In this document: positions 1-64,000 of the stretch, piece after piece
How positions within the stretch are numbered: the first letter of the stretch is position 1
Layout of the letters: each line of letters begins with the position of its first letter
Source: Sycon ciliatum
Lineage: Eukaryota > Porifera > Calcarea > Leucosolenida > Sycettidae
NCBI RefSeq assembly: GCF_964019385.1
Contig: NC_088649.1
Location: forward strand, 22,350,435-22,414,434
Direction: 5' to 3'
Length of the DNA stretch: 64,000 bases
Program-made: the position numbers and the translations under genes
The notes under the pieces: model-generated
What the model saw: the letters and a program-made list of their open reading frames with translations, nothing else
Told to the model about the DNA's origin: nothing
Database searches by the model: none

Positions 1-131
1 TCGTCCAGCGCAGGAACCAAGTGACCAAGTCCAACAAAGTGTTGGCTTCATGTCGAAGTCTTCGCGGACCAAAGTCACAAACAAGTACGGTCTACTGTGC
101 TGAAGCTATTAGCACTAGTCATTGTGAATGA
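1..131 (+). pseudogene. CW-WD family copy H, 3' end only, frameshifted
   Basis: The window opens inside a copy almost identical to the end of the intact gene at 25162-26298, corresponding to its residues from about 303 onward. Codons in phase from base 3 give the conserved stretch with Ala-Ser-Cys-Arg and Leu-Arg-Gly. A tandem duplication of ACAA near base 88 shifts the frame and brings in a TGA at 129-131. The intact copy has a single ACAA at the matching place. The N-terminal part lies outside the window, so only this 3' lesion can be judged. It is most likely a pseudogene. Confidence 0.85.
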
Positions 132-1229
132 TGTGTTGAGTACAAAGACTACCTCGCCACGGTTACCGTTTATCGCTGCTTCCCTGCTGGCAACAGTTCT
201 CCCGTCCAAAGTCGATTTGATCCTTCGCCACGGATGAGCCTCTTTTCCTGATGTAACCCCATGACTAAAACAATCACTATGACGCAAATTTGTTCGCTCC
301 TGAACACATTTCTTGTACCGTGCGCTGCGAGGAGCCTTGTATGGAATTGTCGAAATGTGTATGCTCGGATGTGTATGTAGTGGAGGGAGGGGGGGGGGGG
401 CGGGAGAGGCGTGTACATGTGTAATATTTGCAAGTGCAAGTGGGTGTGTAGTTTTCGTGTGTGTATTATTGCCTTCCAAAGTGTAAATGTGCATAAGCAA
501 GAGGTATAGACGCAACCATCAAAGGCTGCGTATATAGTCGCTCAACCACTTCCCAATTTAATTGTTTTAATTATGACACGGATTGTCTATCTTTAGGAGA
601 GTTTTACTTGCACAATCATCTGTTTGTCCCTCTCATCCCTCTTTCGTTTCTTACCTTCTGTTTTTATGTTGCAGCACTTCGTCGTGTAGCCTTTACTCTT
701 TCACTTCTCTTTATTTTCGCAATTGGGTCAATCCACAGTCTACAAAAATACACATTTTGTCATATTTCTGCTCTCCTTTTGCCATTTCTCACAAACAACC
801 ACTCTCTGGAAAGCTATTGATGGCAGCTATGCACTCGTAGAAACTACAACACTGAGCGTCATTCGTGTGTGCAGCTCCGTGATGGAGAATACTTTTTCAA
901 ACTCAAACAAATTTGCGCACCGCGATCTATCACGAGCGGCTTACCGATTTGGAAAATCGCGGCTCATAGAAACCAGACGAAGTACTGGTGAAAATGCCTA
1001 TAATCCGAAGGATTTCCAGCCCCAAAACGCATAGGTGAGCGAGAAGATATCAGAGTTATTCTCAGCATGATGGCAGTTCACAGGCTTGCTTTGCAGCCCC
1101 TACTCTCCCTGCTGTTTTGCTATTGTATACTCTGTTGTCTTCTGCCCTTCAGAAGAGTACGTTGTGAACCTATTAAAAAATAAATAAAAGAAAAATGTTT
1201 AATTGCGCATTTTTGATCCCACACTAGTT
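132..1229. other. Duplicated 3' flank of copy H, no gene seen
   Basis: This stretch matches 26200-27270 closely by eye, including a G-run near 388-400 and an A-rich end near 1172-1196. Short open frames occur in both copies, but they differ by indels and show no recognisable domain. I see no gene here. Confidence 0.7.
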
Positions 1230-3091
1230 TCAAGCTTCGTCGTCATTATTATATTAATATTTATTCTTCTTTTACTAGGGAATTTCCAACAGGCGTCAGC
1301 GCCTTTTAACAGGGAGCCGTAGGTGTAATTTGATGGATGACCGAAATTCATCTGGTGAACTGGACATTCGGCAAGCCGATGGAAGTGTATTCCACCTGGC
1401 AGCGCCCAAATAAGAACTTGCACTAAAGCCATATTGGGTGTTAGCGGGGGGGGGGGCAGAACGAGAGCAGCAGAGACTTGGCAACGGGTGGTGGCTGCAG
1501 TGTGAGAACCATGGGCGCGCAAGGTAAGGCGGTCTCGCAGAAGAGGACTTGCAAGTCCATCCAGGCAGTGGTAAACAAATACATAGGTTTTGAAGTTGAG
1601 GCGTTTCTCAAGGACGTACAAGTTAGTATGACTGTATGGAAGAGTGGTAGGAGTCATTATATCCAACGAAAATATTCTCATTAATGCTACGGGGCTAGCA
1701 GTAAGAAGCTTGTAATATAGAGTTTGTGATAAGCAATGAATACATGCAGTGCTGCCAAACTCAAATGTGGACTGATTGATCGATAAATAGAAGAGTCGTT
1801 TGCAAAAATTGCTCCGAACTTCCTATTGACATTTGCACATACTGCCTCCAATTAGGTTGAGAAAGACAGATGTTCGTCAACCAGCATTCCGAAATATCAA
1901 GCGTGAGCAGATGGGACTATGGAAGTGCCCCGCAGCTGACTGCGGTGCCAGGTGGCAACTTCGTGCCTGGTCGCCGGAGCCGGACAAACTGAGTCTTGGA
2001 CGGGTTTAACACCAGTCCATTCCGATCTAGGAAGCGATCCAGAGCCGCAAGGTCATCACTCAGCTGGGTTGCGATGATCTGGATGGACTTGTGCCTGATA
2101 TAGAGTGTGATATCATCGGCATAATAGTTGATTCAATGTATGTTCAAAGCACTGTGGTGCATCACGGGTGTAAATGCAAAATAGCAATGGATCGAGCACG
2201 GAGCTTGCAAACTAAGCAAGTGCAGTGTCAGCAATGCCAAGCCTCTTCAACTCATCGATGAGCTCTTGATGCTTAACTCGGTCAAAAGCTTTGCTCATAT
2301 CTGCAAACACTAAGCCGCAGTACTCGTTGTTATCGAGGACTTTGAGCCATTGGTCGACCACTAGCGCTAGGCAGTCCTTCCACGAGCTGTTGGTACGGTA
2401 GGCAAATTTATTGTCAGGCACGTAAATGATGTTGTGCTACTTAAAAGAAGACAATCAGCTGCTCCAAGACAACTCGTTCCAATATCTCGCTGCATATGGG
2501 CAGTAATGAGGTCGGTCTGTAATTAGTAGAGCTTTCTGCATCGCCTGATTTGAAAACTGGCTTGACTGTGGAATTCTTAGAAATATCTGGTACGCACCCT
2601 GCGCTCAGAGATTTATTTATAATATCAGTGAGAAAAACTGCTATGGAATCACGACCATGCTTCAGTATTGCAAGTAAGACGTTGTCAGAGCCAGGTGATT
2701 TACTTGTGTTGGTTGCTTTGAGCAGTGTGGTGATGTCCACCACAGTTACTGGTCGAAAATGGGACAGTCAACCAGCAGTAGTTGACTGTTGGGTGGCTGG
2801 CCGTAAACATAAATATGTCAACAGGCCGGCTTGGATCGTGCACGATGTTAGCAAATGTCTCTGTCAGACTACTGGGAGACGCAATTGGTGGATTTCTTAC
2901 TTTCCGCCTGCCAGACAGAATGTTAAGAAGAGGCCACTGACCTTTAGGATTTCGTCGGGAAGCCGAGAACTGGTGCATCAGGAAACCGAATTTCAGTCTT
3001 CTACTCAGAAGCGTACCCTCGCGTATTACAGACCGATACTGTTGCTTAAGAACCATATTCCCAGGCTGCGAAAGGACTCCGTCGTGCGGGC
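1230..3091 (-). mobile_element. Non-LTR retrotransposon fragment, reverse transcriptase and C-terminus (duplicate 1)
   Basis: On the minus strand, 2743-2441 and 2421-2212 encode reverse transcriptase blocks: Ser-Pro-Gly-Ser-Asp, then Asn-Tyr-Arg-Pro followed by Ser-Leu-Leu-Pro, then Phe-Ala-Asp-Met-Ser-Lys-Ala-Phe-Asp. The catalytic Tyr-Ala-Asp-Asp lies at 2123-2112. The C-terminal stretch with Arg-Trp-Asn-Thr-Leu-Pro lies at 1484-1296. Frames are broken between blocks, once at the G-run near 1445-1455. The 5' side runs into the scaffold gap, and no endonuclease domain is visible. The layout fits the Jockey/CR1 group, but the clade is not certain. It is the duplicate of 27310-29190 and is inactive. 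Confidence 0.85.
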
Positions 3092-3291
3092 NNNNNNNNN
3101 NNNNNNNNNNNNNNNNNNNNNNNNNNNNNNNNNNNNNNNNNNNNNNNNNNNNNNNNNNNNNNNNNNNNNNNNNNNNNNNNNNNNNNNNNNNNNNNNNNNN
3201 NNNNNNNNNNNNNNNNNNNNNNNNNNNNNNNNNNNNNNNNNNNNNNNNNNNNNNNNNNNNNNNNNNNNNNNNNNNNNNNNNNNNNNNNNNN
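3092..3291. other. Assembly gap, 200 N
   Basis: Exactly 200 N bases, probably a scaffold gap of arbitrary size. To its left is the duplicated LINE, to its right the upstream flank of copy E, so distance across it is unknown. Confidence 0.99.
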
Positions 3292-3646
3292 GCGGAAGTT
3301 TCACTGTCTTTTATGTTTCCATGTGCTCTCTTTCAACCCCAGTTGCACTGACTACCGGTATATACAAATCAGTTCGTTGCTTATTATTATAACAATAAAG
3401 GTATTTCTGCGTTGAAGTGTATCAGTATGCTGATTTCACAGCTACGCTGATGCTGACTGGCACAGTCATGGACAATATATAGACAATACGCACCGCAAAC
3501 GTGATCATGTGCGAGATAAGATGGTAACGCATAGCTGCACAGAGTGCACCTACACCACGCTTAGCGAACGTGGAAGACGTATTGGCCCAAACATAGGACC
3601 ATCGACCGTTTCTCATAGGCTGAGTCAACTGAGCAAAATATATTGG

Positions 3647-3654
3647 TATAAAGG
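3647..3654 (+). promoter_or_regulatory. TATA box of copy E
   Basis: TATAAAGG, matching the same word at 11774-11781 in front of the intact copy C. The flanking sequence is also conserved between the two. Confidence 0.55.
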
Positions 3655-5000
3655 AGGATCATCCATCCTCTGAGGGGAGGATTATTCCTTTCCGCTCCCA
3701 TTAAGAATGCATTCAACTTAGTTTTCTGTTTTCTACGAAGAGAGGAAAGAAACATGCTGTCCTAACGAATTCCAAAAAAACAGAAAGAGAATAGGTCGAA
3801 GCGAATTGAGTCGAACTTTGTTCCTCCACCCGTTGTCACCATCATGCTACCGCTGATGTTGGCGATGCTTAGTGTGAATGTCGAGACTGTTGATTCTGGA
3901 GTTATGCCTGCTGTTGAGTGGGACGGATCGGTGTGCTTGGCGATACGGAACAATCTGCAAGCGGGAACGATGAGAAAAATCTGCAACTGGAAAGATATCC
4001 GGCAGAGCATGTTCTTCCTTACAATAGAATCTATACTGTCAGAAATACATGCCTGCAAATCATTCTGGGCGGACAGCCCAACGCTTGTGAAATTTTACTG
4101 CACTGCTGTGGGGATGTTTGCGTGGAATGTGGACAGGCATAGGGGGCCCTATTGTGGGCAACCATATTTTACCTTCGCAACTTGTCGTGAGCGTGTAAGC
4201 TATCACGCAGAACGTCTCATTTCGCTGTGCTCGTTGAAGTGTCCCATCTCTACTGCACAAATGGAGCTGGTTGCGCTATTTCACGGAATAGGAATGTGAA
4301 GTGTCGTCACCATCTTGAACTAAAAGTGGTGCTTTTTCTACTTGCGCATCCGCCATCTGCTGACGGCACTGATCGCTACCCCTTCAAAGCGTATCCACTG
4401 GACGCAACGAGTGCAGAACGACTCTGGCGATATTGAGAGTAGGAGTTGAGAGGAGAAAGCCATACCATATATGTTGGACTCAGTAGAGCGTCCAGCCCCT
4501 ATATGATGTCCAACCCCTATATAGAGTCCATTGGTCCAAAATCCACTGTACAGAGTCCAAACTTGAAATCAACTGTGAGCTCAAAGTTTCGATGGACATC
4601 ACTCCCTGTATAGAGTCCAGCCAATTGGCTTCACCCCTATATAGAGTCCATTGGTCCAAAATCAACTGTACGGAGTCCAAACTTAGAAATCAACTATAAA
4701 GAGTCTTTATGTGGACTACACCCCCTGTATAAAGTCCAGCCAATTAGGCATCCCCTATCGAGTTCGAAAATAGACATAGGATCTGCTGTAAGCAGTGAAT
4801 ATTAACCAGAATGCGGTCTCTCCCTTTAATCCTTTACATCATTCACTTCTCAAGATAAAAAAATATGTATTGAGGCACCACTGCAGCCACTTCATTACAT
4901 GAAAAACCCTACAAACACCATCCTCAAATCAAGTGGTCTCTTCGCAGACGCTGCAAATTACAATATCTCAATCATGTGGTGTTGCCAAATTATTGTGCAC

Positions 5001-5155
5001 GCACACACACATGCACACACCCACACAACGCCAAGAAAATACCTAGAAAAAAACCAAGAATCGAAAGAGAATAATGGAGAGCCCAGGATTAATTATTTGT
5101 TTTCAAATTATTGTGCGCGCGCACACACACACACACAAACACACACACACAAACT
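5001..5155. repeat. CA-rich microsatellites in two blocks
   Basis: Two CA/CACA tracts lie at about 4998-5026 and 5118-5152, separated by a partly repeated segment. The shared words are AAATTATTGTG and ACAACGCCAAGAAAA, so the surrounding 120 bases are themselves duplicated. Confidence 0.8.
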
Positions 5156-5865
5156 TATACAACGCCAAGAAAACACCAAGAAAAGAGTAGAGACACAATA
5201 CACACGCAACTCCAACAGCCATGCAAACGTCCACCCATTTACATGTAAAGTCAAGAGGGATAACAAATAATTATACGAAACGAATGCGTACGGGGACAGG
5301 TACACGCACGTTTACATACACGTAGTAGTTTAAGAGAGTAACATAGTGCAGTGGTGAGCATAATACTAGCACATGCTGAGAGTGCAATAGCAAGCTTCAC
5401 CATTGCTCATGGCCATGCAAATGTTCAGCAGCACTCAGTTCCGCAAGCTTCTGAAGATCAGCACACCTGCAACAAATAGATAGCACAAGGATACGCTTAT
5501 TACCGTAATGATGCATGGGAGCACACAACTACCAAGTTCTCAACGAATGTGATGCTCAATGAAAATCAATCCACTCAAAGACCTGTGAACAGGTGATGGT
5601 GTGGACAATAATCTATTAGTAATATGAGGAATAAGATCGTTTGTGCACACTCAAGACGCACAGACACACCAACATACATGTAGTGTACACAGTGTTTCAC
5701 TTCACTGCAACTAAATTGAAATGAGATGATTTGAACAATCTGTACAGCGTTGCTGTCAGTCAGTCTTCCCCAAGATGGAAATGCAATGATTTGTTGTCAC
5801 GTGGCAGTTTCACTGACACAATGTCATGTTCGTGACATCAAAATGGTTACTTCAGGGAATACGAG

Positions 5866-6232
5866 TATTAGCAAGAGTGCATAAACAAGAGTATGCAACT
5901 GTGGTTATGGGTCAGTGCGTGGCGCGCTGCCTTCATTATGTAACTTGCCTTCATCACGCTCTGAAAGCATGCATTCAAACTCACAATTTCTCGTACGAGC
6001 CCATCTGTTTTTGCTCGATTCGTTCAAGTACCTACGCGATCTCTAAATTCTGGCGCGTGAACTCCAGTTCCGTACGAAAGTTCATTTCAAACCAGAGGAA
6101 GAGTGCGGTGTTTGATTTTCCGCAGTGCGCGGACAGCAGCTGAATGATGTAATGAAGGCAGCGCGCCGCGCATCTGGTCCATAGAAAAGAGATCACAGTT
6201 GCATACTCTTGTTTATGCACTCTTGGTATTAG
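5866..6232. repeat. Inverted repeat, possible nested MITE
   Basis: Arms of roughly 80 bases at 5866-5943 and 6148-6232 are inverted copies sharing GCATAAACAAGAGTATGCAA and CGCGCTGCCTTCATTA. About 200 bases lie between them, with no coding frame I recognise. The whole sits inside the 4472-7373 element. Confidence 0.7.
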
Positions 6233-6689
6233 CTTGAGAAGCTTTTTCTTGTCATTGGCATACAAGCAATCCTCCTAGTCCTACTACTACTAGTACACTG
6301 GCACTGCGTTTGTGGATCCCATTGTATTTGACATCATACTACAGGAAGAGTGTCGTGGAGTTCACATAATTATCACAGGGATAAAAATACATTTCTCATG
6401 AAATAAAATAATAATTGATGATAGCTAGACGATCATATACGATTGATGCAAAGTCCTTGCAGTCCTTGAGGACTATTACGAAGTGGTTGATTACTTTTAG
6501 GGCATTCATTCAAGCAACATCAAACAAACGCGATACGCTCCTTGAAAATGGAAAACAAATTCAAGCATAACGACAGAACAGCCCAGCAGACCAATCGAAA
6601 CGAGTAAAAGCTTCCTTACCTCAGTCATCGTCCTGCCATGTAGTTGGACAGCCTTTTGACACGGTGGTACAGGCAGCTCTTGTCCAGTC

Positions 6690-6965
6690 AAACAGGGGTA
6701 TCCTTGTGGCGTCGAACGGAAGAGAGTGTCAGTGTATCTGACTCGTCAGATTGCAACTGTGCTGAACTTTTCTCTTTCTCCGCTTTCTGCTTTCATCCTT
6801 CGCTCTGATGAAACCGTTCAAACGTCTTACTGGCAGCAATGGCCAGCCAAACAGGGGATCCTTGTGGCGTCGAACGAAAGAGAGCGTCAGTGTACCTGAC
6901 TCGTCAGATTTGAACTGTGCTGAACTTTTCTCGTTCTGCAATTTCTGCTTTCATCCCGCGCACTG
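6690..6965 (+). repeat. Two tandem units of about 161 bases
   Basis: The segment beginning AAACAGGGGTATCCTTGTGG near 6690 recurs with changes near 6851. Both units include the words CGTCGAACG and GACTCGTCAGATT. Confidence 0.8.
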
Positions 6966-7638
6966 ATGAAACGTCTTCAGAGAACCACAAGACGCTTTCC
7001 AGATTTGATTTTGAACGTCTCCTTATCCTCCTTGGTTAGCTCGAGACAGATTACTGTCAGCAACTGCACAGCAGAATTGGCAGCCATGGCTGAAGTGAAG
7101 AAAGGAATGCGCTGCCACGAGGCAAGCAAAACTGAAAATGTGTACTCTTTCGGGCACAACACACAGGACGGCGTGACTGGATAAACTGGACTCCTGGACC
7201 GTGAATAGGGGACTTGTAGAAAAAGTGTACTCCTTATAGGGGATTGCGCGGCAGGATGAAGCTGATCAAAACTGAGTGGACTCCTGGACTCTGTATAGTG
7301 GATTTTGGACCAATGGACTCTATATAGGGTGCTGGACATCATATAGTGCATGGACTCTATACTGAGTCCTACATATACACGCCTGGAAAGTGGAAAATCG
7401 ATTACTCTGGAAGATTTAGGTTCGAGGGTCGCTACATCTGTGGTTTTGGATATGCTGCAACACTGGCTTTTTCGTCTTCAAAGGCTACGTCAGCGAAGTT
7501 GGGCAAGGAAGCGATTTAAAATTCTAGCGACTACTTTCTTAAATGAGTTGACCAGCCGTGGTGGAGATGCTCTCTGCAGCATTATGTGTATCCGATCTTC
7601 GAACGTTTTAAGCGGACTGCTCTCCTGAGGTCATAAGC

Positions 7639-7864
7639 AGCTTTTCTTTTTTTCTTTTTTTAATAAGGCCACCGCTTCCAATCATGACATGCAAAGCAGC
7701 AGTGCAGCGCCGCAGGCATGAATCGTGGACGTGGTGACGGAGTCTGATGTGCTCCGCTCACCTAGGGTCTTGGCTTCACTGCACAGCAAACGCGTCGAAA
7801 GAAAATGGGGGGCTTATAATTATCGGGAGATGGGGAGGGGGGGGGGAGAAAAGAAGAGAAGATG

Positions 7865-7908
<44 letters not shown>

Positions 7909-7910
7909 CA

Positions 7911-7941
<31 letters not shown>

Positions 7942-8076
7942 AGAGAGAGAGAGAGCTGGAATATAGAAGAGCACAGTGCTCTTGGTGATGGGGACTGTGA
8001 AGGATAGCAGGTCCTGGGACACCTGCATGAGAATCTGAATGTTGGTGATGATGGCAGCAGGGTTATAAGGTAAGCC
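7639..8076. mobile_element. Insertion of about 440 bases in copy E, with a GA microsatellite
   Basis: Comparison with the intact copy C shows extra sequence between the codons after the CTGAGGTCA site and the TCTCTTGCAGTGGACTA site. The insert holds a pyrimidine tract at 7639-7660, a G-run near 7838 and a long GA/GACA tract at about 7866-7955. Open frames rich in Glu-Arg here are products of that microsatellite. The element type is unknown. Confidence 0.7.
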
Positions 8077-8261
8077 GAAATGTCTCTTGCAGTGGACTAA
8101 GTGGAAAACGCACACAGATCTGCAGCACCGTTTTGCGCCTGCTGAGACTAGTTATTGTGCCCGAAATTACCACCGTGAAATACAAACTGCCGCGTTTAGC
8201 GTTTGTGATTCTCTCCACTCTGAACACTTTCCTGCCGTGCGCCGTGCACAGGCTTTTGTGA

Positions 8262-8760
8262 TCTCGTGTACTAGCAATTTAAGCATTCATCTTTAGACAT
8301 TGAGTTTATAAAAGAGGAAGATTTCTCCTAACTCTGACACTGTTTAGCACTTTGTTCTTAGGTTGTAGACCAATTGGTTGGTACTATAAGCATTAGAGTG
8401 TTTCTACTGTGGTATAGTACATGTGCCCTGTTTTGATAGTTTAATTTACCTTCAGGGGTAACTGTTTTGTGCCGTCGCTGTTCTTGGCTTCTGTTCTTCC
8501 GTATTTCTCTGTGTCGGATTATAGTTTGCAAATCGGCTACTTTAAATACGCAATATCGTCCCATTTCATATCACCCATGTCTGTATTATCTAATCTATGC
8601 TATTTTCAAAAAGTGTGTTTCCCATATATTTTCCTTAGAGCACGAGCGATACATTAAAGCCATGCGAGAATGTCAAATCACGATTAAGCATAGATTATAA
8701 AACACGAATGTGCACTTCCGGTGCCAGTGCATGTTCTTGCATGGAAATTACAGGCAGGTG
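8262..8760. other. 3' flank of copy E, no gene
   Basis: This corresponds to the 3' flank of copy C at 13075-13470 and then jumps to the equivalent of 14096-14165. It shares GTTCTTGGCTTCTGTTC and CATTTCATATCACCCATGTC with the other subfamily members. I see no gene. Confidence 0.7.
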
Positions 8761-11700
8761 ATCACGTCCCCAGTGCTTATTGTTCAATTCAATCCAATTC
8801 AATTCGATATTGCACGTTTCTCCACTTGATCGCTTACAATGGAAATTTGGATTGAAAAGTCTCGGACGTGATTAAAATGAGGGCGTCATTTTGAACAGCT
8901 CTCTTCTAATTTATACTAGGCGACTCATTTCTTAATGTTTTGAAATTGCGGCGTCTTACGGCGCTGTGCATGTGTGTTTATTTTTCTGTGTGTAACTGTT
9001 TGAACGTGCTCAGGAAACACAGAGTGAAATAATACACACACACACACAAACTGGATATATAGTTCCGGAATGGAATACAATAGGGTCATGTAGACTTGGG
9101 CAATCCTGTGCGTGTGTGTTCCATTCTGACTATTTGTAACAGTTTGAACGTGTTCCGGAAACGCAGGGTGAATAGTATACACACACAAACCGAAGATTCC
9201 TTCCCGGAATAGATTACAGTAGGGTCATGCAGACTTGGGTATTCCTGTGCAACTAGTTAAAAATCTAATTGTGAACACAGACACTTGTCCAAGAACGCCC
9301 AAGCACGCACATCCACCTTTGACGCCGCATCACAAACGCTTTTGGGACCAACCTGTGTGCCCAACCAAAGAACATATGCGTAAATGCAATACCCGGCAAA
9401 GTCACTAGAGAGTTTTAGCACCCCGTAAACGAATACGTGCCGGGCTCCTCTGCCGGGTTTCGAGCCGCGATCGGAGCTCAATCTGCACGAGTCAGGGGCA
9501 GTTGATTCGATGTGGGCGTACCCATCTTTAAAATTGATTTATATTCGCTTTAATTGTCGAAAGTCGTCCAGATTTCAAAAAGAGGTTGATTTGAGAAGGG
9601 GAATGAAGTGCAAAGTATTTCTGTGGTCGTCTTTAGTTGGAGCATGTCCAAGGTAACAAGGTTCGTGTCCATCGTATGGCATACGAGGACTAGCTCAAGG
9701 ATAAGAAGGAAATGTTCTTACTTTTGTTGCCACAAAGAAAGTGCTAGTGAACATGTACTATGTACAGTATTGACGTGCATTTAATTCTTTCGTTTACTAG
9801 GGGTGCACTATTTTCTAAAACTGAAACGCAATTGTTCACTACGCTCCTGCGACACGAATGGCTGTCATTCGTTTCGTTCTGAATAACGATTTGCTAACAC
9901 TTCTACCTGGAATACTTATTCGCAGAAACGAAATGCGAGGATTTAGTCTCTCACCTCCGTTGCAAATTTAGTTGACTTACTAAGTAGAAGTTTGTATGCG
10001 CACGACAGTGCACCGACGGCGTCACACCGTTCTTCGATATTGGCGACATGTCTGCGCTTGATGGCAAGTGCGTACTTATTTTCGAACTCAGCAGCCACAT
10101 GAGTACTAACTTTCGGTTGTAGTACTATCTTTTGGTGAGTACATTTTTATCGGGGGTAATTCACACGCAGTGGGAAGCCTGCGCAACTCGAGTGTCCGTG
10201 CATATGATGTATGTACTGTGCGGTGTCTGTACATGTAGGACGGGTATGAATTTACTATCTTTAGGGGGGAACTGTGTGTCGGGGTGATAACCTCGGCAGT
10301 GGAAAGTGTATTTTTTATAGGGGGGTACAAAGTCATTGGGGAGACTTACTTACGGGGAAATACGGTAATTGACTAGTGAACATGCATACAACCTCCTTCC
10401 CGCCAGACGTGCTAGTTTCCCTATTCCACGAAGCGTGTGCACTGGATTGAATTGGCACACTGTAGTCATTCTATTTTGATTTGTTGCAAATCAGCTACAT
10501 GCTAGAAGTGAACTTTATACTTTGCCGATAATCTGTTTTAGTCTAGAATGAAAAATTAAGATTTTTTTGTTTCGCACTCCATGGGCAGAGGTATGATCAT
10601 GGTTTAGCTGTAGGGCATCGCTGAGAAATGGTCGCTTTCTATTGAACATTTGGGCCTAGGTTCCATGATTCTCGAATGAACTTAATGAAAGGATTAAGAA
10701 CATGTAAACGAAAGACTCGACGTAAAAACCGTAAAAGGGGATCTCGTGGGATCCTGTACCCCCTCGCTGGCACCCGGACCTAGCATGGCGTTTACCGCGA
10801 GAACACCAGTTCTTCAATAAGCAATTCCGCCATCTTGAGAATTGACGGAATTGGAATTGAGATCGGAATTTCTGGACGCTAAGGATGCATCCACTCTAAC
10901 AATTTCGCGAATTGACCGAAATGTATGTTGGTAACCGAAGGCTCCAAATGAGGGATGGTCCCGAGTTGGATGACTGGACCTGGACTTGATGACAATGTCA
11001 CCCCCAGTAAGATCTAAAGAGAAAATGAACTGTAACAATCAATTTTCACTTCAGACTTTTTCTGTATCCAATTCCTTCATATTATTGAATTAAGAATCAA
11101 AGCCCTCAGGTGTTTAAATTGTACTCACTTCGCTTTTGTTATGACGACTACTAAACTGTTCAGGGACTAACAACATGGCATGCCTAGCACCACGAACTGC
11201 ATTGAAGCTGAACGTGTTTTTGTATACAATTATATGAAATGCACTCCCAACAAGCCAGGAGGGAAAAGACAAGAGAACTGACATATGACCGAGGCGAGAC
11301 CAAACTGCAATGAGAGACGTGCAGGGATGTTCTTGCACTGACTACCTGGATCTGGATGATTGTATACCGTTGTGTACTTGTTCAAGTCACCTGTTTGTAC
11401 TGGCGCCTACAGAAATGATTCAACTGATGTTAGCGGACGTTTCACTGTCTGTTATGTTTCTACGTGCTCTCTTTCAACCCTAATTGCACTGACTACGGGA
11501 ATGACTTCGTTCCGTATTATAATATTTGTATATCTGCGTTGATATTTACAAGTACGCTAATTTTACAGCTTCGCTGATGCTGACTGCCACCGTCGTGGAC
11601 AATAAATAGACAATAAGAACTGCAAACGTGATCATCTGAAAGATAGTATGGTAACGCATAGCGGCACAGAGTGCACCTAAACCGTGCTTAGCGAACGTGA

Positions 11701-11773
11701 AAGACGCAGCGGCCCAAACATACGTCCACCGACCTTTTCTAAGAAACTGAGTCAACTGCGCACAATAAACTGG
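8761..11773 (+). other. Upstream flank of copy C, left arm of a palindrome
   Basis: No coding sequence is supported here. The stretch from about 8790 is repeated in inverted order at 19640-15780. Matched landmarks include the words at 9010-9190 against 19260-19450, the block at 9960-10070 against 17180-17297, and 10740-10790 against 16740-16815. It contains two tandem-like segments at 8990-9060 and 9125-9190 with CACACACAAAC. Confidence 0.7.
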
Positions 11774-11781
11774 TATAAAGG
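11774..11781 (+). promoter_or_regulatory. TATA box of copy C
   Basis: TATAAAGG lies 107 bases before the ATG at 11881. The same word precedes copies E, F and G at the matching place. Confidence 0.6.
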
Positions 11782-11880
11782 ACGATCATCCTTCCTCTGG
11801 GGAGAGGATTATTCCTTTTCGTTCCCGATCAAAATGAAGTAAACTTTGTTTTCTGTTTTCTACGTAAACTGGAATGAAAT

Positions 11881-13074
11881 ATGCTGCCCGAACGAATTCC
11901 AAAGGAACAGAAAGACAATGGATCGAGGCAACTTGAGTCGAACCTTGTTCTTCCAACCGTTGTCACCATAATGCTACCACTGATGTTGGTGATGCTTAGT
12001 GTGAATGTCGATACTGCTGATTATGGAGTTATGCCTGCTGCTGAGTGGGACGCATCGGTGTGCTGGGCGAAACGTACCAATGCGCAAGCGGGTACGATGA
12101 GAAAGTTCTGCAGCTGGAATGATATACGGCAGAGCATGTTCTGCATTACAATGGAAGCTATACAGTCTGAAAAAAACGCCTGCAAGTCAGTCTGGGCAGA
12201 GAGCCCATTACTCGTGAAATTTTACTGCATCGCGGTGGGGGTGTTTACGTTGAATTTCGAGAAGCATAGGGGGCACTATTTACGGTCAACAAATCTTAGC
12301 TTCGCAACTTGTCATGAGCGTGCAAGCTATCACGCAGAACGTCTCATTTCGTTGTGCTCGTTGAAGGCGAAAGTGTCCCATGTTTACTGTTCGAATGGAG
12401 CCGGTTGCAGTATTTCACGTCATGTTAAATGTCGTCACCATCTTGAACGAAAAGTGGTCCTTTTTCTACTTGCGCATCCGCCATCTGCTGACGGCAATGA
12501 TCGCTACCTCTTCAAAGCGTATCCACTGGACGCGACGAGTGCAGGACGACTCTGGGGATGTTGGGAACAGGAGTTGAGAGGAGAAAGCCATACAATATAC
12601 AAGCCTGGTACGTGGGACATCGATTCGACATGCGTTGACACTCTGAAAGATTTAGGTTCGAGGGTCGCTACATATGTGGTTTTGGATATGCTGCAACACT
12701 GCCTTTTTCGTCTTCAAAGGGTACGTCAGCGACTTTGGATAAGGAAGCGATTGAATATTCTAGCGGCTACTTTTCTACATCAGTTGACCAGCCTTGGTGG
12801 AGATGCTCTCCTGCAGCATTATGTGTATCCAGTCTTTGAACGTTTCAAGCGGACTGCTCTCCTGAGGTCACAAGCAGCTTCTAGAAATGTCATCGTCTCT
12901 TGCAGTGGACTACGTGGAAAACGCACACATGTGTACAGCACTGTTTTGCGCCTGCTGAGGCTGGTTATTGTGCACGAAATTACTACCGTGAAATACAAAC
13001 TGCCGCGTTTAGCTTTTGTGATTCTCTCCACTCTGAACACTTTTCTGCCGTGCGCCGTGCATAGGCTTTTGTGA
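11881..13074 (+). CDS. Secreted cysteine-rich CW-WD family protein, copy C (intact)
   Basis: An uninterrupted frame of 397 codons, family not recognised. The N-terminus has a polar stretch and then a hydrophobic segment at about residues 22-43, so it is either a signal peptide with a long n-region or a signal anchor. An internal ATG at 11971 would give a 367-residue form with a standard signal peptide. Cysteines lie at 61, 77, 88, 101, 116, 144, 159, 170, 176 and 184. The signature follows as Cys227-Trp-Glu, Trp245-Asp-Ile-Asp and Cys251-Val-Asp. The C-terminal block has Val-Ser-Cys-Ser-Gly-Leu-Arg-Gly. The predicted character is largely helical, with many basic residues. The upstream ATG is preferred because of TATA spacing and because copy D has only that one. 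It is the sole intact member of its subfamily here. Function is unknown. Confidence 0.88.
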   Translation: MLPERIPKEQKDNGSRQLESNLVLPTVVTIMLPLMLVMLSVNVDTADYGVMPAAEWDASVCWAKRTNAQAGTMRKFCSWNDIRQSMFCITMEAIQSEKNACKSVWAESPLLVKFYCIAVGVFTLNFEKHRGHYLRSTNLSFATCHERASYHAERLISLCSLKAKVSHVYCSNGAGCSISRHVKCRHHLERKVVLFLLAHPPSADGNDRYLFKAYPLDATSAGRLWGCWEQELRGESHTIYKPGTWDIDSTCVDTLKDLGSRVATYVVLDMLQHCLFRLQRVRQRLWIRKRLNILAATFLHQLTSLGGDALLQHYVYPVFERFKRTALLRSQAASRNVIVSCSGLRGKRTHVYSTVLRLLRLVIVHEITTVKYKLPRLAFVILSTLNTFLPCAVHRLL

Positions 13075-14150
13075 TCTCGTGTAATACCAATTTAAGCATT
13101 CATCTTTAGATTTATCCTAATGCTGACACAGTTTAGCATTTTGTTCTTAGGTTGTAGGCCCATTGGTAGGTTCTATAAGGATCCTAGTGTGTTCTTTTGT
13201 GGTATAGTACATGTGCCCTATTTTGATAGTCTAATTTACCTTGAGGGGTTGCTTTTTTTGTGCCGTTGCTGTTCTTGGCTTCTGTTCGTCCGTTTTACTC
13301 TGTTTTAGTTTATAGTTTGCAAATAGGCTACTTTAAATACGGTATATCGTCACATTTCATATCACCCATGTCTGTATATCTTATCTTTGCTATTATCAAA
13401 CCTTTTGTTTCCCCTTATATTTCTCCTTTGAGCCCAAGCGATACATTAAAGTCATGCGAGAATGTCAATACACCATTACAGCAAAGCCTGTTTTTAGGTG
13501 CATTGCACGTTAGTGTATAGTCGCACATGACGAAACCGCTAAGCCTTATGGCGTATTCATGTAGATGTATATGTGTACGACTCCAGTTATGATGTAACAA
13601 GTGGGGACGTGATTACTGACTAGCAGAGGATATCACATTGAATCATGTATGGCTTTCCGTCCAGCAATGTGAAAGTGGCATCGTATTTAGAGCCGACCAG
13701 GATTCGTTTTGCAGTGGGTGTACCTGATAGTAGCAGACGAAAACGGCCCTTTGAACTGACTTGAACAGAAAAGAACAGCCTGTACTATCTAGCATTCATT
13801 TGCTCTTATTTCGCTTCCCAAAAAAAGACAAAAAAGGCTTCACTCTGGCGAAATCGCCGACACTCTGCCCGTGGGCACGGGGTACTGCAAGACTTGATTC
13901 AACTGCGGCACGTTTCCTTCTCAATTCCTGAGGATACCGCACGTTTCTCGATGTGATTTTTACTGATTTCCTTAATTAATAAATACGTTTAATTATGGCA
14001 TAATACGTTGTTGTGCGTTGATGTGATTCATTCAGCCTGTTTTTTTGTGTATTTGTTCTCTAAACTAAGATAATTGTGATACACACACCCCGCAAATCAC
14101 GATTAAGCATAGATTATAAAACACGCATGTACACTTCCTGTTCCAGTGGA
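13075..14150. other. 3' flank of copy C with the empty site of the LTR element
   Basis: No gene is seen. The first 400 bases match the 3' flanks of copies D and E. Bases 13730-13960 match the sequence on both sides of the LTR retrotransposon at 51839-57253, with the target word CTGCC once at 13864-13868. A run AAAAAAAGACAAAAAAG lies near 13820. Confidence 0.75.
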
Positions 14151-14870
14151 TGTTCTTGCATGGTAATTACAGACTCTTGTACAAACACGTTAGGGACACG
14201 CACATCCAACATTGTCGCCGCATAGCAAACTCATTTGCGACCGACCTCTGCTCCCTACTAGAGAGCAGATGCGCATCTGTTATTCCGATGTTCACCAACG
14301 TCACTAGAGGGTGTATCAACACGTATGCGAGTACGAATACGTGGTTGTCTTCTGCACTCGGAGCAACTTCCTGTACGAGCCTGGGTCAGTTCATTCGACA
14401 TGGCCCACAAGTCCTTTCTTTTTTGATTTCGCATCAATACTTGACGAGAGTCGTGGAGATTTATTCAAAAAGATTTTGATTTGAGAAGGGGGATAAAGTC
14501 CTAAGTCGTCCTGTTGATTTTGTTCTCCTTTGGAAAATGGCGACAATATCATGGATGAGGAGGACAGTTTGTTCGTACTTCACTTAGAAATAGATGATGA
14601 GGAAAGAAGGGGATGTGCATGATTTGGTGACGTTCCTTGGGCTTATTTTAGACAGGCCTATCCTAGCTAAATGCGCCGAACTGGTTCGGCTTTCTCTACA
14701 ACACGCTCTAGACAAGATGCGATGGATCTTAGCGCACCATATCAATGCAGGGAAATTTCTAGCGAGAATCGACTATGCACACTATTGACGTGCACTGAAT
14801 TATTTCTTTTACTAAGGGTGGGCTAGTTGCAAAAATTGAAACGCAATGAACTTCTACTTGCCCAAGAAAT
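14150..14870 (+). other. Partial third copy of the upstream flank
   Basis: Bases 14150-14860 resemble 9270-9845 in the same orientation, for example AGGTTGATTTGAGAAGGG against AGATTTTGATTTGAGAAGGG. It stops abruptly where the inverted copy F begins near 14880, which marks the palindrome breakpoint. I see no gene. Confidence 0.65.
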
Positions 14871-14882
14871 ATCTCCCGAGAA

Positions 14883-15660
14883 GCATCTCCACCACGACTG
14901 GTCAACTCATGTAGAAAAGTAGCAGGAAGACTTTTAAATCCCTTCCTGACCCCACTTCGTTGACCTGCCCTTTCGAGACGAAAAAGCCAGTGTTGCAGCA
15001 CATCCACAAGGACAGATTTAGCGACTCTCGAACCTAAATCTTTCAGAGTGTCGACGCATGTAGAATCGATGTACCACCTTCCATGCGTGTATAGGGTATG
15101 ACTCTGGTCTTTCAACTCCTGTTCCCAACATCCGATTCCGTGAAATGCCGCAGCCAGCTCCATTCGTGCAGTAAAGATGGGACACTGTGGACTTCAATGG
15201 GCATAGCGAAATGAAACGTTCATGACAAGTTGCGAAGCTTAAATTAGTTGACCGCAAAAAGGGCCCCCAATGTCTCTCCAAATTCAACGCAAACATCCCT
15301 ACACCGATGCAGTAAAATTTCACAAGCATTGGGCTGTCCGCCCAGACTGACTTGCAGGCGTGTATTTCGGACTGTGTAGCTTTCATTGTAAAAGCAGAAC
15401 GTGCTCTGTCGGATATCATTCCAGTTGCAGATCTTTCTCATCGTACCCGCTTTCACATTGGTCCGTATCGCCCAGCACACCGATGCGTCCCACTCAACAG
15501 CAGGCATAACTCCAGAATCAGCAGTCTCGACATTCACACTAAGCATCACAAACATCAACGGTAGCATTATGGTGAAAACGGGTGGAAGAACAAGGTTCGA
15601 GTCAAGTCGCTTCGATCTTCGATCGTCTTTCTGTTTGTTTGGAATTCGTTAGGGCAACAT
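14883..15660 (-). pseudogene. CW-WD family copy F, truncated and frameshifted
   Basis: The frame can be followed from the ATG at 15660, which meets a TAA at its fourth codon, or from the internal ATG at 15567. It runs into a frameshift near 15390 and a deletion of about 45 codons before the signature. The signature then appears at about 15130-15050 with Cys-Trp-Glu and the invariant spacing, although the Asp after the second Trp is Tyr. The gene ends abruptly at about 14883, short of the C-terminal block. It is the inverted counterpart of copy C. Confidence 0.9.
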
Positions 15661-17296
15661 GTTTCATTCCAGTTTCCGTAGAAAACAGAAAATAAAGTTG
15701 TATGCATTATGAACGGGAACGAAAAGGAATATTCCGCCCCCCCCCCCCCCCCCAGAGGATGGATGATCGTTCTTTATACCAATCTATTTTGCGCAGTTGA
15801 CTCAGCCTTCGACAAACGGTAGATGGTCCTATGTTTGGGCCACTACGTCTTCCACGTTCGCTAAGCGTGATGTAGGTGCACTCTGTGGAGCTATGCGATA
15901 TCCATCATTATTCTTATATTCCAGATGATCACGTCTCCTGTGCCTTTGTCTATTTAGTGTCCACGACTGTGTCAGTCAGCATCAGCATACTGATACACTT
16001 CAATGAAGAATTACCTATATCATTATAATAAGCAACGAACGAATTTGTATATTCCCGTAGTCAGTGCAATTAGGCTTGAAAGAGAGCACATGGAAATATA
16101 AAAGACAGTGCAACGTCCTCTAACTTCTGTTGAATCAGTTCAGTAGGCGCCAGTACATACTGGCTACTTGAACAAGTACACAACGGTATACAAGTACAAT
16201 CATCCAGATGTAGGTGGTCAGTGCCAGAACATTCCTGCATTACTCTCTATGCAGTTCGGTCTTGTCTAGGTCTTATGTCAATTCCGTTGTCTTTCCACCC
16301 TGGCTAGTTGGGAGTGATAATTATATTGAAAGAAACACATTCAGCTGCAATACGGCTTTTGATCGCAGGCATGGCATGTTTGCATTCATTGAACACTTTA
16401 GTAGTCGTCAGAAGACAATCGAAGTGAGTACAGTCAAAAAAACTGAGTACACTGAATCTTAATCCATAAGTTTGAGGGAATTTAATTAATACAGAGAAAG
16501 TCTGAAGTGAAATTTGATGGTGCCAGTCAGTTTGCTCCTCAGATCTTATGGGGGGTGACACGGTCATTAATTCCAGGTGCAGTCATCTAACTCGGGACCA
16601 TCCCTCATTTGGAGCTTTCGATTACGAACATTTTGGTCCATTCTAGAATTTATTATAGTGGATGCATCGTTCGCGTACAGAAATTCCTTTCTCAATTCCA
16701 ATTCCGTCAATTCTGACCAGAGCGGAATTGATAATTCCATGAATTGACGCTCTCGACGTAAACGCCGTGCTACGTCGACCCGCCAGCGAGGGTTTACAGG
16801 ATCCCAGGGGATCCCCTTACACGAATTTTACGTGTATTCTTTCGTTGACATGGCCGTACTGCTTTCATTATGTTCATTCCAAAATTATACAACCTAGGCC
16901 CAAATGTGTAATCAAAAGCGCCCATTGTCAGCGATGCCCTGCCGTGAAATCATGTTGACAGCTCGGCCTGTAGATTGCGAAACAAGAAAAATAAGTATTT
17001 TGCATTCCAGATCAAAGCCAAATGTCAGCAAATTGTCAATTTCACTTCTAGCATGTAGCTAATTAGCACCAAATCAAATTAGAATGACTACAGTGTACAA
17101 ATTCAACACAGGGCACACGCTTCTTGGGATAGGAATACCAGCACGTCTTGCAGGAACGAGGTTGTATGCATGTTCACTAGACAGTTAGCCATCCAAGCGC
17201 AGACATGTCGCCACTATGGCGGAACAGTGCGACGCCGTGGGTGCACTGTCGTGCGCATACAAACTTCTACTAAGCAGGTCAACTAAATTTGCAGCG
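15661..17296 (-). other. Upstream flank of copy F, right arm of the palindrome (part 1)
   Basis: The sequence is the reverse-complement counterpart of 9960-11870. A TATAAAG word lies at 15778-15772, next to a run of 17 C at 15737-15753. No gene is seen. An 82-codon open frame at 16214-16462 has no counterpart kept open in the other arm. Confidence 0.7.
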
Positions 17297-17700
17297 CATG
17301 TCACCACCCTGGAGGATATGTTTAACATTAATCATCTTTGTCCGTCGTTGTCTGTTCTCCCGAGCTAGCTCCCTCTTCACCAGCGTCTTCGTGAGAGATA
17401 CTGGTGACCGCACTCGGGGAGCAGCACATCACCTCGTTCGAGTACCATTTTGGCCTGGTCCTGCGGATCAAGCGACCATGCCGTTCATCGGCGCAGTCCT
17501 GTGGAACCAGTTTCCGCCTGATCTCCGTTCCGAGGCCAGCCACCTTCAGTTCTGTGCCCTGCTAAAAGCGCATCATGGCTCCGTTTAAATACTTTTCGGC
17601 TAGTGTGTTTCTGTGGTATAGCGGACTGAAGAATAGTAAGCGTGTTTTGCAATAATATATGTATGAAGCTATTTTGTAAAATGAATTTGAAGACACCACT
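17297..17700 (+). mobile_element. Non-LTR retrotransposon C-terminal fragment
   Basis: Bases 17289-17588 encode a frame ending Leu-Trp-Asn-Gln-Phe-Pro, then a short helical tail. This is the pattern seen at the C-terminus of Jockey/CR1-like reverse transcriptase proteins, here cut off at its 5' side. The forward arm of the palindrome at 9868-9958 lacks it, so it arrived after the duplication or replaced about 90 bases. Confidence 0.6.
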
Positions 17701-17710
17701 GCAGCTGTAC

Positions 17711-18042
17711 TTATGGTTGATAATAATGGGTCTCCGTGTGAAGACATCCAAGAAGAAGATTGCCTGATGAGTCCAGCGGGGACGAAACGTACGTCGCAAT
17801 CGAGCTATGTCGTTGCTGTGTCATCTGCTATGTGCCATGCACTACTTGATGTACCAGCCTGCTATGCCGGATACCGCCAACCATGCATCGACCAGGCGCC
17901 AGGCGCGAACTGATGGTGGTGGTGGTGAGAAGGAGAGCTCTGTGCCAGAACTGTGCAGCCTAGAGAGCGTGTGTGGGCAGGCGTGTGTTTACCGCCATAT
18001 TGCCAGGTGTGTCTTTACCACCATTATTATCAACCATAAGCT
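17711..18042. repeat. Inverted repeat around the hammerhead motif
   Basis: CTTATGGTTGATAATAATGG near 17710-17730 is matched by its reverse complement near 18021-18041. The hammerhead motif at 17758-17801 lies between the arms, which recalls the inverted terminal repeats of Penelope-like elements. No coding frame is recognised up to 18418; a short AAACAAACAAACAA tail is near 18378. Confidence 0.6.
17758..17801 (+). ncRNA. Type I hammerhead ribozyme motif, well preserved
   Basis: Stem I is GATTGC at 17758-17763 pairing with GCAATC at 17796-17801. The core CTGATGA follows at 17764-17770. Stem II is GTCC and GGAC around the loop AGCGG. Then comes GAA and a self-complementary ACGTACGT as a loopless stem III, and the cleavage site after C17795. 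Very short stem III is a known feature of hammerheads in Penelope-like elements, which work as dimers. All core bases are present. Confidence 0.85.
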
Positions 18043-18418
18043 ATTTTGTATAATAAATAAAAGTATGTTTCCATTCCGTTTTTGCTTTGGTGTAGCCCTG
18101 AGGTTGATTTGCTTATTTATTTCTACCCTTCCTCTCTCCGTTCTTCTGTCCCCCCCCCCCTCTCTCATTCCTTCTGTCGTCCACATGTAACAAAGGAGAC
18201 GAAATCGCCTGTTTGTGGTGCGACGTTAAATATACTTCTACAACAACAACAACGTGTGAGTGACGTTATTGTTGCTTTTAGTTTCTGAGAAAAGATATTA
18301 TTATCATAGGTAGGAGTGTTACCACCCTCATGATATCATGTAATTAGGCAAATTTGCCTGTTTGTTCTTCGACTCTAAATAAACAAACAAACAATGAATA
18401 TAAAGAAACGAGCTACAG

Positions 18419-19640
18419 CCATTGGTGTCGCGGGTCCTTAGTAATCCATTTCCTTTCAGTTTGAAGCAACTAGTTCACCCCTAGTAAACCAAAGAAGTAA
18501 ATGCACGTCAATAGTGTGCAGAGTTTATGTTGGCTAGCTATTTCCTTTCAATTCTGAACTTTCAACGCGGCGCTAACGTGCATGCCAACAGGAGTTCGGA
18601 TTTTTGTACAGGTTTGTTGTAGAGGAAATCGAAACAACTCGGCGTATTCGGCTAAGCTTGTCTAAAACAAGGGGAGAAAACGGCCCCTTAACACGCACAC
18701 ACCTGACATTTCTCATCATGTAGTGGCTACAAAAGTAAGAACATTTTCTCCTTACCCTTGAGCTAGTCCCCGTATGCTATAAGATGGACACGAGCCTTGG
18801 ACATACTCCGACAAAAGACGACCACAGTAAAACTTTGGACTTCAATTCTCAAATCAATCTATTTTTGAATAAATCTGGACGACTTTCTTCAAAAAAAGCG
18901 AATTGAAATCAATATTTAAGATGGGTATGCCCACATCGAATCCACTGCCCCTGACTCGTACAGAGTGAGCTCCGATCGCGGCTCGAACTCCAGCAGAGGA
19001 GCCCGCCACGTATTCGCTTACGGGTTGCTAAAACTATCTAGCGACTTTGTTGATTATCGCAGTTACGCTTCTGTTCTTTGCTAGGGCACACAGGTCGGTC
19101 CCAAAAGCCTTCGCGAAGCGGCGTCAAAGTTGGATGTGTGTGCTTGAGCGTTCTTGGACAAGAGTCTGTGCTCACCATTATATTTTTAACTAGTTGTACA
19201 GGAATATCGAAGTCTACATGACCCTACTGTAATCTTTTCCAGAACGGGATCTTTGGTTTGTGTGTGTATACCATTTCACCCTGCGTCTCCGGAACACGTT
19301 CAAACTGTTACAAATAGACAGAATGAAACACACACGCACAGGAATACCCAAACCTACATGAATATATTCTAATCTACTCCAGAACGAGATCTCAAGTTTG
19401 TGTGTGTATATTATTTCAATCTGTGTTTCCGGAACACGTTCAAACAGGTACACACAGACAAAGAAACACACATAGTAACGTAAAACGCAGTAGTTTAACA
19501 AATTGAGAAATGAGTCGCCTAGTTATTAAAATACAGTTATTCAAAATGAGGGCACCCTTTTCAATCACGTCCGCACCTTTTCAATCCAAATTTCCATTGC
19601 CAGCGATCAAGTTGAGAAACGTGCAATATTGAAATAAATT
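18419..19640 (-). other. Right arm of the palindrome (part 2)
   Basis: This is the reverse-complement counterpart of 8790-9866, ending beside copy B. Words such as CAGTAGTTTAACAAATTGAG and the CACACA segments at 19260-19470 have inverted partners at 8930-9190. There is no gene. Confidence 0.7.
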
Positions 19641-19795
19641 GCGCAAGAAACGTGCTGATGTTCAATCAAGTCTTGTAGAAATTCGTGCACACAGACAGGG
19701 GCCAACGATATTGACTTTCGGAGGCCTTTCTTGTCACGCGCCTATCCTATTTTTTCCGATGAGTCGAAGCAAATATGCTGCCACTGTGTGCCAGA

Positions 19796-19803
19796 TATAT
19801 AGG
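19796..19803 (+). promoter_or_regulatory. TATA box of copy B
   Basis: TATATAGG lies 83 bases before the ATG at 19879. The spacing agrees with copies A, I and J, which helps choose that ATG over an in-frame one upstream of the box. Confidence 0.65.
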
Positions 19804-19878
19804 CCGAGCGCTGTGCTTATGAAGTCAGTTCGACACCATCAAGAAGTTGTCGCTTGCACAATTGGCAAGACATTGATT

Positions 19879-21027
19879 ATGTTGGCCACTGTGTATTATT
19901 TGCTGCTCGTATCGAGTATATCTGGATGTGTATGGTCGGGTAACGTTAGCGACAGCGGAACCAGAATGGATTCCCCAGCACTTCAACAAACGGATGAGTG
20001 GACCAAGCGTTTGTGTAGCGTTCTAAAGCACTCTGCAGCCCGCACACTGCCAAACAAACCTTGCTCGGTCAAGGACGTAGGAGACGACATTATGATTCTC
20101 CTTGTCATAGTAATGCGCAGGGAGCTGGCCGACTGTCCGAAAATATATGAACCGAAGAGGACCTGGCAGAAGAATATCTGGTGTACTATACTGGTGATGA
20201 GCATCTTCCAATTTAAAAATCTAGAACATAAATACCTTAGCCAAGCAGCGCGCGACAACGTTCATCGTCTGGTGAAATCAAGTCAGAGTCAAAATGCCAC
20301 CGTTCACCATTCCCGCAACATAATTGAAAAGTGCAACCTGGAGCAAGCGTCCTCTAACCTTTACTGTGGAATCTCCAGTGGCCCATCAGACTGCAAGTTA
20401 TTTTTTATGTGTAAGATGCTCTTGTTCTTCCTCACCCATCCGCCGACACGAGGCAAAACATCTATTCAAGTTGACCAGACTAACTTAGGATGCTGGGAAC
20501 CTGAGCTGGAAGGAGCACGTCAACTCCTAGCAAAGCCGGGCAAATGGGATATGGACGACAAGTGCGTTGATACGCTTAAGGACATCGCGTTAAACCTGTT
20601 CACCGTAATCATTCTACAAGTTAACGGTGAGATAAGCAGACTCATTTTCGGCAGCGTAAGTAGAGACCTCGTCTCACATGGTGATCTTTTTTCCTATCTA
20701 CAGTCAAAAATGGTGTCCCTTATGTTCGAGCCAACTGTTCTTCAACGTTACGTCTACTCAACGTTTGAAGTCTTCAAGGCATTCGTTCGCCATAGAAACC
20801 AGCTGACGATATCAAGTAAAGTGTTGGCTTCGTGCCAGGGGATTCGTGGAACGAAATCAGTGATACTCAAGACGGTGCTAAAGCTGTTGCCATTGCCCAT
20901 GATGTTGCATATCACCACGCGCAAAGCCACCTTTTCGCGTTTGCCCTTCCCTATTTTGTCCTTAATCACCGCACTATCACCCTCTATCATCGAGCGGCTA
21001 ATGGGAGACTGGACAACAAGTCTTTAG
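19879..21027 (+). CDS. Secreted cysteine-rich CW-WD family protein, copy B (intact)
   Basis: 382 codons, function unknown. The frame is open from 19639, but the start at 19879 gives a clean signal peptide (hydrophobic residues about 2-14) and the family's TATA spacing. The closest relative here is copy A. Shared landmarks are Arg-Leu-Cys near residue 40, a cysteine pair about 16 residues apart, His-His-Ser-Arg-Asn-Ile-Ile-Glu before a Cys, and then the signature Gly-Cys-Trp-Glu-Pro-Glu with Trp-Asp-Met-Asp-Asp-Lys-Cys 18-24 residues later. The C-terminal block reads Ala-Ser-Cys-Gln-Gly-Ile-Arg-Gly. Length matches the family. No lesions are seen. Confidence 0.9.
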   Translation: MLATVYYLLLVSSISGCVWSGNVSDSGTRMDSPALQQTDEWTKRLCSVLKHSAARTLPNKPCSVKDVGDDIMILLVIVMRRELADCPKIYEPKRTWQKNIWCTILVMSIFQFKNLEHKYLSQAARDNVHRLVKSSQSQNATVHHSRNIIEKCNLEQASSNLYCGISSGPSDCKLFFMCKMLLFFLTHPPTRGKTSIQVDQTNLGCWEPELEGARQLLAKPGKWDMDDKCVDTLKDIALNLFTVIILQVNGEISRLIFGSVSRDLVSHGDLFSYLQSKMVSLMFEPTVLQRYVYSTFEVFKAFVRHRNQLTISSKVLASCQGIRGTKSVILKTVLKLLPLPMMLHITTRKATFSRLPFPILSLITALSPSIIERLMGDWTTSL

Positions 21028-21665
21028 TGCGTGTCATCGCCCAATTACAGCTCATTACCACATTCCTATTGTAGTAGCATCTACAACGAAACATGAATAA
21101 TTCATCTTCCAGAATATGGAACCACTGCCTATAAGGTTAGAATAACACCACGCGCAACGCGATCCATCCTCTTTTTTCAGTTATCTCACTATTACCCTCT
21201 TGGCTAGAGCGGGTATTATGAAACTGGTCAATCGGTCTGTATTCCGTGTCCTCACCTAAATTACTCTTTCGTAGTGTAATGTGATTTGCCCCTCAATATT
21301 CAAGTGCTTCCAAATCATAATTATCATCATCTGGTTTTCCAGTTTGCAAATCTCGATCTCTGTCTTTCTCTGTTGGCCTGGCTGACTGCCTGTGGTTCTG
21401 TCTGTCGCTCTATCTCTCTATCTCTCTCTTTCCTCCAAGTCTCTCCCAGTCTTTGTATGTCTCTTGCCAGGGAATTCTCGTATTCATTTTTCTTCCTCTC
21501 CATCTATAAGACGAATGGAGGACCAAGGAAGTAAAAGTAAAGTTACACTGTCCACTAGCACCACCAGAGTCCTTGGCTCTTCACCCGAGTCTAAATCCTC
21601 TACATCACACATACTTACGAGTGCTCTTGTAGCAGTTGAGCACGCTCATATGGGGTAGTGCATTC
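21028..21665. other. 3' flank of copy B, no gene
   Basis: It contains a CT-rich tract near 21400-21445 and nothing I recognise as a gene or element. Confidence 0.6.
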
Positions 21666-22000
21666 TAGGTCCATAAGCCCTTAACGGTGCAGTAAAATTT
21701 AACTAGCATTGGACTGTCCGCCCAGACCGACTTGCAGCCGTGTATTTCTGATCCCATAGCTTCGATTTTTACGGCAGTACGCGCCTTGCCGTACGCCTTC
21801 CCTTCGGGAACGGATACGATAATTTACTTTTTTACTTGACGCGCCTTGCTGGATATCATTCCAATTGCAGATCTTTCTCATCGTACAAGCTTGCAAATTT
21901 GTCCGCGCAGCCCCGTAACACTGGGTAGAAGCTTCTACCCAAGTCGACTCGACCGATTGTCTTTCTCGTTGTTTGCATCTCGTTCCAGCAGCATGTTTAT
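21666..22000 (-). pseudogene. CW-WD family copy G, N-terminal fragment
   Basis: On the minus strand this matches the first hundred or so codons of copy C: the start ATG near 21999, then Arg-Lys-Ile-Cys-Asn-Trp-Asn-Asp-Ile near 21870, and Leu-Gln-Val-Gly-Leu-Gly in a shifted frame. It breaks off near 21666 and carries a small SINE-tail insertion at 21790-21838. A TATAAAG word lies upstream at 22099-22093. The fragment is clearly dead. Confidence 0.85.
21779..21849 (+). mobile_element. 49-base SINE tail with an 11-base target duplication
   Basis: ACGCGCCTTGC occurs at 21779-21789 and again at 21839-21849. The 49 bases between them match the 3' tail of the SINE at 53911-54217, including CCCTTCGGGAACGGATACG and a (TTTAC) end. 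Copy F shows the site without it. This is a heavily 5'-truncated insertion. Confidence 0.85.
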
Positions 22001-22849
22001 TTCCGATTTTCGTATAAAAGAGAAAATAAAGTTTAATGTACTATGAGCCAGACGAAGGAGGCGAAATTCAACTCCAGAGGATGGATGATCATTCTTTATA
22101 CCAACATATTGGGCGCTGCTGACAAAGCCAAAAAGAAATGGCCAATTGTTCTATGTGTTCGCCACTACATCTTCCACGTACACTGAGCGTAGTTTAGCTG
22201 CATGCTGTGACATGTGTTCTCCGGTCGGGAGCACAGATCGGGAGCAAGGAGTTTGGCATGCAGCGAACACGTAGGATGTGCGTGCTTTATCGTGTTTGTA
22301 CAAGAGTATGTAAATACCATGAAAGGACATGCACTGGAACAGGAAGACTACTTAACTGTATTTTAATCTATTCTCGAACGTGAGGGTTTTCGGAACACAT
22401 ACATGCACACAAAGACGCAGACATAAAGAAACACATTCGCGCACAGCAGCGTAAGACACCACACGCAAACGAGATTAAAATTAAGAATGGAGTCGGTTAG
22501 TAATTGAAGAACACGTGAGAAAATGAGGCACTCCTTTCAATCGCGTCGGCAATTCTTCCTCCCAAATTTCCATTGTGAACAATGACATGTAGAAACGTGC
22601 AGTATCCTGAGGAATCGCGAAGGAAACGTGCTGAAGGTGATTCCAGTATTGCAGTACGTCGTGCACACGGGCAGAGGGTCAGCAATCTGGACTGACAAAA
22701 CCTTTTATGTCACGCTCCCATTATAATTTTCCGCTGAGTGGAAGCGAATATATGCTAGATATTACAGGTGGTTCTTTTCTCACAAAGTCGGGTCGTCACC
22801 ATTAACAAAGAGACGTTTGCGTCTGCGATTGTCACATGCACTGCAATAC
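22001..22849. other. Orphan upstream flank like that of copy B
   Basis: Bases 22330-22780 resemble 19280-19780 in the same orientation, down to AGGAAACGTGCTGA and the region just before the copy B promoter. No gene follows. This looks like a remnant of a lost B-like copy. Confidence 0.6.
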
Positions 22850-24150
22850 GTGTTCTGGTGGGCTTTACGATGATGCCAGTTTCACATCACATCACTTGAC
22901 GGAATGCAATAAATGATTCATTAGAACATCCTCTGCTAGTCAGTAATCAATTCCCTACTCTTGCACACATGTACATGTTTACGGGAAGAAGGCATAGCGT
23001 GTGCTGCATGTTTCTTAATGCTGCTACAATCTAAAGTGCAATGCCCATGTAAACACGCTTTGCTGTATCGCTCGTGCCCAATGGAAAAAATAAGTGGAAA
23101 CAATCATGGGTGATATGAAATGGGACGATGTTTCGTATTCAGTTAGCCATTTTTAAACTATAATCTGAAAAAAGAAAAACCGTTGATCATTAGCCAGGAA
23201 CAGCACCGGACAAAACAGAATGATACCCAAACAAGTAAATTAAAGACTATCAAAACCGTGTACTTGTACTATTACACCAGAATACGACAACACTATACTT
23301 ATTATAGTACAAACCAAAAAGCGTTCAACATAACAACGAAGTACTAAAACAGTGTCAGCGGTGATTATAAATCCTTCTCTTTCAGATGCATGTTGTCCAA
23401 AGATGACATTTTGAAGTGCTATTACACGTGGTCGCAAAAAGCCAGTTCGCAGCGGGCTTTTCCGTCCGCTGTCATTAGGGACAGGTTTCATCCTGCTCCA
23501 GAACTTCTCACAACACAAACCGGCTCTTGCTCACTTCCAGCTGTTTATAGTTCACAAGTATCTGAGGTTTGCTGACTGGCATTAGACCTCTACAGATCTG
23601 TAAAATCGTGCAGCGGCCCACCGGACTTCTCATGGCGACTTGCCCACCTTTCAAGTATCCCTTCTCAGTTAAAGCTGATTTTATATGGCCGACTTTTCCG
23701 TCCTAGCAGGCATTCACCTATACCTTGGCACACGAATTTGGCACTTACTCCCAAGCGTCCTTGTTCATTTTCTTTTCATTCTGCTTTTTATCTGTTACCT
23801 CTCTGACTCATCTTAACTTGCTTTTTGGTTTGGCGTGCGGGCAGTGGTATACTGAGACCCAAGGTTGGCTTATCCCCTTCTGCCCGTCCTACACTGCGTT
23901 AGTTATCATCATTATAGGGATCCTTGCTATCTCTTGCTAGCGTTTGTGCTATGATGGTTTTTGGCATTCTTCGTGCCCATTGTTCTCCGAATATACCTTG
24001 AATTGGCATAACATTGGTCAAAATATGGGGTACGAATAATGATTTTTCTTTGCTACATAAAACCACATTATGATATAAATATGAAAAAACAGCCCCAACG
24101 ATGCAGATCTCTACTCAAGTGTGAAACACACACATCAGACGACTATCATT
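22850..24150 (-). other. Flanks of a deleted CW-WD copy
   Basis: On the minus strand, 24150-23440 matches the upstream flank of copy D at 44036-44460. Bases 23270-22850 match the 3' flank of copies C and D, including the words at 13260-13400 and 46580-46660. The gene body that should lie between them is missing. Residual sequence at 23280-23430 is unexplained. Confidence 0.65.
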
Positions 24151-24557
24151 CACTGACCATGCAAGTGACTTGAAATACTTCCGCTATCTAGTGAAGCACA
24201 TAACTATTGTGGAAGACAGTGCAACCGGTTATCTCTCCAGTCACGCACAGTGCAAGGGCTCAGGTGTCGAGCCGTGCGATGACTATATTGCCAGGATAAC
24301 ATCAGGCGTGTACTGTAATGAACTGGATCCAGTAATTAGCATTCGAGTATGACAGTGCCGGAACGTTAATAACTTTGTTTGCATAATTCATTGTTTTCTG
24401 GAACTTCTTCACGTGGTTTATGGTGTAATAGTACTTCACACTGGGATGCCGTTCAGAATGTAGAGCACATCCGATTTTCCGCACGTAACGATACTCTTTG
24501 AGAAATTTATCGCGAATCTCCCGTTGTGTAGGAATAACCTTCTGATGTACATCCGCC

Positions 24558-24900
24558 ATTTTACTTACAAAGGAAGGTAGGAACACCACAAAAATCCGAT
24601 TGTAGAAAAGAAAAGAAAGGGAAAGTCACACAAGTTCTCATTCAGACGGAAGGCCTTCCCACAGCATGGCTACGCAAACATGCACATACGAACACAGACA
24701 CGCACACGCGTACAGGCACTCCCACACACACACTCGCACACACGCACACAAATGTCTGCGCCAACACTCACTCCCCTACCGTAAAACCTGCAATTAACAA
24801 TAATATGGCGCAATTCCGCACACATTCGTGTGAAAGCGACAAGTTCAATTGAATTAATAATCTCTCAAAAGGTAATCCCTGCGGCGGTCCACGACACATG
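24558..24900 (-). repeat. Dispersed repeat with internal CA microsatellite
   Basis: Related copies lie at 42392-42690 (+), 43820-44035 (+) and 62938-63245 (-). Shared landmarks are TTCACACGAATGTTT, a GCGCCA(A/C)ATTA segment, a GT-rich core and a stretch ending TGGAACTCAATTG. It has no coding capacity. Confidence 0.7.
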
Positions 24901-25074
24901 AAAATCGTGATAGTGAAGAAGACACACGTTTTTGCCTGAGAAGACACAAGTGCATTACTAGTGATTTAACACTGTCACGGTGCACAAGCAGCGGACTCTC
25001 GGAATCCTTCAATGCTACTTGCTCTTCTTATGTACTCGGATGTGTCGCAGGGATTGCACTGGCACTTTGTTCCA

Positions 25075-25082
25075 TATAAAGG
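25075..25082 (+). promoter_or_regulatory. TATA box of copy A
   Basis: TATAAAGG lies 87 bases before the ATG at 25162. Confidence 0.65.
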
Positions 25083-25161
25083 CCAATGCGTATTTGTTTG
25101 AACATGTTCATCAAACTTCAGAATTGCGGTGTAATCATCATTAAGACCAACAGACAAGACG

Positions 25162-26298
25162 ATGCTTAGGCTGATCCCTTTATACCTGTTGATCATGTCC
25201 AGCATAGGTGAACATGTGCAATGCGGCAGCAACGAAACCAACAGAAGTGTTGCTTCCTCGTTGCAGCAGCAGTCAAATGATTTGACAAGTCGCCTGTGTG
25301 GTGTTTTACGGCCATCATCCGCTAATGCTTCTGTAAACAAGACTTGCTCCATCACGCAGGTGGGCGAAAGCATTCTGGTTCTCCTTGGCGCAGTGCTGCG
25401 CAGAGAGATGAAGAGTTGCAGGCACATTGTGGACCCAAGGCGGCCTTGGAAGGAGAATGTCGCATGTGCTCTTCTTACGTGGACCATCTATCGCCTGGAA
25501 GAGTTCAAGAGGAGTTCTCTAAGCATTGCAGAGCAGCACGCTGTCAGTCGTCTGCTAAAATCAAGCCAGAGTCCAAGCGCAACCGTCCACCACTCCCGCA
25601 ACATTATAGAAACGTGCAACTTGAAGCAAGAGGCCTCTCACCTCTACTGCAGAAACGCCACAGGTACCAATGCATGCAAGTTGCTAAATTTGTCGAAAAC
25701 GCTATTGTTCTTATTGACGCATCCGCGAAGACCGAATCAAACTTTTATGGACTTAAACCAGACTACCTTTGGATGCTGGCAGCCAGAACTGCAAGAGGCG
25801 GGTCTTCTTCTTGCAAAACCAGGGAAATGGGATATCGATGACAAATGTATTGATGCTCTACAGGCTATCAGCGCGAAGGTATTCAAGCTCTTCATTCCCC
25901 GCATGTTGGAAAACGAACGAGTATTTCTGTCAAGAGTTGTCAGCAGAGGCAAGAGAAGGCGATGTACCATGTTGTCATGTTTACATGCTAAGCTTCTCAC
26001 GCGTATGGCAGGGCGAGCTGTTTTACAACGCCACGTATACCCATTGTTCAAGAAAATGAAAGAATTTGTCCGTCGCAGGAACCAAGTGACCAAGTCCAGC
26101 AAGGTGTTGGCTTCATGTCGAGGTCTTCGCGGACCAAAGTCACAAGTACGGTCTACTGTACTGAAGCTATTAGCACTAGTCATTGTGAATGATGTGTGGA
26201 GTACAAAGACTACCTCACCACGGTTACCGTTTATCGCTGCTTCCCTGCTGGCAACAGTTCTCCCGTCTAAAGTCGATTTGATCCTTCGCCACGGATGA
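25162..26298 (+). CDS. Secreted cysteine-rich CW-WD family protein, copy A (intact)
   Basis: 378 codons in one exon, function unknown. A signal peptide is clear at residues 1-21. The mature part carries several N-glycosylation sequons, for example at 24, 27, 55 and 59. Cysteines are at 46, 62, 86, 101, 152, 163, 172, 205, 229, 268, 273 and 319. The signature is Gly-Cys205-Trp-Gln-Pro-Glu, Trp223-Asp-Ile-Asp and Cys229-Ile-Asp. Leu-Ala-Ser-Cys319-Arg-Gly-Leu-Arg-Gly follows. Hydrophobic stretches at about 70-80 and 334-342 look like buried helices, not obvious membrane spans. The 3' end and downstream 3 kb are duplicated at the start of the window. No lesion is seen. Confidence 0.92.
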   Translation: MLRLIPLYLLIMSSIGEHVQCGSNETNRSVASSLQQQSNDLTSRLCGVLRPSSANASVNKTCSITQVGESILVLLGAVLRREMKSCRHIVDPRRPWKENVACALLTWTIYRLEEFKRSSLSIAEQHAVSRLLKSSQSPSATVHHSRNIIETCNLKQEASHLYCRNATGTNACKLLNLSKTLLFLLTHPRRPNQTFMDLNQTTFGCWQPELQEAGLLLAKPGKWDIDDKCIDALQAISAKVFKLFIPRMLENERVFLSRVVSRGKRRRCTMLSCLHAKLLTRMAGRAVLQRHVYPLFKKMKEFVRRRNQVTKSSKVLASCRGLRGPKSQVRSTVLKLLALVIVNDVWSTKTTSPRLPFIAASLLATVLPSKVDLILRHG

Positions 26299-27309
26299 GC
26301 CTCTTTTCCTGATGGAACCCACGACTAAAACAATCACTGTGACGCAAATTTGTTCGGTCCTGAACACATTTTTACCGAGCGCTGCGAGGAGCCTTGTATT
26401 AAATAGTTGAAATGTGTATGCTCGGATGTGTATGTAGTGGAGGGAGGGGGGGGGGGTGGGGGAGGCGTGTACATGTGTAATATTTGCAAGTGCCAGTGTG
26501 TGTGTGTAGTTTTCGCGTGTACTATTGCCTTCCAAAGTGTAAATGTGCATAAGCAAGAGGTATAGACGTATCCATCACAGGCTGCGTATATAGGCGCTCA
26601 ACCACTTCCCAATTTTATTATCTTAATTATAACACGTATTGTCTATCTCTACGAGAGTTTTACTTGCCCAATCATCTGTTCGTCCCTCTCATCTCTCTTT
26701 CGTTTCTTACCTTTTGTATTCATGTTGCAGCACTTCGTCGTGTAGCCTTTACCCTTTCACTTCTCATTATTTTCGCAATTGGGTCAATCCACAGTCTACA
26801 AAAATACACATTTTTGTCATATTTCTGCTCTCCTTTGGCCATTTCTCACAAAAAACCACTCTCTGGAAAGCTATTGACGGCAGCTATGCACTCGTAGAAA
26901 CAACACTGAGCGTCATTCGTGTGTGCAGTTCCGTGATGGAGAATACTCTTTCAAACTCAAACAAATTTGCGCACCGCGATCTGTCACGAGCGGCTTACCG
27001 ATTTGGAAAATCGCGACTCATAGAAACCAGACGAAGTACCGGTGAAAATGCCTATAATCCGAAGGATTTCCAGCCCCAAAACGCATAGGTGAGCGAGAAG
27101 ATATCAGAGTTATTCTCAGCATGACGGCAGTTCACAGGCTTGCTTTGCAGCCCCTACTCTCCCTGCTGTTTTGTTATTGTATACTCTGTTTTCTTCTGCC
27201 CTTCAGAAGAGTACGTTGTGAACCTATTAAAAAATAAATAAAAGAAAAATGATTCATTGCGCATTTTTGACCCCACACTAGTTTCAAGCTTCGTCCTCAT
27301 TATTATATT
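26299..27309. other. Duplicated 3' flank of copy A, no gene
   Basis: This is the counterpart of 240-1229. It has a G-run near 26445-26456 and an A-rich end near 27230-27250. An open frame at 26639-27088 is broken differently in the other copy and is not supported. Confidence 0.7.
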
Positions 27310-29190
27310 AATATTTATTCTTCTTTTACTAGGGAATTCCCAACAGGCGTCAGCGCCTTTTAACAGGGAGCCCTAGGTGTAATTTGATGAATGAGCGAAA
27401 TTCATCTGGTGAACTAGACATTCGGCAAGCCGATGGAAGTGTATTCCACCTGGCAGCGCCCAAATAAGAACTTGCACTAAAGCCATATTGGGTGTTAGCG
27501 GGGGGGGGGGGGGGGGCAGAACAAGAGCAGCAGATTTGGCAACGGGTGGTGGCTGCAGTGTGAGAACCATGGGAGCGCAAGTTAAGGCGGTCTCGCAGAA
27601 GAGGACTTGCAAGTCCATTCAGGCAGTGGTAAACAAATACATAGGTTTTGAAATTGAGGCGTATCTCAAGGGCGTACAAATTAGTATGACTGTATGGAAG
27701 AGTGGTAGGAGTCAATCTATCCAACGAAAATATTCTCATTAATGCTACGGGGCTGGCAGTAAGAAGCTTGTAATATAGAGTTTGTGATAAGCAATGAATA
27801 CATGCAGTTCTGCCAAACTCAAATGTGGACTGAATGATCGATGAATAGAAGAGTCGTTTGCAAAAACTGCTGATATTCTGCCTTGCATGGACAAACGTTC
27901 CGAACTTCCTATTGACATTTGCACATACTGCCTCCAATTAGGTTGAGAAAGACAGATGTTCGTCAACCAGCATTCTGAAGTATTAAGCGTGAGCAGATGG
28001 GACTATGGAAGTGCCCCGCAGCTGACTGCGGTGCCAGGTGGCAACTCCGTGCCTGGTCTCCGGAGCAGGACAAACTGAGTCTTGGACGGGTTTAACACCA
28101 GTCTATTCCGATCTAGGAAGCGATCCAGAGCCGCAAGGTCATCACTCCGCTGGGTTGTGATGATCTGGATGGATTTGTGTCTGATATAGTGTGTGATATC
28201 TTTCGGCATAAAGTTGATTCAATGTATGTTCAAAGCACTGTGCACGGTGCATCACGGGTGTAAATGCAAAATAGCAATGGATCGAGCACGGAGCCTGCAA
28301 ACCAAGCAAGTGCAGTGTCAGCAATGCCAAGCATCTTCAACTCATGGATGAGCTCTTGAGGCTTAACTCGGTCAAAATCTTTGCTCATATCTGCAAACAC
28401 TATGCCGCAGTACTCGTTGTTATCGAGGACTTTGAGCCATTCGTCGACCACTAGCGCTAGGCAGTCCTCCCACGAGCTGTTGGTATGGTAGGCAAATTGA
28501 TTGTTAGACACGTCCATGATGTTGTGTAACTTAAAGAATGCAATCAGCTGCTCCAAGACAACTCGTTCCACTTTCTCGCTGCATATGGGCAGTAATGAGA
28601 TTGGTCTGTAATCAGTAGAGATTTCTGCATCGCCTGATTTGAAAACTGGGCTGACTGTGGCATTCTTAGAAATATCTGGTACGCACCCTGCGCTCAGAGA
28701 TTTATTTATAATATCAGTGAGAGAAACTGCTATGGAATCACGACCATGCTTCAGTATTGCAAGTAAGACGTTGTCAGAGCCAGGTGATTTACTTGTTTTT
28801 GTTGCTTTGAGCAGTGTGGTGATGTCCGCCACAGTTCCTTGTCAAAAATGGGACAGTCAACCAGCAGTAGTTGACTGTGGGGTGGCCGGCCGTAAACATA
28901 ATCATGTCAGCAGGCCGGCTTGGATCGTGCACTATGTTAGCAAATGTCTCTGTCAGACTACTGAGAGATGCAATTGGTGGATTTCTTACTTTCCGCCTGC
29001 CAGACAGAATGTTAAGAAGAGCCCACTGACCTTTAGGATTTCGTCGGGAAGCCGAGAACTGGTGCATCAGGAAACCGAATTTCAGTCTTCTACTCAGAAG
29101 CGTCCCCTCGCGTATTACAGACCGATACTGTTGCTTAAGAACCATATTCCCAGGCTGCGAAAGGACTCCGTCGTGCGGGCATTATGCACC
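27310..29190 (-). mobile_element. Non-LTR retrotransposon fragment (duplicate 2)
   Basis: The minus strand at 28832-28230 encodes reverse transcriptase blocks: Ser-Pro-Gly-Ser-Asp, Asp-Tyr-Arg-Pro-Ile-Ser-Leu-Leu-Pro, and Phe-Ala-Asp-Met-Ser. The Gly-x-Pro-Gln region is deleted just after it. The catalytic Tyr-Ala-Asp-Asp has become Met-Pro-Lys-Asp at 28209-28198. Bases 27937-27350 give the C-terminal part with Arg-Trp-Asn-Thr-Leu-Pro. A G-run of about 18 lies near 27500-27517. It is an inactive copy; the duplicate at 1230-3091 keeps the catalytic motif but has other breaks. Confidence 0.87.
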
Positions 29191-29939
29191 AAGGAGTAAA
29201 AGCAATAGTTGCAATCACCAAGGTCTTCCTGAAGACGTAGAGCCCTCATTTGTAAAGATCCGACAATATTCGAGTGCGTGACGAAATATTTAGTGATCGC
29301 CTATTGCATCGATCTACGCGGATCAATATTTGAATGACTGGTAGGGAGAGGGTTAAAAACATTCGCTTTGATGGTAATGGGTCAATGTTCGGTTCGCTGC
29401 ACAAAGGTATACAAGTCTACACCAAAATTCTAAAGACAACTCAAACAACAATTCTTCAGTATGGTACAAGTACATGTAGTAGCACAATGTACACGGAGAA
29501 CAGCTACAAACAGCCAGCTTTCGTTCTCTTCCCTTCATAGGCTCTTACAGGGAATAAAGTCAGCTATGAATAAGAACGAAGTCCTAGGAGTAAAGGTTTC
29601 AGTGAGATAAATATCACGTTTCAGTTGTGAGAGGGTAAGCAGGTTACTCATGACGTTTATTATTACATTCAAATAAGAATAACACAAACGCATCGAAATT
29701 ATCATTATTGTTAGGAATCACACGACACTTGCACTCGTTTTCAGCTTTTAACAAGCGTATGACCCTATCTAAATAATGTAGAGTAAAATATAGCTTACAA
29801 ACAGAAGATATACTCAGATGGAGAGCCGATGATAAATTTGTAAGAAGAGAAAGGACCAAAGAGCTGCAATGGTATTGCAAGAGCTAATTGCAAAGTTTCT
29901 GGTGGTGTTAGTGGATATCATAGCGTAACTTGTAGCTCT
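29191..29939. other. No gene seen
   Basis: Beyond the end of the duplication with the left of the window. Short open frames on both strands have no family features. Confidence 0.5.
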
Positions 29940-30460
29940 TTGGTCCTTTTTGTATTCTTGTAAATCATGGGTGAATCCTGGATTCTCCTAAGGCCTCACA
30001 GTGGTAAACAACACAAGCATCTTGGATTGGTCCTTGACACAGACATCAACTTCGAAGACTAGGTTCTAGTCAAGGCGCAGTCCAAATGCTCCATTTACAA
30101 CTTGAGCAATGTTGTCTTCTCTGTGGTTCTGGTCACCAATAGCAGCTATATTCATGTCATATCACCGCTTCTATTCTCGTGATCAGCCTTGGTTCCAGAA
30201 AGTCCAGAAAACAATAACGATCCACCAAAACCTACATGTAGCATCTCAATTTTCAGACCTACCCAGACCTACGTCTCGTTACGGCCTGAATGCTATTACA
30301 ATTTTGCAGCAGACAGATGGAACATGCTTCCACCTGGATGTTGTCAAGCTAAGCTCCTTTCTGCATTTGTCACAAGCACAAAGTCATTCCTAGGGTTCCC
30401 AGTAATAAGGAAACGCCCGTTGGGAATTCCCTAGTACAATAATATATGTAAATAGGCGTC
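29940..30460 (+). mobile_element. Non-LTR retrotransposon C-terminal fragment
   Basis: A thumb-like stretch (Lys-His-Leu-Gly-Leu-Val-Leu-Asp) near 30018-30041 is followed, after deletions, by a frame to 30434 with Asp-Arg-Trp-Asn-Met-Leu-Pro. The stop falls in GGGAATTCCCTAG, which also closes the element at 27310-29190, so the two belong to related families. The tail after it is AATAATATATGTAAATA. Confidence 0.75.
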
Positions 30461-30473
30461 GAGGCGCCAATAG

Positions 30474-31198
30474 TTTTAGAATTGCGATCAACAGAACGTT
30501 GACGAGGATTCGGCCAGTGAGTCCAGTGATTCCGGTGAGTGTGAGAGCGAGAATGATTGTGTGAGTAAGAGTGGGTGCGAGCGTGTGGTTTCTAGTAGGA
30601 AGTCATCAGTGTATAAGCATCTTGCATCTCGTCCTGATTGCTGTAAGGTTTATTCTGATTCTTCTTTTTCTGTTGTGTGCCGTGCACGTCATGGTTATAA
30701 GTTGCAATTGAGTGTGTTAGAAGCTGTTTGTCAAAGTATTCATAAGCCTAATCTGTGTGTCCAGAAGGACAGCATTATTCGTTTGAAATTGTTTTAGTAG
30801 CAGCTTGTTCTGTCTGTTTGGCTCTGGTTGGCCATGGTGTCATATCTTGTGTCACAGTATACTAGTAGTCCTTACAAGTTCGTTAAGTGCTTTCGCAGTT
30901 TTTCCTGTTATTACCTTAGTGCTAGGATTATCATTTTCATAGGTGTTGTTTCCTCTCACTCCATTTCTCTTTATTAGTATCTTTCTGGATTGTTTTTCAT
31001 TAGTACAACGTAGCTTCCTGAGGAGTGTTGTGCGAAAACTAGTTCGAAGTACAAATTTTTGTTCATCATTTCTTCCATATCACATTTTTTCTTTCTTCCA
31101 TGTTCTTCACTGCCTTCGTATCCACTCGTTTTTTGAATACAATAAAAGCCTTTGTGAAAATGTCGGTTCAGCTCGTTCTGTTGATCGCAATTCTAAAA
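30474..31198 (+). mobile_element. Penelope-like element remnant with 25-base inverted ends
   Basis: TTTTAGAATTGCGATCAACA and five further bases at 30474-30498 return as a perfect reverse complement at 31174-31198. A frame open from about 30485 to 30797 has an acidic Ser/Glu-rich stretch and then a C-terminal block with Val-Leu-Glu-Ala-Val, His-Lys-Pro-Asn-Leu-Cys and Leu-Lys-Leu-Phe. That block resembles the end of GIY-YIG endonuclease domains of Penelope-like elements and is related to the frame at 48265-48702. A hammerhead-like motif lies at 31010-31052. No reverse transcriptase remains. Confidence 0.7.
31010..31052 (+). ncRNA. Hammerhead-like motif, degenerate stem II
   Basis: Stem I is GTAGCTTC against GAAGTAC with one bulged base. 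The core CTGAGGA is at 31018-31024. Stem II has only G-C and two G-U pairs. GAA and the palindrome AACTAGTT form stem III, then the cleavage C at 31045. It has the same plan as 17758-17801. Confidence 0.55.
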
Positions 31199-31779
31199 TA
31201 ATATATACTACTACTACTAATACTACTACTGCTAGACAACATCGCTTACAAATTTGGATTGAAACTTCATCAAGTGGCGTTTCTGAAATTTCACAAGACA
31301 TGGGCAGCCCTGCCATAACCGATAGCAATCCCATGAGACTGAAAGAAAGAGATAAAATATCATCATGAAAAGTGGTTATTTTTTGAAGTGAGAAAATAAG
31401 ATGTATTATGCATTCAATCCTACATGTAGGATTTACCGTATCAAGAGATAAGTATTTGAGAATCCCTAGACTAGGAAAAGGATAGTCGAGCCACAGAGAT
31501 CATACATATCAGTAATTCCTGAAAGAAAGTTAAACTCACCTAAATTAGTACAAATCAAAACTATAATTATCACCTTTCACTGGTGCCGGGGAGGATATTC
31601 TTTTCGGTCGGTCTTGTTTGCACATGCAAAGGCTCTTCCTGGCCGGTGCTTGTTCAATCCTGGGTTGGGTCTGGTGTAGTTTCGTCCTGATCCAGTTTCA
31701 TCCAGATTCAAGTTTGTCATGATCCAGCATCGTCCTGGTGCAGCTTCGTCCTTGTTGAGGCATCGATCAAACCTGCTCT
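31199..31779. other. No gene seen; short ACT microsatellite
   Basis: An ACT/AAT tract lies at about 31206-31234. The rest, including repeated CCAG/GTCCTG words at 31590-31760, shows no gene. Confidence 0.5.
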
Positions 31780-33000
31780 TTAAACAATGTCGTGTATCGC
31801 ACAATCTAGAGGCACGTTTAACATGGATATCCATAGTGTAGTTGAGAGAGCAAAATTGAAGTGCTGAAGAGTGTCCACCAGCACAAGCCTGCTCAAGATG
31901 AGAACAGTGCGTATCACGTTCTTAAGGTTGCTACGCAACAAAGAACAGGACACTGTTGTGGTGCGGTTCCAGCCATGGTGGCTTCGTTTGCCCGCGGTGG
32001 ATTTGAATCTCGCCAGTGCCGGCAGCAGTTGGCGATGAATGACGTAATCCTCCACGGCAGTGATGAACAGGCCAGTGAAGGTTTTCATAATGCGATTCGC
32101 CTGCTGAGAGCCCACTAGTTCGCCTTCGGAATTAAGCTGATCGAACTGTCGACGAAAGATGGAAAACGTTACATGTACAACTTTGGTTAGAATCGTCTCT
32201 ATTACATCAACGCATGTATCATCGACGTCCCAATGCCCGCGCGTGTCGTAGAGGTGTTTTGCATCTTGCAGGTCCCGTTCCCAGCATCCGAGCACGGCGG
32301 GTTGAGCACTTTGTCCCCAGAAATGACCCCAGGGTTTGGATAATAGCGTCAAGGCCAGCTTCGTCCAAAGAATCTGAGACATTTCGCCTTGATCCTGGCC
32401 GAAGAACTGGCTGGCGTTGAGGTGTCCGCGACACCCATTCTTGTTGTAAGTGAATCGGCTTGGCTTGGAAAGCTGGCAGTTCTGAACGGCTTTCCTAGCT
32501 AACTGGAGAGCCTCAACGGTATCACACACTGAAAAGACCATCATTCGATCAGTTGAGTCGTCCTGCACTTGGCCGTAGAGGACTAGATAGTACGCGGGCA
32601 ACAGCAGACAGTATACTTGGATGGCGGCTCTATGCGTTTTTGTTCCCGCCCTTGCCCGGCGTGCGCACCACTTCAATTCTACGCGTAATTTGTTCTTGAT
32701 CACACAAAACATCAGCTCCGCAATATCTGCACGGCCACAGAATTCCGCCCGGTTGTCGGTTGGCAAGGGAGTCGGCGTGCACACGTAGCTCACAAACTGT
32801 CTGGCTGTATACAGGCCATTTTCAGTTCGGTTCCGTCCACTTTTCTCAATGCTCACTGCGGTCGACGCTGGCGTGTGGGATAAAATACAGATAAACAGGG
32901 CAAGTTGAATCATTCTGAAGTTAGCGTCCATTAGTACGCATCTCATCCTGATGCATTCTGACATGAGAATCTCAAGAATAACTGCTAATGCCTTTCGCAT
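31780..33000 (-). CDS. Secreted cysteine-rich CW-WD family protein, copy I (intact)
   Basis: 406 codons from the ATG at 33000, function unknown. This ATG is chosen because a TATA-like word lies about 84 bases upstream, as in copies A, B and J. A hydrophobic signal segment sits at about residues 31-42, so either the n-region is long or a downstream ATG at 32931 or 32913 is used. Cysteines pair up as Val-Cys near 74 and others at about 88, 99 and 112. The signature reads Gly-Cys239-Trp-Glu-Arg-Asp, Trp257-Asp-Val-Asp-Asp and Cys263-Val-Asp. The C-terminal block has Val-Ser-Cys-Ser-Leu-Leu-Arg. It belongs to a subfamily with copies J and K that has a Tyr/Phe-Val-x-Tyr-Val-Cys N-terminal motif. 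Confidence 0.9.
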   Translation of the reverse strand: MRKALAVILEILMSECIRMRCVLMDANFRMIQLALFICILSHTPASTAVSIEKSGRNRTENGLYTARQFVSYVCTPTPLPTDNRAEFCGRADIAELMFCVIKNKLRVELKWCARRARAGTKTHRAAIQVYCLLLPAYYLVLYGQVQDDSTDRMMVFSVCDTVEALQLARKAVQNCQLSKPSRFTYNKNGCRGHLNASQFFGQDQGEMSQILWTKLALTLLSKPWGHFWGQSAQPAVLGCWERDLQDAKHLYDTRGHWDVDDTCVDVIETILTKVVHVTFSIFRRQFDQLNSEGELVGSQQANRIMKTFTGLFITAVEDYVIHRQLLPALARFKSTAGKRSHHGWNRTTTVSCSLLRSNLKNVIRTVLILSRLVLVDTLQHFNFALSTTLWISMLNVPLDCAIHDIV

Positions 33001-33075
33001 ATGCAATAATGATTAGACGAGGGTTACACAGACGCTCGAGGACAATTGTGAAGTGTATGGGTTCAGCCCTGGTTG

Positions 33076-33085
33076 GCTATTTATG
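33076..33085 (-). promoter_or_regulatory. TATA-like box of copy I
   Basis: Minus-strand CATAAATAGC, 84 bases before the ATG at 33000. Confidence 0.55.
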
Positions 33086-34166
33086 CTGCTGAGTTATGTA
33101 TGGTCACGCTACACTACCCACACTGGCTGCCTGGGATGTAGTTGCTGAATATTAGTGTGCAATTTTTGAACGGCTTGCATCTGCGGGGACTGCACTGATA
33201 AGATATGAATTAAGACTGGGTGGTGGATGCAAAGATGTCGATCAATGTGAAATTGAAATTCTGATCTCTATTGTGGTTGACTATAAAAACCCTGCAAACG
33301 CCACGCAAAGTGGTCAATGGCTACCCGAACCATGTATTTCTTGGAATAAAATGAATAAAAAGAATTGATGGCGACATTGAGTTCACAGGTGGTAGCAACA
33401 AAGCATGTTTGTTGAAACGTAGGAGACAGCACATACAATAGCTGAAGTATTTGGATCACACACCAGTTTATGCGGAAGAGTCACTCCACCAGCAACGTTG
33501 TCATGGACGTTGCAGACTATTAAATTTGGATTTCTTTGGAACTGATGACGTCAATGAGCTCACAGATGATAACCAAAAGTATTATGTATGAATCTTCAAA
33601 TCGAGCATGTATATTATAGCTATCTTGTATGATGAGCCATCGCGAATGCGAGCGCTGACACACCTGTACAGTGCGAGATGCGTAATTGGACATCTCAGGT
33701 GACAACTCAGCGTTTTACAACGGATCACGGAAAACTAAACGGTTACACGGTGCGTACAGGCTATCATTTTATACTCATTTTATCACCATACATTCATGCG
33801 TGGAACAGACTATAGAAAACCCATTCATGAAATATTGCTGTCCTATTTGTCTGATAATTGCTCGTAACCGTTATTTGCATACGTCTGAACAAACCGGTGA
33901 TTGTTATTGTGTGGTACGAGACATAGGCATAGGAAGGATATGAGTCCTGATCTAAGTGAGTGCTGTGATTTTGCCTGGCTAAATCAATACTTCACTGTGC
34001 TGCCTTCACATCTGTGTCGTATTGTGTTCCGCTTTTGGGAAAGCTGTATGCAGGTGCTGACGTGTACGGAAGGATGTCCCCATCGAGATGAATGTACAGT
34101 GATGTGTGTGAATATCAGTACATATAGGTGACCGTCTGCTCAAATTTGGAGAGAGATTCCTGAATA
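33086..34166. other. No gene seen
   Basis: Upstream of copy I. Open frames at 33686-33943 and 33901-34131 are short and lack family or domain features. Confidence 0.45.
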
Positions 34167-34432
34167 CAGTCAACTTGGCGTATAACGACACTCCGTGGGG
34201 TATCAGAAAAGTGTTCTTATTCGCGAAGTGTCCATATAGCCGAAGTCTCGTTTGAATGTTTGTGAATATGACCTCGGGGCACTAAAGGCATGTCGCTTTA
34301 CGCTAATTGCATAGTGGCTGTGTCCGAAGATTAACATTTACAGCTCCATGGGACTTTGCTATGGGCATGGAAATTCTGTCGTTATTCGCGAATCGTCGTT
34401 ATATCCGTAGTCGTTATTAGCAAAATTGACGG
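34167..34432. mobile_element. MITE, pogo/Tc1-mariner-like
   Basis: The left end CAGTCAACTTGGCGTATAAC resembles the complement of the right end, CCGTCAATTTTGCTAATAAC. TA flanks both sides at 34165-34166 and 34433-34434. The words TATAACGAC and GTCGTTATA near the ends are typical of pogo-group inverted repeats. It is 266 bases with no coding frame. Confidence 0.65.
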
Positions 34433-34434
34433 TA

Positions 34435-35139
34435 CGCAACCAATTCTGAGGGGAAAATAAAAAATAATAATATCCTCAATCATATGGGAGGAGAGGTGGG
34501 ATGATCACCCACGTAGTCGGGCTTTCTTCGTAGTGTAGTATCCCTGCCCGACCAATACGGAAGTAGTACGGAACTAATACGGAGCTTTGCCTAACGTATA
34601 TTTAGTGTATCTCCGTTTGTATTTAAGCGTACGGCGTCTGCTGCATTAAAGCGGCTGCGCATTTCTGTTTTGAGGAAGATTTTATAGCAACGAGAAAGCT
34701 AACTCGAAGAAGAAGTAGTTAACCTCTAGGTGTGCACCGGAGAGAAAGTTATTTATTAGCCGCTTCTTCTTTTACTAATAATAATATATCCCAAGTGTGT
34801 AGCTGAGAGAATAATAATAAAAGATAACTCGTGTTAATTGCACCGCGCCTACCACTCGGCTACCTTTTACAGTAGTAGATCTGTGTACATTGACGATAAA
34901 AAAATTTAATTGGAGCTTGGACATCTGAAGTGCATGACCAGCCGACCAAACAATTCAACCAATCCAACCAGAAAACTACTAATCCCTGCTCCACACACAG
35001 TGTTTCGCGGGAATTCACCAGTCATCAGCTAAGCTTGAGCAGGCTACTCAAAGTTGCACTCCGATTGCACTGAACTGTGCCGTTCTCCTCAAGGGGGTAT
35101 AAGCATTATTACACTCTCGATTACACCCATCACCCGTGT
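34435..35139. other. No gene seen
   Basis: AT-rich words such as AATAATAATA at 34460-34820, nothing else identified. Confidence 0.45.
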
Positions 35140-37500
35140 GCCGCATATCTGAGCAAGTCCAGCTTCTGGTCCTAGCATAATCGCTTGTATTCAGCACGCG
35201 CACTGCGTTGTTCACATAGCAACCGTTATACTGCCCATTACAACAAAAACAGCCCTATTTACTTCCATTTGTGTACGGCCTTGTGTACTACGCTCGGCAC
35301 ATTCCGGGCATTTGAGCACTGTTGCAGGTTAAGACGCACAGCCTCTTTGTATTGCTCGTCTTCTGTTTCAAGATATGATGCCGGTGCTTTGCCGCGATCC
35401 ATTCCCGAAAGCCTCTCCCTCATTCCACCCACCGCACAGCAATCATATCCATAGGAACACATACCAACGAGAACTTCCCCAGTCTGCGGGCTACTGTGAA
35501 TGTTAACCTGAAGTATGGTACGCGTACTTGGATTGAGATGGCTGACAGTATTTCTGAAAATGAGGTTTCCGTTTGGGTTGCGTTGACCCCTCCGAAGTAA
35601 AAAATGTCACCACAGACGGCGGCAGCTGCGCCACAATCGAGGACCCTAGGATCCCTGACTCGTGCTGCCGGTTGGTATTAAACGTGTACTGATTTGCAGG
35701 CAGTTCGTTCAGGTCTGGATTATTTGGGCAGCGGGGATTTAACTCTGGTATATCTTGGCACTGTTGTTGTCGCTCCCAATCACCCCCAGCCCGAAAAACC
35801 AATGTGTAAATGGTCTATTCGGCTATGCATCCTGGGCCTCTAGGATCGGCGTATGTTCCACTTGGACAGGAATATTCCACACACGAACAGACATGTCTAG
35901 CCAAAAAGAAAACGCAGAAGTGGCAATTAGGAAACAGCGTAAATGCTTCACTTGCTTATCATTACAGGAATTGCAATCTCCGCCAAAGACGTGTACGAGA
36001 TTGTCGCGATTGGTGTACGCTTAGCCACATCTGGGGTCTGGAGCGTTTCCAGTGCACATGATCTTTGACCATGTACAGTTTCCGGTACTAGCGAAATCTC
36101 TTGTATTCAGCAAGTGTACTGCGTTGTTTAGAACGCACTCCTTAAATTCTGTGTCGCCTATTTCAAGGTATGATGATGGGGGTTTCATGCCGTCAGTTGC
36201 CGAAGGACGATCCCCTATCCCACAGAAAACATAGCATTCATAACCTTAGGAACACATGCTACGGCAGTGATTTCTGAGTTGGCCGACTATCATGAGTACT
36301 ATCCTGAGGTGCTGCGGTCCACGAAGTTGGATTGACGGTAGACAGTATTTCCTACAAAAAGGTTTGCATTTTCACTCACAAAGCGATTGTTCAGTTCATG
36401 GGGTAGTGGTCTACCAGAGCAATCACACTCACCACCGTGGTGGTTTTCCAGAAATGAGTAGAAGCAAAAACCCACACTCGCAGCCACATAATAGATAAAT
36501 AGCAAAAAAATATCTAAATCCATCAAAGAACCGCCAGCAAGCGGGGGAAAACGCCGTGAAATCAAGTGAAACAGCATGGCCAGTGGTGAGCATGGGTGAC
36601 TGGGCAGCAGGGGAGCGCCTGAAAAACAATGACTCCCTACATTCCTAGCCGCGACTGCTCAACCGGGCTAGAGGAAAAACACGCCTTTCGGCCAAAAACA
36701 CCTTTCTATTTCATTAATTCCTACCCCGCTGCCAGTCGGACCCAAGAATAGAGATAGCAAGAAATGGTATGTAATAACCGGTATATGTCATAATCATAAG
36801 CCACACACATAGGCAGAGATTGTCAAGAAGAACAGTGGACGACTCCCATGAAACCAGGGTGGGTGGGCGGGCAACTTCAACTACCACGAGGAAAAACAAA
36901 GACCACGATGGCAGGTTCAACGGAGTTGCACAGAACAAGAGCAAATGCACGAAAATATTTGTGAGTGAAAAATACGTTTTTGCACTCTTTCGCTACGCTC
37001 AGCCGTGAAAAAACAAAACTTTGTGTGAATTTCAGCCAATCCGAAGTAGAACATGTCACAACAGACGGATGCAGCTGCACCACAGTCTACGCAGACACTC
37101 CTAGGATTCGTGACTCATGATACTGGTTGGTACTCGATCTGTACTGATTCGGATCCTTCCGGGTCAGGATCAAACGGGTAACAAGGCGTTGGATCTGGTA
37201 TATTATATTCCCTGAAACTAGGCAAGATATTATAATTTTATGCGCTGCAGCTGTGGGTCCAAATCACTTTGAAGTCGAACAAACAATGTGTATAATTATG
37301 GTGAGTCCTGTTATGCAGCTTCTGTCCTCCAAAATGCAGTTCTGTACCATTTCCACGGCTTTTAGAGCTAGACTACTACACACACGAACAGACATGACCT
37401 GACGAGCAGATTGTGCAGCAGTACCAACAGGGAAACAGCGTGTATATGCTTCGCCTGCCTCTCAGTAGAATGTCTCTATTACCTGTAGCGTTACCTTCAC
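35140..37500 (-). pseudogene. Decayed cysteine-rich gene with two tandem modules
   Basis: Two related segments are read on the minus strand, at about 36020-35140 and 37450-36050. Each encodes, in fragments across frames, an Asp-Cys-Gly-Ala-Ala-Ala then Cys, Asp-Ile/Met-Phe-Tyr-Phe-Gly block, and a Tyr-Gly-Tyr-x-Cys-type block followed by Pro-Ser-Tyr-Leu-Glu. Positions are 35680-35588 against 37135-37037 for the first block, and 35462-35260 against 36260-36070 for the second. The first module also has Cys-Pro-Ser-Gly-Thr-Tyr-Ala-Asp-Pro-Arg near 35860. Frames are interrupted by stops in both, so this is a decayed gene or exons with unrecognised introns. I do not know the family. Confidence 0.45.
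36365..36975. mobile_element. Possible MITE within the module
   Basis: ATTTTCACTCACAAA near 36367 has its complement TTTGTGAGTGAAAAAT near 36958. About 600 bases lie between, a stretch missing from the other module. No coding frame is recognised. Confidence 0.45.
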
Positions 37501-38774
37501 AAATGTCCTGTTCTACTTGATTATAAATGGACTGACCCATGGACAAAGCCTGTATTTCACGGTAGTGGAGGCGAGAATATTTCGATTATCACGGCCACTT
37601 GCAGAATCAACACTCATGAAAATTCTTCCTACCTCGCTAGTTAATACTTTTTGTGCTGGCCTTAGTTATGTGTAACATAGCGACTTGGTGAAACTCCATG
37701 AGAAGGCAGCTGGTGTAAGGGGATCTTGCCTTGGAGTAATATAGGTGAGTGTGAACATCCGAAAACACACATAAACATCATCGGAACTTGGGTGTCCTAC
37801 TTTCATCACCTATGGTGTGTCTGGCATGTTTACAATCACAATGGTCATAGCATGTTTGAACAGCGCTCTGGAGAGCTCATCTCCATCTGAATAGCACAGC
37901 GGTCTCCCGCCATCACCACTTCGGCAGTAGCACCGGTACTGCTTCCAATCACACGCAAATAACACCATCTCCGAGAAAATTGCATGAGGACAGCCCAATC
38001 TCTACACAAGTGACGAGGTAAAAAACAAAACGTTTACGGTTCGCGTCAGACTCGGTTTCTCTCTGACATGATGTCTTTCTCGTTTGTTATGGACAGAACG
38101 AAGTAGTAGTAGTAAATCAGAAAATTCAAGTAAACAGGCGAGCTAGCAGCCTGCAACTTACAAGGAGAAGACACAACAAATAGATATTCACCGAGGCGAG
38201 AAGTCAAGAGAAAACAGATATGGCAAGATGCACAGTTTCCTGAAACCAAAGCGAATAAGAAACTTGCAAATATGGAGAAAACATGCAGTAGTATTGTGAC
38301 AACAACATACACATTTACTTCAGTAAAAGACCAAAATAGCAGATTCCTGATAACCTCCAAAATAGCCCAAGTATGTAAAAGCAACAAGGAAATGCGGTGG
38401 ACGATATGGAAATCATGCCTTGATTTTGATTTTGTGTTTCTGATTTGGTTGCAATCACTGCTTATCCATGCCGGTTCCTTTTTCTTCTCCTCCCCTTCTC
38501 CCTGCCTTGCCGTGGTTGGCTAACACCCTCTCTCTTTGTATTGGCCGGTGTTCTCACTGTGCTATGAGATGCTGTAATAAATAAATAAATAAGAAGCCGC
38601 TAACTCCAATCATGCTCCTGATAAGCACTGAATATCAATTTCGAATTTTCTGTCCACATATGTCCACATTACAAGGCTAAACGTTTGCAGACACCGACAT
38701 AATTCACACTGGCAAGAATGAAAATGAATTATGTGCAGCCAAAGGAAAGTACCTACGAGAAACGATAATGGTAG
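37501..38774. other. No gene seen
   Basis: Several open frames up to 113 codons lack any recognisable feature. A (TAAA)n run lies near 38577-38592. Confidence 0.45.
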
Positions 38775-39005
38775 GCAGGCATAGTGGGATGGCCTGGGAC
38801 CATGATTGAGAAACGTAGGCTACAACCCACAGTTAGTTGGGAACTCGTGGCCTGGCACGAGGATAACATGGATGCAGCTAATGGGATTTTGGCTTTTGAC
38901 CACATGGTGGCGGGTCTGACTTACTCACCTCCCACCGTTTTAGGAGCTGCAACTGCGCCTTGATCCTAGAGGGTGGTGGCGTTCCCACGGGGAATGCGGA
39001 AAACC
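38775..39005 (+). mobile_element. SINE, internally deleted
   Basis: It matches the minus-strand SINE at 53911-54217: GGCAGGCATAGTGGGATGG at the head, then CCACAGTTAGTTGGGAACTCG and GGATGCAGCTAATGGG. The segment with the B box is missing. Confidence 0.7.
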
Positions 39006-39486
39006 CGGCTTCCAGCCCAGACTCACGCCAAACGTGAATTTTTTAGACGATCAATGAGAGAGAAGGAGATGGAGATAGGACACAACACTAGTAAAACATA
39101 TGTAAAATATGCAGATTGAGAAAACGAACAATTTCATAAGGTAAAAGGACTGGAAGACACAAGGTTTTAGGTTGGCGTTGTCTTTTTTGAAGACTGACGA
39201 GGAAGGATACTGGCTTGTTGTGACAAATTATGTACTGCTGGTCTGGTGGTCGCACGATTAGATGTGCGACATTGCTATGCGGCTGCGGAGGTCGGCAAAA
39301 AGGCTTTCAACATCACCGGACCCTTAACAAGATGAAGCTTGTACACGAAACAGACCCCCACTACACACACATGAATTATTGGATTAACTTATTCACTGGG
39401 AAAAAACTCTATGCGTTGTGCTTTGAAATTGCCCTTGGCAAAATGTACACAGACATTCAGTTTTAGAATAATATTTGAGGTTATTT
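39006..39486. other. No gene seen
   Basis: This is the 3' flank of copy J; nothing identified. Confidence 0.45.
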
Positions 39487-40629
39487 CTAGACTATCTGAC
39501 GAACAAAACACGGTAAATAATGAGAAAGAAATAACATTTGTAGGACGTACGTCAGCTGAAACCTGTGATGTTGGGTCCTCACTATCATCACGAGACGCAG
39601 GAGAGTTGACAGAGCATCTCTGACGTCTTTGGCTTTTCCGCGAAGTTTCCTGCAAGATACAGGAAGTTGTGATGCGGTCTTTGCTGATGTCACTGCCTTG
39701 TTGCGACGGCGTTTGGCTATTGAGCTAAACTGTGACATCCATCTCGGTATGTTCACACTAAGCAACACCCTATGCCTTAGCCAAACATATGCACAAAGCG
39801 CATACTCCAGGCTTGTTTTTCCGTACATAGCGAAATCATGGCCTGAAGAAGAGCAGACGTTGAACCGTGTGCGTCCCGCCAGGAGAGAGGGGGCCAGTGC
39901 ATAAATTTTCAATAAGGCCACACGCAGCACGTCAATACATGAGTCGCTGACATCCCAAACGTCTTTTCGCCTGTACAGCTGTAGTGTGTGTAATATGTCA
40001 GGTTCCCAACAACCTGGCTCGATGGCGCTTGTTCTTCTAAACAATGACTCTCCAGGCCGCGAGAGAACAGTGAGCGAGAGCCTTGCCAGCATTGAGGCCT
40101 CTATATGCCCATACCCTAAAAACCGACCACGGCGTGGCGAGTTCTTATGCATGGTCGTGGCACATATTTCGGGATGGTGGTGAATGAGGTTGGGCAAGAA
40201 GAGGCCACATTGCTGCGCAGTGCTGCGCGCAAGCTCAAACACTGATGGAGCTGAGCAGTTTGGGTAGATCACAGGCTTTTCGTGCGCATCCTTGAATACA
40301 TGGCGAAACGTGCGGAATGCAAGGTGCAGCACTGCCAAGCAGAATACGTACTTCCCTGGCTGAATGCGAATATCCACACCGGTGCAGTTGGCGACTTCGA
40401 CGCGCACCAACTGATCCAGAGCACAGTAAACTATTTCACTGACCTGCTCCCGTGTACAAAGAACGGGTTGGACCCTTGGGCTACCCTGCAATGGAGGCCT
40501 GCACACGTAATCTACGAATTCCTCCGTGTAGTAGCTGGCCCTGTGCCGTTGTCTTTCCTTCACTGACTCCGAAATCCCGCATAAAAATAACAGCTGTATC
40601 ACACCACAAGCAAGGGATGATAAAAGCAT
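39487..40629 (-). CDS. Secreted cysteine-rich CW-WD family protein, copy J (intact)
   Basis: 380 codons in one exon, function unknown. The signal peptide is at about residues 1-21. Tyr-Val-Cys43, Cys58, Cys69 and Cys82 form the N-terminal cysteine set, matched in copies I and K. The signature is Gly-Cys207-Trp-Glu-Pro-Asp, Trp225-Asp-Val-Ser-Asp and Cys231-Ile-Asp. The C-terminal block is Val-Ser-Cys-Arg-Lys-Leu-Arg-Gly. The start is supported by a TATAAAAG box 83 bases upstream. It diverges strongly from copies A-C outside the signature, so it is an older branch. No lesion is seen. Confidence 0.91.
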   Translation of the reverse strand: MLLSSLACGVIQLLFLCGISESVKERQRHRASYYTEEFVDYVCRPPLQGSPRVQPVLCTREQVSEIVYCALDQLVRVEVANCTGVDIRIQPGKYVFCLAVLHLAFRTFRHVFKDAHEKPVIYPNCSAPSVFELARSTAQQCGLFLPNLIHHHPEICATTMHKNSPRRGRFLGYGHIEASMLARLSLTVLSRPGESLFRRTSAIEPGCWEPDILHTLQLYRRKDVWDVSDSCIDVLRVALLKIYALAPSLLAGRTRFNVCSSSGHDFAMYGKTSLEYALCAYVWLRHRVLLSVNIPRWMSQFSSIAKRRRNKAVTSAKTASQLPVSCRKLRGKAKDVRDALSTLLRLVMIVRTQHHRFQLTYVLQMLFLSHYLPCFVRQIV

Positions 40630-40704
40630 ATTTCAAGATCTGAAATTAGGTATATTCCGCGAAAATTCCCAATTGCCTTGTTAAGAGCGTGATGGTGTTG
40701 CTGG

Positions 40705-40712
40705 CTTTTATA
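40705..40712 (-). promoter_or_regulatory. TATA box of copy J
   Basis: Minus-strand TATAAAAG, with the first T 83 bases before the ATG at 40629. Confidence 0.7.
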
Positions 40713-41517
40713 GTCGTCCAGGATGCTTCACAAACGGCACACTGAAGGCAAACTATTTCACTATTGGCGTGCAGGACTCACTTAGACTGAAAAACAGCAT
40801 TTCACATATGGATTGGTGTGCAATGTCGGCAGATCCGGTAGAGCCGACCTCACTCGACTTCTGGTGTAAAAGAGGAAATCCCATTTGTCTGTTTCCGTGT
40901 CGTTACTCTTGCACCAGGCAACCAGTTCTGTGATCGCAGATACACAGATTTCGGTTAGAACATTCCACTCAGCAGAGATGGGGTACCATTGCACGGATGA
41001 CAAGAGGTGATTAATAATTTGAGAATTATATATACCCTAACCTGTGTTTTCCACTATAGGTCTTCAGTATCATGTTAGTTCGTGAACCCATTTTGCATGG
41101 CTTGGTTGAACGACTGTCAAACGGACGGATCCGCAGGTCAGGGCCTGTTTTTCCCGGAGAACTGGGGGAAAGTACACCTTTTGAGCCGTAGACCGTGTGC
41201 CTGGCTGTACAAACTCACTGTTATACAGACATGTACGTCATGAGTGGAGGGCAGAATGAATCCGATCGCCCAATAGCCACCCACCAACTCAACATTCCGT
41301 GCTATTCGAGTGGTGGCGTCCACGGGAATCGCAATATCAAACAGTAACACGGCAGTGTTGTCAAAAGACCTAGATGTGAAAACGGACTTGCACGAAGAGA
41401 ATGCATTCATGAAATGCCAGGTCTCAGGACAATCGAAAAAAGCACAGTAAATTTGAATTATTTTAAAAGTTTGCCGTTCATCAATAACATCAAGCAAGGA
41501 TGACTTTCAGCTAAGAA
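40713..41517. other. No gene seen
   Basis: Open frames of 73 and 119 codons on the minus strand have no recognisable features. A cryptic ORF at 41138-41497 is not supported by any signal. Confidence 0.4.
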
Positions 41518-41656
41518 TAAAAAATAAAAAAGGAAACTCACGACGGCCGCTGACACACAGTAAACCCTAGCGGCAGATGCAGCGCCTAATGGTGGGGTGA
41601 GTGGATAAGTCTCACAACCACTCGCACAAGTGCAGAGAAACCCCGTTAGCCGCATG
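41518..41656 (-). mobile_element. SINE 3' half
   Basis: It shares CTCACGACGGCCGCTGACAC, ACCCTAGCGGCAGATGCAGC and GTCTCACAACCACT with the SINE at 53911-54217 and ends in an A-rich tract at 41517-41530. Confidence 0.8.
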
Positions 41657-42391
41657 GATTACTAGAAGCAGCTTATAGCCAAGTCACATTCCTTTTCTCT
41701 TTTTGTTCAGTGACGTGCGGTGCAGCTTTCTTTTAGCTCTGAAACAATCTCGGGGTTGGGCTTTTCATACCCAGATATGCTTTTTCCGGTGTCATAGAGG
41801 CAACTGGTGTATCTCGGGAACCAGCTGAACTCGATCCATGGCGGAAAGCAAGCGCTAGGGACCTGGTGGCCCGAACATTGATCTTTCCAGCTCAAAAGGA
41901 CGTGAAAGGTTTTCATACAATTGTGGGGAATCGCCTCTTATACGGGTAAAATCAAGAGAATTCTGGTCAAAAGAAAAATCTACAACTACTATTTTAAGGA
42001 CCTACTGAAAATGGCATCACCATAATGATGTTTCAAAACAATTCGTTGAACACCTTCGCACACACTTTCGCTCTCGTACTCACCTTTACAGGCGCGCACT
42101 CACCTTTTCGGGCGCGCACTCACTTTCACTCTCGTTCTCACCTTTTCAGGCGCACAGGCTCGTACTCACCTTGGCCTTTACACGAAATAAAGTGCCTGTG
42201 AAATCTCTGCCATGCATCAGGGTAAGTAACAAGAGCGAGTAGTATTGAAGGATTCTGAGAGTCCGCTGCTTGTGGCCAGTGCCAGTGTTAAAAATGCATT
42301 AGTGTCAACTCATTCAAAACTTCTGTCTTTGTCTCTATGTTCCCATCCGTCACGGTTCGGATGTGTCTTGGACGACGGAAGGGATAACCTT
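41657..42391. repeat. Intergenic stretch with short tandem repeats
   Basis: Three to four imperfect units around CACCTTTTCAGGCGCGCACT lie at about 42060-42175. The rest shows no gene. Confidence 0.6.
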
Positions 42392-42690
42392 TTAAGAGAT
42401 GATTAATTCAAGTGACCATTTCGCCTTCACACGAATGTTTGCGGCATTGCGCCACATTATTGTAAATTCCAGATTTTACGGTAGAGGTGTGGAAGTTTGC
42501 GTATGCCTTTGTGTGCATGAGTGTGTGTATGTGTCTGTGTGCATGTTTGCGTGGCCATGCTGTGGGAAGGCTTTCCGCCTGAGTGCGTACTTGTGTGAAT
42601 TTCCGTTGCGTTTCTCTTCTACTATGGGAACTCAATTGCGAATTAGCTCTGTTGCTAAATGGTTTTGTATTGCCGCATCCTATTTTATTT
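42392..42690 (+). repeat. Dispersed repeat with GT core
   Basis: Forward copy of the family at 24558-24900 and 62938-63245. Confidence 0.7.
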
Positions 42691-42744
42691 CTTGAAATAT
42701 AGTCCCTGTGGTTGATCGAGCAATTTGTGTTTAAAGGAGTGCGG

Positions 42745-43130
42745 ACTGAGTATGTCTGAGAAACAACACCCAAATATCTTGTCAGATCACCCGACTACTG
42801 CTGCCCTTTTGGAAGCAAATGTTCTAAATGCTCTTGCTGGATTGGACAACTCCACACATGTTAGACATGTCCAGCGCAAATACAATGATCAGTCTAAGCT
42901 CTCAGCCCTCCACTTGATTGGCCCCGGCGCAATGCTGCACAGCCTGTCTATGCGGCGCATGGTAGCTGCGTGTACCTACATTTACAAGCTACTGTGTTCC
43001 AATCCTACCGGCCCACTTCGTCAGCTCTTGCCTTCCTCTCAAGCCCCCCGACCAGCCCATGTTCGACCCACTCGTCTCTCTCTCGTCCGTCTCGACATGC
43101 ATAACTACCAGCTTGAGACAGGGCTACCTG
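42745..43130 (+). mobile_element. Non-LTR retrotransposon fragment, C-terminal part
   Basis: The frame with Leu-His-Leu-Ile-Gly-Pro-Gly-Ala, Met-Arg-Arg-Met-Val-Ala and Tyr-Ile-Tyr-Lys-Leu is the post-thumb region of Jockey-like reverse transcriptase proteins. It meets the next fragment tail to tail. Confidence 0.7.
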
Positions 43131-43810
43131 TTAATAGCCGGGAAAGTTGCCGAAGAGCCAGCGGGGCAGATGCAGGTAGCGTGTGTTGGAGCTGGTGGTC
43201 ATGGCCACTGACAGCACCGTGCTCGCTGCGAGTTCTGGGGTTGGTAGAGGTGAAAACACAGAGAGCAGCAGCGGAGGACCAGGCAAGTAGCGCAGCTTGT
43301 ACAGGCAGGCAAGCGAGGCAACAGTGCGGCGGATGGCCATATTGTGTAGGTGTGCCCCAGGGCCAATAGCATGAAGCGCGCGGCGCTGAACATTGTTCAG
43401 ACGCTGGCGGTGACTCTGCGCAGCTACCATCCATACAAGAGGCGCATACTCCATGACTGGACGTAGGAACGCCTTGTATACGGTCATCCAGCCGGCGGGG
43501 GTGAGTATGTGGGCGGCTCTGTTTAGGACCCAAAGCCATTGGCGTGTACGGGTGGCTACGGAGCGTAGGTGATCGCTGAAGGGCAACTTGGCGTCCACCT
43601 TCACACCAAGGAGGGTGATGGTGGTTGTCTCGGGCACCAGTGTGCCACGAAAGAGGAGTGGGTACAAAACACCTGAGCGGAATCCGACAGTCCAAAGCTT
43701 TTGTCCCTTGCCCGTGTTCCTGTGAAACAGTGGCATGACTGCCTTCGCTTGCAACACTCTTCTCCTTGTATTTTGTAATGATCGAGCACGTTTCTCCGGT
43801 TTCGTCAACG
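43131..43810 (-). mobile_element. Non-LTR retrotransposon fragment, thumb and C-terminus
   Basis: A 225-codon open frame includes Leu-Leu-Gly-Val-Lys-Val-Asp, Arg-Pro-Val-Met-Glu-Tyr-Ala-Pro-Leu-Val-Trp and Ala-Ile-Gly-Pro-Gly-Ala. It resembles the fragment at 42745-43130 in its final part but is a different copy in opposite orientation. It lacks the catalytic domain. Confidence 0.8.
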
Positions 43811-43819
43811 ACCGCAGGT

Positions 43820-44035
43820 TTCACGAATTACTTAGAGCACGTCCTATTCACACGGAAGCTGCCAACGACGGCATTGCACCACACTATCGTTAATTGCGAC
43901 TTGTACAGTAGGTGTATGTTTGTTTGTCTGTGCCCATGTTGCTATCGCGCTCTCTGCCTGTGAATTTCCGTTATTGTTCCTCGTTAACAACCGGAAGATA
44001 CATGCAGATTAGCTTTGTTGTTAAACGGCAGTACA
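43820..44035 (+). repeat. Dispersed repeat, diverged copy
   Basis: Related to 42392-42690, with AGATTAGCTTTGTTGTTAAA against GAATTAGCTCTGTTGCTAAA. The two copies flank the LINE fragments at 42745-43810. Confidence 0.55.
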
Positions 44036-44693
44036 ACGCCTGCACTGTTCGTGCGCGCCATACACAAAGCCAAAAAATGAGTAAGAAGTGTGAGAGAATA
44101 AAGCTAAATGAGAAGAAAATGAACAAGGACCCTTGGAAGTAAGTGCCGCATTCATTTGAAAAGGTAAAGGTGGCAGCACGGTAGGACGGAAAGTTTGGCC
44201 ATATAAAATCAGCATTAACTTAGAAGAGATACTTCAAATGTGAGCAAGTCGTCATGTGAAATCAGCTGTGCGCCTGTGCGATTTGGCAGGTGTGTAGAGG
44301 TCTAATACCAATCAACAGACCTCAGATACTTGTGAACCATAGACAGCTGGAGGCGAGCAAGAGCCGGTTTGTGTTGCGAGAAGCTCTGGAGCAGGATGAT
44401 TCCTGTCCTCAATGACAGCGGACGGAAATGATCGCTGTGAACTATTGCGTGATTTACGATTGTGGTTCAGTGTAAAGCTGCCATCCGTGGCCATTCCGTC
44501 TCTGCTGACGAGTGTGCCCATTTAGCTCTGGTGCAGCGCCAGATATAACAAATGATAACAGGATGGTTCATGCCAGTAAGGAGTACACAGTAATCACGCC
44601 TAACGAAATGTAAAGGTGTCGTAACCGGTAAATTAGGGAATTATCCGTTTTACCGTGGGCCCAGTCAACTGTTCAACGAAAGGATATATTACA
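44036..44693 (+). other. Upstream flank of copy D
   Basis: Inverted counterpart of 23440-23740 and beyond; no gene. Confidence 0.6.
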
Positions 44694-44700
44694 ATCGTCT
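44694..44700 (+). promoter_or_regulatory. TATA-like box of copy D
   Basis: TATATTA, 90 bases before the ATG at 44784. Weaker match than in the intact genes. Confidence 0.4.
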
Positions 44701-44783
44701 ATTCCTTTCGGCAGTAGTACTCCTTCGTGTGTTAGTTCGCATAGTAGTTTGTCGTTTGTTTTACGTGATCATCGGAATCAAAC

Positions 44784-46009
44784 ATGATGGCTGATCGAAT
44801 TCCCAACAAACAGAAAGACATTGGTTCGATTCGACTTGAGTGGAAGTTTGTTCTAACACCCTTCATCGCCATACTGCTACCACTGATGTTGTTGATGCTT
44901 AGTGTGAACGCCAAGCGTACTGTTTCCGAAGACGTGCCTGTAGGGTGGGATACATCAGTGTGCCGAGCAGCAAGAAGCAGTCTCCAAGAGGGTACACTGA
45001 ACACATTCTGCAACTGGGATGATATCCGGCACAGCTCGTACTGCCTAACAATGGAAGCTCTGCAGTCAGAAATGCGCACCTGCAAGTCAGTCTGGGTTGA
45101 CAGCCCACTGCTTGTGAAATTATACTGCACCATTAACGGTATTGCTATGTGGAATTTGGATAAGCACTTGTGGCACTATTTACGGTCAACCAATTTTAGC
45201 TTCGCAACTTGTCATGAGCGTGTAAACCATCGCGCGGAACGTATCATTTCGCTGTGTTCAATGAAGTCCAAACTGACCCATCAATACTGCGCGAATGGAG
45301 CCTGTTGCGCGAATGCAGGGCATCGGAATGAGAAGTGTCGTCACCATCTTTACCGTAAAATGTTCCTTTTCGTACTTGCGCATCCACTACCCCCTGATGG
45401 TTCTGATCACTATCCATTCAAAGCGTATCCACTGGACCCAGTAAGTGCTAGACGACTCTGGGGATGTTGGGAACAGGAGACGTAAGCCGTACCCTATACA
45501 CGCGTGGAAGGTGGGACATCGATTCTACATGCATCGACACTCTGAAAGATTTAGGTTCAAGAGTCGCTAAATCTGTCTTTGTGGATGTGCTGCAACAATG
45601 GCCAATTCGTATAAAAGTAAAAAGGCCATACAGTGGGTACAAGAAACGATTAACGCGTCTGGCGGCTACCTTTCTACAGGAGTTGATCAGTCGTGGTGGA
45701 GATGGTCTCATGCAGCATTATGTGTATCCAGTCTTTGAACCTTTCAAGCAGACTGCTCTCCTGAGGTCACATGCAACTTCTGGAAATGTCATCGTTTCTT
45801 GCAGTGGACTACGTGGAAAACGCGCGCAAACCTACAGCACTGTTTTGCGGCTGCTGAGACTAGTGATTGTGCACGAAATTACCACCGTGAAATACAAACT
45901 GCGGCGTTTCCCGTTTGTGATTCTCTCCACTCTGAACACTTTTCTGCCTTGCGCCGTGCATAGGCTTTTTGTGACCTCGTGTAATAGCACTTCAAGCTTT
46001 CCTCTGTAG
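44784..46009 (+). pseudogene. CW-WD family copy D, single frameshift
   Basis: The first 233 codons run from the ATG at 44784 through a hydrophobic N-terminus, the family cysteines and Gly-Cys-Trp-Glu-Gln-Glu, then stop at 45483. Comparison with copy C shows a 7-base loss just there. The frame starting near 45464 continues with Arg-Trp-Asp-Ile-Asp-Ser and Cys-Ile-Asp to the end. A second change, one extra T near 45969, moves the stop 12 codons later. Everything else looks maintained. The copy is either a young pseudogene or an assembly error. Confidence 0.88.
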
Positions 46010-46671
46010 ACACTGGGAATATGAAAGAGGAATATGTTTCCTAACCCTGAAACTGTTTAACACTTTGTTTTTAGGTTCCAGGCCTATTGGTTGGTACTAT
46101 AAGAATTATAGTGTTTTCTATTTTAGTGTAATACATGTACATAGTTTGGATAGTTTTGATAGTTTAATTTACCTTCATGGGTATCTGTTTAGTATCGTTG
46201 CTGTTCTTGGCTTCTGTTCGTCCGTTTTTCTCTGTTTTGTATTATATTTTTCAATAGGCTACGTTGAATACGTAATATTTTCCCACTTCATATCACGTAT
46301 GTCTATTTTTCTATTCTATTTTCAAAAAGAGTTTTTCTTTTTTTCTTTTTCCTTTGAGCACGAGAAGTACATTAGAACGACGCAAGAATGTCAATACACC
46401 ATAACAGTGTCAATACACCATAACAGTGTCAATACACCATAACAGTGTCAATACACCATAACAGTAAAGCGTGTTTCATAGGCATTGCACGTTAGGTTAT
46501 AGTCGCACATGCAGGAACCGCTAAGCCTTCTTGCATATACATGTACATGTACATGTGTACAGTTATGCAACAGTTCTGATGCAGAAAGTGGGGAATTGAT
46601 TACTGACTAGCAGAGCATATCATAATGAATCATTTATGTCATTCCGTCAAGTGATAATGAAACTATTATTA
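46010..46671. other. 3' flank of copy D
   Basis: It matches the flank of copy C up to about 46665, where a LINE begins. It includes a 19-base tandem repeat at 46390-46465. Confidence 0.7.
46390..46465 (+). repeat. Four tandem 19-base units
   Basis: GTCAATACACCATAACAGT occurs four times in perfect tandem. Copy C has one unit at the equivalent place near 13467. Confidence 0.95.
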
Positions 46672-46935
46672 TTTGTTATTATTATTATTATTATTATGCT
46701 CTATTCGCGTTAGCATCAGTGAGCTTATAAAGCTCACATGTAGCCTTCGCTTAAGCCGCAAGAAGGAGCAAGTGAGCACGAGGAAGCGCAATGCACACAG
46801 AGCGTCAAAACAAAACGAAAAACAAACAAAAAACAGAAAAAAGAGACAAGCTGCAAGAAGGAGCAAGTGAATGCGAGGAAGCCCAGTGCACATCAAGCAT
46901 CACAATCACAAACAAGACAAGATGGAAACGCAAAG

Positions 46936-47165
46936 TTATGTCCATTGTTGCATTAGCGGCTACATACAGCCTTCACCAGGTCCGGCCACTGAGGGCGATC
47001 CTGGGCGAGCTGCTGCAGCCTGTTGCAGTCATCTCCATTATCTATATATAAAGGTATAAATTATGTCCATTGTTTCATTAGCAGCTACATACAGCCTTCA
47101 CCAGTTCCCGCCACTGTCGACGGTCTTGGGCAAGCTGCTGCAGCATGTTCAAGTCATCGCCAGTC
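46936..47165 (-). repeat. Tandem duplication of the LINE 3' end
   Basis: About 100 bases containing GCTACATACAGCCTTCACCA occur at 46936-47040 and again, diverged, at 47064-47165. Confidence 0.75.
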
Positions 47166-48035
47166 TCTAGGGCGGTATTATTTTTCAGCTTTTTGAGATC
47201 ATTATTGAGCGTTCGCGGGAGCGTTGTTTTTGGGCGTCCCCTAAAGCTGGGGCCGTTACCCCCTAAGAAGTAAGCTCCCATGGCACGTCTGGATGGAGCT
47301 GCCTCTTCCAAACGCAGCACATGACCAAACAGCCTCCATCTAGCATCTCTGATGATTTGGCTCACGGGGCGAGATTCTGTGCGTTTATACAGGGAAGTGT
47401 TCTTTATTATGAGCGGGTATTTAATGCCTATCACTGGTCGCAGCTGCTGCCTGTGGAACGAGTCCAATTTCCGCTCCTGTGTCCCCGTGAGGCTCCACGT
47501 GCCACAGTTATAAAGCAGGATTGGTAGAATGAAGCTATTATAGAGGCGCACTCGTAGAGACTCTCTGATATTGCCTATGCTGTTGCTCATTAGGATTTGG
47601 GCAAATTCTATCCTTCGCTTTCATATAACTGGGCCAGGAACCCGTTTGAACTTGCGAAGTAAAATAAAAATCAATCAATCAATCAAAAGATCTGATGTGT
47701 TGCCCTCTCAGCCATATCACCCACATCCGGTGAAGTGCGCTTGTAGCCAACCGCTTTCGTCTGCCTATGTCCTTATCCACTCCAAGCATCGAGCCCAGCT
47801 TTATTGTGTGTCGCCACTGTTCCTCTATTCGATCCTTTTGTCTGCTTATCATGGTGTGTTCCGTCTTCCCCTCATTCATCTTCAAGTTCCACTCTGCTAA
47901 CGAAGAGGATATTGTAGGAAGGCAATTGGTTTTTATTATTTCAGTTAATCGACGTGGAGACAACAATTTTATAATAGCAATAAAAAGAACAAATTCTGCA
48001 GTCATCGCCACACTACAACGAAGTCATGTAAGTTT

Positions 48036-48077
48036 ACCAGAATTAATTTTCTTGTCACATTCATCAGTGGAAAGTCG
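48036..48077 (-). ncRNA. Hammerhead-like motif in the left arm
   Basis: Reverse-complement counterpart of the motif at 48905-48945. It has the same core, so the two arms carry the motif facing outward and inward. Confidence 0.45.
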
Positions 48078-48904
48078 TGACTGAAGAGTAACCATGCTGA
48101 ACAATGATTAAATATACATTCAATGATGTGTTACGAGAACAAAATACAGTGCCAAAATAGAAAGAGGGAAGGTGAGACAATAGCAGTGAAGTGAGAGCTA
48201 AGTGCAACGGTGGGTGAAAAACTAATAATTATAACGCTAAAACTGTGTAGTGAGACAAACAATCATGCTGTGCACCTACGAAAACAATTTTAACGCAACT
48301 ACAACAACAATGGTAACAAGTTGCCATCAAGATCAAAGGAGGAGTCAACGAACAGAGGTTAAACAACGTCAAACGAGCCTGGGACCGATCAGTGTTGATG
48401 AGGAGAATGACACGGAGGACGACACTGAGGACGAGTTGGGAGATGAAACGGAGGACGAGATTGCGGTTGTTGGAGACGAGGAATCAGATGGTGATTGTGA
48501 TCGTAAGAAGTCTGCCGTTTTTCTTCACTTGTTGTCTCACCCTAAGTGTCTGCAGGTGTATGATGATTTTAGTTTTTCTGTTCTTTGTCGTGCACGGTAT
48601 GCTAGTCAGTTGAAAGTACTTGAGGCTGTTTGTATTCGTTTGCATAAGCCTGATCTTTGTAAGCAGAAGAAACATGTAGTTGCGTTAAAATTGTTTTCGT
48701 AGGTGCACAGCATGATTGTTTGTCTCACTACACAGTTTTAGCGTTATAATTATTAGTTTTTCACCCACCGTTGCACTTAGCTCTCACTTCACTGCTATTG
48801 TCTCACCTTCCCTCTTTCTATTTTGGCACTGTATTTTGTTCTCGTAACACATCATTGAATGTATATTTAATCATTGTTCAGCATGGTTACTCTTCAGTCA
48901 CGAC

Positions 48905-48945
48905 TTTCCACTGATGAATGTGACAAGAAAATTAATTCTGGTAAA
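48905..48945 (+). ncRNA. Hammerhead-like motif in the right arm
   Basis: TTTCCA pairs with TGGTAAA allowing one bulge (stem I). The core CTGATGA is at 48911-48917. A weak stem II lies in ATGTGACAA. GAA and the palindrome AATTAATT form stem III, then the cleavage C at 48938. The plan equals that of 17758-17801, but stem II is poor and activity is doubtful. Confidence 0.5.
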
Positions 48946-49329
48946 CTTACATGACTTCGTTGTAGTGTGGCGATGACTGCAGAATTTGTTCTTTTTATTG
49001 CTATTATAAAATTATTTCAGTTCGTTGCCTTAACAGTACAAAGTACAAATATCAAGAGGGACGAACGAAAAGAGAAAATAAAACATAGCAGAGAGAAAGA
49101 TGCAACTGAAAGGAAAGAAAAACGGAGAAGGAATGTGGACTGGGCGGATTCATGAACCATTACTAGAGCAGGGCAATGCATGAACAGCAATCTTTTAGAT
49201 ACTTTTGGTCGGTACTGATGAAGTCCACATCATCTGCATATTCCGACTCTCCCGGCAGAAGCAGCTGGACGTCTCGGTCTGGTCGCGGCGGTAGACGGTT
49301 TCGTACCTCTCTTAACGCAGCTTCCAGGT

Positions 49330-49356
49330 AAAAAAAAAAAAAAAAAAAAAAAAAAA
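49330..49356. repeat. Run of 27 A within the LINE
   Basis: It interrupts the reverse transcriptase frame and could include sequencing slippage. Confidence 0.95.
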
Positions 49357-51635
49357 CAATACCGGCGACAGAGAATCTCCCTGTGGAGTCCCATTGTATG
49401 TTTCAAGTGGCTGGCTCAGGATGTTGTTTAGCCGTACTTTAATGGTGGTATCCGTAAGTAAGCACTGAATAAGATGTAATTCGTCCCGGTTCACAATAGT
49501 CTCCAGCACGTTCATGAGCTTTGGTCTTGAAATAGTGTCAAAGGCTTTCGACATATCAATTCCCAAAATGGCGATATCTTCCTTTACTCTTTGGCATCTT
49601 GCTGCCAACCATCTGTAGGAGTACACAGCATCCGCTGTACTTCTCCCGCTGCGAAATCCGCTCTGGCAGGGCGAGAGGTATTGATCAACTGCCGGCTTAA
49701 TACGCGTCAATACGATTAGAGACAGTAGCTTGCGTAGTGTATTTAGAAGGGTAACTGGCCGCAAATTTGCAGGAGGACCTCTCTTCTTGCCCGGTTTCGG
49801 CAACGGGAACAATATACCATCACCAAGCTGGATGCGTTGATCTTTAGCGTAATTATTGAATAATGTGGCTATGTTACCATGCAGTGATTGCGTCCCATAC
49901 TTCAGGAGCTCAGCCGGGATTCCATCGGGGCCGGATGCTCTGCCGTTATTTAAACGTTTTGCAGCCTTGGACACCTCCTCAGTCGTTATGGATCGGTTCA
50001 GGGGCATTTCACTCCTCTCCAACACCGTTGTTGCTAGTGCCTGGTCGCAGAATATAGTTCTGAAGTGTTCCTTGACCGCTTCCACCGATTCCGCAGGTTG
50101 AGATATAATTTTGCCTTCAGCATCCTCAACGATAACCGGTGATTGTTTCTGACGACGGAGTAGCTGGGTTGCTTTGAACATCTTTGCGTCATTCTTTATT
50201 CTTCCTATTTCTCCCACTCGTTCATCAAGCCTGCTCGATGCCATCTTGAGGCATTCCCGCCGAATCTGGTGTGAAATGCGATTGCGTTCTTGCTTCATCT
50301 CAGAAATCTTCCCAGCGTCTTTGCAGTTAGTGAGATCCAAACGCAACTTGCGTTTTTTCTCGGCTAGCTGTTCAATGGCATTGTTATAGCCATTTGTATG
50401 TACTTTTCTTTTTTTTTGGTACTATGCCAATGGATGATGCAGCTGACTCCTTCATAATGCCGGTGATCTTCCGGGCATGCTCCTCAACACCCATGTTGTC
50501 CATCTCACGGCATGCCAATTCCAGACCCCGCTCGATTGCCGCTTGGTATGCCTCCCTCTTGCTCAAGTCACTGAATTCAGATACACTGAATTTGTCATTG
50601 GTCTCCCTTGATATGCATGGCGCATTCAATTTCTTGTAAAGATTGGTCAGGTTGACTTTAGCGAGGACAAGGCGGTGGTCACTCTCCATCTTTGTCCCCG
50701 CATATGACTCTCCATCTTTGTCCCCGCATATGACCTCGCATCTTCCACCACAGAACGCTCACTATTCCGACAGAATATATAATCAATCTGGTTGTATATG
50801 GGTATTGCTGAGCCACCGTCTGGGTTGTGACGCCATCCTGTCCATGTTGTGATATGTGCCGCACGGTGTTGGAATGCAGTGTTGCAAGCAAACAGGTGGT
50901 TGTCCGACGCAAAGTCAGTCAGAACCTGTCCACTGTAATTGCGGCGGCCTCTTGAGTGTGCTCCGCAGCACGACAAATCATGTCTCCCCGTAGCTGTAAC
51001 GGAACGTTTTCCAACTTTAGCATTGAAATCACCTATCACGAAAAGCATGGCTGATGATCGAAGCTTCTGAATTGTCTCCAATAAACTGTTGTAGAATTCA
51101 TCCAGACAGGCAGGGTCCTCCGCAACGCGTCCAGATGTTGGTGCATAAACGTTGATAAACGAGCACAGAGTTCTATCGGACAGCCATAGCTGCAGCACAG
51201 CGATCCGGTCAGAGATACTCCAGTATCTGTGAATTCGGGGCAGTAAACTTATTTTTACGGCGAATCCAAGTCCATAGTGTCGAGAGGTCGACGAAAGACA
51301 CAGGAGTCGATAATTATCAATAATTCCATCGAAGCCCTGAGAGATTTTCGTCTCTTGCAGGCAGCAGAGTTCAGCTCCATATCTTGTTAGGTCACAAATA
51401 AGTTGATTTTTTTCAAATTTGAATTTCGTCCACGAACATTGAAAGTTCCGACGTGAAACAAGCTACTCTTGTTTCTATGACTGCTACTCAGAATACTGCG
51501 AGTCCTCAAACCCACCTGCTCATTAGCGAAAGACATAGGCCATAGGGTTCAAGAACAGAACCACCATGGCTGAGAGGCGTCACTCTCTCATCCAAACTAG
51601 TGAAGCTAGTATCATAATAAAGCCCAGCAGAATAC

Positions 51636-51838
51636 GTGTTACAGGGTATCTGAAAATCGAAGACGCAAACGGCCCTTTGTTGATGGTGATGAACTGACTT
51701 TATTAGAAAAGATCAACCTGTAAATCGCTGTATTATGTAGCATTCCTTTGCTGCATATTCGCTTCCACTAGGCTAAAAAATATGATTAGGGCGCGATAAA
51801 AAACGATCTCCATAAATCCAAATTGCTGACCCGCTGCC
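51636..51838 (+). other. Resumed 3' flank of copy D
   Basis: It matches 13730-13868, which shows that the LINE and then the LTR element interrupt one ancestral flank. The last five bases, CTGCC, are the LTR element's target duplication. Confidence 0.7.
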
Positions 51839-51989
51839 TGTAATAGTTTTACCTTGACACTTCTTGCTTGTCTTATGGTAACACCTTGTGTTCCTACTAT
51901 TCTCACTCCTGCGGTTCTCGCCTTTCTTTTGCTTTATAACCTCTGGTTTGAACATCATTCGGGGAATTCTCCAATCAATCAAGTCTATA
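51839..51989 (+). repeat. 5' LTR
   Basis: Begins TGTAATAG and ends AAGTCTATA, with one base different from the 3' LTR. A TTTGCTTTATAACC word near 51930 may be its TATA element. Confidence 0.93.
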
Positions 51990-51998
51990 CTGTTACAC

Positions 51999-52016
51999 TG
52001 GTAGCTTGAGGATGGT
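51999..52016 (+). promoter_or_regulatory. Primer-binding site, initiator tRNA-Met-like
   Basis: TGGTAGCTTGAGGATGG resembles the reverse complement of the animal initiator tRNA-Met 3' end, TGGTAGCAGAGGATGG, with one inserted base and one mismatch. It lies 9 bases after the LTR. Confidence 0.65.
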
Positions 52017-53409
52017 TGAGATCATCGTTTGCCCTTTGACGTGCCTTGTGCTCCTGGCCGCTACTGCTCTGCTATACGCCGCTTTCCGTGAGATCCGCCG
52101 CCCTCGGGACAACGTGGCTGCTACAGTTGGACGACATCAATCACCTGCTACATCAAGCTCAAGTCCTCCGGATCTAGCCCCGTGTCGATCGCGTTCTCTC
52201 TCCCTGACAAGCCCGAGCGTCAAACGCGTTACCAGAGAACCAAATGTTTTCCATGGCAACCCTTCCGAGTTCAAAGAGTGGGTATTTACGGTCGAGTTAG
52301 CCTTGAAGTGCTCACCTCAAGGTGACCCGGAGAGCCAAGTTAACTTTGCGGCTAGCTACCTCGCTGGGAATGCGCGTCTTTGGCTAATTTCTTCCATGGA
52401 AGCAGGTGAGCAATTTTCGGATTGGCATTCTTTGAAAAGCGCCCTAGCGCGAGTGTATGGCCCGTACTATGACGGGGAAAGAGTGCGGTTGGATATGTTC
52501 TCTATCCAACAGCGTGGGTCAATTGAATCGTACGTAACGGAGTTTTCTCGGCTAAGTTTACAGGTGCCGGAACTTGACGAACTCTCCTGAGCCTTGCTAT
52601 TTGTCAACGGCCTGCACGGTAACATGCGGACCTTGGTAGTGAAGGAACACCCCACTACACTGTCAGCCGCCGTTCAGGCAGCGCTAGCAGTCGCCTCAGA
52701 CAGCCGATTTCAGCGCAGACCACCACTGGCGACCGCGCCGGGATTCGCACCACCATCAGGTAGCAGAAAGCTAACAAAACTAAGCCCCGAGGAACGTGAG
52801 ACATTACGAGCCCAGGGGGGGCTGCTTCGCATGTCGTCGACCAGGCCATATGGCCCAGAATTGCCCACAGCATCGAGATCACCCAAACGGTGGACGTCAG
52901 TAAGGCCGATGCGATTACTGACGCAGCAAGAAAAGGCATCACCTGCGTGTAGTGTGTGCTCCGTCTCTACCCGTAACCGATTCAGTAGCCTCGCTGTGGA
53001 GGATGTTGACGATGATGCTGAATGCTCCGAAGCCAATTTCAAGCGAGATGTTACACCAACTATTGAGGCCCAGGTTACCAGCGTCAATGTGGAAACGGAA
53101 CATGAGCTCCTGCGTGTAGAAGGCAAAATCAACGGTCGTCGCGCGCTAATGTTAATAGATTCGGGCTCGACCCATGATTTCATTGCCGAACAGTTTGCCA
53201 GGAGAGTTAACCTGCCAACCGAAATTGGCTCGGAAAACCTGAATGTCACGCTGCCTGATGGAGCATCAAGCTCGTTTCCCATGGAGACGACCCATGAATT
53301 GAAGGTTATCGTAGGCGACTTCAGCGATAACCAAACCTTCACGGTGTTCCCCCTTCATCGCAATGACGCTATATTGGGGAAACACTGGTTAACGCGTAAC
53401 AATCCGTAA
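52012..53409 (+). pseudogene. gag and protease region of the LTR element
   Basis: The frame opens at an ATG at 52012 with a hydrophobic start, then the capsid-like segment with Trp-Leu-Ile and Ile-Glu-Ser-Tyr-Val near its end. A TGA at 52588-52590 interrupts it, with the same frame continuing; a CGA to TGA change would explain it. A zinc knuckle of the Cys-x2-Cys-x4-His-x4-Cys type lies in another frame at 52823-52864, just after a G-run at 52815-52821. The protease is back in the first frame, with Leu-Ile-Asp-Ser-Gly-Ser near 53154-53171. A 10-base tandem duplication near 53397-53415 then ends the frame. It is non-functional as it stands. Confidence 0.85.
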
Positions 53410-53446
53410 CAATCCAGACATAAACTTCCGGACGAATGAAGTCAGG

Positions 53447-53910
53447 TTGAACTCGAATGGTTCGCCTTGTGCGTCGCCCAGTCAAAGCGAACCGACCGCT
53501 CCTGTGGAGGCGATGTTCATATCTGGTCGTCAGGCTAGGCATGCTCTTAGGAGTGGAGACGAAGGTGTTCTGGCGTGGGTCAGCGTAGAAGACGGCATTG
53601 GCAAGGAACCTCCCGACAAATCCACTCAGAACGAGCACCCAGATCTCAAGACCATGTTCCGTGACTATGACGATCTTTTCCCGGATGATCTGCCAGCTAG
53701 ACTCCCACCAGAGAGGTCTGTAGACCACGAAATCCGCATCACCCCCATCGCGACCTGCCTATCGCCTGCCCAGGCCAGAAATGGACGAATTGCAGAAACA
53801 GCTCACAGAACTCTTGAAAAAGGGTTTCGTAGAACCAAGTAAGTCCCCCTTTGGTGCACCGGTGTTTTTTGTCAAGAAAGCTGATGGTTCGTTACGCATG
53901 GTCTGCGATT
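53447..53910 (+). pseudogene. pol, start of reverse transcriptase (before the SINE)
   Basis: The frame from 53447 holds the linker with Phe-Pro-Asp-Asp-Leu-Pro and Leu-Pro-Pro-Glu-Arg. It shifts near 53770 and continues in another frame with the [10 protein letters not shown] motif to 53909, where the SINE begins. Confidence 0.85.
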
Positions 53911-54217
53911 AAGTAAAGTAAAGTAAATTATCGTATCCGTTCCCGAAGGGAACTCACGACGGCCGCTAACACCCGATAAACCCTAGCGGCAGATGCAGCG
54001 CCTAACGTTGGGGGTGAGTGGGTAAGTCTCACAACCACTGGCACAAGTGCCGAGAACAACCCCATTAGCTGCATCCATGTACCCCTTGTGCCTGGCCACA
54101 AGTTCCCAGTTGACTGTGGGTAGCAGCACGGCTGGAAAAACCGCTCCCAGGCAGGACTTGAACCAGGTACCTCTCGTATCTCAATCATGGTCTTTGACCA
54201 ACCCACTGTGCCTGCCT
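53911..54217 (-). mobile_element. tRNA-derived SINE, full length, inserted in pol
   Basis: A 10-base duplication GTCTGCGATT lies at 53901-53910 and 54218-54227. Read on the minus strand, the head has an A-box-like GCACAGTGGGTTGG and a perfect B box GGTTCAAGTCC at 54164-54154. A conserved body follows and a tail of TTTAC repeats. Relatives are at 38775-39005, 41518-41656, 57899-57953, 63660-63795 and 21790-21838. B box and tail together support a Pol III SINE using a LINE's machinery. Confidence 0.93.
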
Positions 54218-54227
54218 GTCTGCGATT

Positions 54228-55655
54228 GGAGGGATCTAAACAAGATAACTGTTAAGAACAAGGCGTGCTTGCCCAATGTGGATGATTTATTCGATGCCGT
54301 ACAGGGCGCTAGTTACTTCACGAACCTAGACTTCCGATCAGGGTATAATCAGATTCGCATTCAAGCTGAGGACGTGCCCAAAACCGCGATTAACACTCCC
54401 TTTGGGCATTACCAATTTAGGGTCATGGGATTTGGTCTCACCAATGCACCGGCAACATTTCAATCCATGATGAATACGATTCTTCAACCATATCTGAGGG
54501 AGTTCGTAGTCGTGTTCCTAGATGACATACTCATCTTCAGCAAAACGTGGTCGGAGCATATGCAGCATGTCCGGTCGGTATTGAGCGTGCTCCGGGACAA
54601 CCAGTTATTTCGCAAACGGTCAAAATGTGAATTTGGCGCGGAGAGTGTGCTGTTCCTGGGACATTGCATCGATGGACTGCACATCGCCCCTGACCCAGAC
54701 AAGATTGCCGCAGTAAAGGTCTGGCCCGCTCCGACTTCCGTCACAGAGGTGAGGCAATTTCTTGAATTTACGAATTATTTTAGGCGATTCATAGATCAAT
54801 ACTCATCGCTCTCTAAGAACGTAGAGGAGATAACGGGAAAACATGCACGATTCGAGTGGAACAGCTCTCGGCAACATGCCTTTGAATCGCTAAAGCATGC
54901 CTTGTTGAATGCGCCCCTATTGCGGCTGGCTGATGTGAACCGACCATTCAGAGTGGTAACAGATGCAAGCCATTTCGCCTTGGGATGTGTTCTTCTCCAA
55001 GAACTAGAGGAAGATGCCTGGCATCCAGTGGCTTATGCTAGCCGAAAATTGTCTGCTGCTGAACAGAATTATACAGCTACAGAAAGAGAAACATTGGCCA
55101 TAGTGTTTGCGCTAAAGACCTGGCGCATCCACCTCTATCAACACTTTGTGGTCATTACAGACAACATGGCGGTAGTTTATCTGAAAACAAAACCAAGCAT
55201 TACAAAGAGAGAGGCGCGATGGGTTGAATTCCTAGCTGACTATGACTACACAGTCCGTCACAGACCCGGCAGAGAGAACCCTGCAGATCCCCTTTCGCGT
55301 CGCCCAGATCTCCATGAGAGGAACCTCGTGGAGAATGCAGTACCACGTTTGAATGCTATTGAGTATGCTTTAGCAATGAATGATGACGTGTCCAATACAA
55401 TATCAGATGCCTACCAGAGAGACAAAGAGCTAACTCCCATCATAGAAAGATTGAAGCATTCTCTCCGAGATAATTTGCATGATCGCTATTATTGGGACGA
55501 ATCCACTGATCGCTTGTATCTCAAGGCATCCCCCAATAACCGGTTGTGCATACCACAGTGCGGTGTCCGGTTAAAGCTCATTCAAGAACACCATGAGTGT
55601 GCAACGGCTGGCCACCCGGGTCGTGATCGAACGTACTTCCGCCTAGCACGTTTTT
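54228..55655 (+). pseudogene. pol: reverse transcriptase, RNase H and start of integrase
   Basis: Open from the SINE duplication to about 55650. The reverse transcriptase catalytic block is Phe-Leu-Asp-Asp at 54515-54526. The Thr-Asp-Ala-Ser block of RNase H follows near 54958, and the integrase zinc finger begins with His-His-Glu-Cys near 55589. A T-run at 55651-55655 shifts the frame. Confidence 0.92.
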
Positions 55656-55668
55656 CTACTGGCCCCGA

Positions 55669-56835
55669 ATGGGTCTCGATATCAAGAGATTTGTCAAAAC
55701 CTGTGATCTCTGCCAGCGAACGAAGGGAGGTCAGCCACGAACAGGGCTTCTCCAGTCACTTCCAATACCTAATAGTCCTTGGCAGGATATCTCAATGGAT
55801 TTTATTGTTGGATTGCCCCTTACTTCTCGTGGCTTCGACGCAATTTACACGATTGTGGACCGACTTACGAAATGCGTACATCTTGTTCCAACAAACTCGA
55901 AGATTGATGCTAAGGGCAGCGCTCAACTGTACATTCAAAACGTGTTTCGTCTGCACGGGCTGAGCTCGACCATTGTTTCCGATCGCGATCCACGATTCAC
56001 TGCAGCTTTTTTCAAAGAAGTATTCTCTCAGCTAGGAACTAAATTGGCATTCAGCACTGCTAACCACCCTCAAACGGATGGTTTGACAGAGAGAGTTAAC
56101 CGGCAAGTGGGAGATGTTCTAAGAGCATTTGTGAACTTGAGACAGGACAATTGGGATTCGCTTCTACCACTCAGCGAGTTTGCAATAAATAGTTCACAAC
56201 AGTCATCTGTAGCTAATACACCGTTCTATCTGAACTATGGGTTTGACCCTAAGTCCCCGCCCGAATTCATTCTTACGGGAGGGGAAAGGAGTGATTCGGT
56301 CGATTGGCTTCATGAGCAGGAAGCCGCACTAAGGATAGCTCGAGATGCAATGCTCGACGCCCAGGCAAGGCAAGCTCTATACGCAGACCAGACGAGAACG
56401 CCCAGTGATTTGAAGGTTGGTGATAGCGTTCTTGTCTACAGAGAGTTTCTACTGACCCCGGAAGCTCGTGGCCAGCCCTCTCGGAAGTTGCAACCCAAGT
56501 GGTTTGGTCCGTATCGTATCCAGGCTAAGATTGGAGCGAATGCTTTTCGCTTGGAACTACCCCGTGAACTTCGCTGCCATCCCGTGTTTAATGTCACTCC
56601 TCTTAAACGCTACGAAGAGAACACGATTCCTGGAAGACACCAACCCCCGCCTCCGCCCTTCACAGATCTAGATGGACACACACGCTATGTTGTCGAAGCC
56701 GTTTTGAATCACCGACTCCGCAGTGGTGAGCAACACTTCCTGGTGCATTGGAAGGGTTACCCCAGCAGCGAAGCTACGTGGGAGCCCGCTGGCAACCTAT
56801 GTGATGAGTCTGGTCGGAATATTAAACCGCTGTAG
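55669..56835 (+). pseudogene. pol: integrase core and chromodomain
   Basis: The frame after the shift has Cys-x2-Cys at the finger's end, then the core with Met-Asp-Phe-Ile, Ser-Asp-Arg-Asp and Gly-Leu-Thr-Glu. A chromodomain lies at about 56686-56800 with Tyr-Val-Val-Glu, Val-His-Trp-Lys-Gly-Tyr and Ala-Thr-Trp-Glu-Pro. The chromodomain places it among chromoviruses. It is open to its own stop, but severed from the upstream part. Confidence 0.92.
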
Positions 56836-57087
56836 AACTATCTAGCCTCACAACGACAGCAGCCTTGATCTAACTGGGCTGAGCCATATGCATCTCTTAC
56901 TGAGATGGTTAATAATATGTTATAGACTGATATAGTTTTGCGTCATCTCCTTGTGAGAGTGATGAAGTTGAGTTGGATTACACTTCAATGTGGTTATGCA
57001 TGTGCATGAGTGATTATTTAATATTCCCCTTTCCACAATTGCATCTCCTAACTGGATTGTGTTATCTAATAGAACCTTGGGCTTCCT

Positions 57088-57102
57088 ATGGGGCCGGGAG
57101 AG
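57088..57102 (+). promoter_or_regulatory. Polypurine tract
   Basis: GGGGCCGGGAGAG directly before the 3' LTR, interrupted by two C. Confidence 0.6.
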
Positions 57103-57253
57103 TGTAATAGTTTTACCTTGACACTTCTTGCTTGTCTTATGGTAACACCTTGTGTTCCTACTATTCTCACTCCTGCGGTTCTCGCCTTTCTTTTGCTTTA
57201 TAACCTCTGGTTTGAACATCATTCGGGGAATTCTCCAATCAATCAAGTCTACA
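57103..57253 (+). repeat. 3' LTR
   Basis: Begins TGTAATAG and ends AAGTCTACA, followed by the CTGCC target copy. Confidence 0.93.
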
Positions 57254-57394
57254 CTGCCCATGTGCACGTCGTACTACAAGACTTGAATCCAAATCAGAAC
57301 GTTTCCTTTGTAATTCCTTAGTATTCCGCACGTTTCTGAATTTCATTTTCCAGAATGGAATTTTGGAAGGACGAATTGCGGACTTGATTGAAAG

Positions 57395-57760
57395 AAGTGC
57401 CTCATTTCCTCACGTTCATGACGATGTTGCGATCCTCTAGCCAGTCAGCCACTGCAGGTACTGCCCGGGTAAGCGCCTCAGAGCATTCAGTAGGCAGCCC
57501 GTGGCTGAAGTACAAGCCAATATCATCCGCAAACTGTACTGTGGGCACGTGACCAGGAACCACTGGTATGCCGCGCGTGTATATGCTGAACAAGATTGGT
57601 CCTAATAGTTAAAACGGATCCATGTGGAACACCGCATGTGCAAGCGTTACATGGTCCGTCCTGGGTGCCAATGTGCACTTGCGGGGTTCGATTGCTGAGA
57701 TAGCCAACCAACCATGAGTTAATTTTTATGGTGGCCATATGTAGGAAGCGTGCCTGGGTG
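57395..57760 (-). mobile_element. Non-LTR retrotransposon fragment, catalytic segment
   Basis: The minus strand encodes a Gly-Val-Pro-His-Gly-Ser block near 57620, then after a frameshift Phe-Ser-Ile-Tyr and Gln-Phe-Ala-Asp-Asp-Ile-Gly near 57530. These are the Gly-x-Pro-Gln-like and Phe-Ala-Asp-Asp motifs of Jockey-like reverse transcriptases. Both ends are cut off. Confidence 0.8.
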
Positions 57761-57898
57761 AATCAGCATGTCATCCAAGGGGAAATCCCTCACTCAAGGC
57801 CAGTCGCTGAGAAAAAATACGACTTTTGCCCTGACTAAAATGTCGAGCGCCCCATCTCTGCAATGCAATATTGTAGCTCTTCGGTGATTGTTGCATTG

Positions 57899-57953
57899 GT
57901 TGTGCCAGTGGTTGTGAGACTTATCCACTCACCCCCACCGTTAGGCGCTGCAG
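57899..57953 (+). mobile_element. SINE fragment
   Basis: It matches the middle of the SINE at 53911-54217, with GCCAGTGGTTGTGAGACTTA and TCACCCCCACCGTTAGGCGC. Confidence 0.85.
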
Positions 57954-59473
57954 TGTGGTGTTATTCCCTATGGCAATATTTTCTCCACACAAAAAAACAC
58001 CAGTCCTAAACCTAAGATTAGTGTGCAATAATTTAAACAAAAGTATTGAGTAAAACAACAGACGCCGACATGCCAATGTAAAGAATAATTCATAAACGTT
58101 TTCTTCTCCGATGATCATTGGTGAATTTATTAATTTACATTGAATAGTGGTCAAGGGAACGAACCAACAATAATTATAAAAATGTGTTCAGCTGGGCTAC
58201 AATGTCGTAATTGAAATTTACAAAATTGCATTTTCAGGAAATGATCATTTCAAGCAGTAATTGAGGCCAGTATCTGAACACGGGCCTAGTAAAAGGTTAT
58301 TAGTGCAGCTTGAATGGTGAATGGTGGGCACAGGGAGGCTAGCAACCTTATTCTAGTATTCATGAGGGATTGTTTGAAAGTACAGGTGTACGTGTTTGAT
58401 TACCTTGATTTGGTCTACATAGCTTTGAATATGACTTTGTATTCTCTAGTAACTTCCAATCATGCATCCAGGTTATTGTAAAGCTTTCCTTTTGATCTTC
58501 TCTCTTATTGTTGTGACCTTTCCACAATAATTGTGTTGCATTGTCAAAAAAATTAATATGTGAAAAAATAATTGAGGCGGGGGTCGGAACTCTGACATTC
58601 CCCTTCTCGTTGATAGTGAAGGTTGCGAGAGGGCCACAAGCTATGATAAAGTGGAGGCTTTCATGAATAATGCTAGGATGTTTCCTATCTTGCTGTACAG
58701 TAAATATTTGGTGGACTGTAGAATCTACCGTTTGGGTTAGAAAAAAATGAACTCATCTGCGAGAAAAGTGCTTGTACGAGAACTATCCATCAAACCATGT
58801 ACATCGAAAATGAATGCCCCTTTTAGTACAATCGTGGGTTATTCGTAGTAACTCATGTTTCATTCTCATCCCAGAACAAGTACGAGTATCAGCTTGCAAA
58901 AGTTATATTAGTCGAATCGTGAGGATAGTGATGCTGCATTATAGAAGTGGCGAACAGAAGTGTAACGAATGGCAGGATGTAAACCAGAAGGCGCTGGGGA
59001 AAGTTATATTGTAGGCAAATTTTGCATGTGGAGATTAAGTGAACGCGACTGAAAAGAAGGGTGAATGACCGTGGGGTTTAGAATACATTCCTAGCTTGCA
59101 TTGCAGACGTAGCAATCGTGTTCCCGGCCTGCTCTTGATACGCCTAGTTATAGCGGTAACAGTGTTAGCGTGTCAAAGCCGTGTTGCCTGAATATACGAT
59201 CCAGCTAGGCACAAGAGACATCGGATGATTCAGATGTGCGTGTATGCATGTAAATTCAATTACGTAAAACAAACAAGATCACAAGTTAACTCGTGTAGAA
59301 TTTTTTCCACGAAATGTACAATGAAGAGATCAATAATGGCGTTCAGCGTATACCAAACAGCAGATTAGAAATATTTGAAGACACAATCATGTATACCCAC
59401 GTCACGGGGCCAGACCAAGTGCGGCAGGAGAGAAACAAGGTGGATGATAACTTACGACACATAATTATGTTGT
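57954..59473. other. No gene seen
   Basis: AT-rich 3' flank of copy K. Short open frames lack features. Confidence 0.5.
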
Positions 59474-60299
59474 TTAGAATGCGTCACACAGCCCTTCCTT
59501 GTACAGGGTGTTGAGAAGCGACATTTCCAGCACTGAAAAAAGTCCGTGATGCTGCAATGCCAGCTCATTTGCCATCATCAAACTCACCACCAGGTTGACA
59601 GATCTGATGACGTCATCACGTCGCCCTTTTAGCTTGCAGAATCCTCCCTTAAGCGCAGCCTCTCCCTGCACGTGACTTCGTTTGGCTGCTTCCATTTTGA
59701 ATCTTCGTATTATTGTTCGAAATTCGATTTGCAGGAATGAGCTGAGGTGGAACTTCACGTAACCTGTGGCCATCTTGAATGCGAAAATAGCTAAAGGGCT
59801 TGAGTGCTTTGAAACGTTGTTTTTGATGGCAGTGACCTGTATGGTACGATTGGTGGCAGATATAAGCGCCTTTCTGAACACAGAGGCCACAAGATCGATG
59901 CATCGCGAGTCCACGTCCCAACGACCGTGTCGGCTATACAGATATTCGCCTGCCCGTAAATCCGGTTCCCAGCACGGCAGCGGAGCAGATCCACCAGGGT
60001 TTGAGAATAACATATCCTGCTGCCGCGAGAGCATGTGTAAGGAAAGTTTGGCTTGGAAAACGGGAGCGAGTGGGTGGCGCACTTTTGCCGTCGTTGCCAG
60101 GCTCCCAATTCGAGGCTTAAGTGGACGATCCAGTTCACATTGCATGATAGTCTGACGGGCTATGTCGAACAGCTCTTTCTTATTCGTGCAATTCGGGAAG
60201 ATGACGCTTGCGTTGATCAAGGGATTGAATCGAACGTATTTGTACATTTTGATAAATGAGGCATCGGCAGCAAGAACCGGGGTCCTGGCGATTTTTCAA

Positions 60300-61485
60300 A
60301 ATGCCAATATTTGCGAAAAACCGAACCTATGTCGTTTTTTTGTCACTGCGATCAAAGCGGAAAGACTTCTTGCGATATCGCTTTGAAAGTGCTTTCCTCT
60401 TGGTGGCTTCGCTATAATTTGTTGTCATTGCAGTTGTAGTTTATCCGCCAAGCACTTGGGACGTCAAGGTAGGCGCTTTCAGCCACCATGGAGGCGTTTG
60501 CGCTCTGGGTAGCGTCTGCAAATCATGCGCTGAAAAGAGAGCGGAACAAATAATTTCTTGGCGGAACGATCCCGTCACGAATTCTTGATGGAGCACGAGC
60601 GACTAGAATATTTGGCAGCTGGATCTCCAGAGATACTCCGCTGCCTGTGATAGTCCCCCGCAAGAAGAATCAGGTGAAAGTGAAGAGGTTTCGCTCAGAT
60701 GACAAGCCATCAGCGGAGGCAGCGCAGACGACGAGTTTGAGAGCTCCGTGACACGAAGTGGCGACGCAGACAGCAGCGCTGAGAGTGACGAACGAGATTC
60801 AGTACTCCGTGGCGACTATTCGCAGCTGGATAAGTTGGTGAGATACGGAGACAGCCCTGAATGAACTAAACCTTACTTGATACAAGATATTTTGTGAATA
60901 AAATTGTTGCAAGTATACATGCACGCTTGCGGTGCGCATGAAATTTGTCACAGTATTATACATGTATCTACGAGCTGCTGTGCATAGGAGAGCAAGACAT
61001 GCTTGGTGGATGTATCTGGCTTGGCCCAGCATGCATATCTAGTCTTGTCCTAAGTAAGTTGCAGATTCTTCCCAGCCATGTAAAACGTCAGTTGCTTGGC
61101 TTCTTTCTGTCTGGCAAGTCTGCATACAACACCAGACCTGCACATGACAGGGATTGAGTTTTCAAGTAACATTGCAGCAAGTGCAGGCAACAATGTTACT
61201 ATAATATCAACTAGAGTACGCTGTGCTTCCCTGAAGACCTATAAATATGCTAAATTGTTCTCAGTCACTCCATTAGAGCTAGCTGTAACTGCGTTCCATT
61301 TTGCCTTTTTGCTGACCATTTTTGTTGACCGTCACCCAGCATTTCGGGCGTTCTTTTTACCATCTTGGAAGGTGCCCAGAGCTCCAAAATTTGGCCCATA
61401 GATCACTCATTTAGTGGACAGTTCAAAGCCATCAAAAACTCATTTTTGCCAAATATCACCTAACCCTGGTTTTTGCTGCCCATGC
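60300..61485. mobile_element. Unidentified segment splitting copy K
   Basis: About 1.2 kb that copies I and J lack. A plus-strand stretch near 60487-60860 has frames rich in Glu, Ser and Arg reminiscent of a transposase N-terminus, but broken. I cannot find terminal repeats, so its nature is unknown. Confidence 0.45.
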
Positions 61486-61560
61486 CTCAAATAACAATGG
61501 TAGCAAAATACAGACTTGATCTCTGGCCTCTTCTATTCCTCTCTTGCACTGAGATTTTTC

Positions 61561-61594
61561 GTTCTAGCTTTCTAGCTTTTTCGAAGCTAGAACG
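61561..61594. repeat. Perfect 11-base hairpin in copy K
   Basis: CGTTCTAGCTT and AAGCTAGAACG flank a 12-base loop. It lies where the frame of copy K breaks. Confidence 0.9.
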
Positions 61595-62092
61595 ATGGTG
61601 CAGTACGATAGTTCTGCCACATCATGTGAAGCACACCTCTTTGATGGAGAGCCACTGCTGGTGTTGCTGACATTGGCAGTGGAGTTTCTGAGGTTCTGAC
61701 TTGAACTGGGTTTGCAGCAGGTCCTCCTGCTGTTCGCATTGCTGATCGGATCGTGTTGGGCGTTACCGCTGCTGTTCTTCATGTCGCCAGGACAGGTGTA
61801 AATAAGAAACTCATTCGTACTGTACGCGTTGTTCGGATCACCAACACTGATCGCATCCATCGACCTAACGCAAGAGGTGATGGATACCAGCGTAGCAAGT
61901 GAGATCAGCGCAGGTGAGACCTTGTTATAGGGCCAAAGAAAAAACAAATTTCTCAGCTGCATGCTGATAATCAGGTCCAACGTCTGTCAAGTTCACACCT
62001 ACAACTATGGGGATGCTTTTTAGTACTCGATTTCAGCATCGAGAGAAGTGGTATTATCGTTTAGACAAAGACCAACACAAAACTTCGACCCA

Positions 62093-62100
62093 TTTATATA
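62093..62100 (-). promoter_or_regulatory. TATA box of copy K
   Basis: Minus-strand TATATAAA, 138 bases before the ATG at 61962, further than in the intact copies. Confidence 0.55.
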
Positions 62101-62937
62101 GCCAGATCCTGGCACCTCCAAGCAGCATCGAGTGTGGAACTGAAGTCGCTTGGATGCTGAGGGTAGTGTCTGTTCACAAGCCTCGCAGGAGAGCGGTTGA
62201 TCTACACGGAAATCAACAGACAAGACCAAACGTCAGGTGTTTTCCTATCCCTATTCGTTTGGTAGAACGCTAGCAATGGAGTGTTCCCAACAACATTCAT
62301 GCCACCAATTCACGGGACACCTATGTCGACAAGCATTCTATGTAATGCCCAGACCAGAATACAACCGGGGCCAAATTACCAAGTTGGTGACGACCTACAA
62401 AACTGACAAGTTGTGAATTTAATGTGTCCGTGTCTGCAGAGGCTAAGCTTCCTAATATGGACATACATGTATGAAGACAAAATTGTATGAAAACAGCCTC
62501 AAAAATATTCAAAGTTAATATTTTAGCGCTTATCGGGAGCATCATTGGAGTCTTTCCGTTTTTAGTGATTATGATTTCCATATCGTCCACCTCACTTCCT
62601 GGTTGGTTTTACATACATGTACTTCGGTTACTTTGGCGGCTATCAAGAATCGGGTATTTTGTCTTTCAAATGTGTACATTGTTATCTACTCTTGCAGGTT
62701 TTCTCTATTCCTGCAGGTTTTCTCACTCCGTTTTGTTTCATGAGGCTGCGCATTTTGCCATTTTCCTTTCCTTTTCACGTCTAGCCTTAAGGCATAAATT
62801 ATTGTTGTCTTTTCTCCCTTACGTGGCAGGTAGCCATTACGCTTATCGACTTTAAATTTTCTGACCCACTACGGCCACCCACTAGTGCTTTTTTTGCGGG
62901 GAAGATAAGTCGGACGTTGTAGTACACAATCATTAAT
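62101..62937. other. No gene seen
   Basis: A 122-codon hydrophobic frame at 62487-62855 lacks homology signs, a promoter or a relative elsewhere in the window. Confidence 0.45.
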
Positions 62938-63245
62938 TTTAGAAACAGAGGTAATTTGCAATTGAGTTCCGATTGTAGAAGAGACACGAAAACGGAAATT
63001 CACACAAGTACGCACTCAAGCGGAAAGCCTGCCCACAGCATGGCCACAAAACACACGGACACGCACACAGACACAGACACACACAGACACAGACACACAG
63101 ACACAAACCCTCACACACACGAAAGCACACGCAAACACCCACGCCTCTACTGTAAATTCTGCAATAAATCATAATGTGGCGCAATGCCGGAAACATTCGT
63201 GTGAAGGCGACCTGCTCAATTGAGTTAATCATCTCTCAAAAGGTA
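62938..63245 (-). repeat. Dispersed repeat with CA core
   Basis: Minus-strand copy of the family at 42392-42690, with a CACAGACACA microsatellite at about 63055-63120. Confidence 0.75.
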
Positions 63246-63659
63246 ATCTCCGCTGTCGTCAAACACACATGAGAATCATGATGTATGGGAACAATTCAAC
63301 ATGGTAAAAAAGACATCACATTTGCATGAGAGGTAACTAAAGTGGGAGCATAGTTAAAAAGACATCATTCTGGCATGAGAGGACACTCATGCATTGCTGC
63401 TTTACACCGGGCACGGGGCACAAGCAGTGGACTCTCGGAACACTCTTGGATGAGAGTTTCAACAGCCGTGGATAGAAATATGCAATCCAAGTACATGAAA
63501 CTGTAAAGTCACGTTTCCCGTGAGACTCGACTGGAAGCCAAGCTCTCCGCTCCCCCCCCCCCCCCCCATTGATCAAGCGCATACGTAGCTCGTACAGATG
63601 TGGGAGAACAGACCCACTAAAATATTGAAAGACCGAAAATCCGAATTCCTTGCTCCATG
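63246..63659 (+). other. Orphan upstream flank resembling that of copy A
   Basis: 63400-63450 (GCACAAGCAGTGGACTCTCG) matches 24980-25005, which precedes the copy A promoter. Together with the repeat at 62938-63245 it mirrors 24558-25010. No gene follows. A C-run lies at about 63553-63567. Confidence 0.6.
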
Positions 63660-63795
63660 CATCCCAAATTTAAGGCCACGATTTGCCAATTGACTGTGGG
63701 TTGTTGCACGGCTGTAAAAATCCTTCCGCCTCGAACAAGGAGTTAAACCTGGTACCGTCTGTTTCTCAATAATAGTGTTCGACTATGCCTGCGAG
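63660..63795 (-). mobile_element. SINE head fragment
   Basis: It shares CCAATTGACTGTGGGTTG and a B-box-like GGTTTAACTCC (minus strand) with the SINE at 53911-54217. Confidence 0.75.
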
Positions 63796-64000
63796 CATAG
63801 TTTATTATAAGAAAGCAGTTTCTTGTCTAGTATATACACTGTATATCATGTGCACATTCACACATCTGAAGGTTTGTGGTTTTTCAATAAAATAAACTAA
63901 AATAAACAAGCAGTGGTCGTGGCGAGATTTTCCGATTTGGCATAATCATCCGCTTTGATACGTTCTCATGGGGTATGGCCTCCTGTGGACGGCTATCAAG
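63796..64000. other. No gene seen
   Basis: A short AATAAAATAAACTAAAATAAAC tract near 63886 and nothing else recognised. Confidence 0.4.

Follow-up and report, generated by a model that had tools for sequence, protein, structure and literature searches.

The window analysed here, a stretch of 64,000 nucleotides on contig 8 of the Sycon ciliatum assembly (538 Mb in 313 contigs, fourteen or so of them large, with contig 14 reaching 22.8 Mb), contains eleven places occupied by members of one protein family, five as intact frames and six as broken copies. Stop-to-stop pieces of the window were searched with a profile built from its first six frames, whose proteins also served as tblastn queries; together these searches recovered all eleven of the copies or fragments, five intact and six broken, that the initial annotation had listed. 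The intact members, each recognised as a frame, by tblastn and profile, and in the alignment, encode products of 378–422 aa. Three lie on the forward strand at 11881–13074 (397 aa), 19759–21027 (422 aa counted from the first ATG) and 25162–26298 (378 aa; the copy used for the structure model), and two on the reverse strand at 31780–33000 (406 aa counted from the first ATG) and 39487–40629 (380 aa); each is named below by its lower coordinate. A start other than the first ATG is more likely for two of them: position 19879, ahead of the hydrophobic segment, in the 19759 gene, and position 32913 in the 31780 gene.

The broken copies are variously truncated, frameshifted or split. The forward-strand copy at 3–234 is the 3' end of a gene of the 25162 type (84–98% identity to the 25162 product by tblastn, with profile pieces) that begins to the left of the window, from contig 8 position 22349510, and it carries a frameshift near its end. 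Copies of the 11881 type are found on the forward strand at 3754–8258, with frameshifts and as two tblastn pieces (3754–4472 and 7356–8258) ~2.9 kb apart, and at 44784–46009, where frames, tblastn and profile locate overlapping frames at 44784–45485 and 45464–46009 with a frameshift. On the reverse strand, the same type is represented at 14882–15660, spread over three frames (tblastn and profile), and by a fragment of the N-terminal part at 21650–21991 (tblastn and profile, with sequence comparison). The last copy, at 59474–61962 on the reverse strand, was located by tblastn, profile and sequence comparison as an N-terminal part (61489–61962) and a remainder (59474–60292). The former is the weakest piece, with an E-value of 0.3 in the first profile, but over 172 residues it is 60% identical to L022, a sister copy (E = 9e-59); on these alignments the two pieces are assigned to one split copy.

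To define what the family shares, we used an alignment of 34 intact members, 371–436 aa long, whose mean column identity is 27%. All 34 contain C-W-x16-W-x5-C. The Cys-Trp, the second Trp and the Cys at +24 of the motif first described are thus shared throughout, but the Asp of its "Trp-Asp" is not invariant, since it is exchanged for Glu or Asn in seven of the 34. In numbering of the 25162 product, the invariant columns are six: C46, C205, W206, W223, C229 and R306. Six-frame translation of the window yields six instances of the exact C-W-x16-W-D-x4-C pattern, one in each intact copy and one in the split copy, as compared with a single match in total among 30 mononucleotide shuffles (0.03 per window), which preserve composition only and are a lenient control.

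The many cysteines attributed to each product amount to 10–17 per member. Several of them vary together, with correlations that are inflated by kinship: C62 co-varies with C102 (phi 0.92), C73 with C369 (phi 0.82) and, in five rows, C258 with C277 (phi 1.0). Six rows that lack C62 and C102 carry a substitute pair of cysteines (phi 1.0, likewise inflated by kinship), four of them in the 9.1-Mb cluster of contig 3 and two in the 25.6-Mb cluster of contig 10. These pairs look disulphide-like because disulphides leave a record of paired loss and replacement. In 35 of 36 frames, all but L049, a crude hydrophobicity scan found a strongly hydrophobic stretch of 11 residues within the first 110 codons, in agreement with the N-terminal hydrophobic segment noted initially. 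Most frames start at this stretch or slightly ahead of it, and in a few the strongest such stretch comes after the start. The family products are probably secreted, as judged from these N-termini.

Structure prediction, which the initial annotation had proposed as a check, gave an all-helical model for the 25162 product (pLDDT 76.8, pTM 0.77), and the N-terminal part modeled alone yielded the same helices. A Foldseek search with the helical model returned no match at E 0.001, viral model structures included. The list for the N-terminal part, which also has none at E 0.001, contains weak interferon rows (E 3.2 and 4.7, TM-score ≤0.26). Interferons and other helical cytokines are secreted, helical and clustered, and are intronless in some vertebrates. 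Intronless members of that group resemble the present family in being intronless and clustered, with a helical fold and secretion predicted here, but they show no sequence match to it and the two differ about twofold in size.

The scan of the full genome for further copies, also proposed at the outset, used the 11881 product as a protein query and returned 104 matches, distributed over contigs 2, 3, 7, 8, 10, 11 and 265, the last of which could be an alternative haplotype. These are matches rather than genes, as one broken copy can give several pieces, and they are a lower bound on the family because eight long frames found by profile in the surrounding 264 kb, including the 39487 copy, are absent from the list. 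Counted by eye, 52 of the 104 rows lie in stop-free frames of at least 370 codons, and one more row is a run of N. The 52 are not all intact genes, as they include the frameshifted copy with which the window opens. The copies are found mainly in a few clusters. The description of the family as intronless holds for all 34 aligned intact members, each a single uninterrupted frame that reaches its stop. A beta-tubulin gene of the same genome, read by eye as the sole control, has four interruptions within its first ~260 codons, which indicates, as far as one gene can, that this genome has ordinary introns.

Several observations bear on how the family evolves. Among the 64 pairs listed, dN/dS was 0.30–0.86 in the 57 with dS ≥0.13, with the highest values all in the contig-3 cluster, and 0.64–1.39 in the seven with dS <0.08. 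Pooled over 11 chosen pairs it was 0.62, and by region it was lowest in the C-W core (0.40), followed by the residues around SCxGLRG (0.53) and the rest (0.62–0.80). These values indicate that the frames are proteins under constraint, though loosely; the initial view of a fast-evolving family agrees with this loose but real purifying constraint. The family had also been called expanding, and recent duplications bear this out. The 264 kb contain 100 pairs of similar segments measuring 900 bp or more, a count to which transposable elements contribute, and the duplicated segments range from 0.9 to 10.5 kb and vary in their ends as well as their length. The longest (10,485 bp, 96.6% identity) contains the intact genes 31780 and 39487. 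In a tree of the family, of which only the shallow groups were used because long branches were flagged, some genes of the window have their closest kin on other chromosomes, for example on contigs 10 and 2 beside the 19759 type. Birth-and-death evolution is the best reading of the family's history.

The searches of databases agree with the initial view that the family is an unrecognised one: no match common to the family was obtained in Pfam, NCBIfam, PHROGs or PDB, as was the case with Foldseek at E 0.001, and word-based searches confirmed no relatives in prokaryote genomes or viral contigs. A collection of 5.8 billion proteins was searched three times, each time with one protein and by shared words, a method that favours close relatives (one search scored only the 7998 candidates sharing most words); the searches gave 6, 4 and 7 matches. 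The narrow distribution that had been anticipated is what these word-based searches returned, as all 17 matches are from Sycon or this genome. Fourteen trace to this genome: seven are identical to copies in it, three are 97–99.6% identical, P0003, P0012 and P0013 are attributed to it, and P0016, compared by eye, is nearly the same as the 44784 broken copy. The remaining three are Sycon ciliatum proteins from EukProt, scpid80303 (P0002), scpid107461 (P0006) and scpid97094 (P0015), which share 75%, 49% and 62% identity with the queries and 75%, 89% and 70% with the closest genome copy in the part of the copies compared. They belong to the same family as the window copies, P0006 (289 aa) and P0015 (303 aa) being shorter than the intact members, and are unannotated apart from a marginal GLE1 assignment on P0002. 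We presume that the scpid set and the Compagen S. ciliatum (Bergen) set are one and the same. Scpid numbers are listed under S. ciliatum, class Calcarea, and the set is termed a transcriptome (PMC6526912); the Compagen set is listed as a genome (PMC12419799). By these searches, at the sensitivity available, the sequences appear to form a lineage-restricted multigene family with many copies and with relatives found only in Sycon.

The GLE1 assignment was set aside. P0002 scores 24.2 bits against Pfam PF07817, for which the cut-off is 24, over 68 of 250 positions, and it is the only one of the 42 proteins scanned (34 + 8) to pass, by 0.2 bits; GLE1 is absent from all the others, including, at E 1, the window copy that is 75% identical to P0002. 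GLE1 is by its known function an intracellular protein, and this one marginal hit counts against the reading favoured below.

We tentatively favour, with a confidence a little short of even, the interpretation that this lineage-restricted intronless family encodes secreted, disulphide-stapled helical proteins that most likely serve in extracellular recognition or defence. Each product would be exported by the secretory route and would fold into a helical bundle stapled by disulphides, perhaps a constant scaffold on which the surface changes. The protein would act outside the cell by binding microbes, symbionts or non-self tissue, and duplication together with loosely constrained change would supply the variants. 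Because no known family matched, the family may be regarded as a candidate sponge-specific recognition or defence repertoire; the assignment to recognition or defence is an argument by analogy, as other multicopy, quickly renewed secreted families behave alike. Secreted families that are multicopy and change rapidly are also employed in building skeletons, in reproduction and in chemical defence.

Of these other roles, the one that survives best, although we consider it unlikely, is that the products are structural or regulatory proteins of the skeleton or extracellular matrix, associated with calcite spicules or the mesohyl and duplicated in the manner of the Sycon calcarins. The host is a calcareous sponge, and one report describes in S. 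ciliatum both calcarins, which are tandemly duplicated, secreted and Cys-rich, and three secreted proteins of the skeletal matrix that lack domains (PMC12419799), so that the calcarins share with the present family its host, its tandem duplication, its cysteine content and its predicted secretion. Calcarins and galaxin-like proteins are described there as having 10–23 di-cysteines spaced 10–15 residues apart (PMC12419799), however, and Cys-Cys is absent from 31 of our 34 members and occurs no more than once in any, which argues against a calcarin or galaxin-like identity; some members may prove identical to SMP1–3, which are known here by description. Numerous near-identical and broken copies would also be unusual in a skeletal toolkit.

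Genes for reproductive proteins often change fast, and the rapid change and turnover of the family would suit proteins of gamete recognition or secretions of the egg or larva, but its copy number is high by the standard of known gamete-recognition families and we hold this role to be doubtful. Equally doubtful is a function as chemical-defence, toxin-like effectors, directed at predators or prey microbes, in place of recognition proteins: the members are secreted-looking, Cys-rich and duplicated, yet they match none of the described toxin families or folds in the family databases or by Foldseek and are bigger than most Cys-rich peptide toxins. It is improbable that, in place of a host gene family, the copies represent the gene or cargo of a mobile element or an ancient viral insertion, for although they are intronless, lie in retrotransposon-rich surroundings and are spread over several chromosomes, dN/dS is below 1 at moderate divergence, neither the boundaries nor the lengths (0.9–10.5 kb) of the duplicated segments are constant, the copies are concentrated in few clusters, and phage families, viral model structures and viral contigs gave no shared match.

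Sponges recognise self and manage microbes; to our knowledge, few of the secreted proteins that carry out such recognition or microbe control have been described, and on this point calcareous sponges have received some of the least attention. The family offers a concrete candidate set, with dozens of copies, a Cys-Trp core and relatives found only in Sycon. A more far-reaching form of this proposal, to which we give rather little weight, is that calcareous sponges possess a private intronless repertoire of secreted helical proteins with a new fold, used to recognise microbes or to tell self from non-self and varied through duplication and exchange among copies; it would be an innate recognition system of independent origin in an early lineage of animals. 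The helical fold, if new, would enlarge the stock of animal protein folds. Even if the products should be structural or reproductive, they would represent a clear orphan intronless family spreading via segmental duplication in an intron-bearing animal genome.

Finally, a scan upstream of the starts found TATA elements near a subset of the genes. With a background rate of 0.5 per kb and strand, and with related copies that are not independent, a TATA element is present anywhere in the 350 nt upstream of 10 of 19 starts (~3.3 expected) and absent from nine. Nine of the 19 have one 83–172 nt upstream, compared with ~1.3 expected for an interval of 60–200 nt that was set post hoc; the ten starts that lack one there weigh against the functional reading favoured above. 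In the window, such elements lie on the forward strand at 11774–11779 and 25075–25080, 107 and 87 nt upstream of the ATGs of the 11881 and 25162 genes, and on the reverse strand at 40707–40712, 83 nt upstream of the 39487 ATG, and a TATA-like element, CATAAATA, is found on the reverse strand at 33078–33085, 172 nt upstream of the ATG considered likely for the 31780 gene.

This animal genome carries a chromovirus-like element: on the forward strand, window positions 52012-56835 contain pieces of a Ty3-type retrotransposon that encode gag, reverse transcriptase and integrase together with a chromodomain. The stretch of ~300 bp at 692-1000 is a dispersed, SINE-like repeat that is found again on most large contigs at 80-93% identity. 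A perfect inverted repeat of 342 nt, with arms at 47962-48303 and 48675-49016 separated by a spacer of 371 nt, shows the pattern that a recent hairpin-like insertion would be expected to leave. The window also contains a type I hammerhead ribozyme (17758-17801, forward strand) that scores 35.4 bits against an Rfam gathering score of 34; a search for a tandem array around it found none.

The cluster of the Cys-rich family itself contains two inverted 5.9-kb copies that are 99.8% identical and lie ~1.4 kb apart on contig 8, which includes the window (contig positions 22303287-22309224 and 22310673-22316601). When the EukProt family member scpid80303 was compared by eye with two genomic copies (L021:7576-8709 and L039:154-1287), its N-terminal part resembled one copy and its C-terminal end the other, a mixed likeness of the kind expected if copies had undergone exchange or gene conversion with one another.
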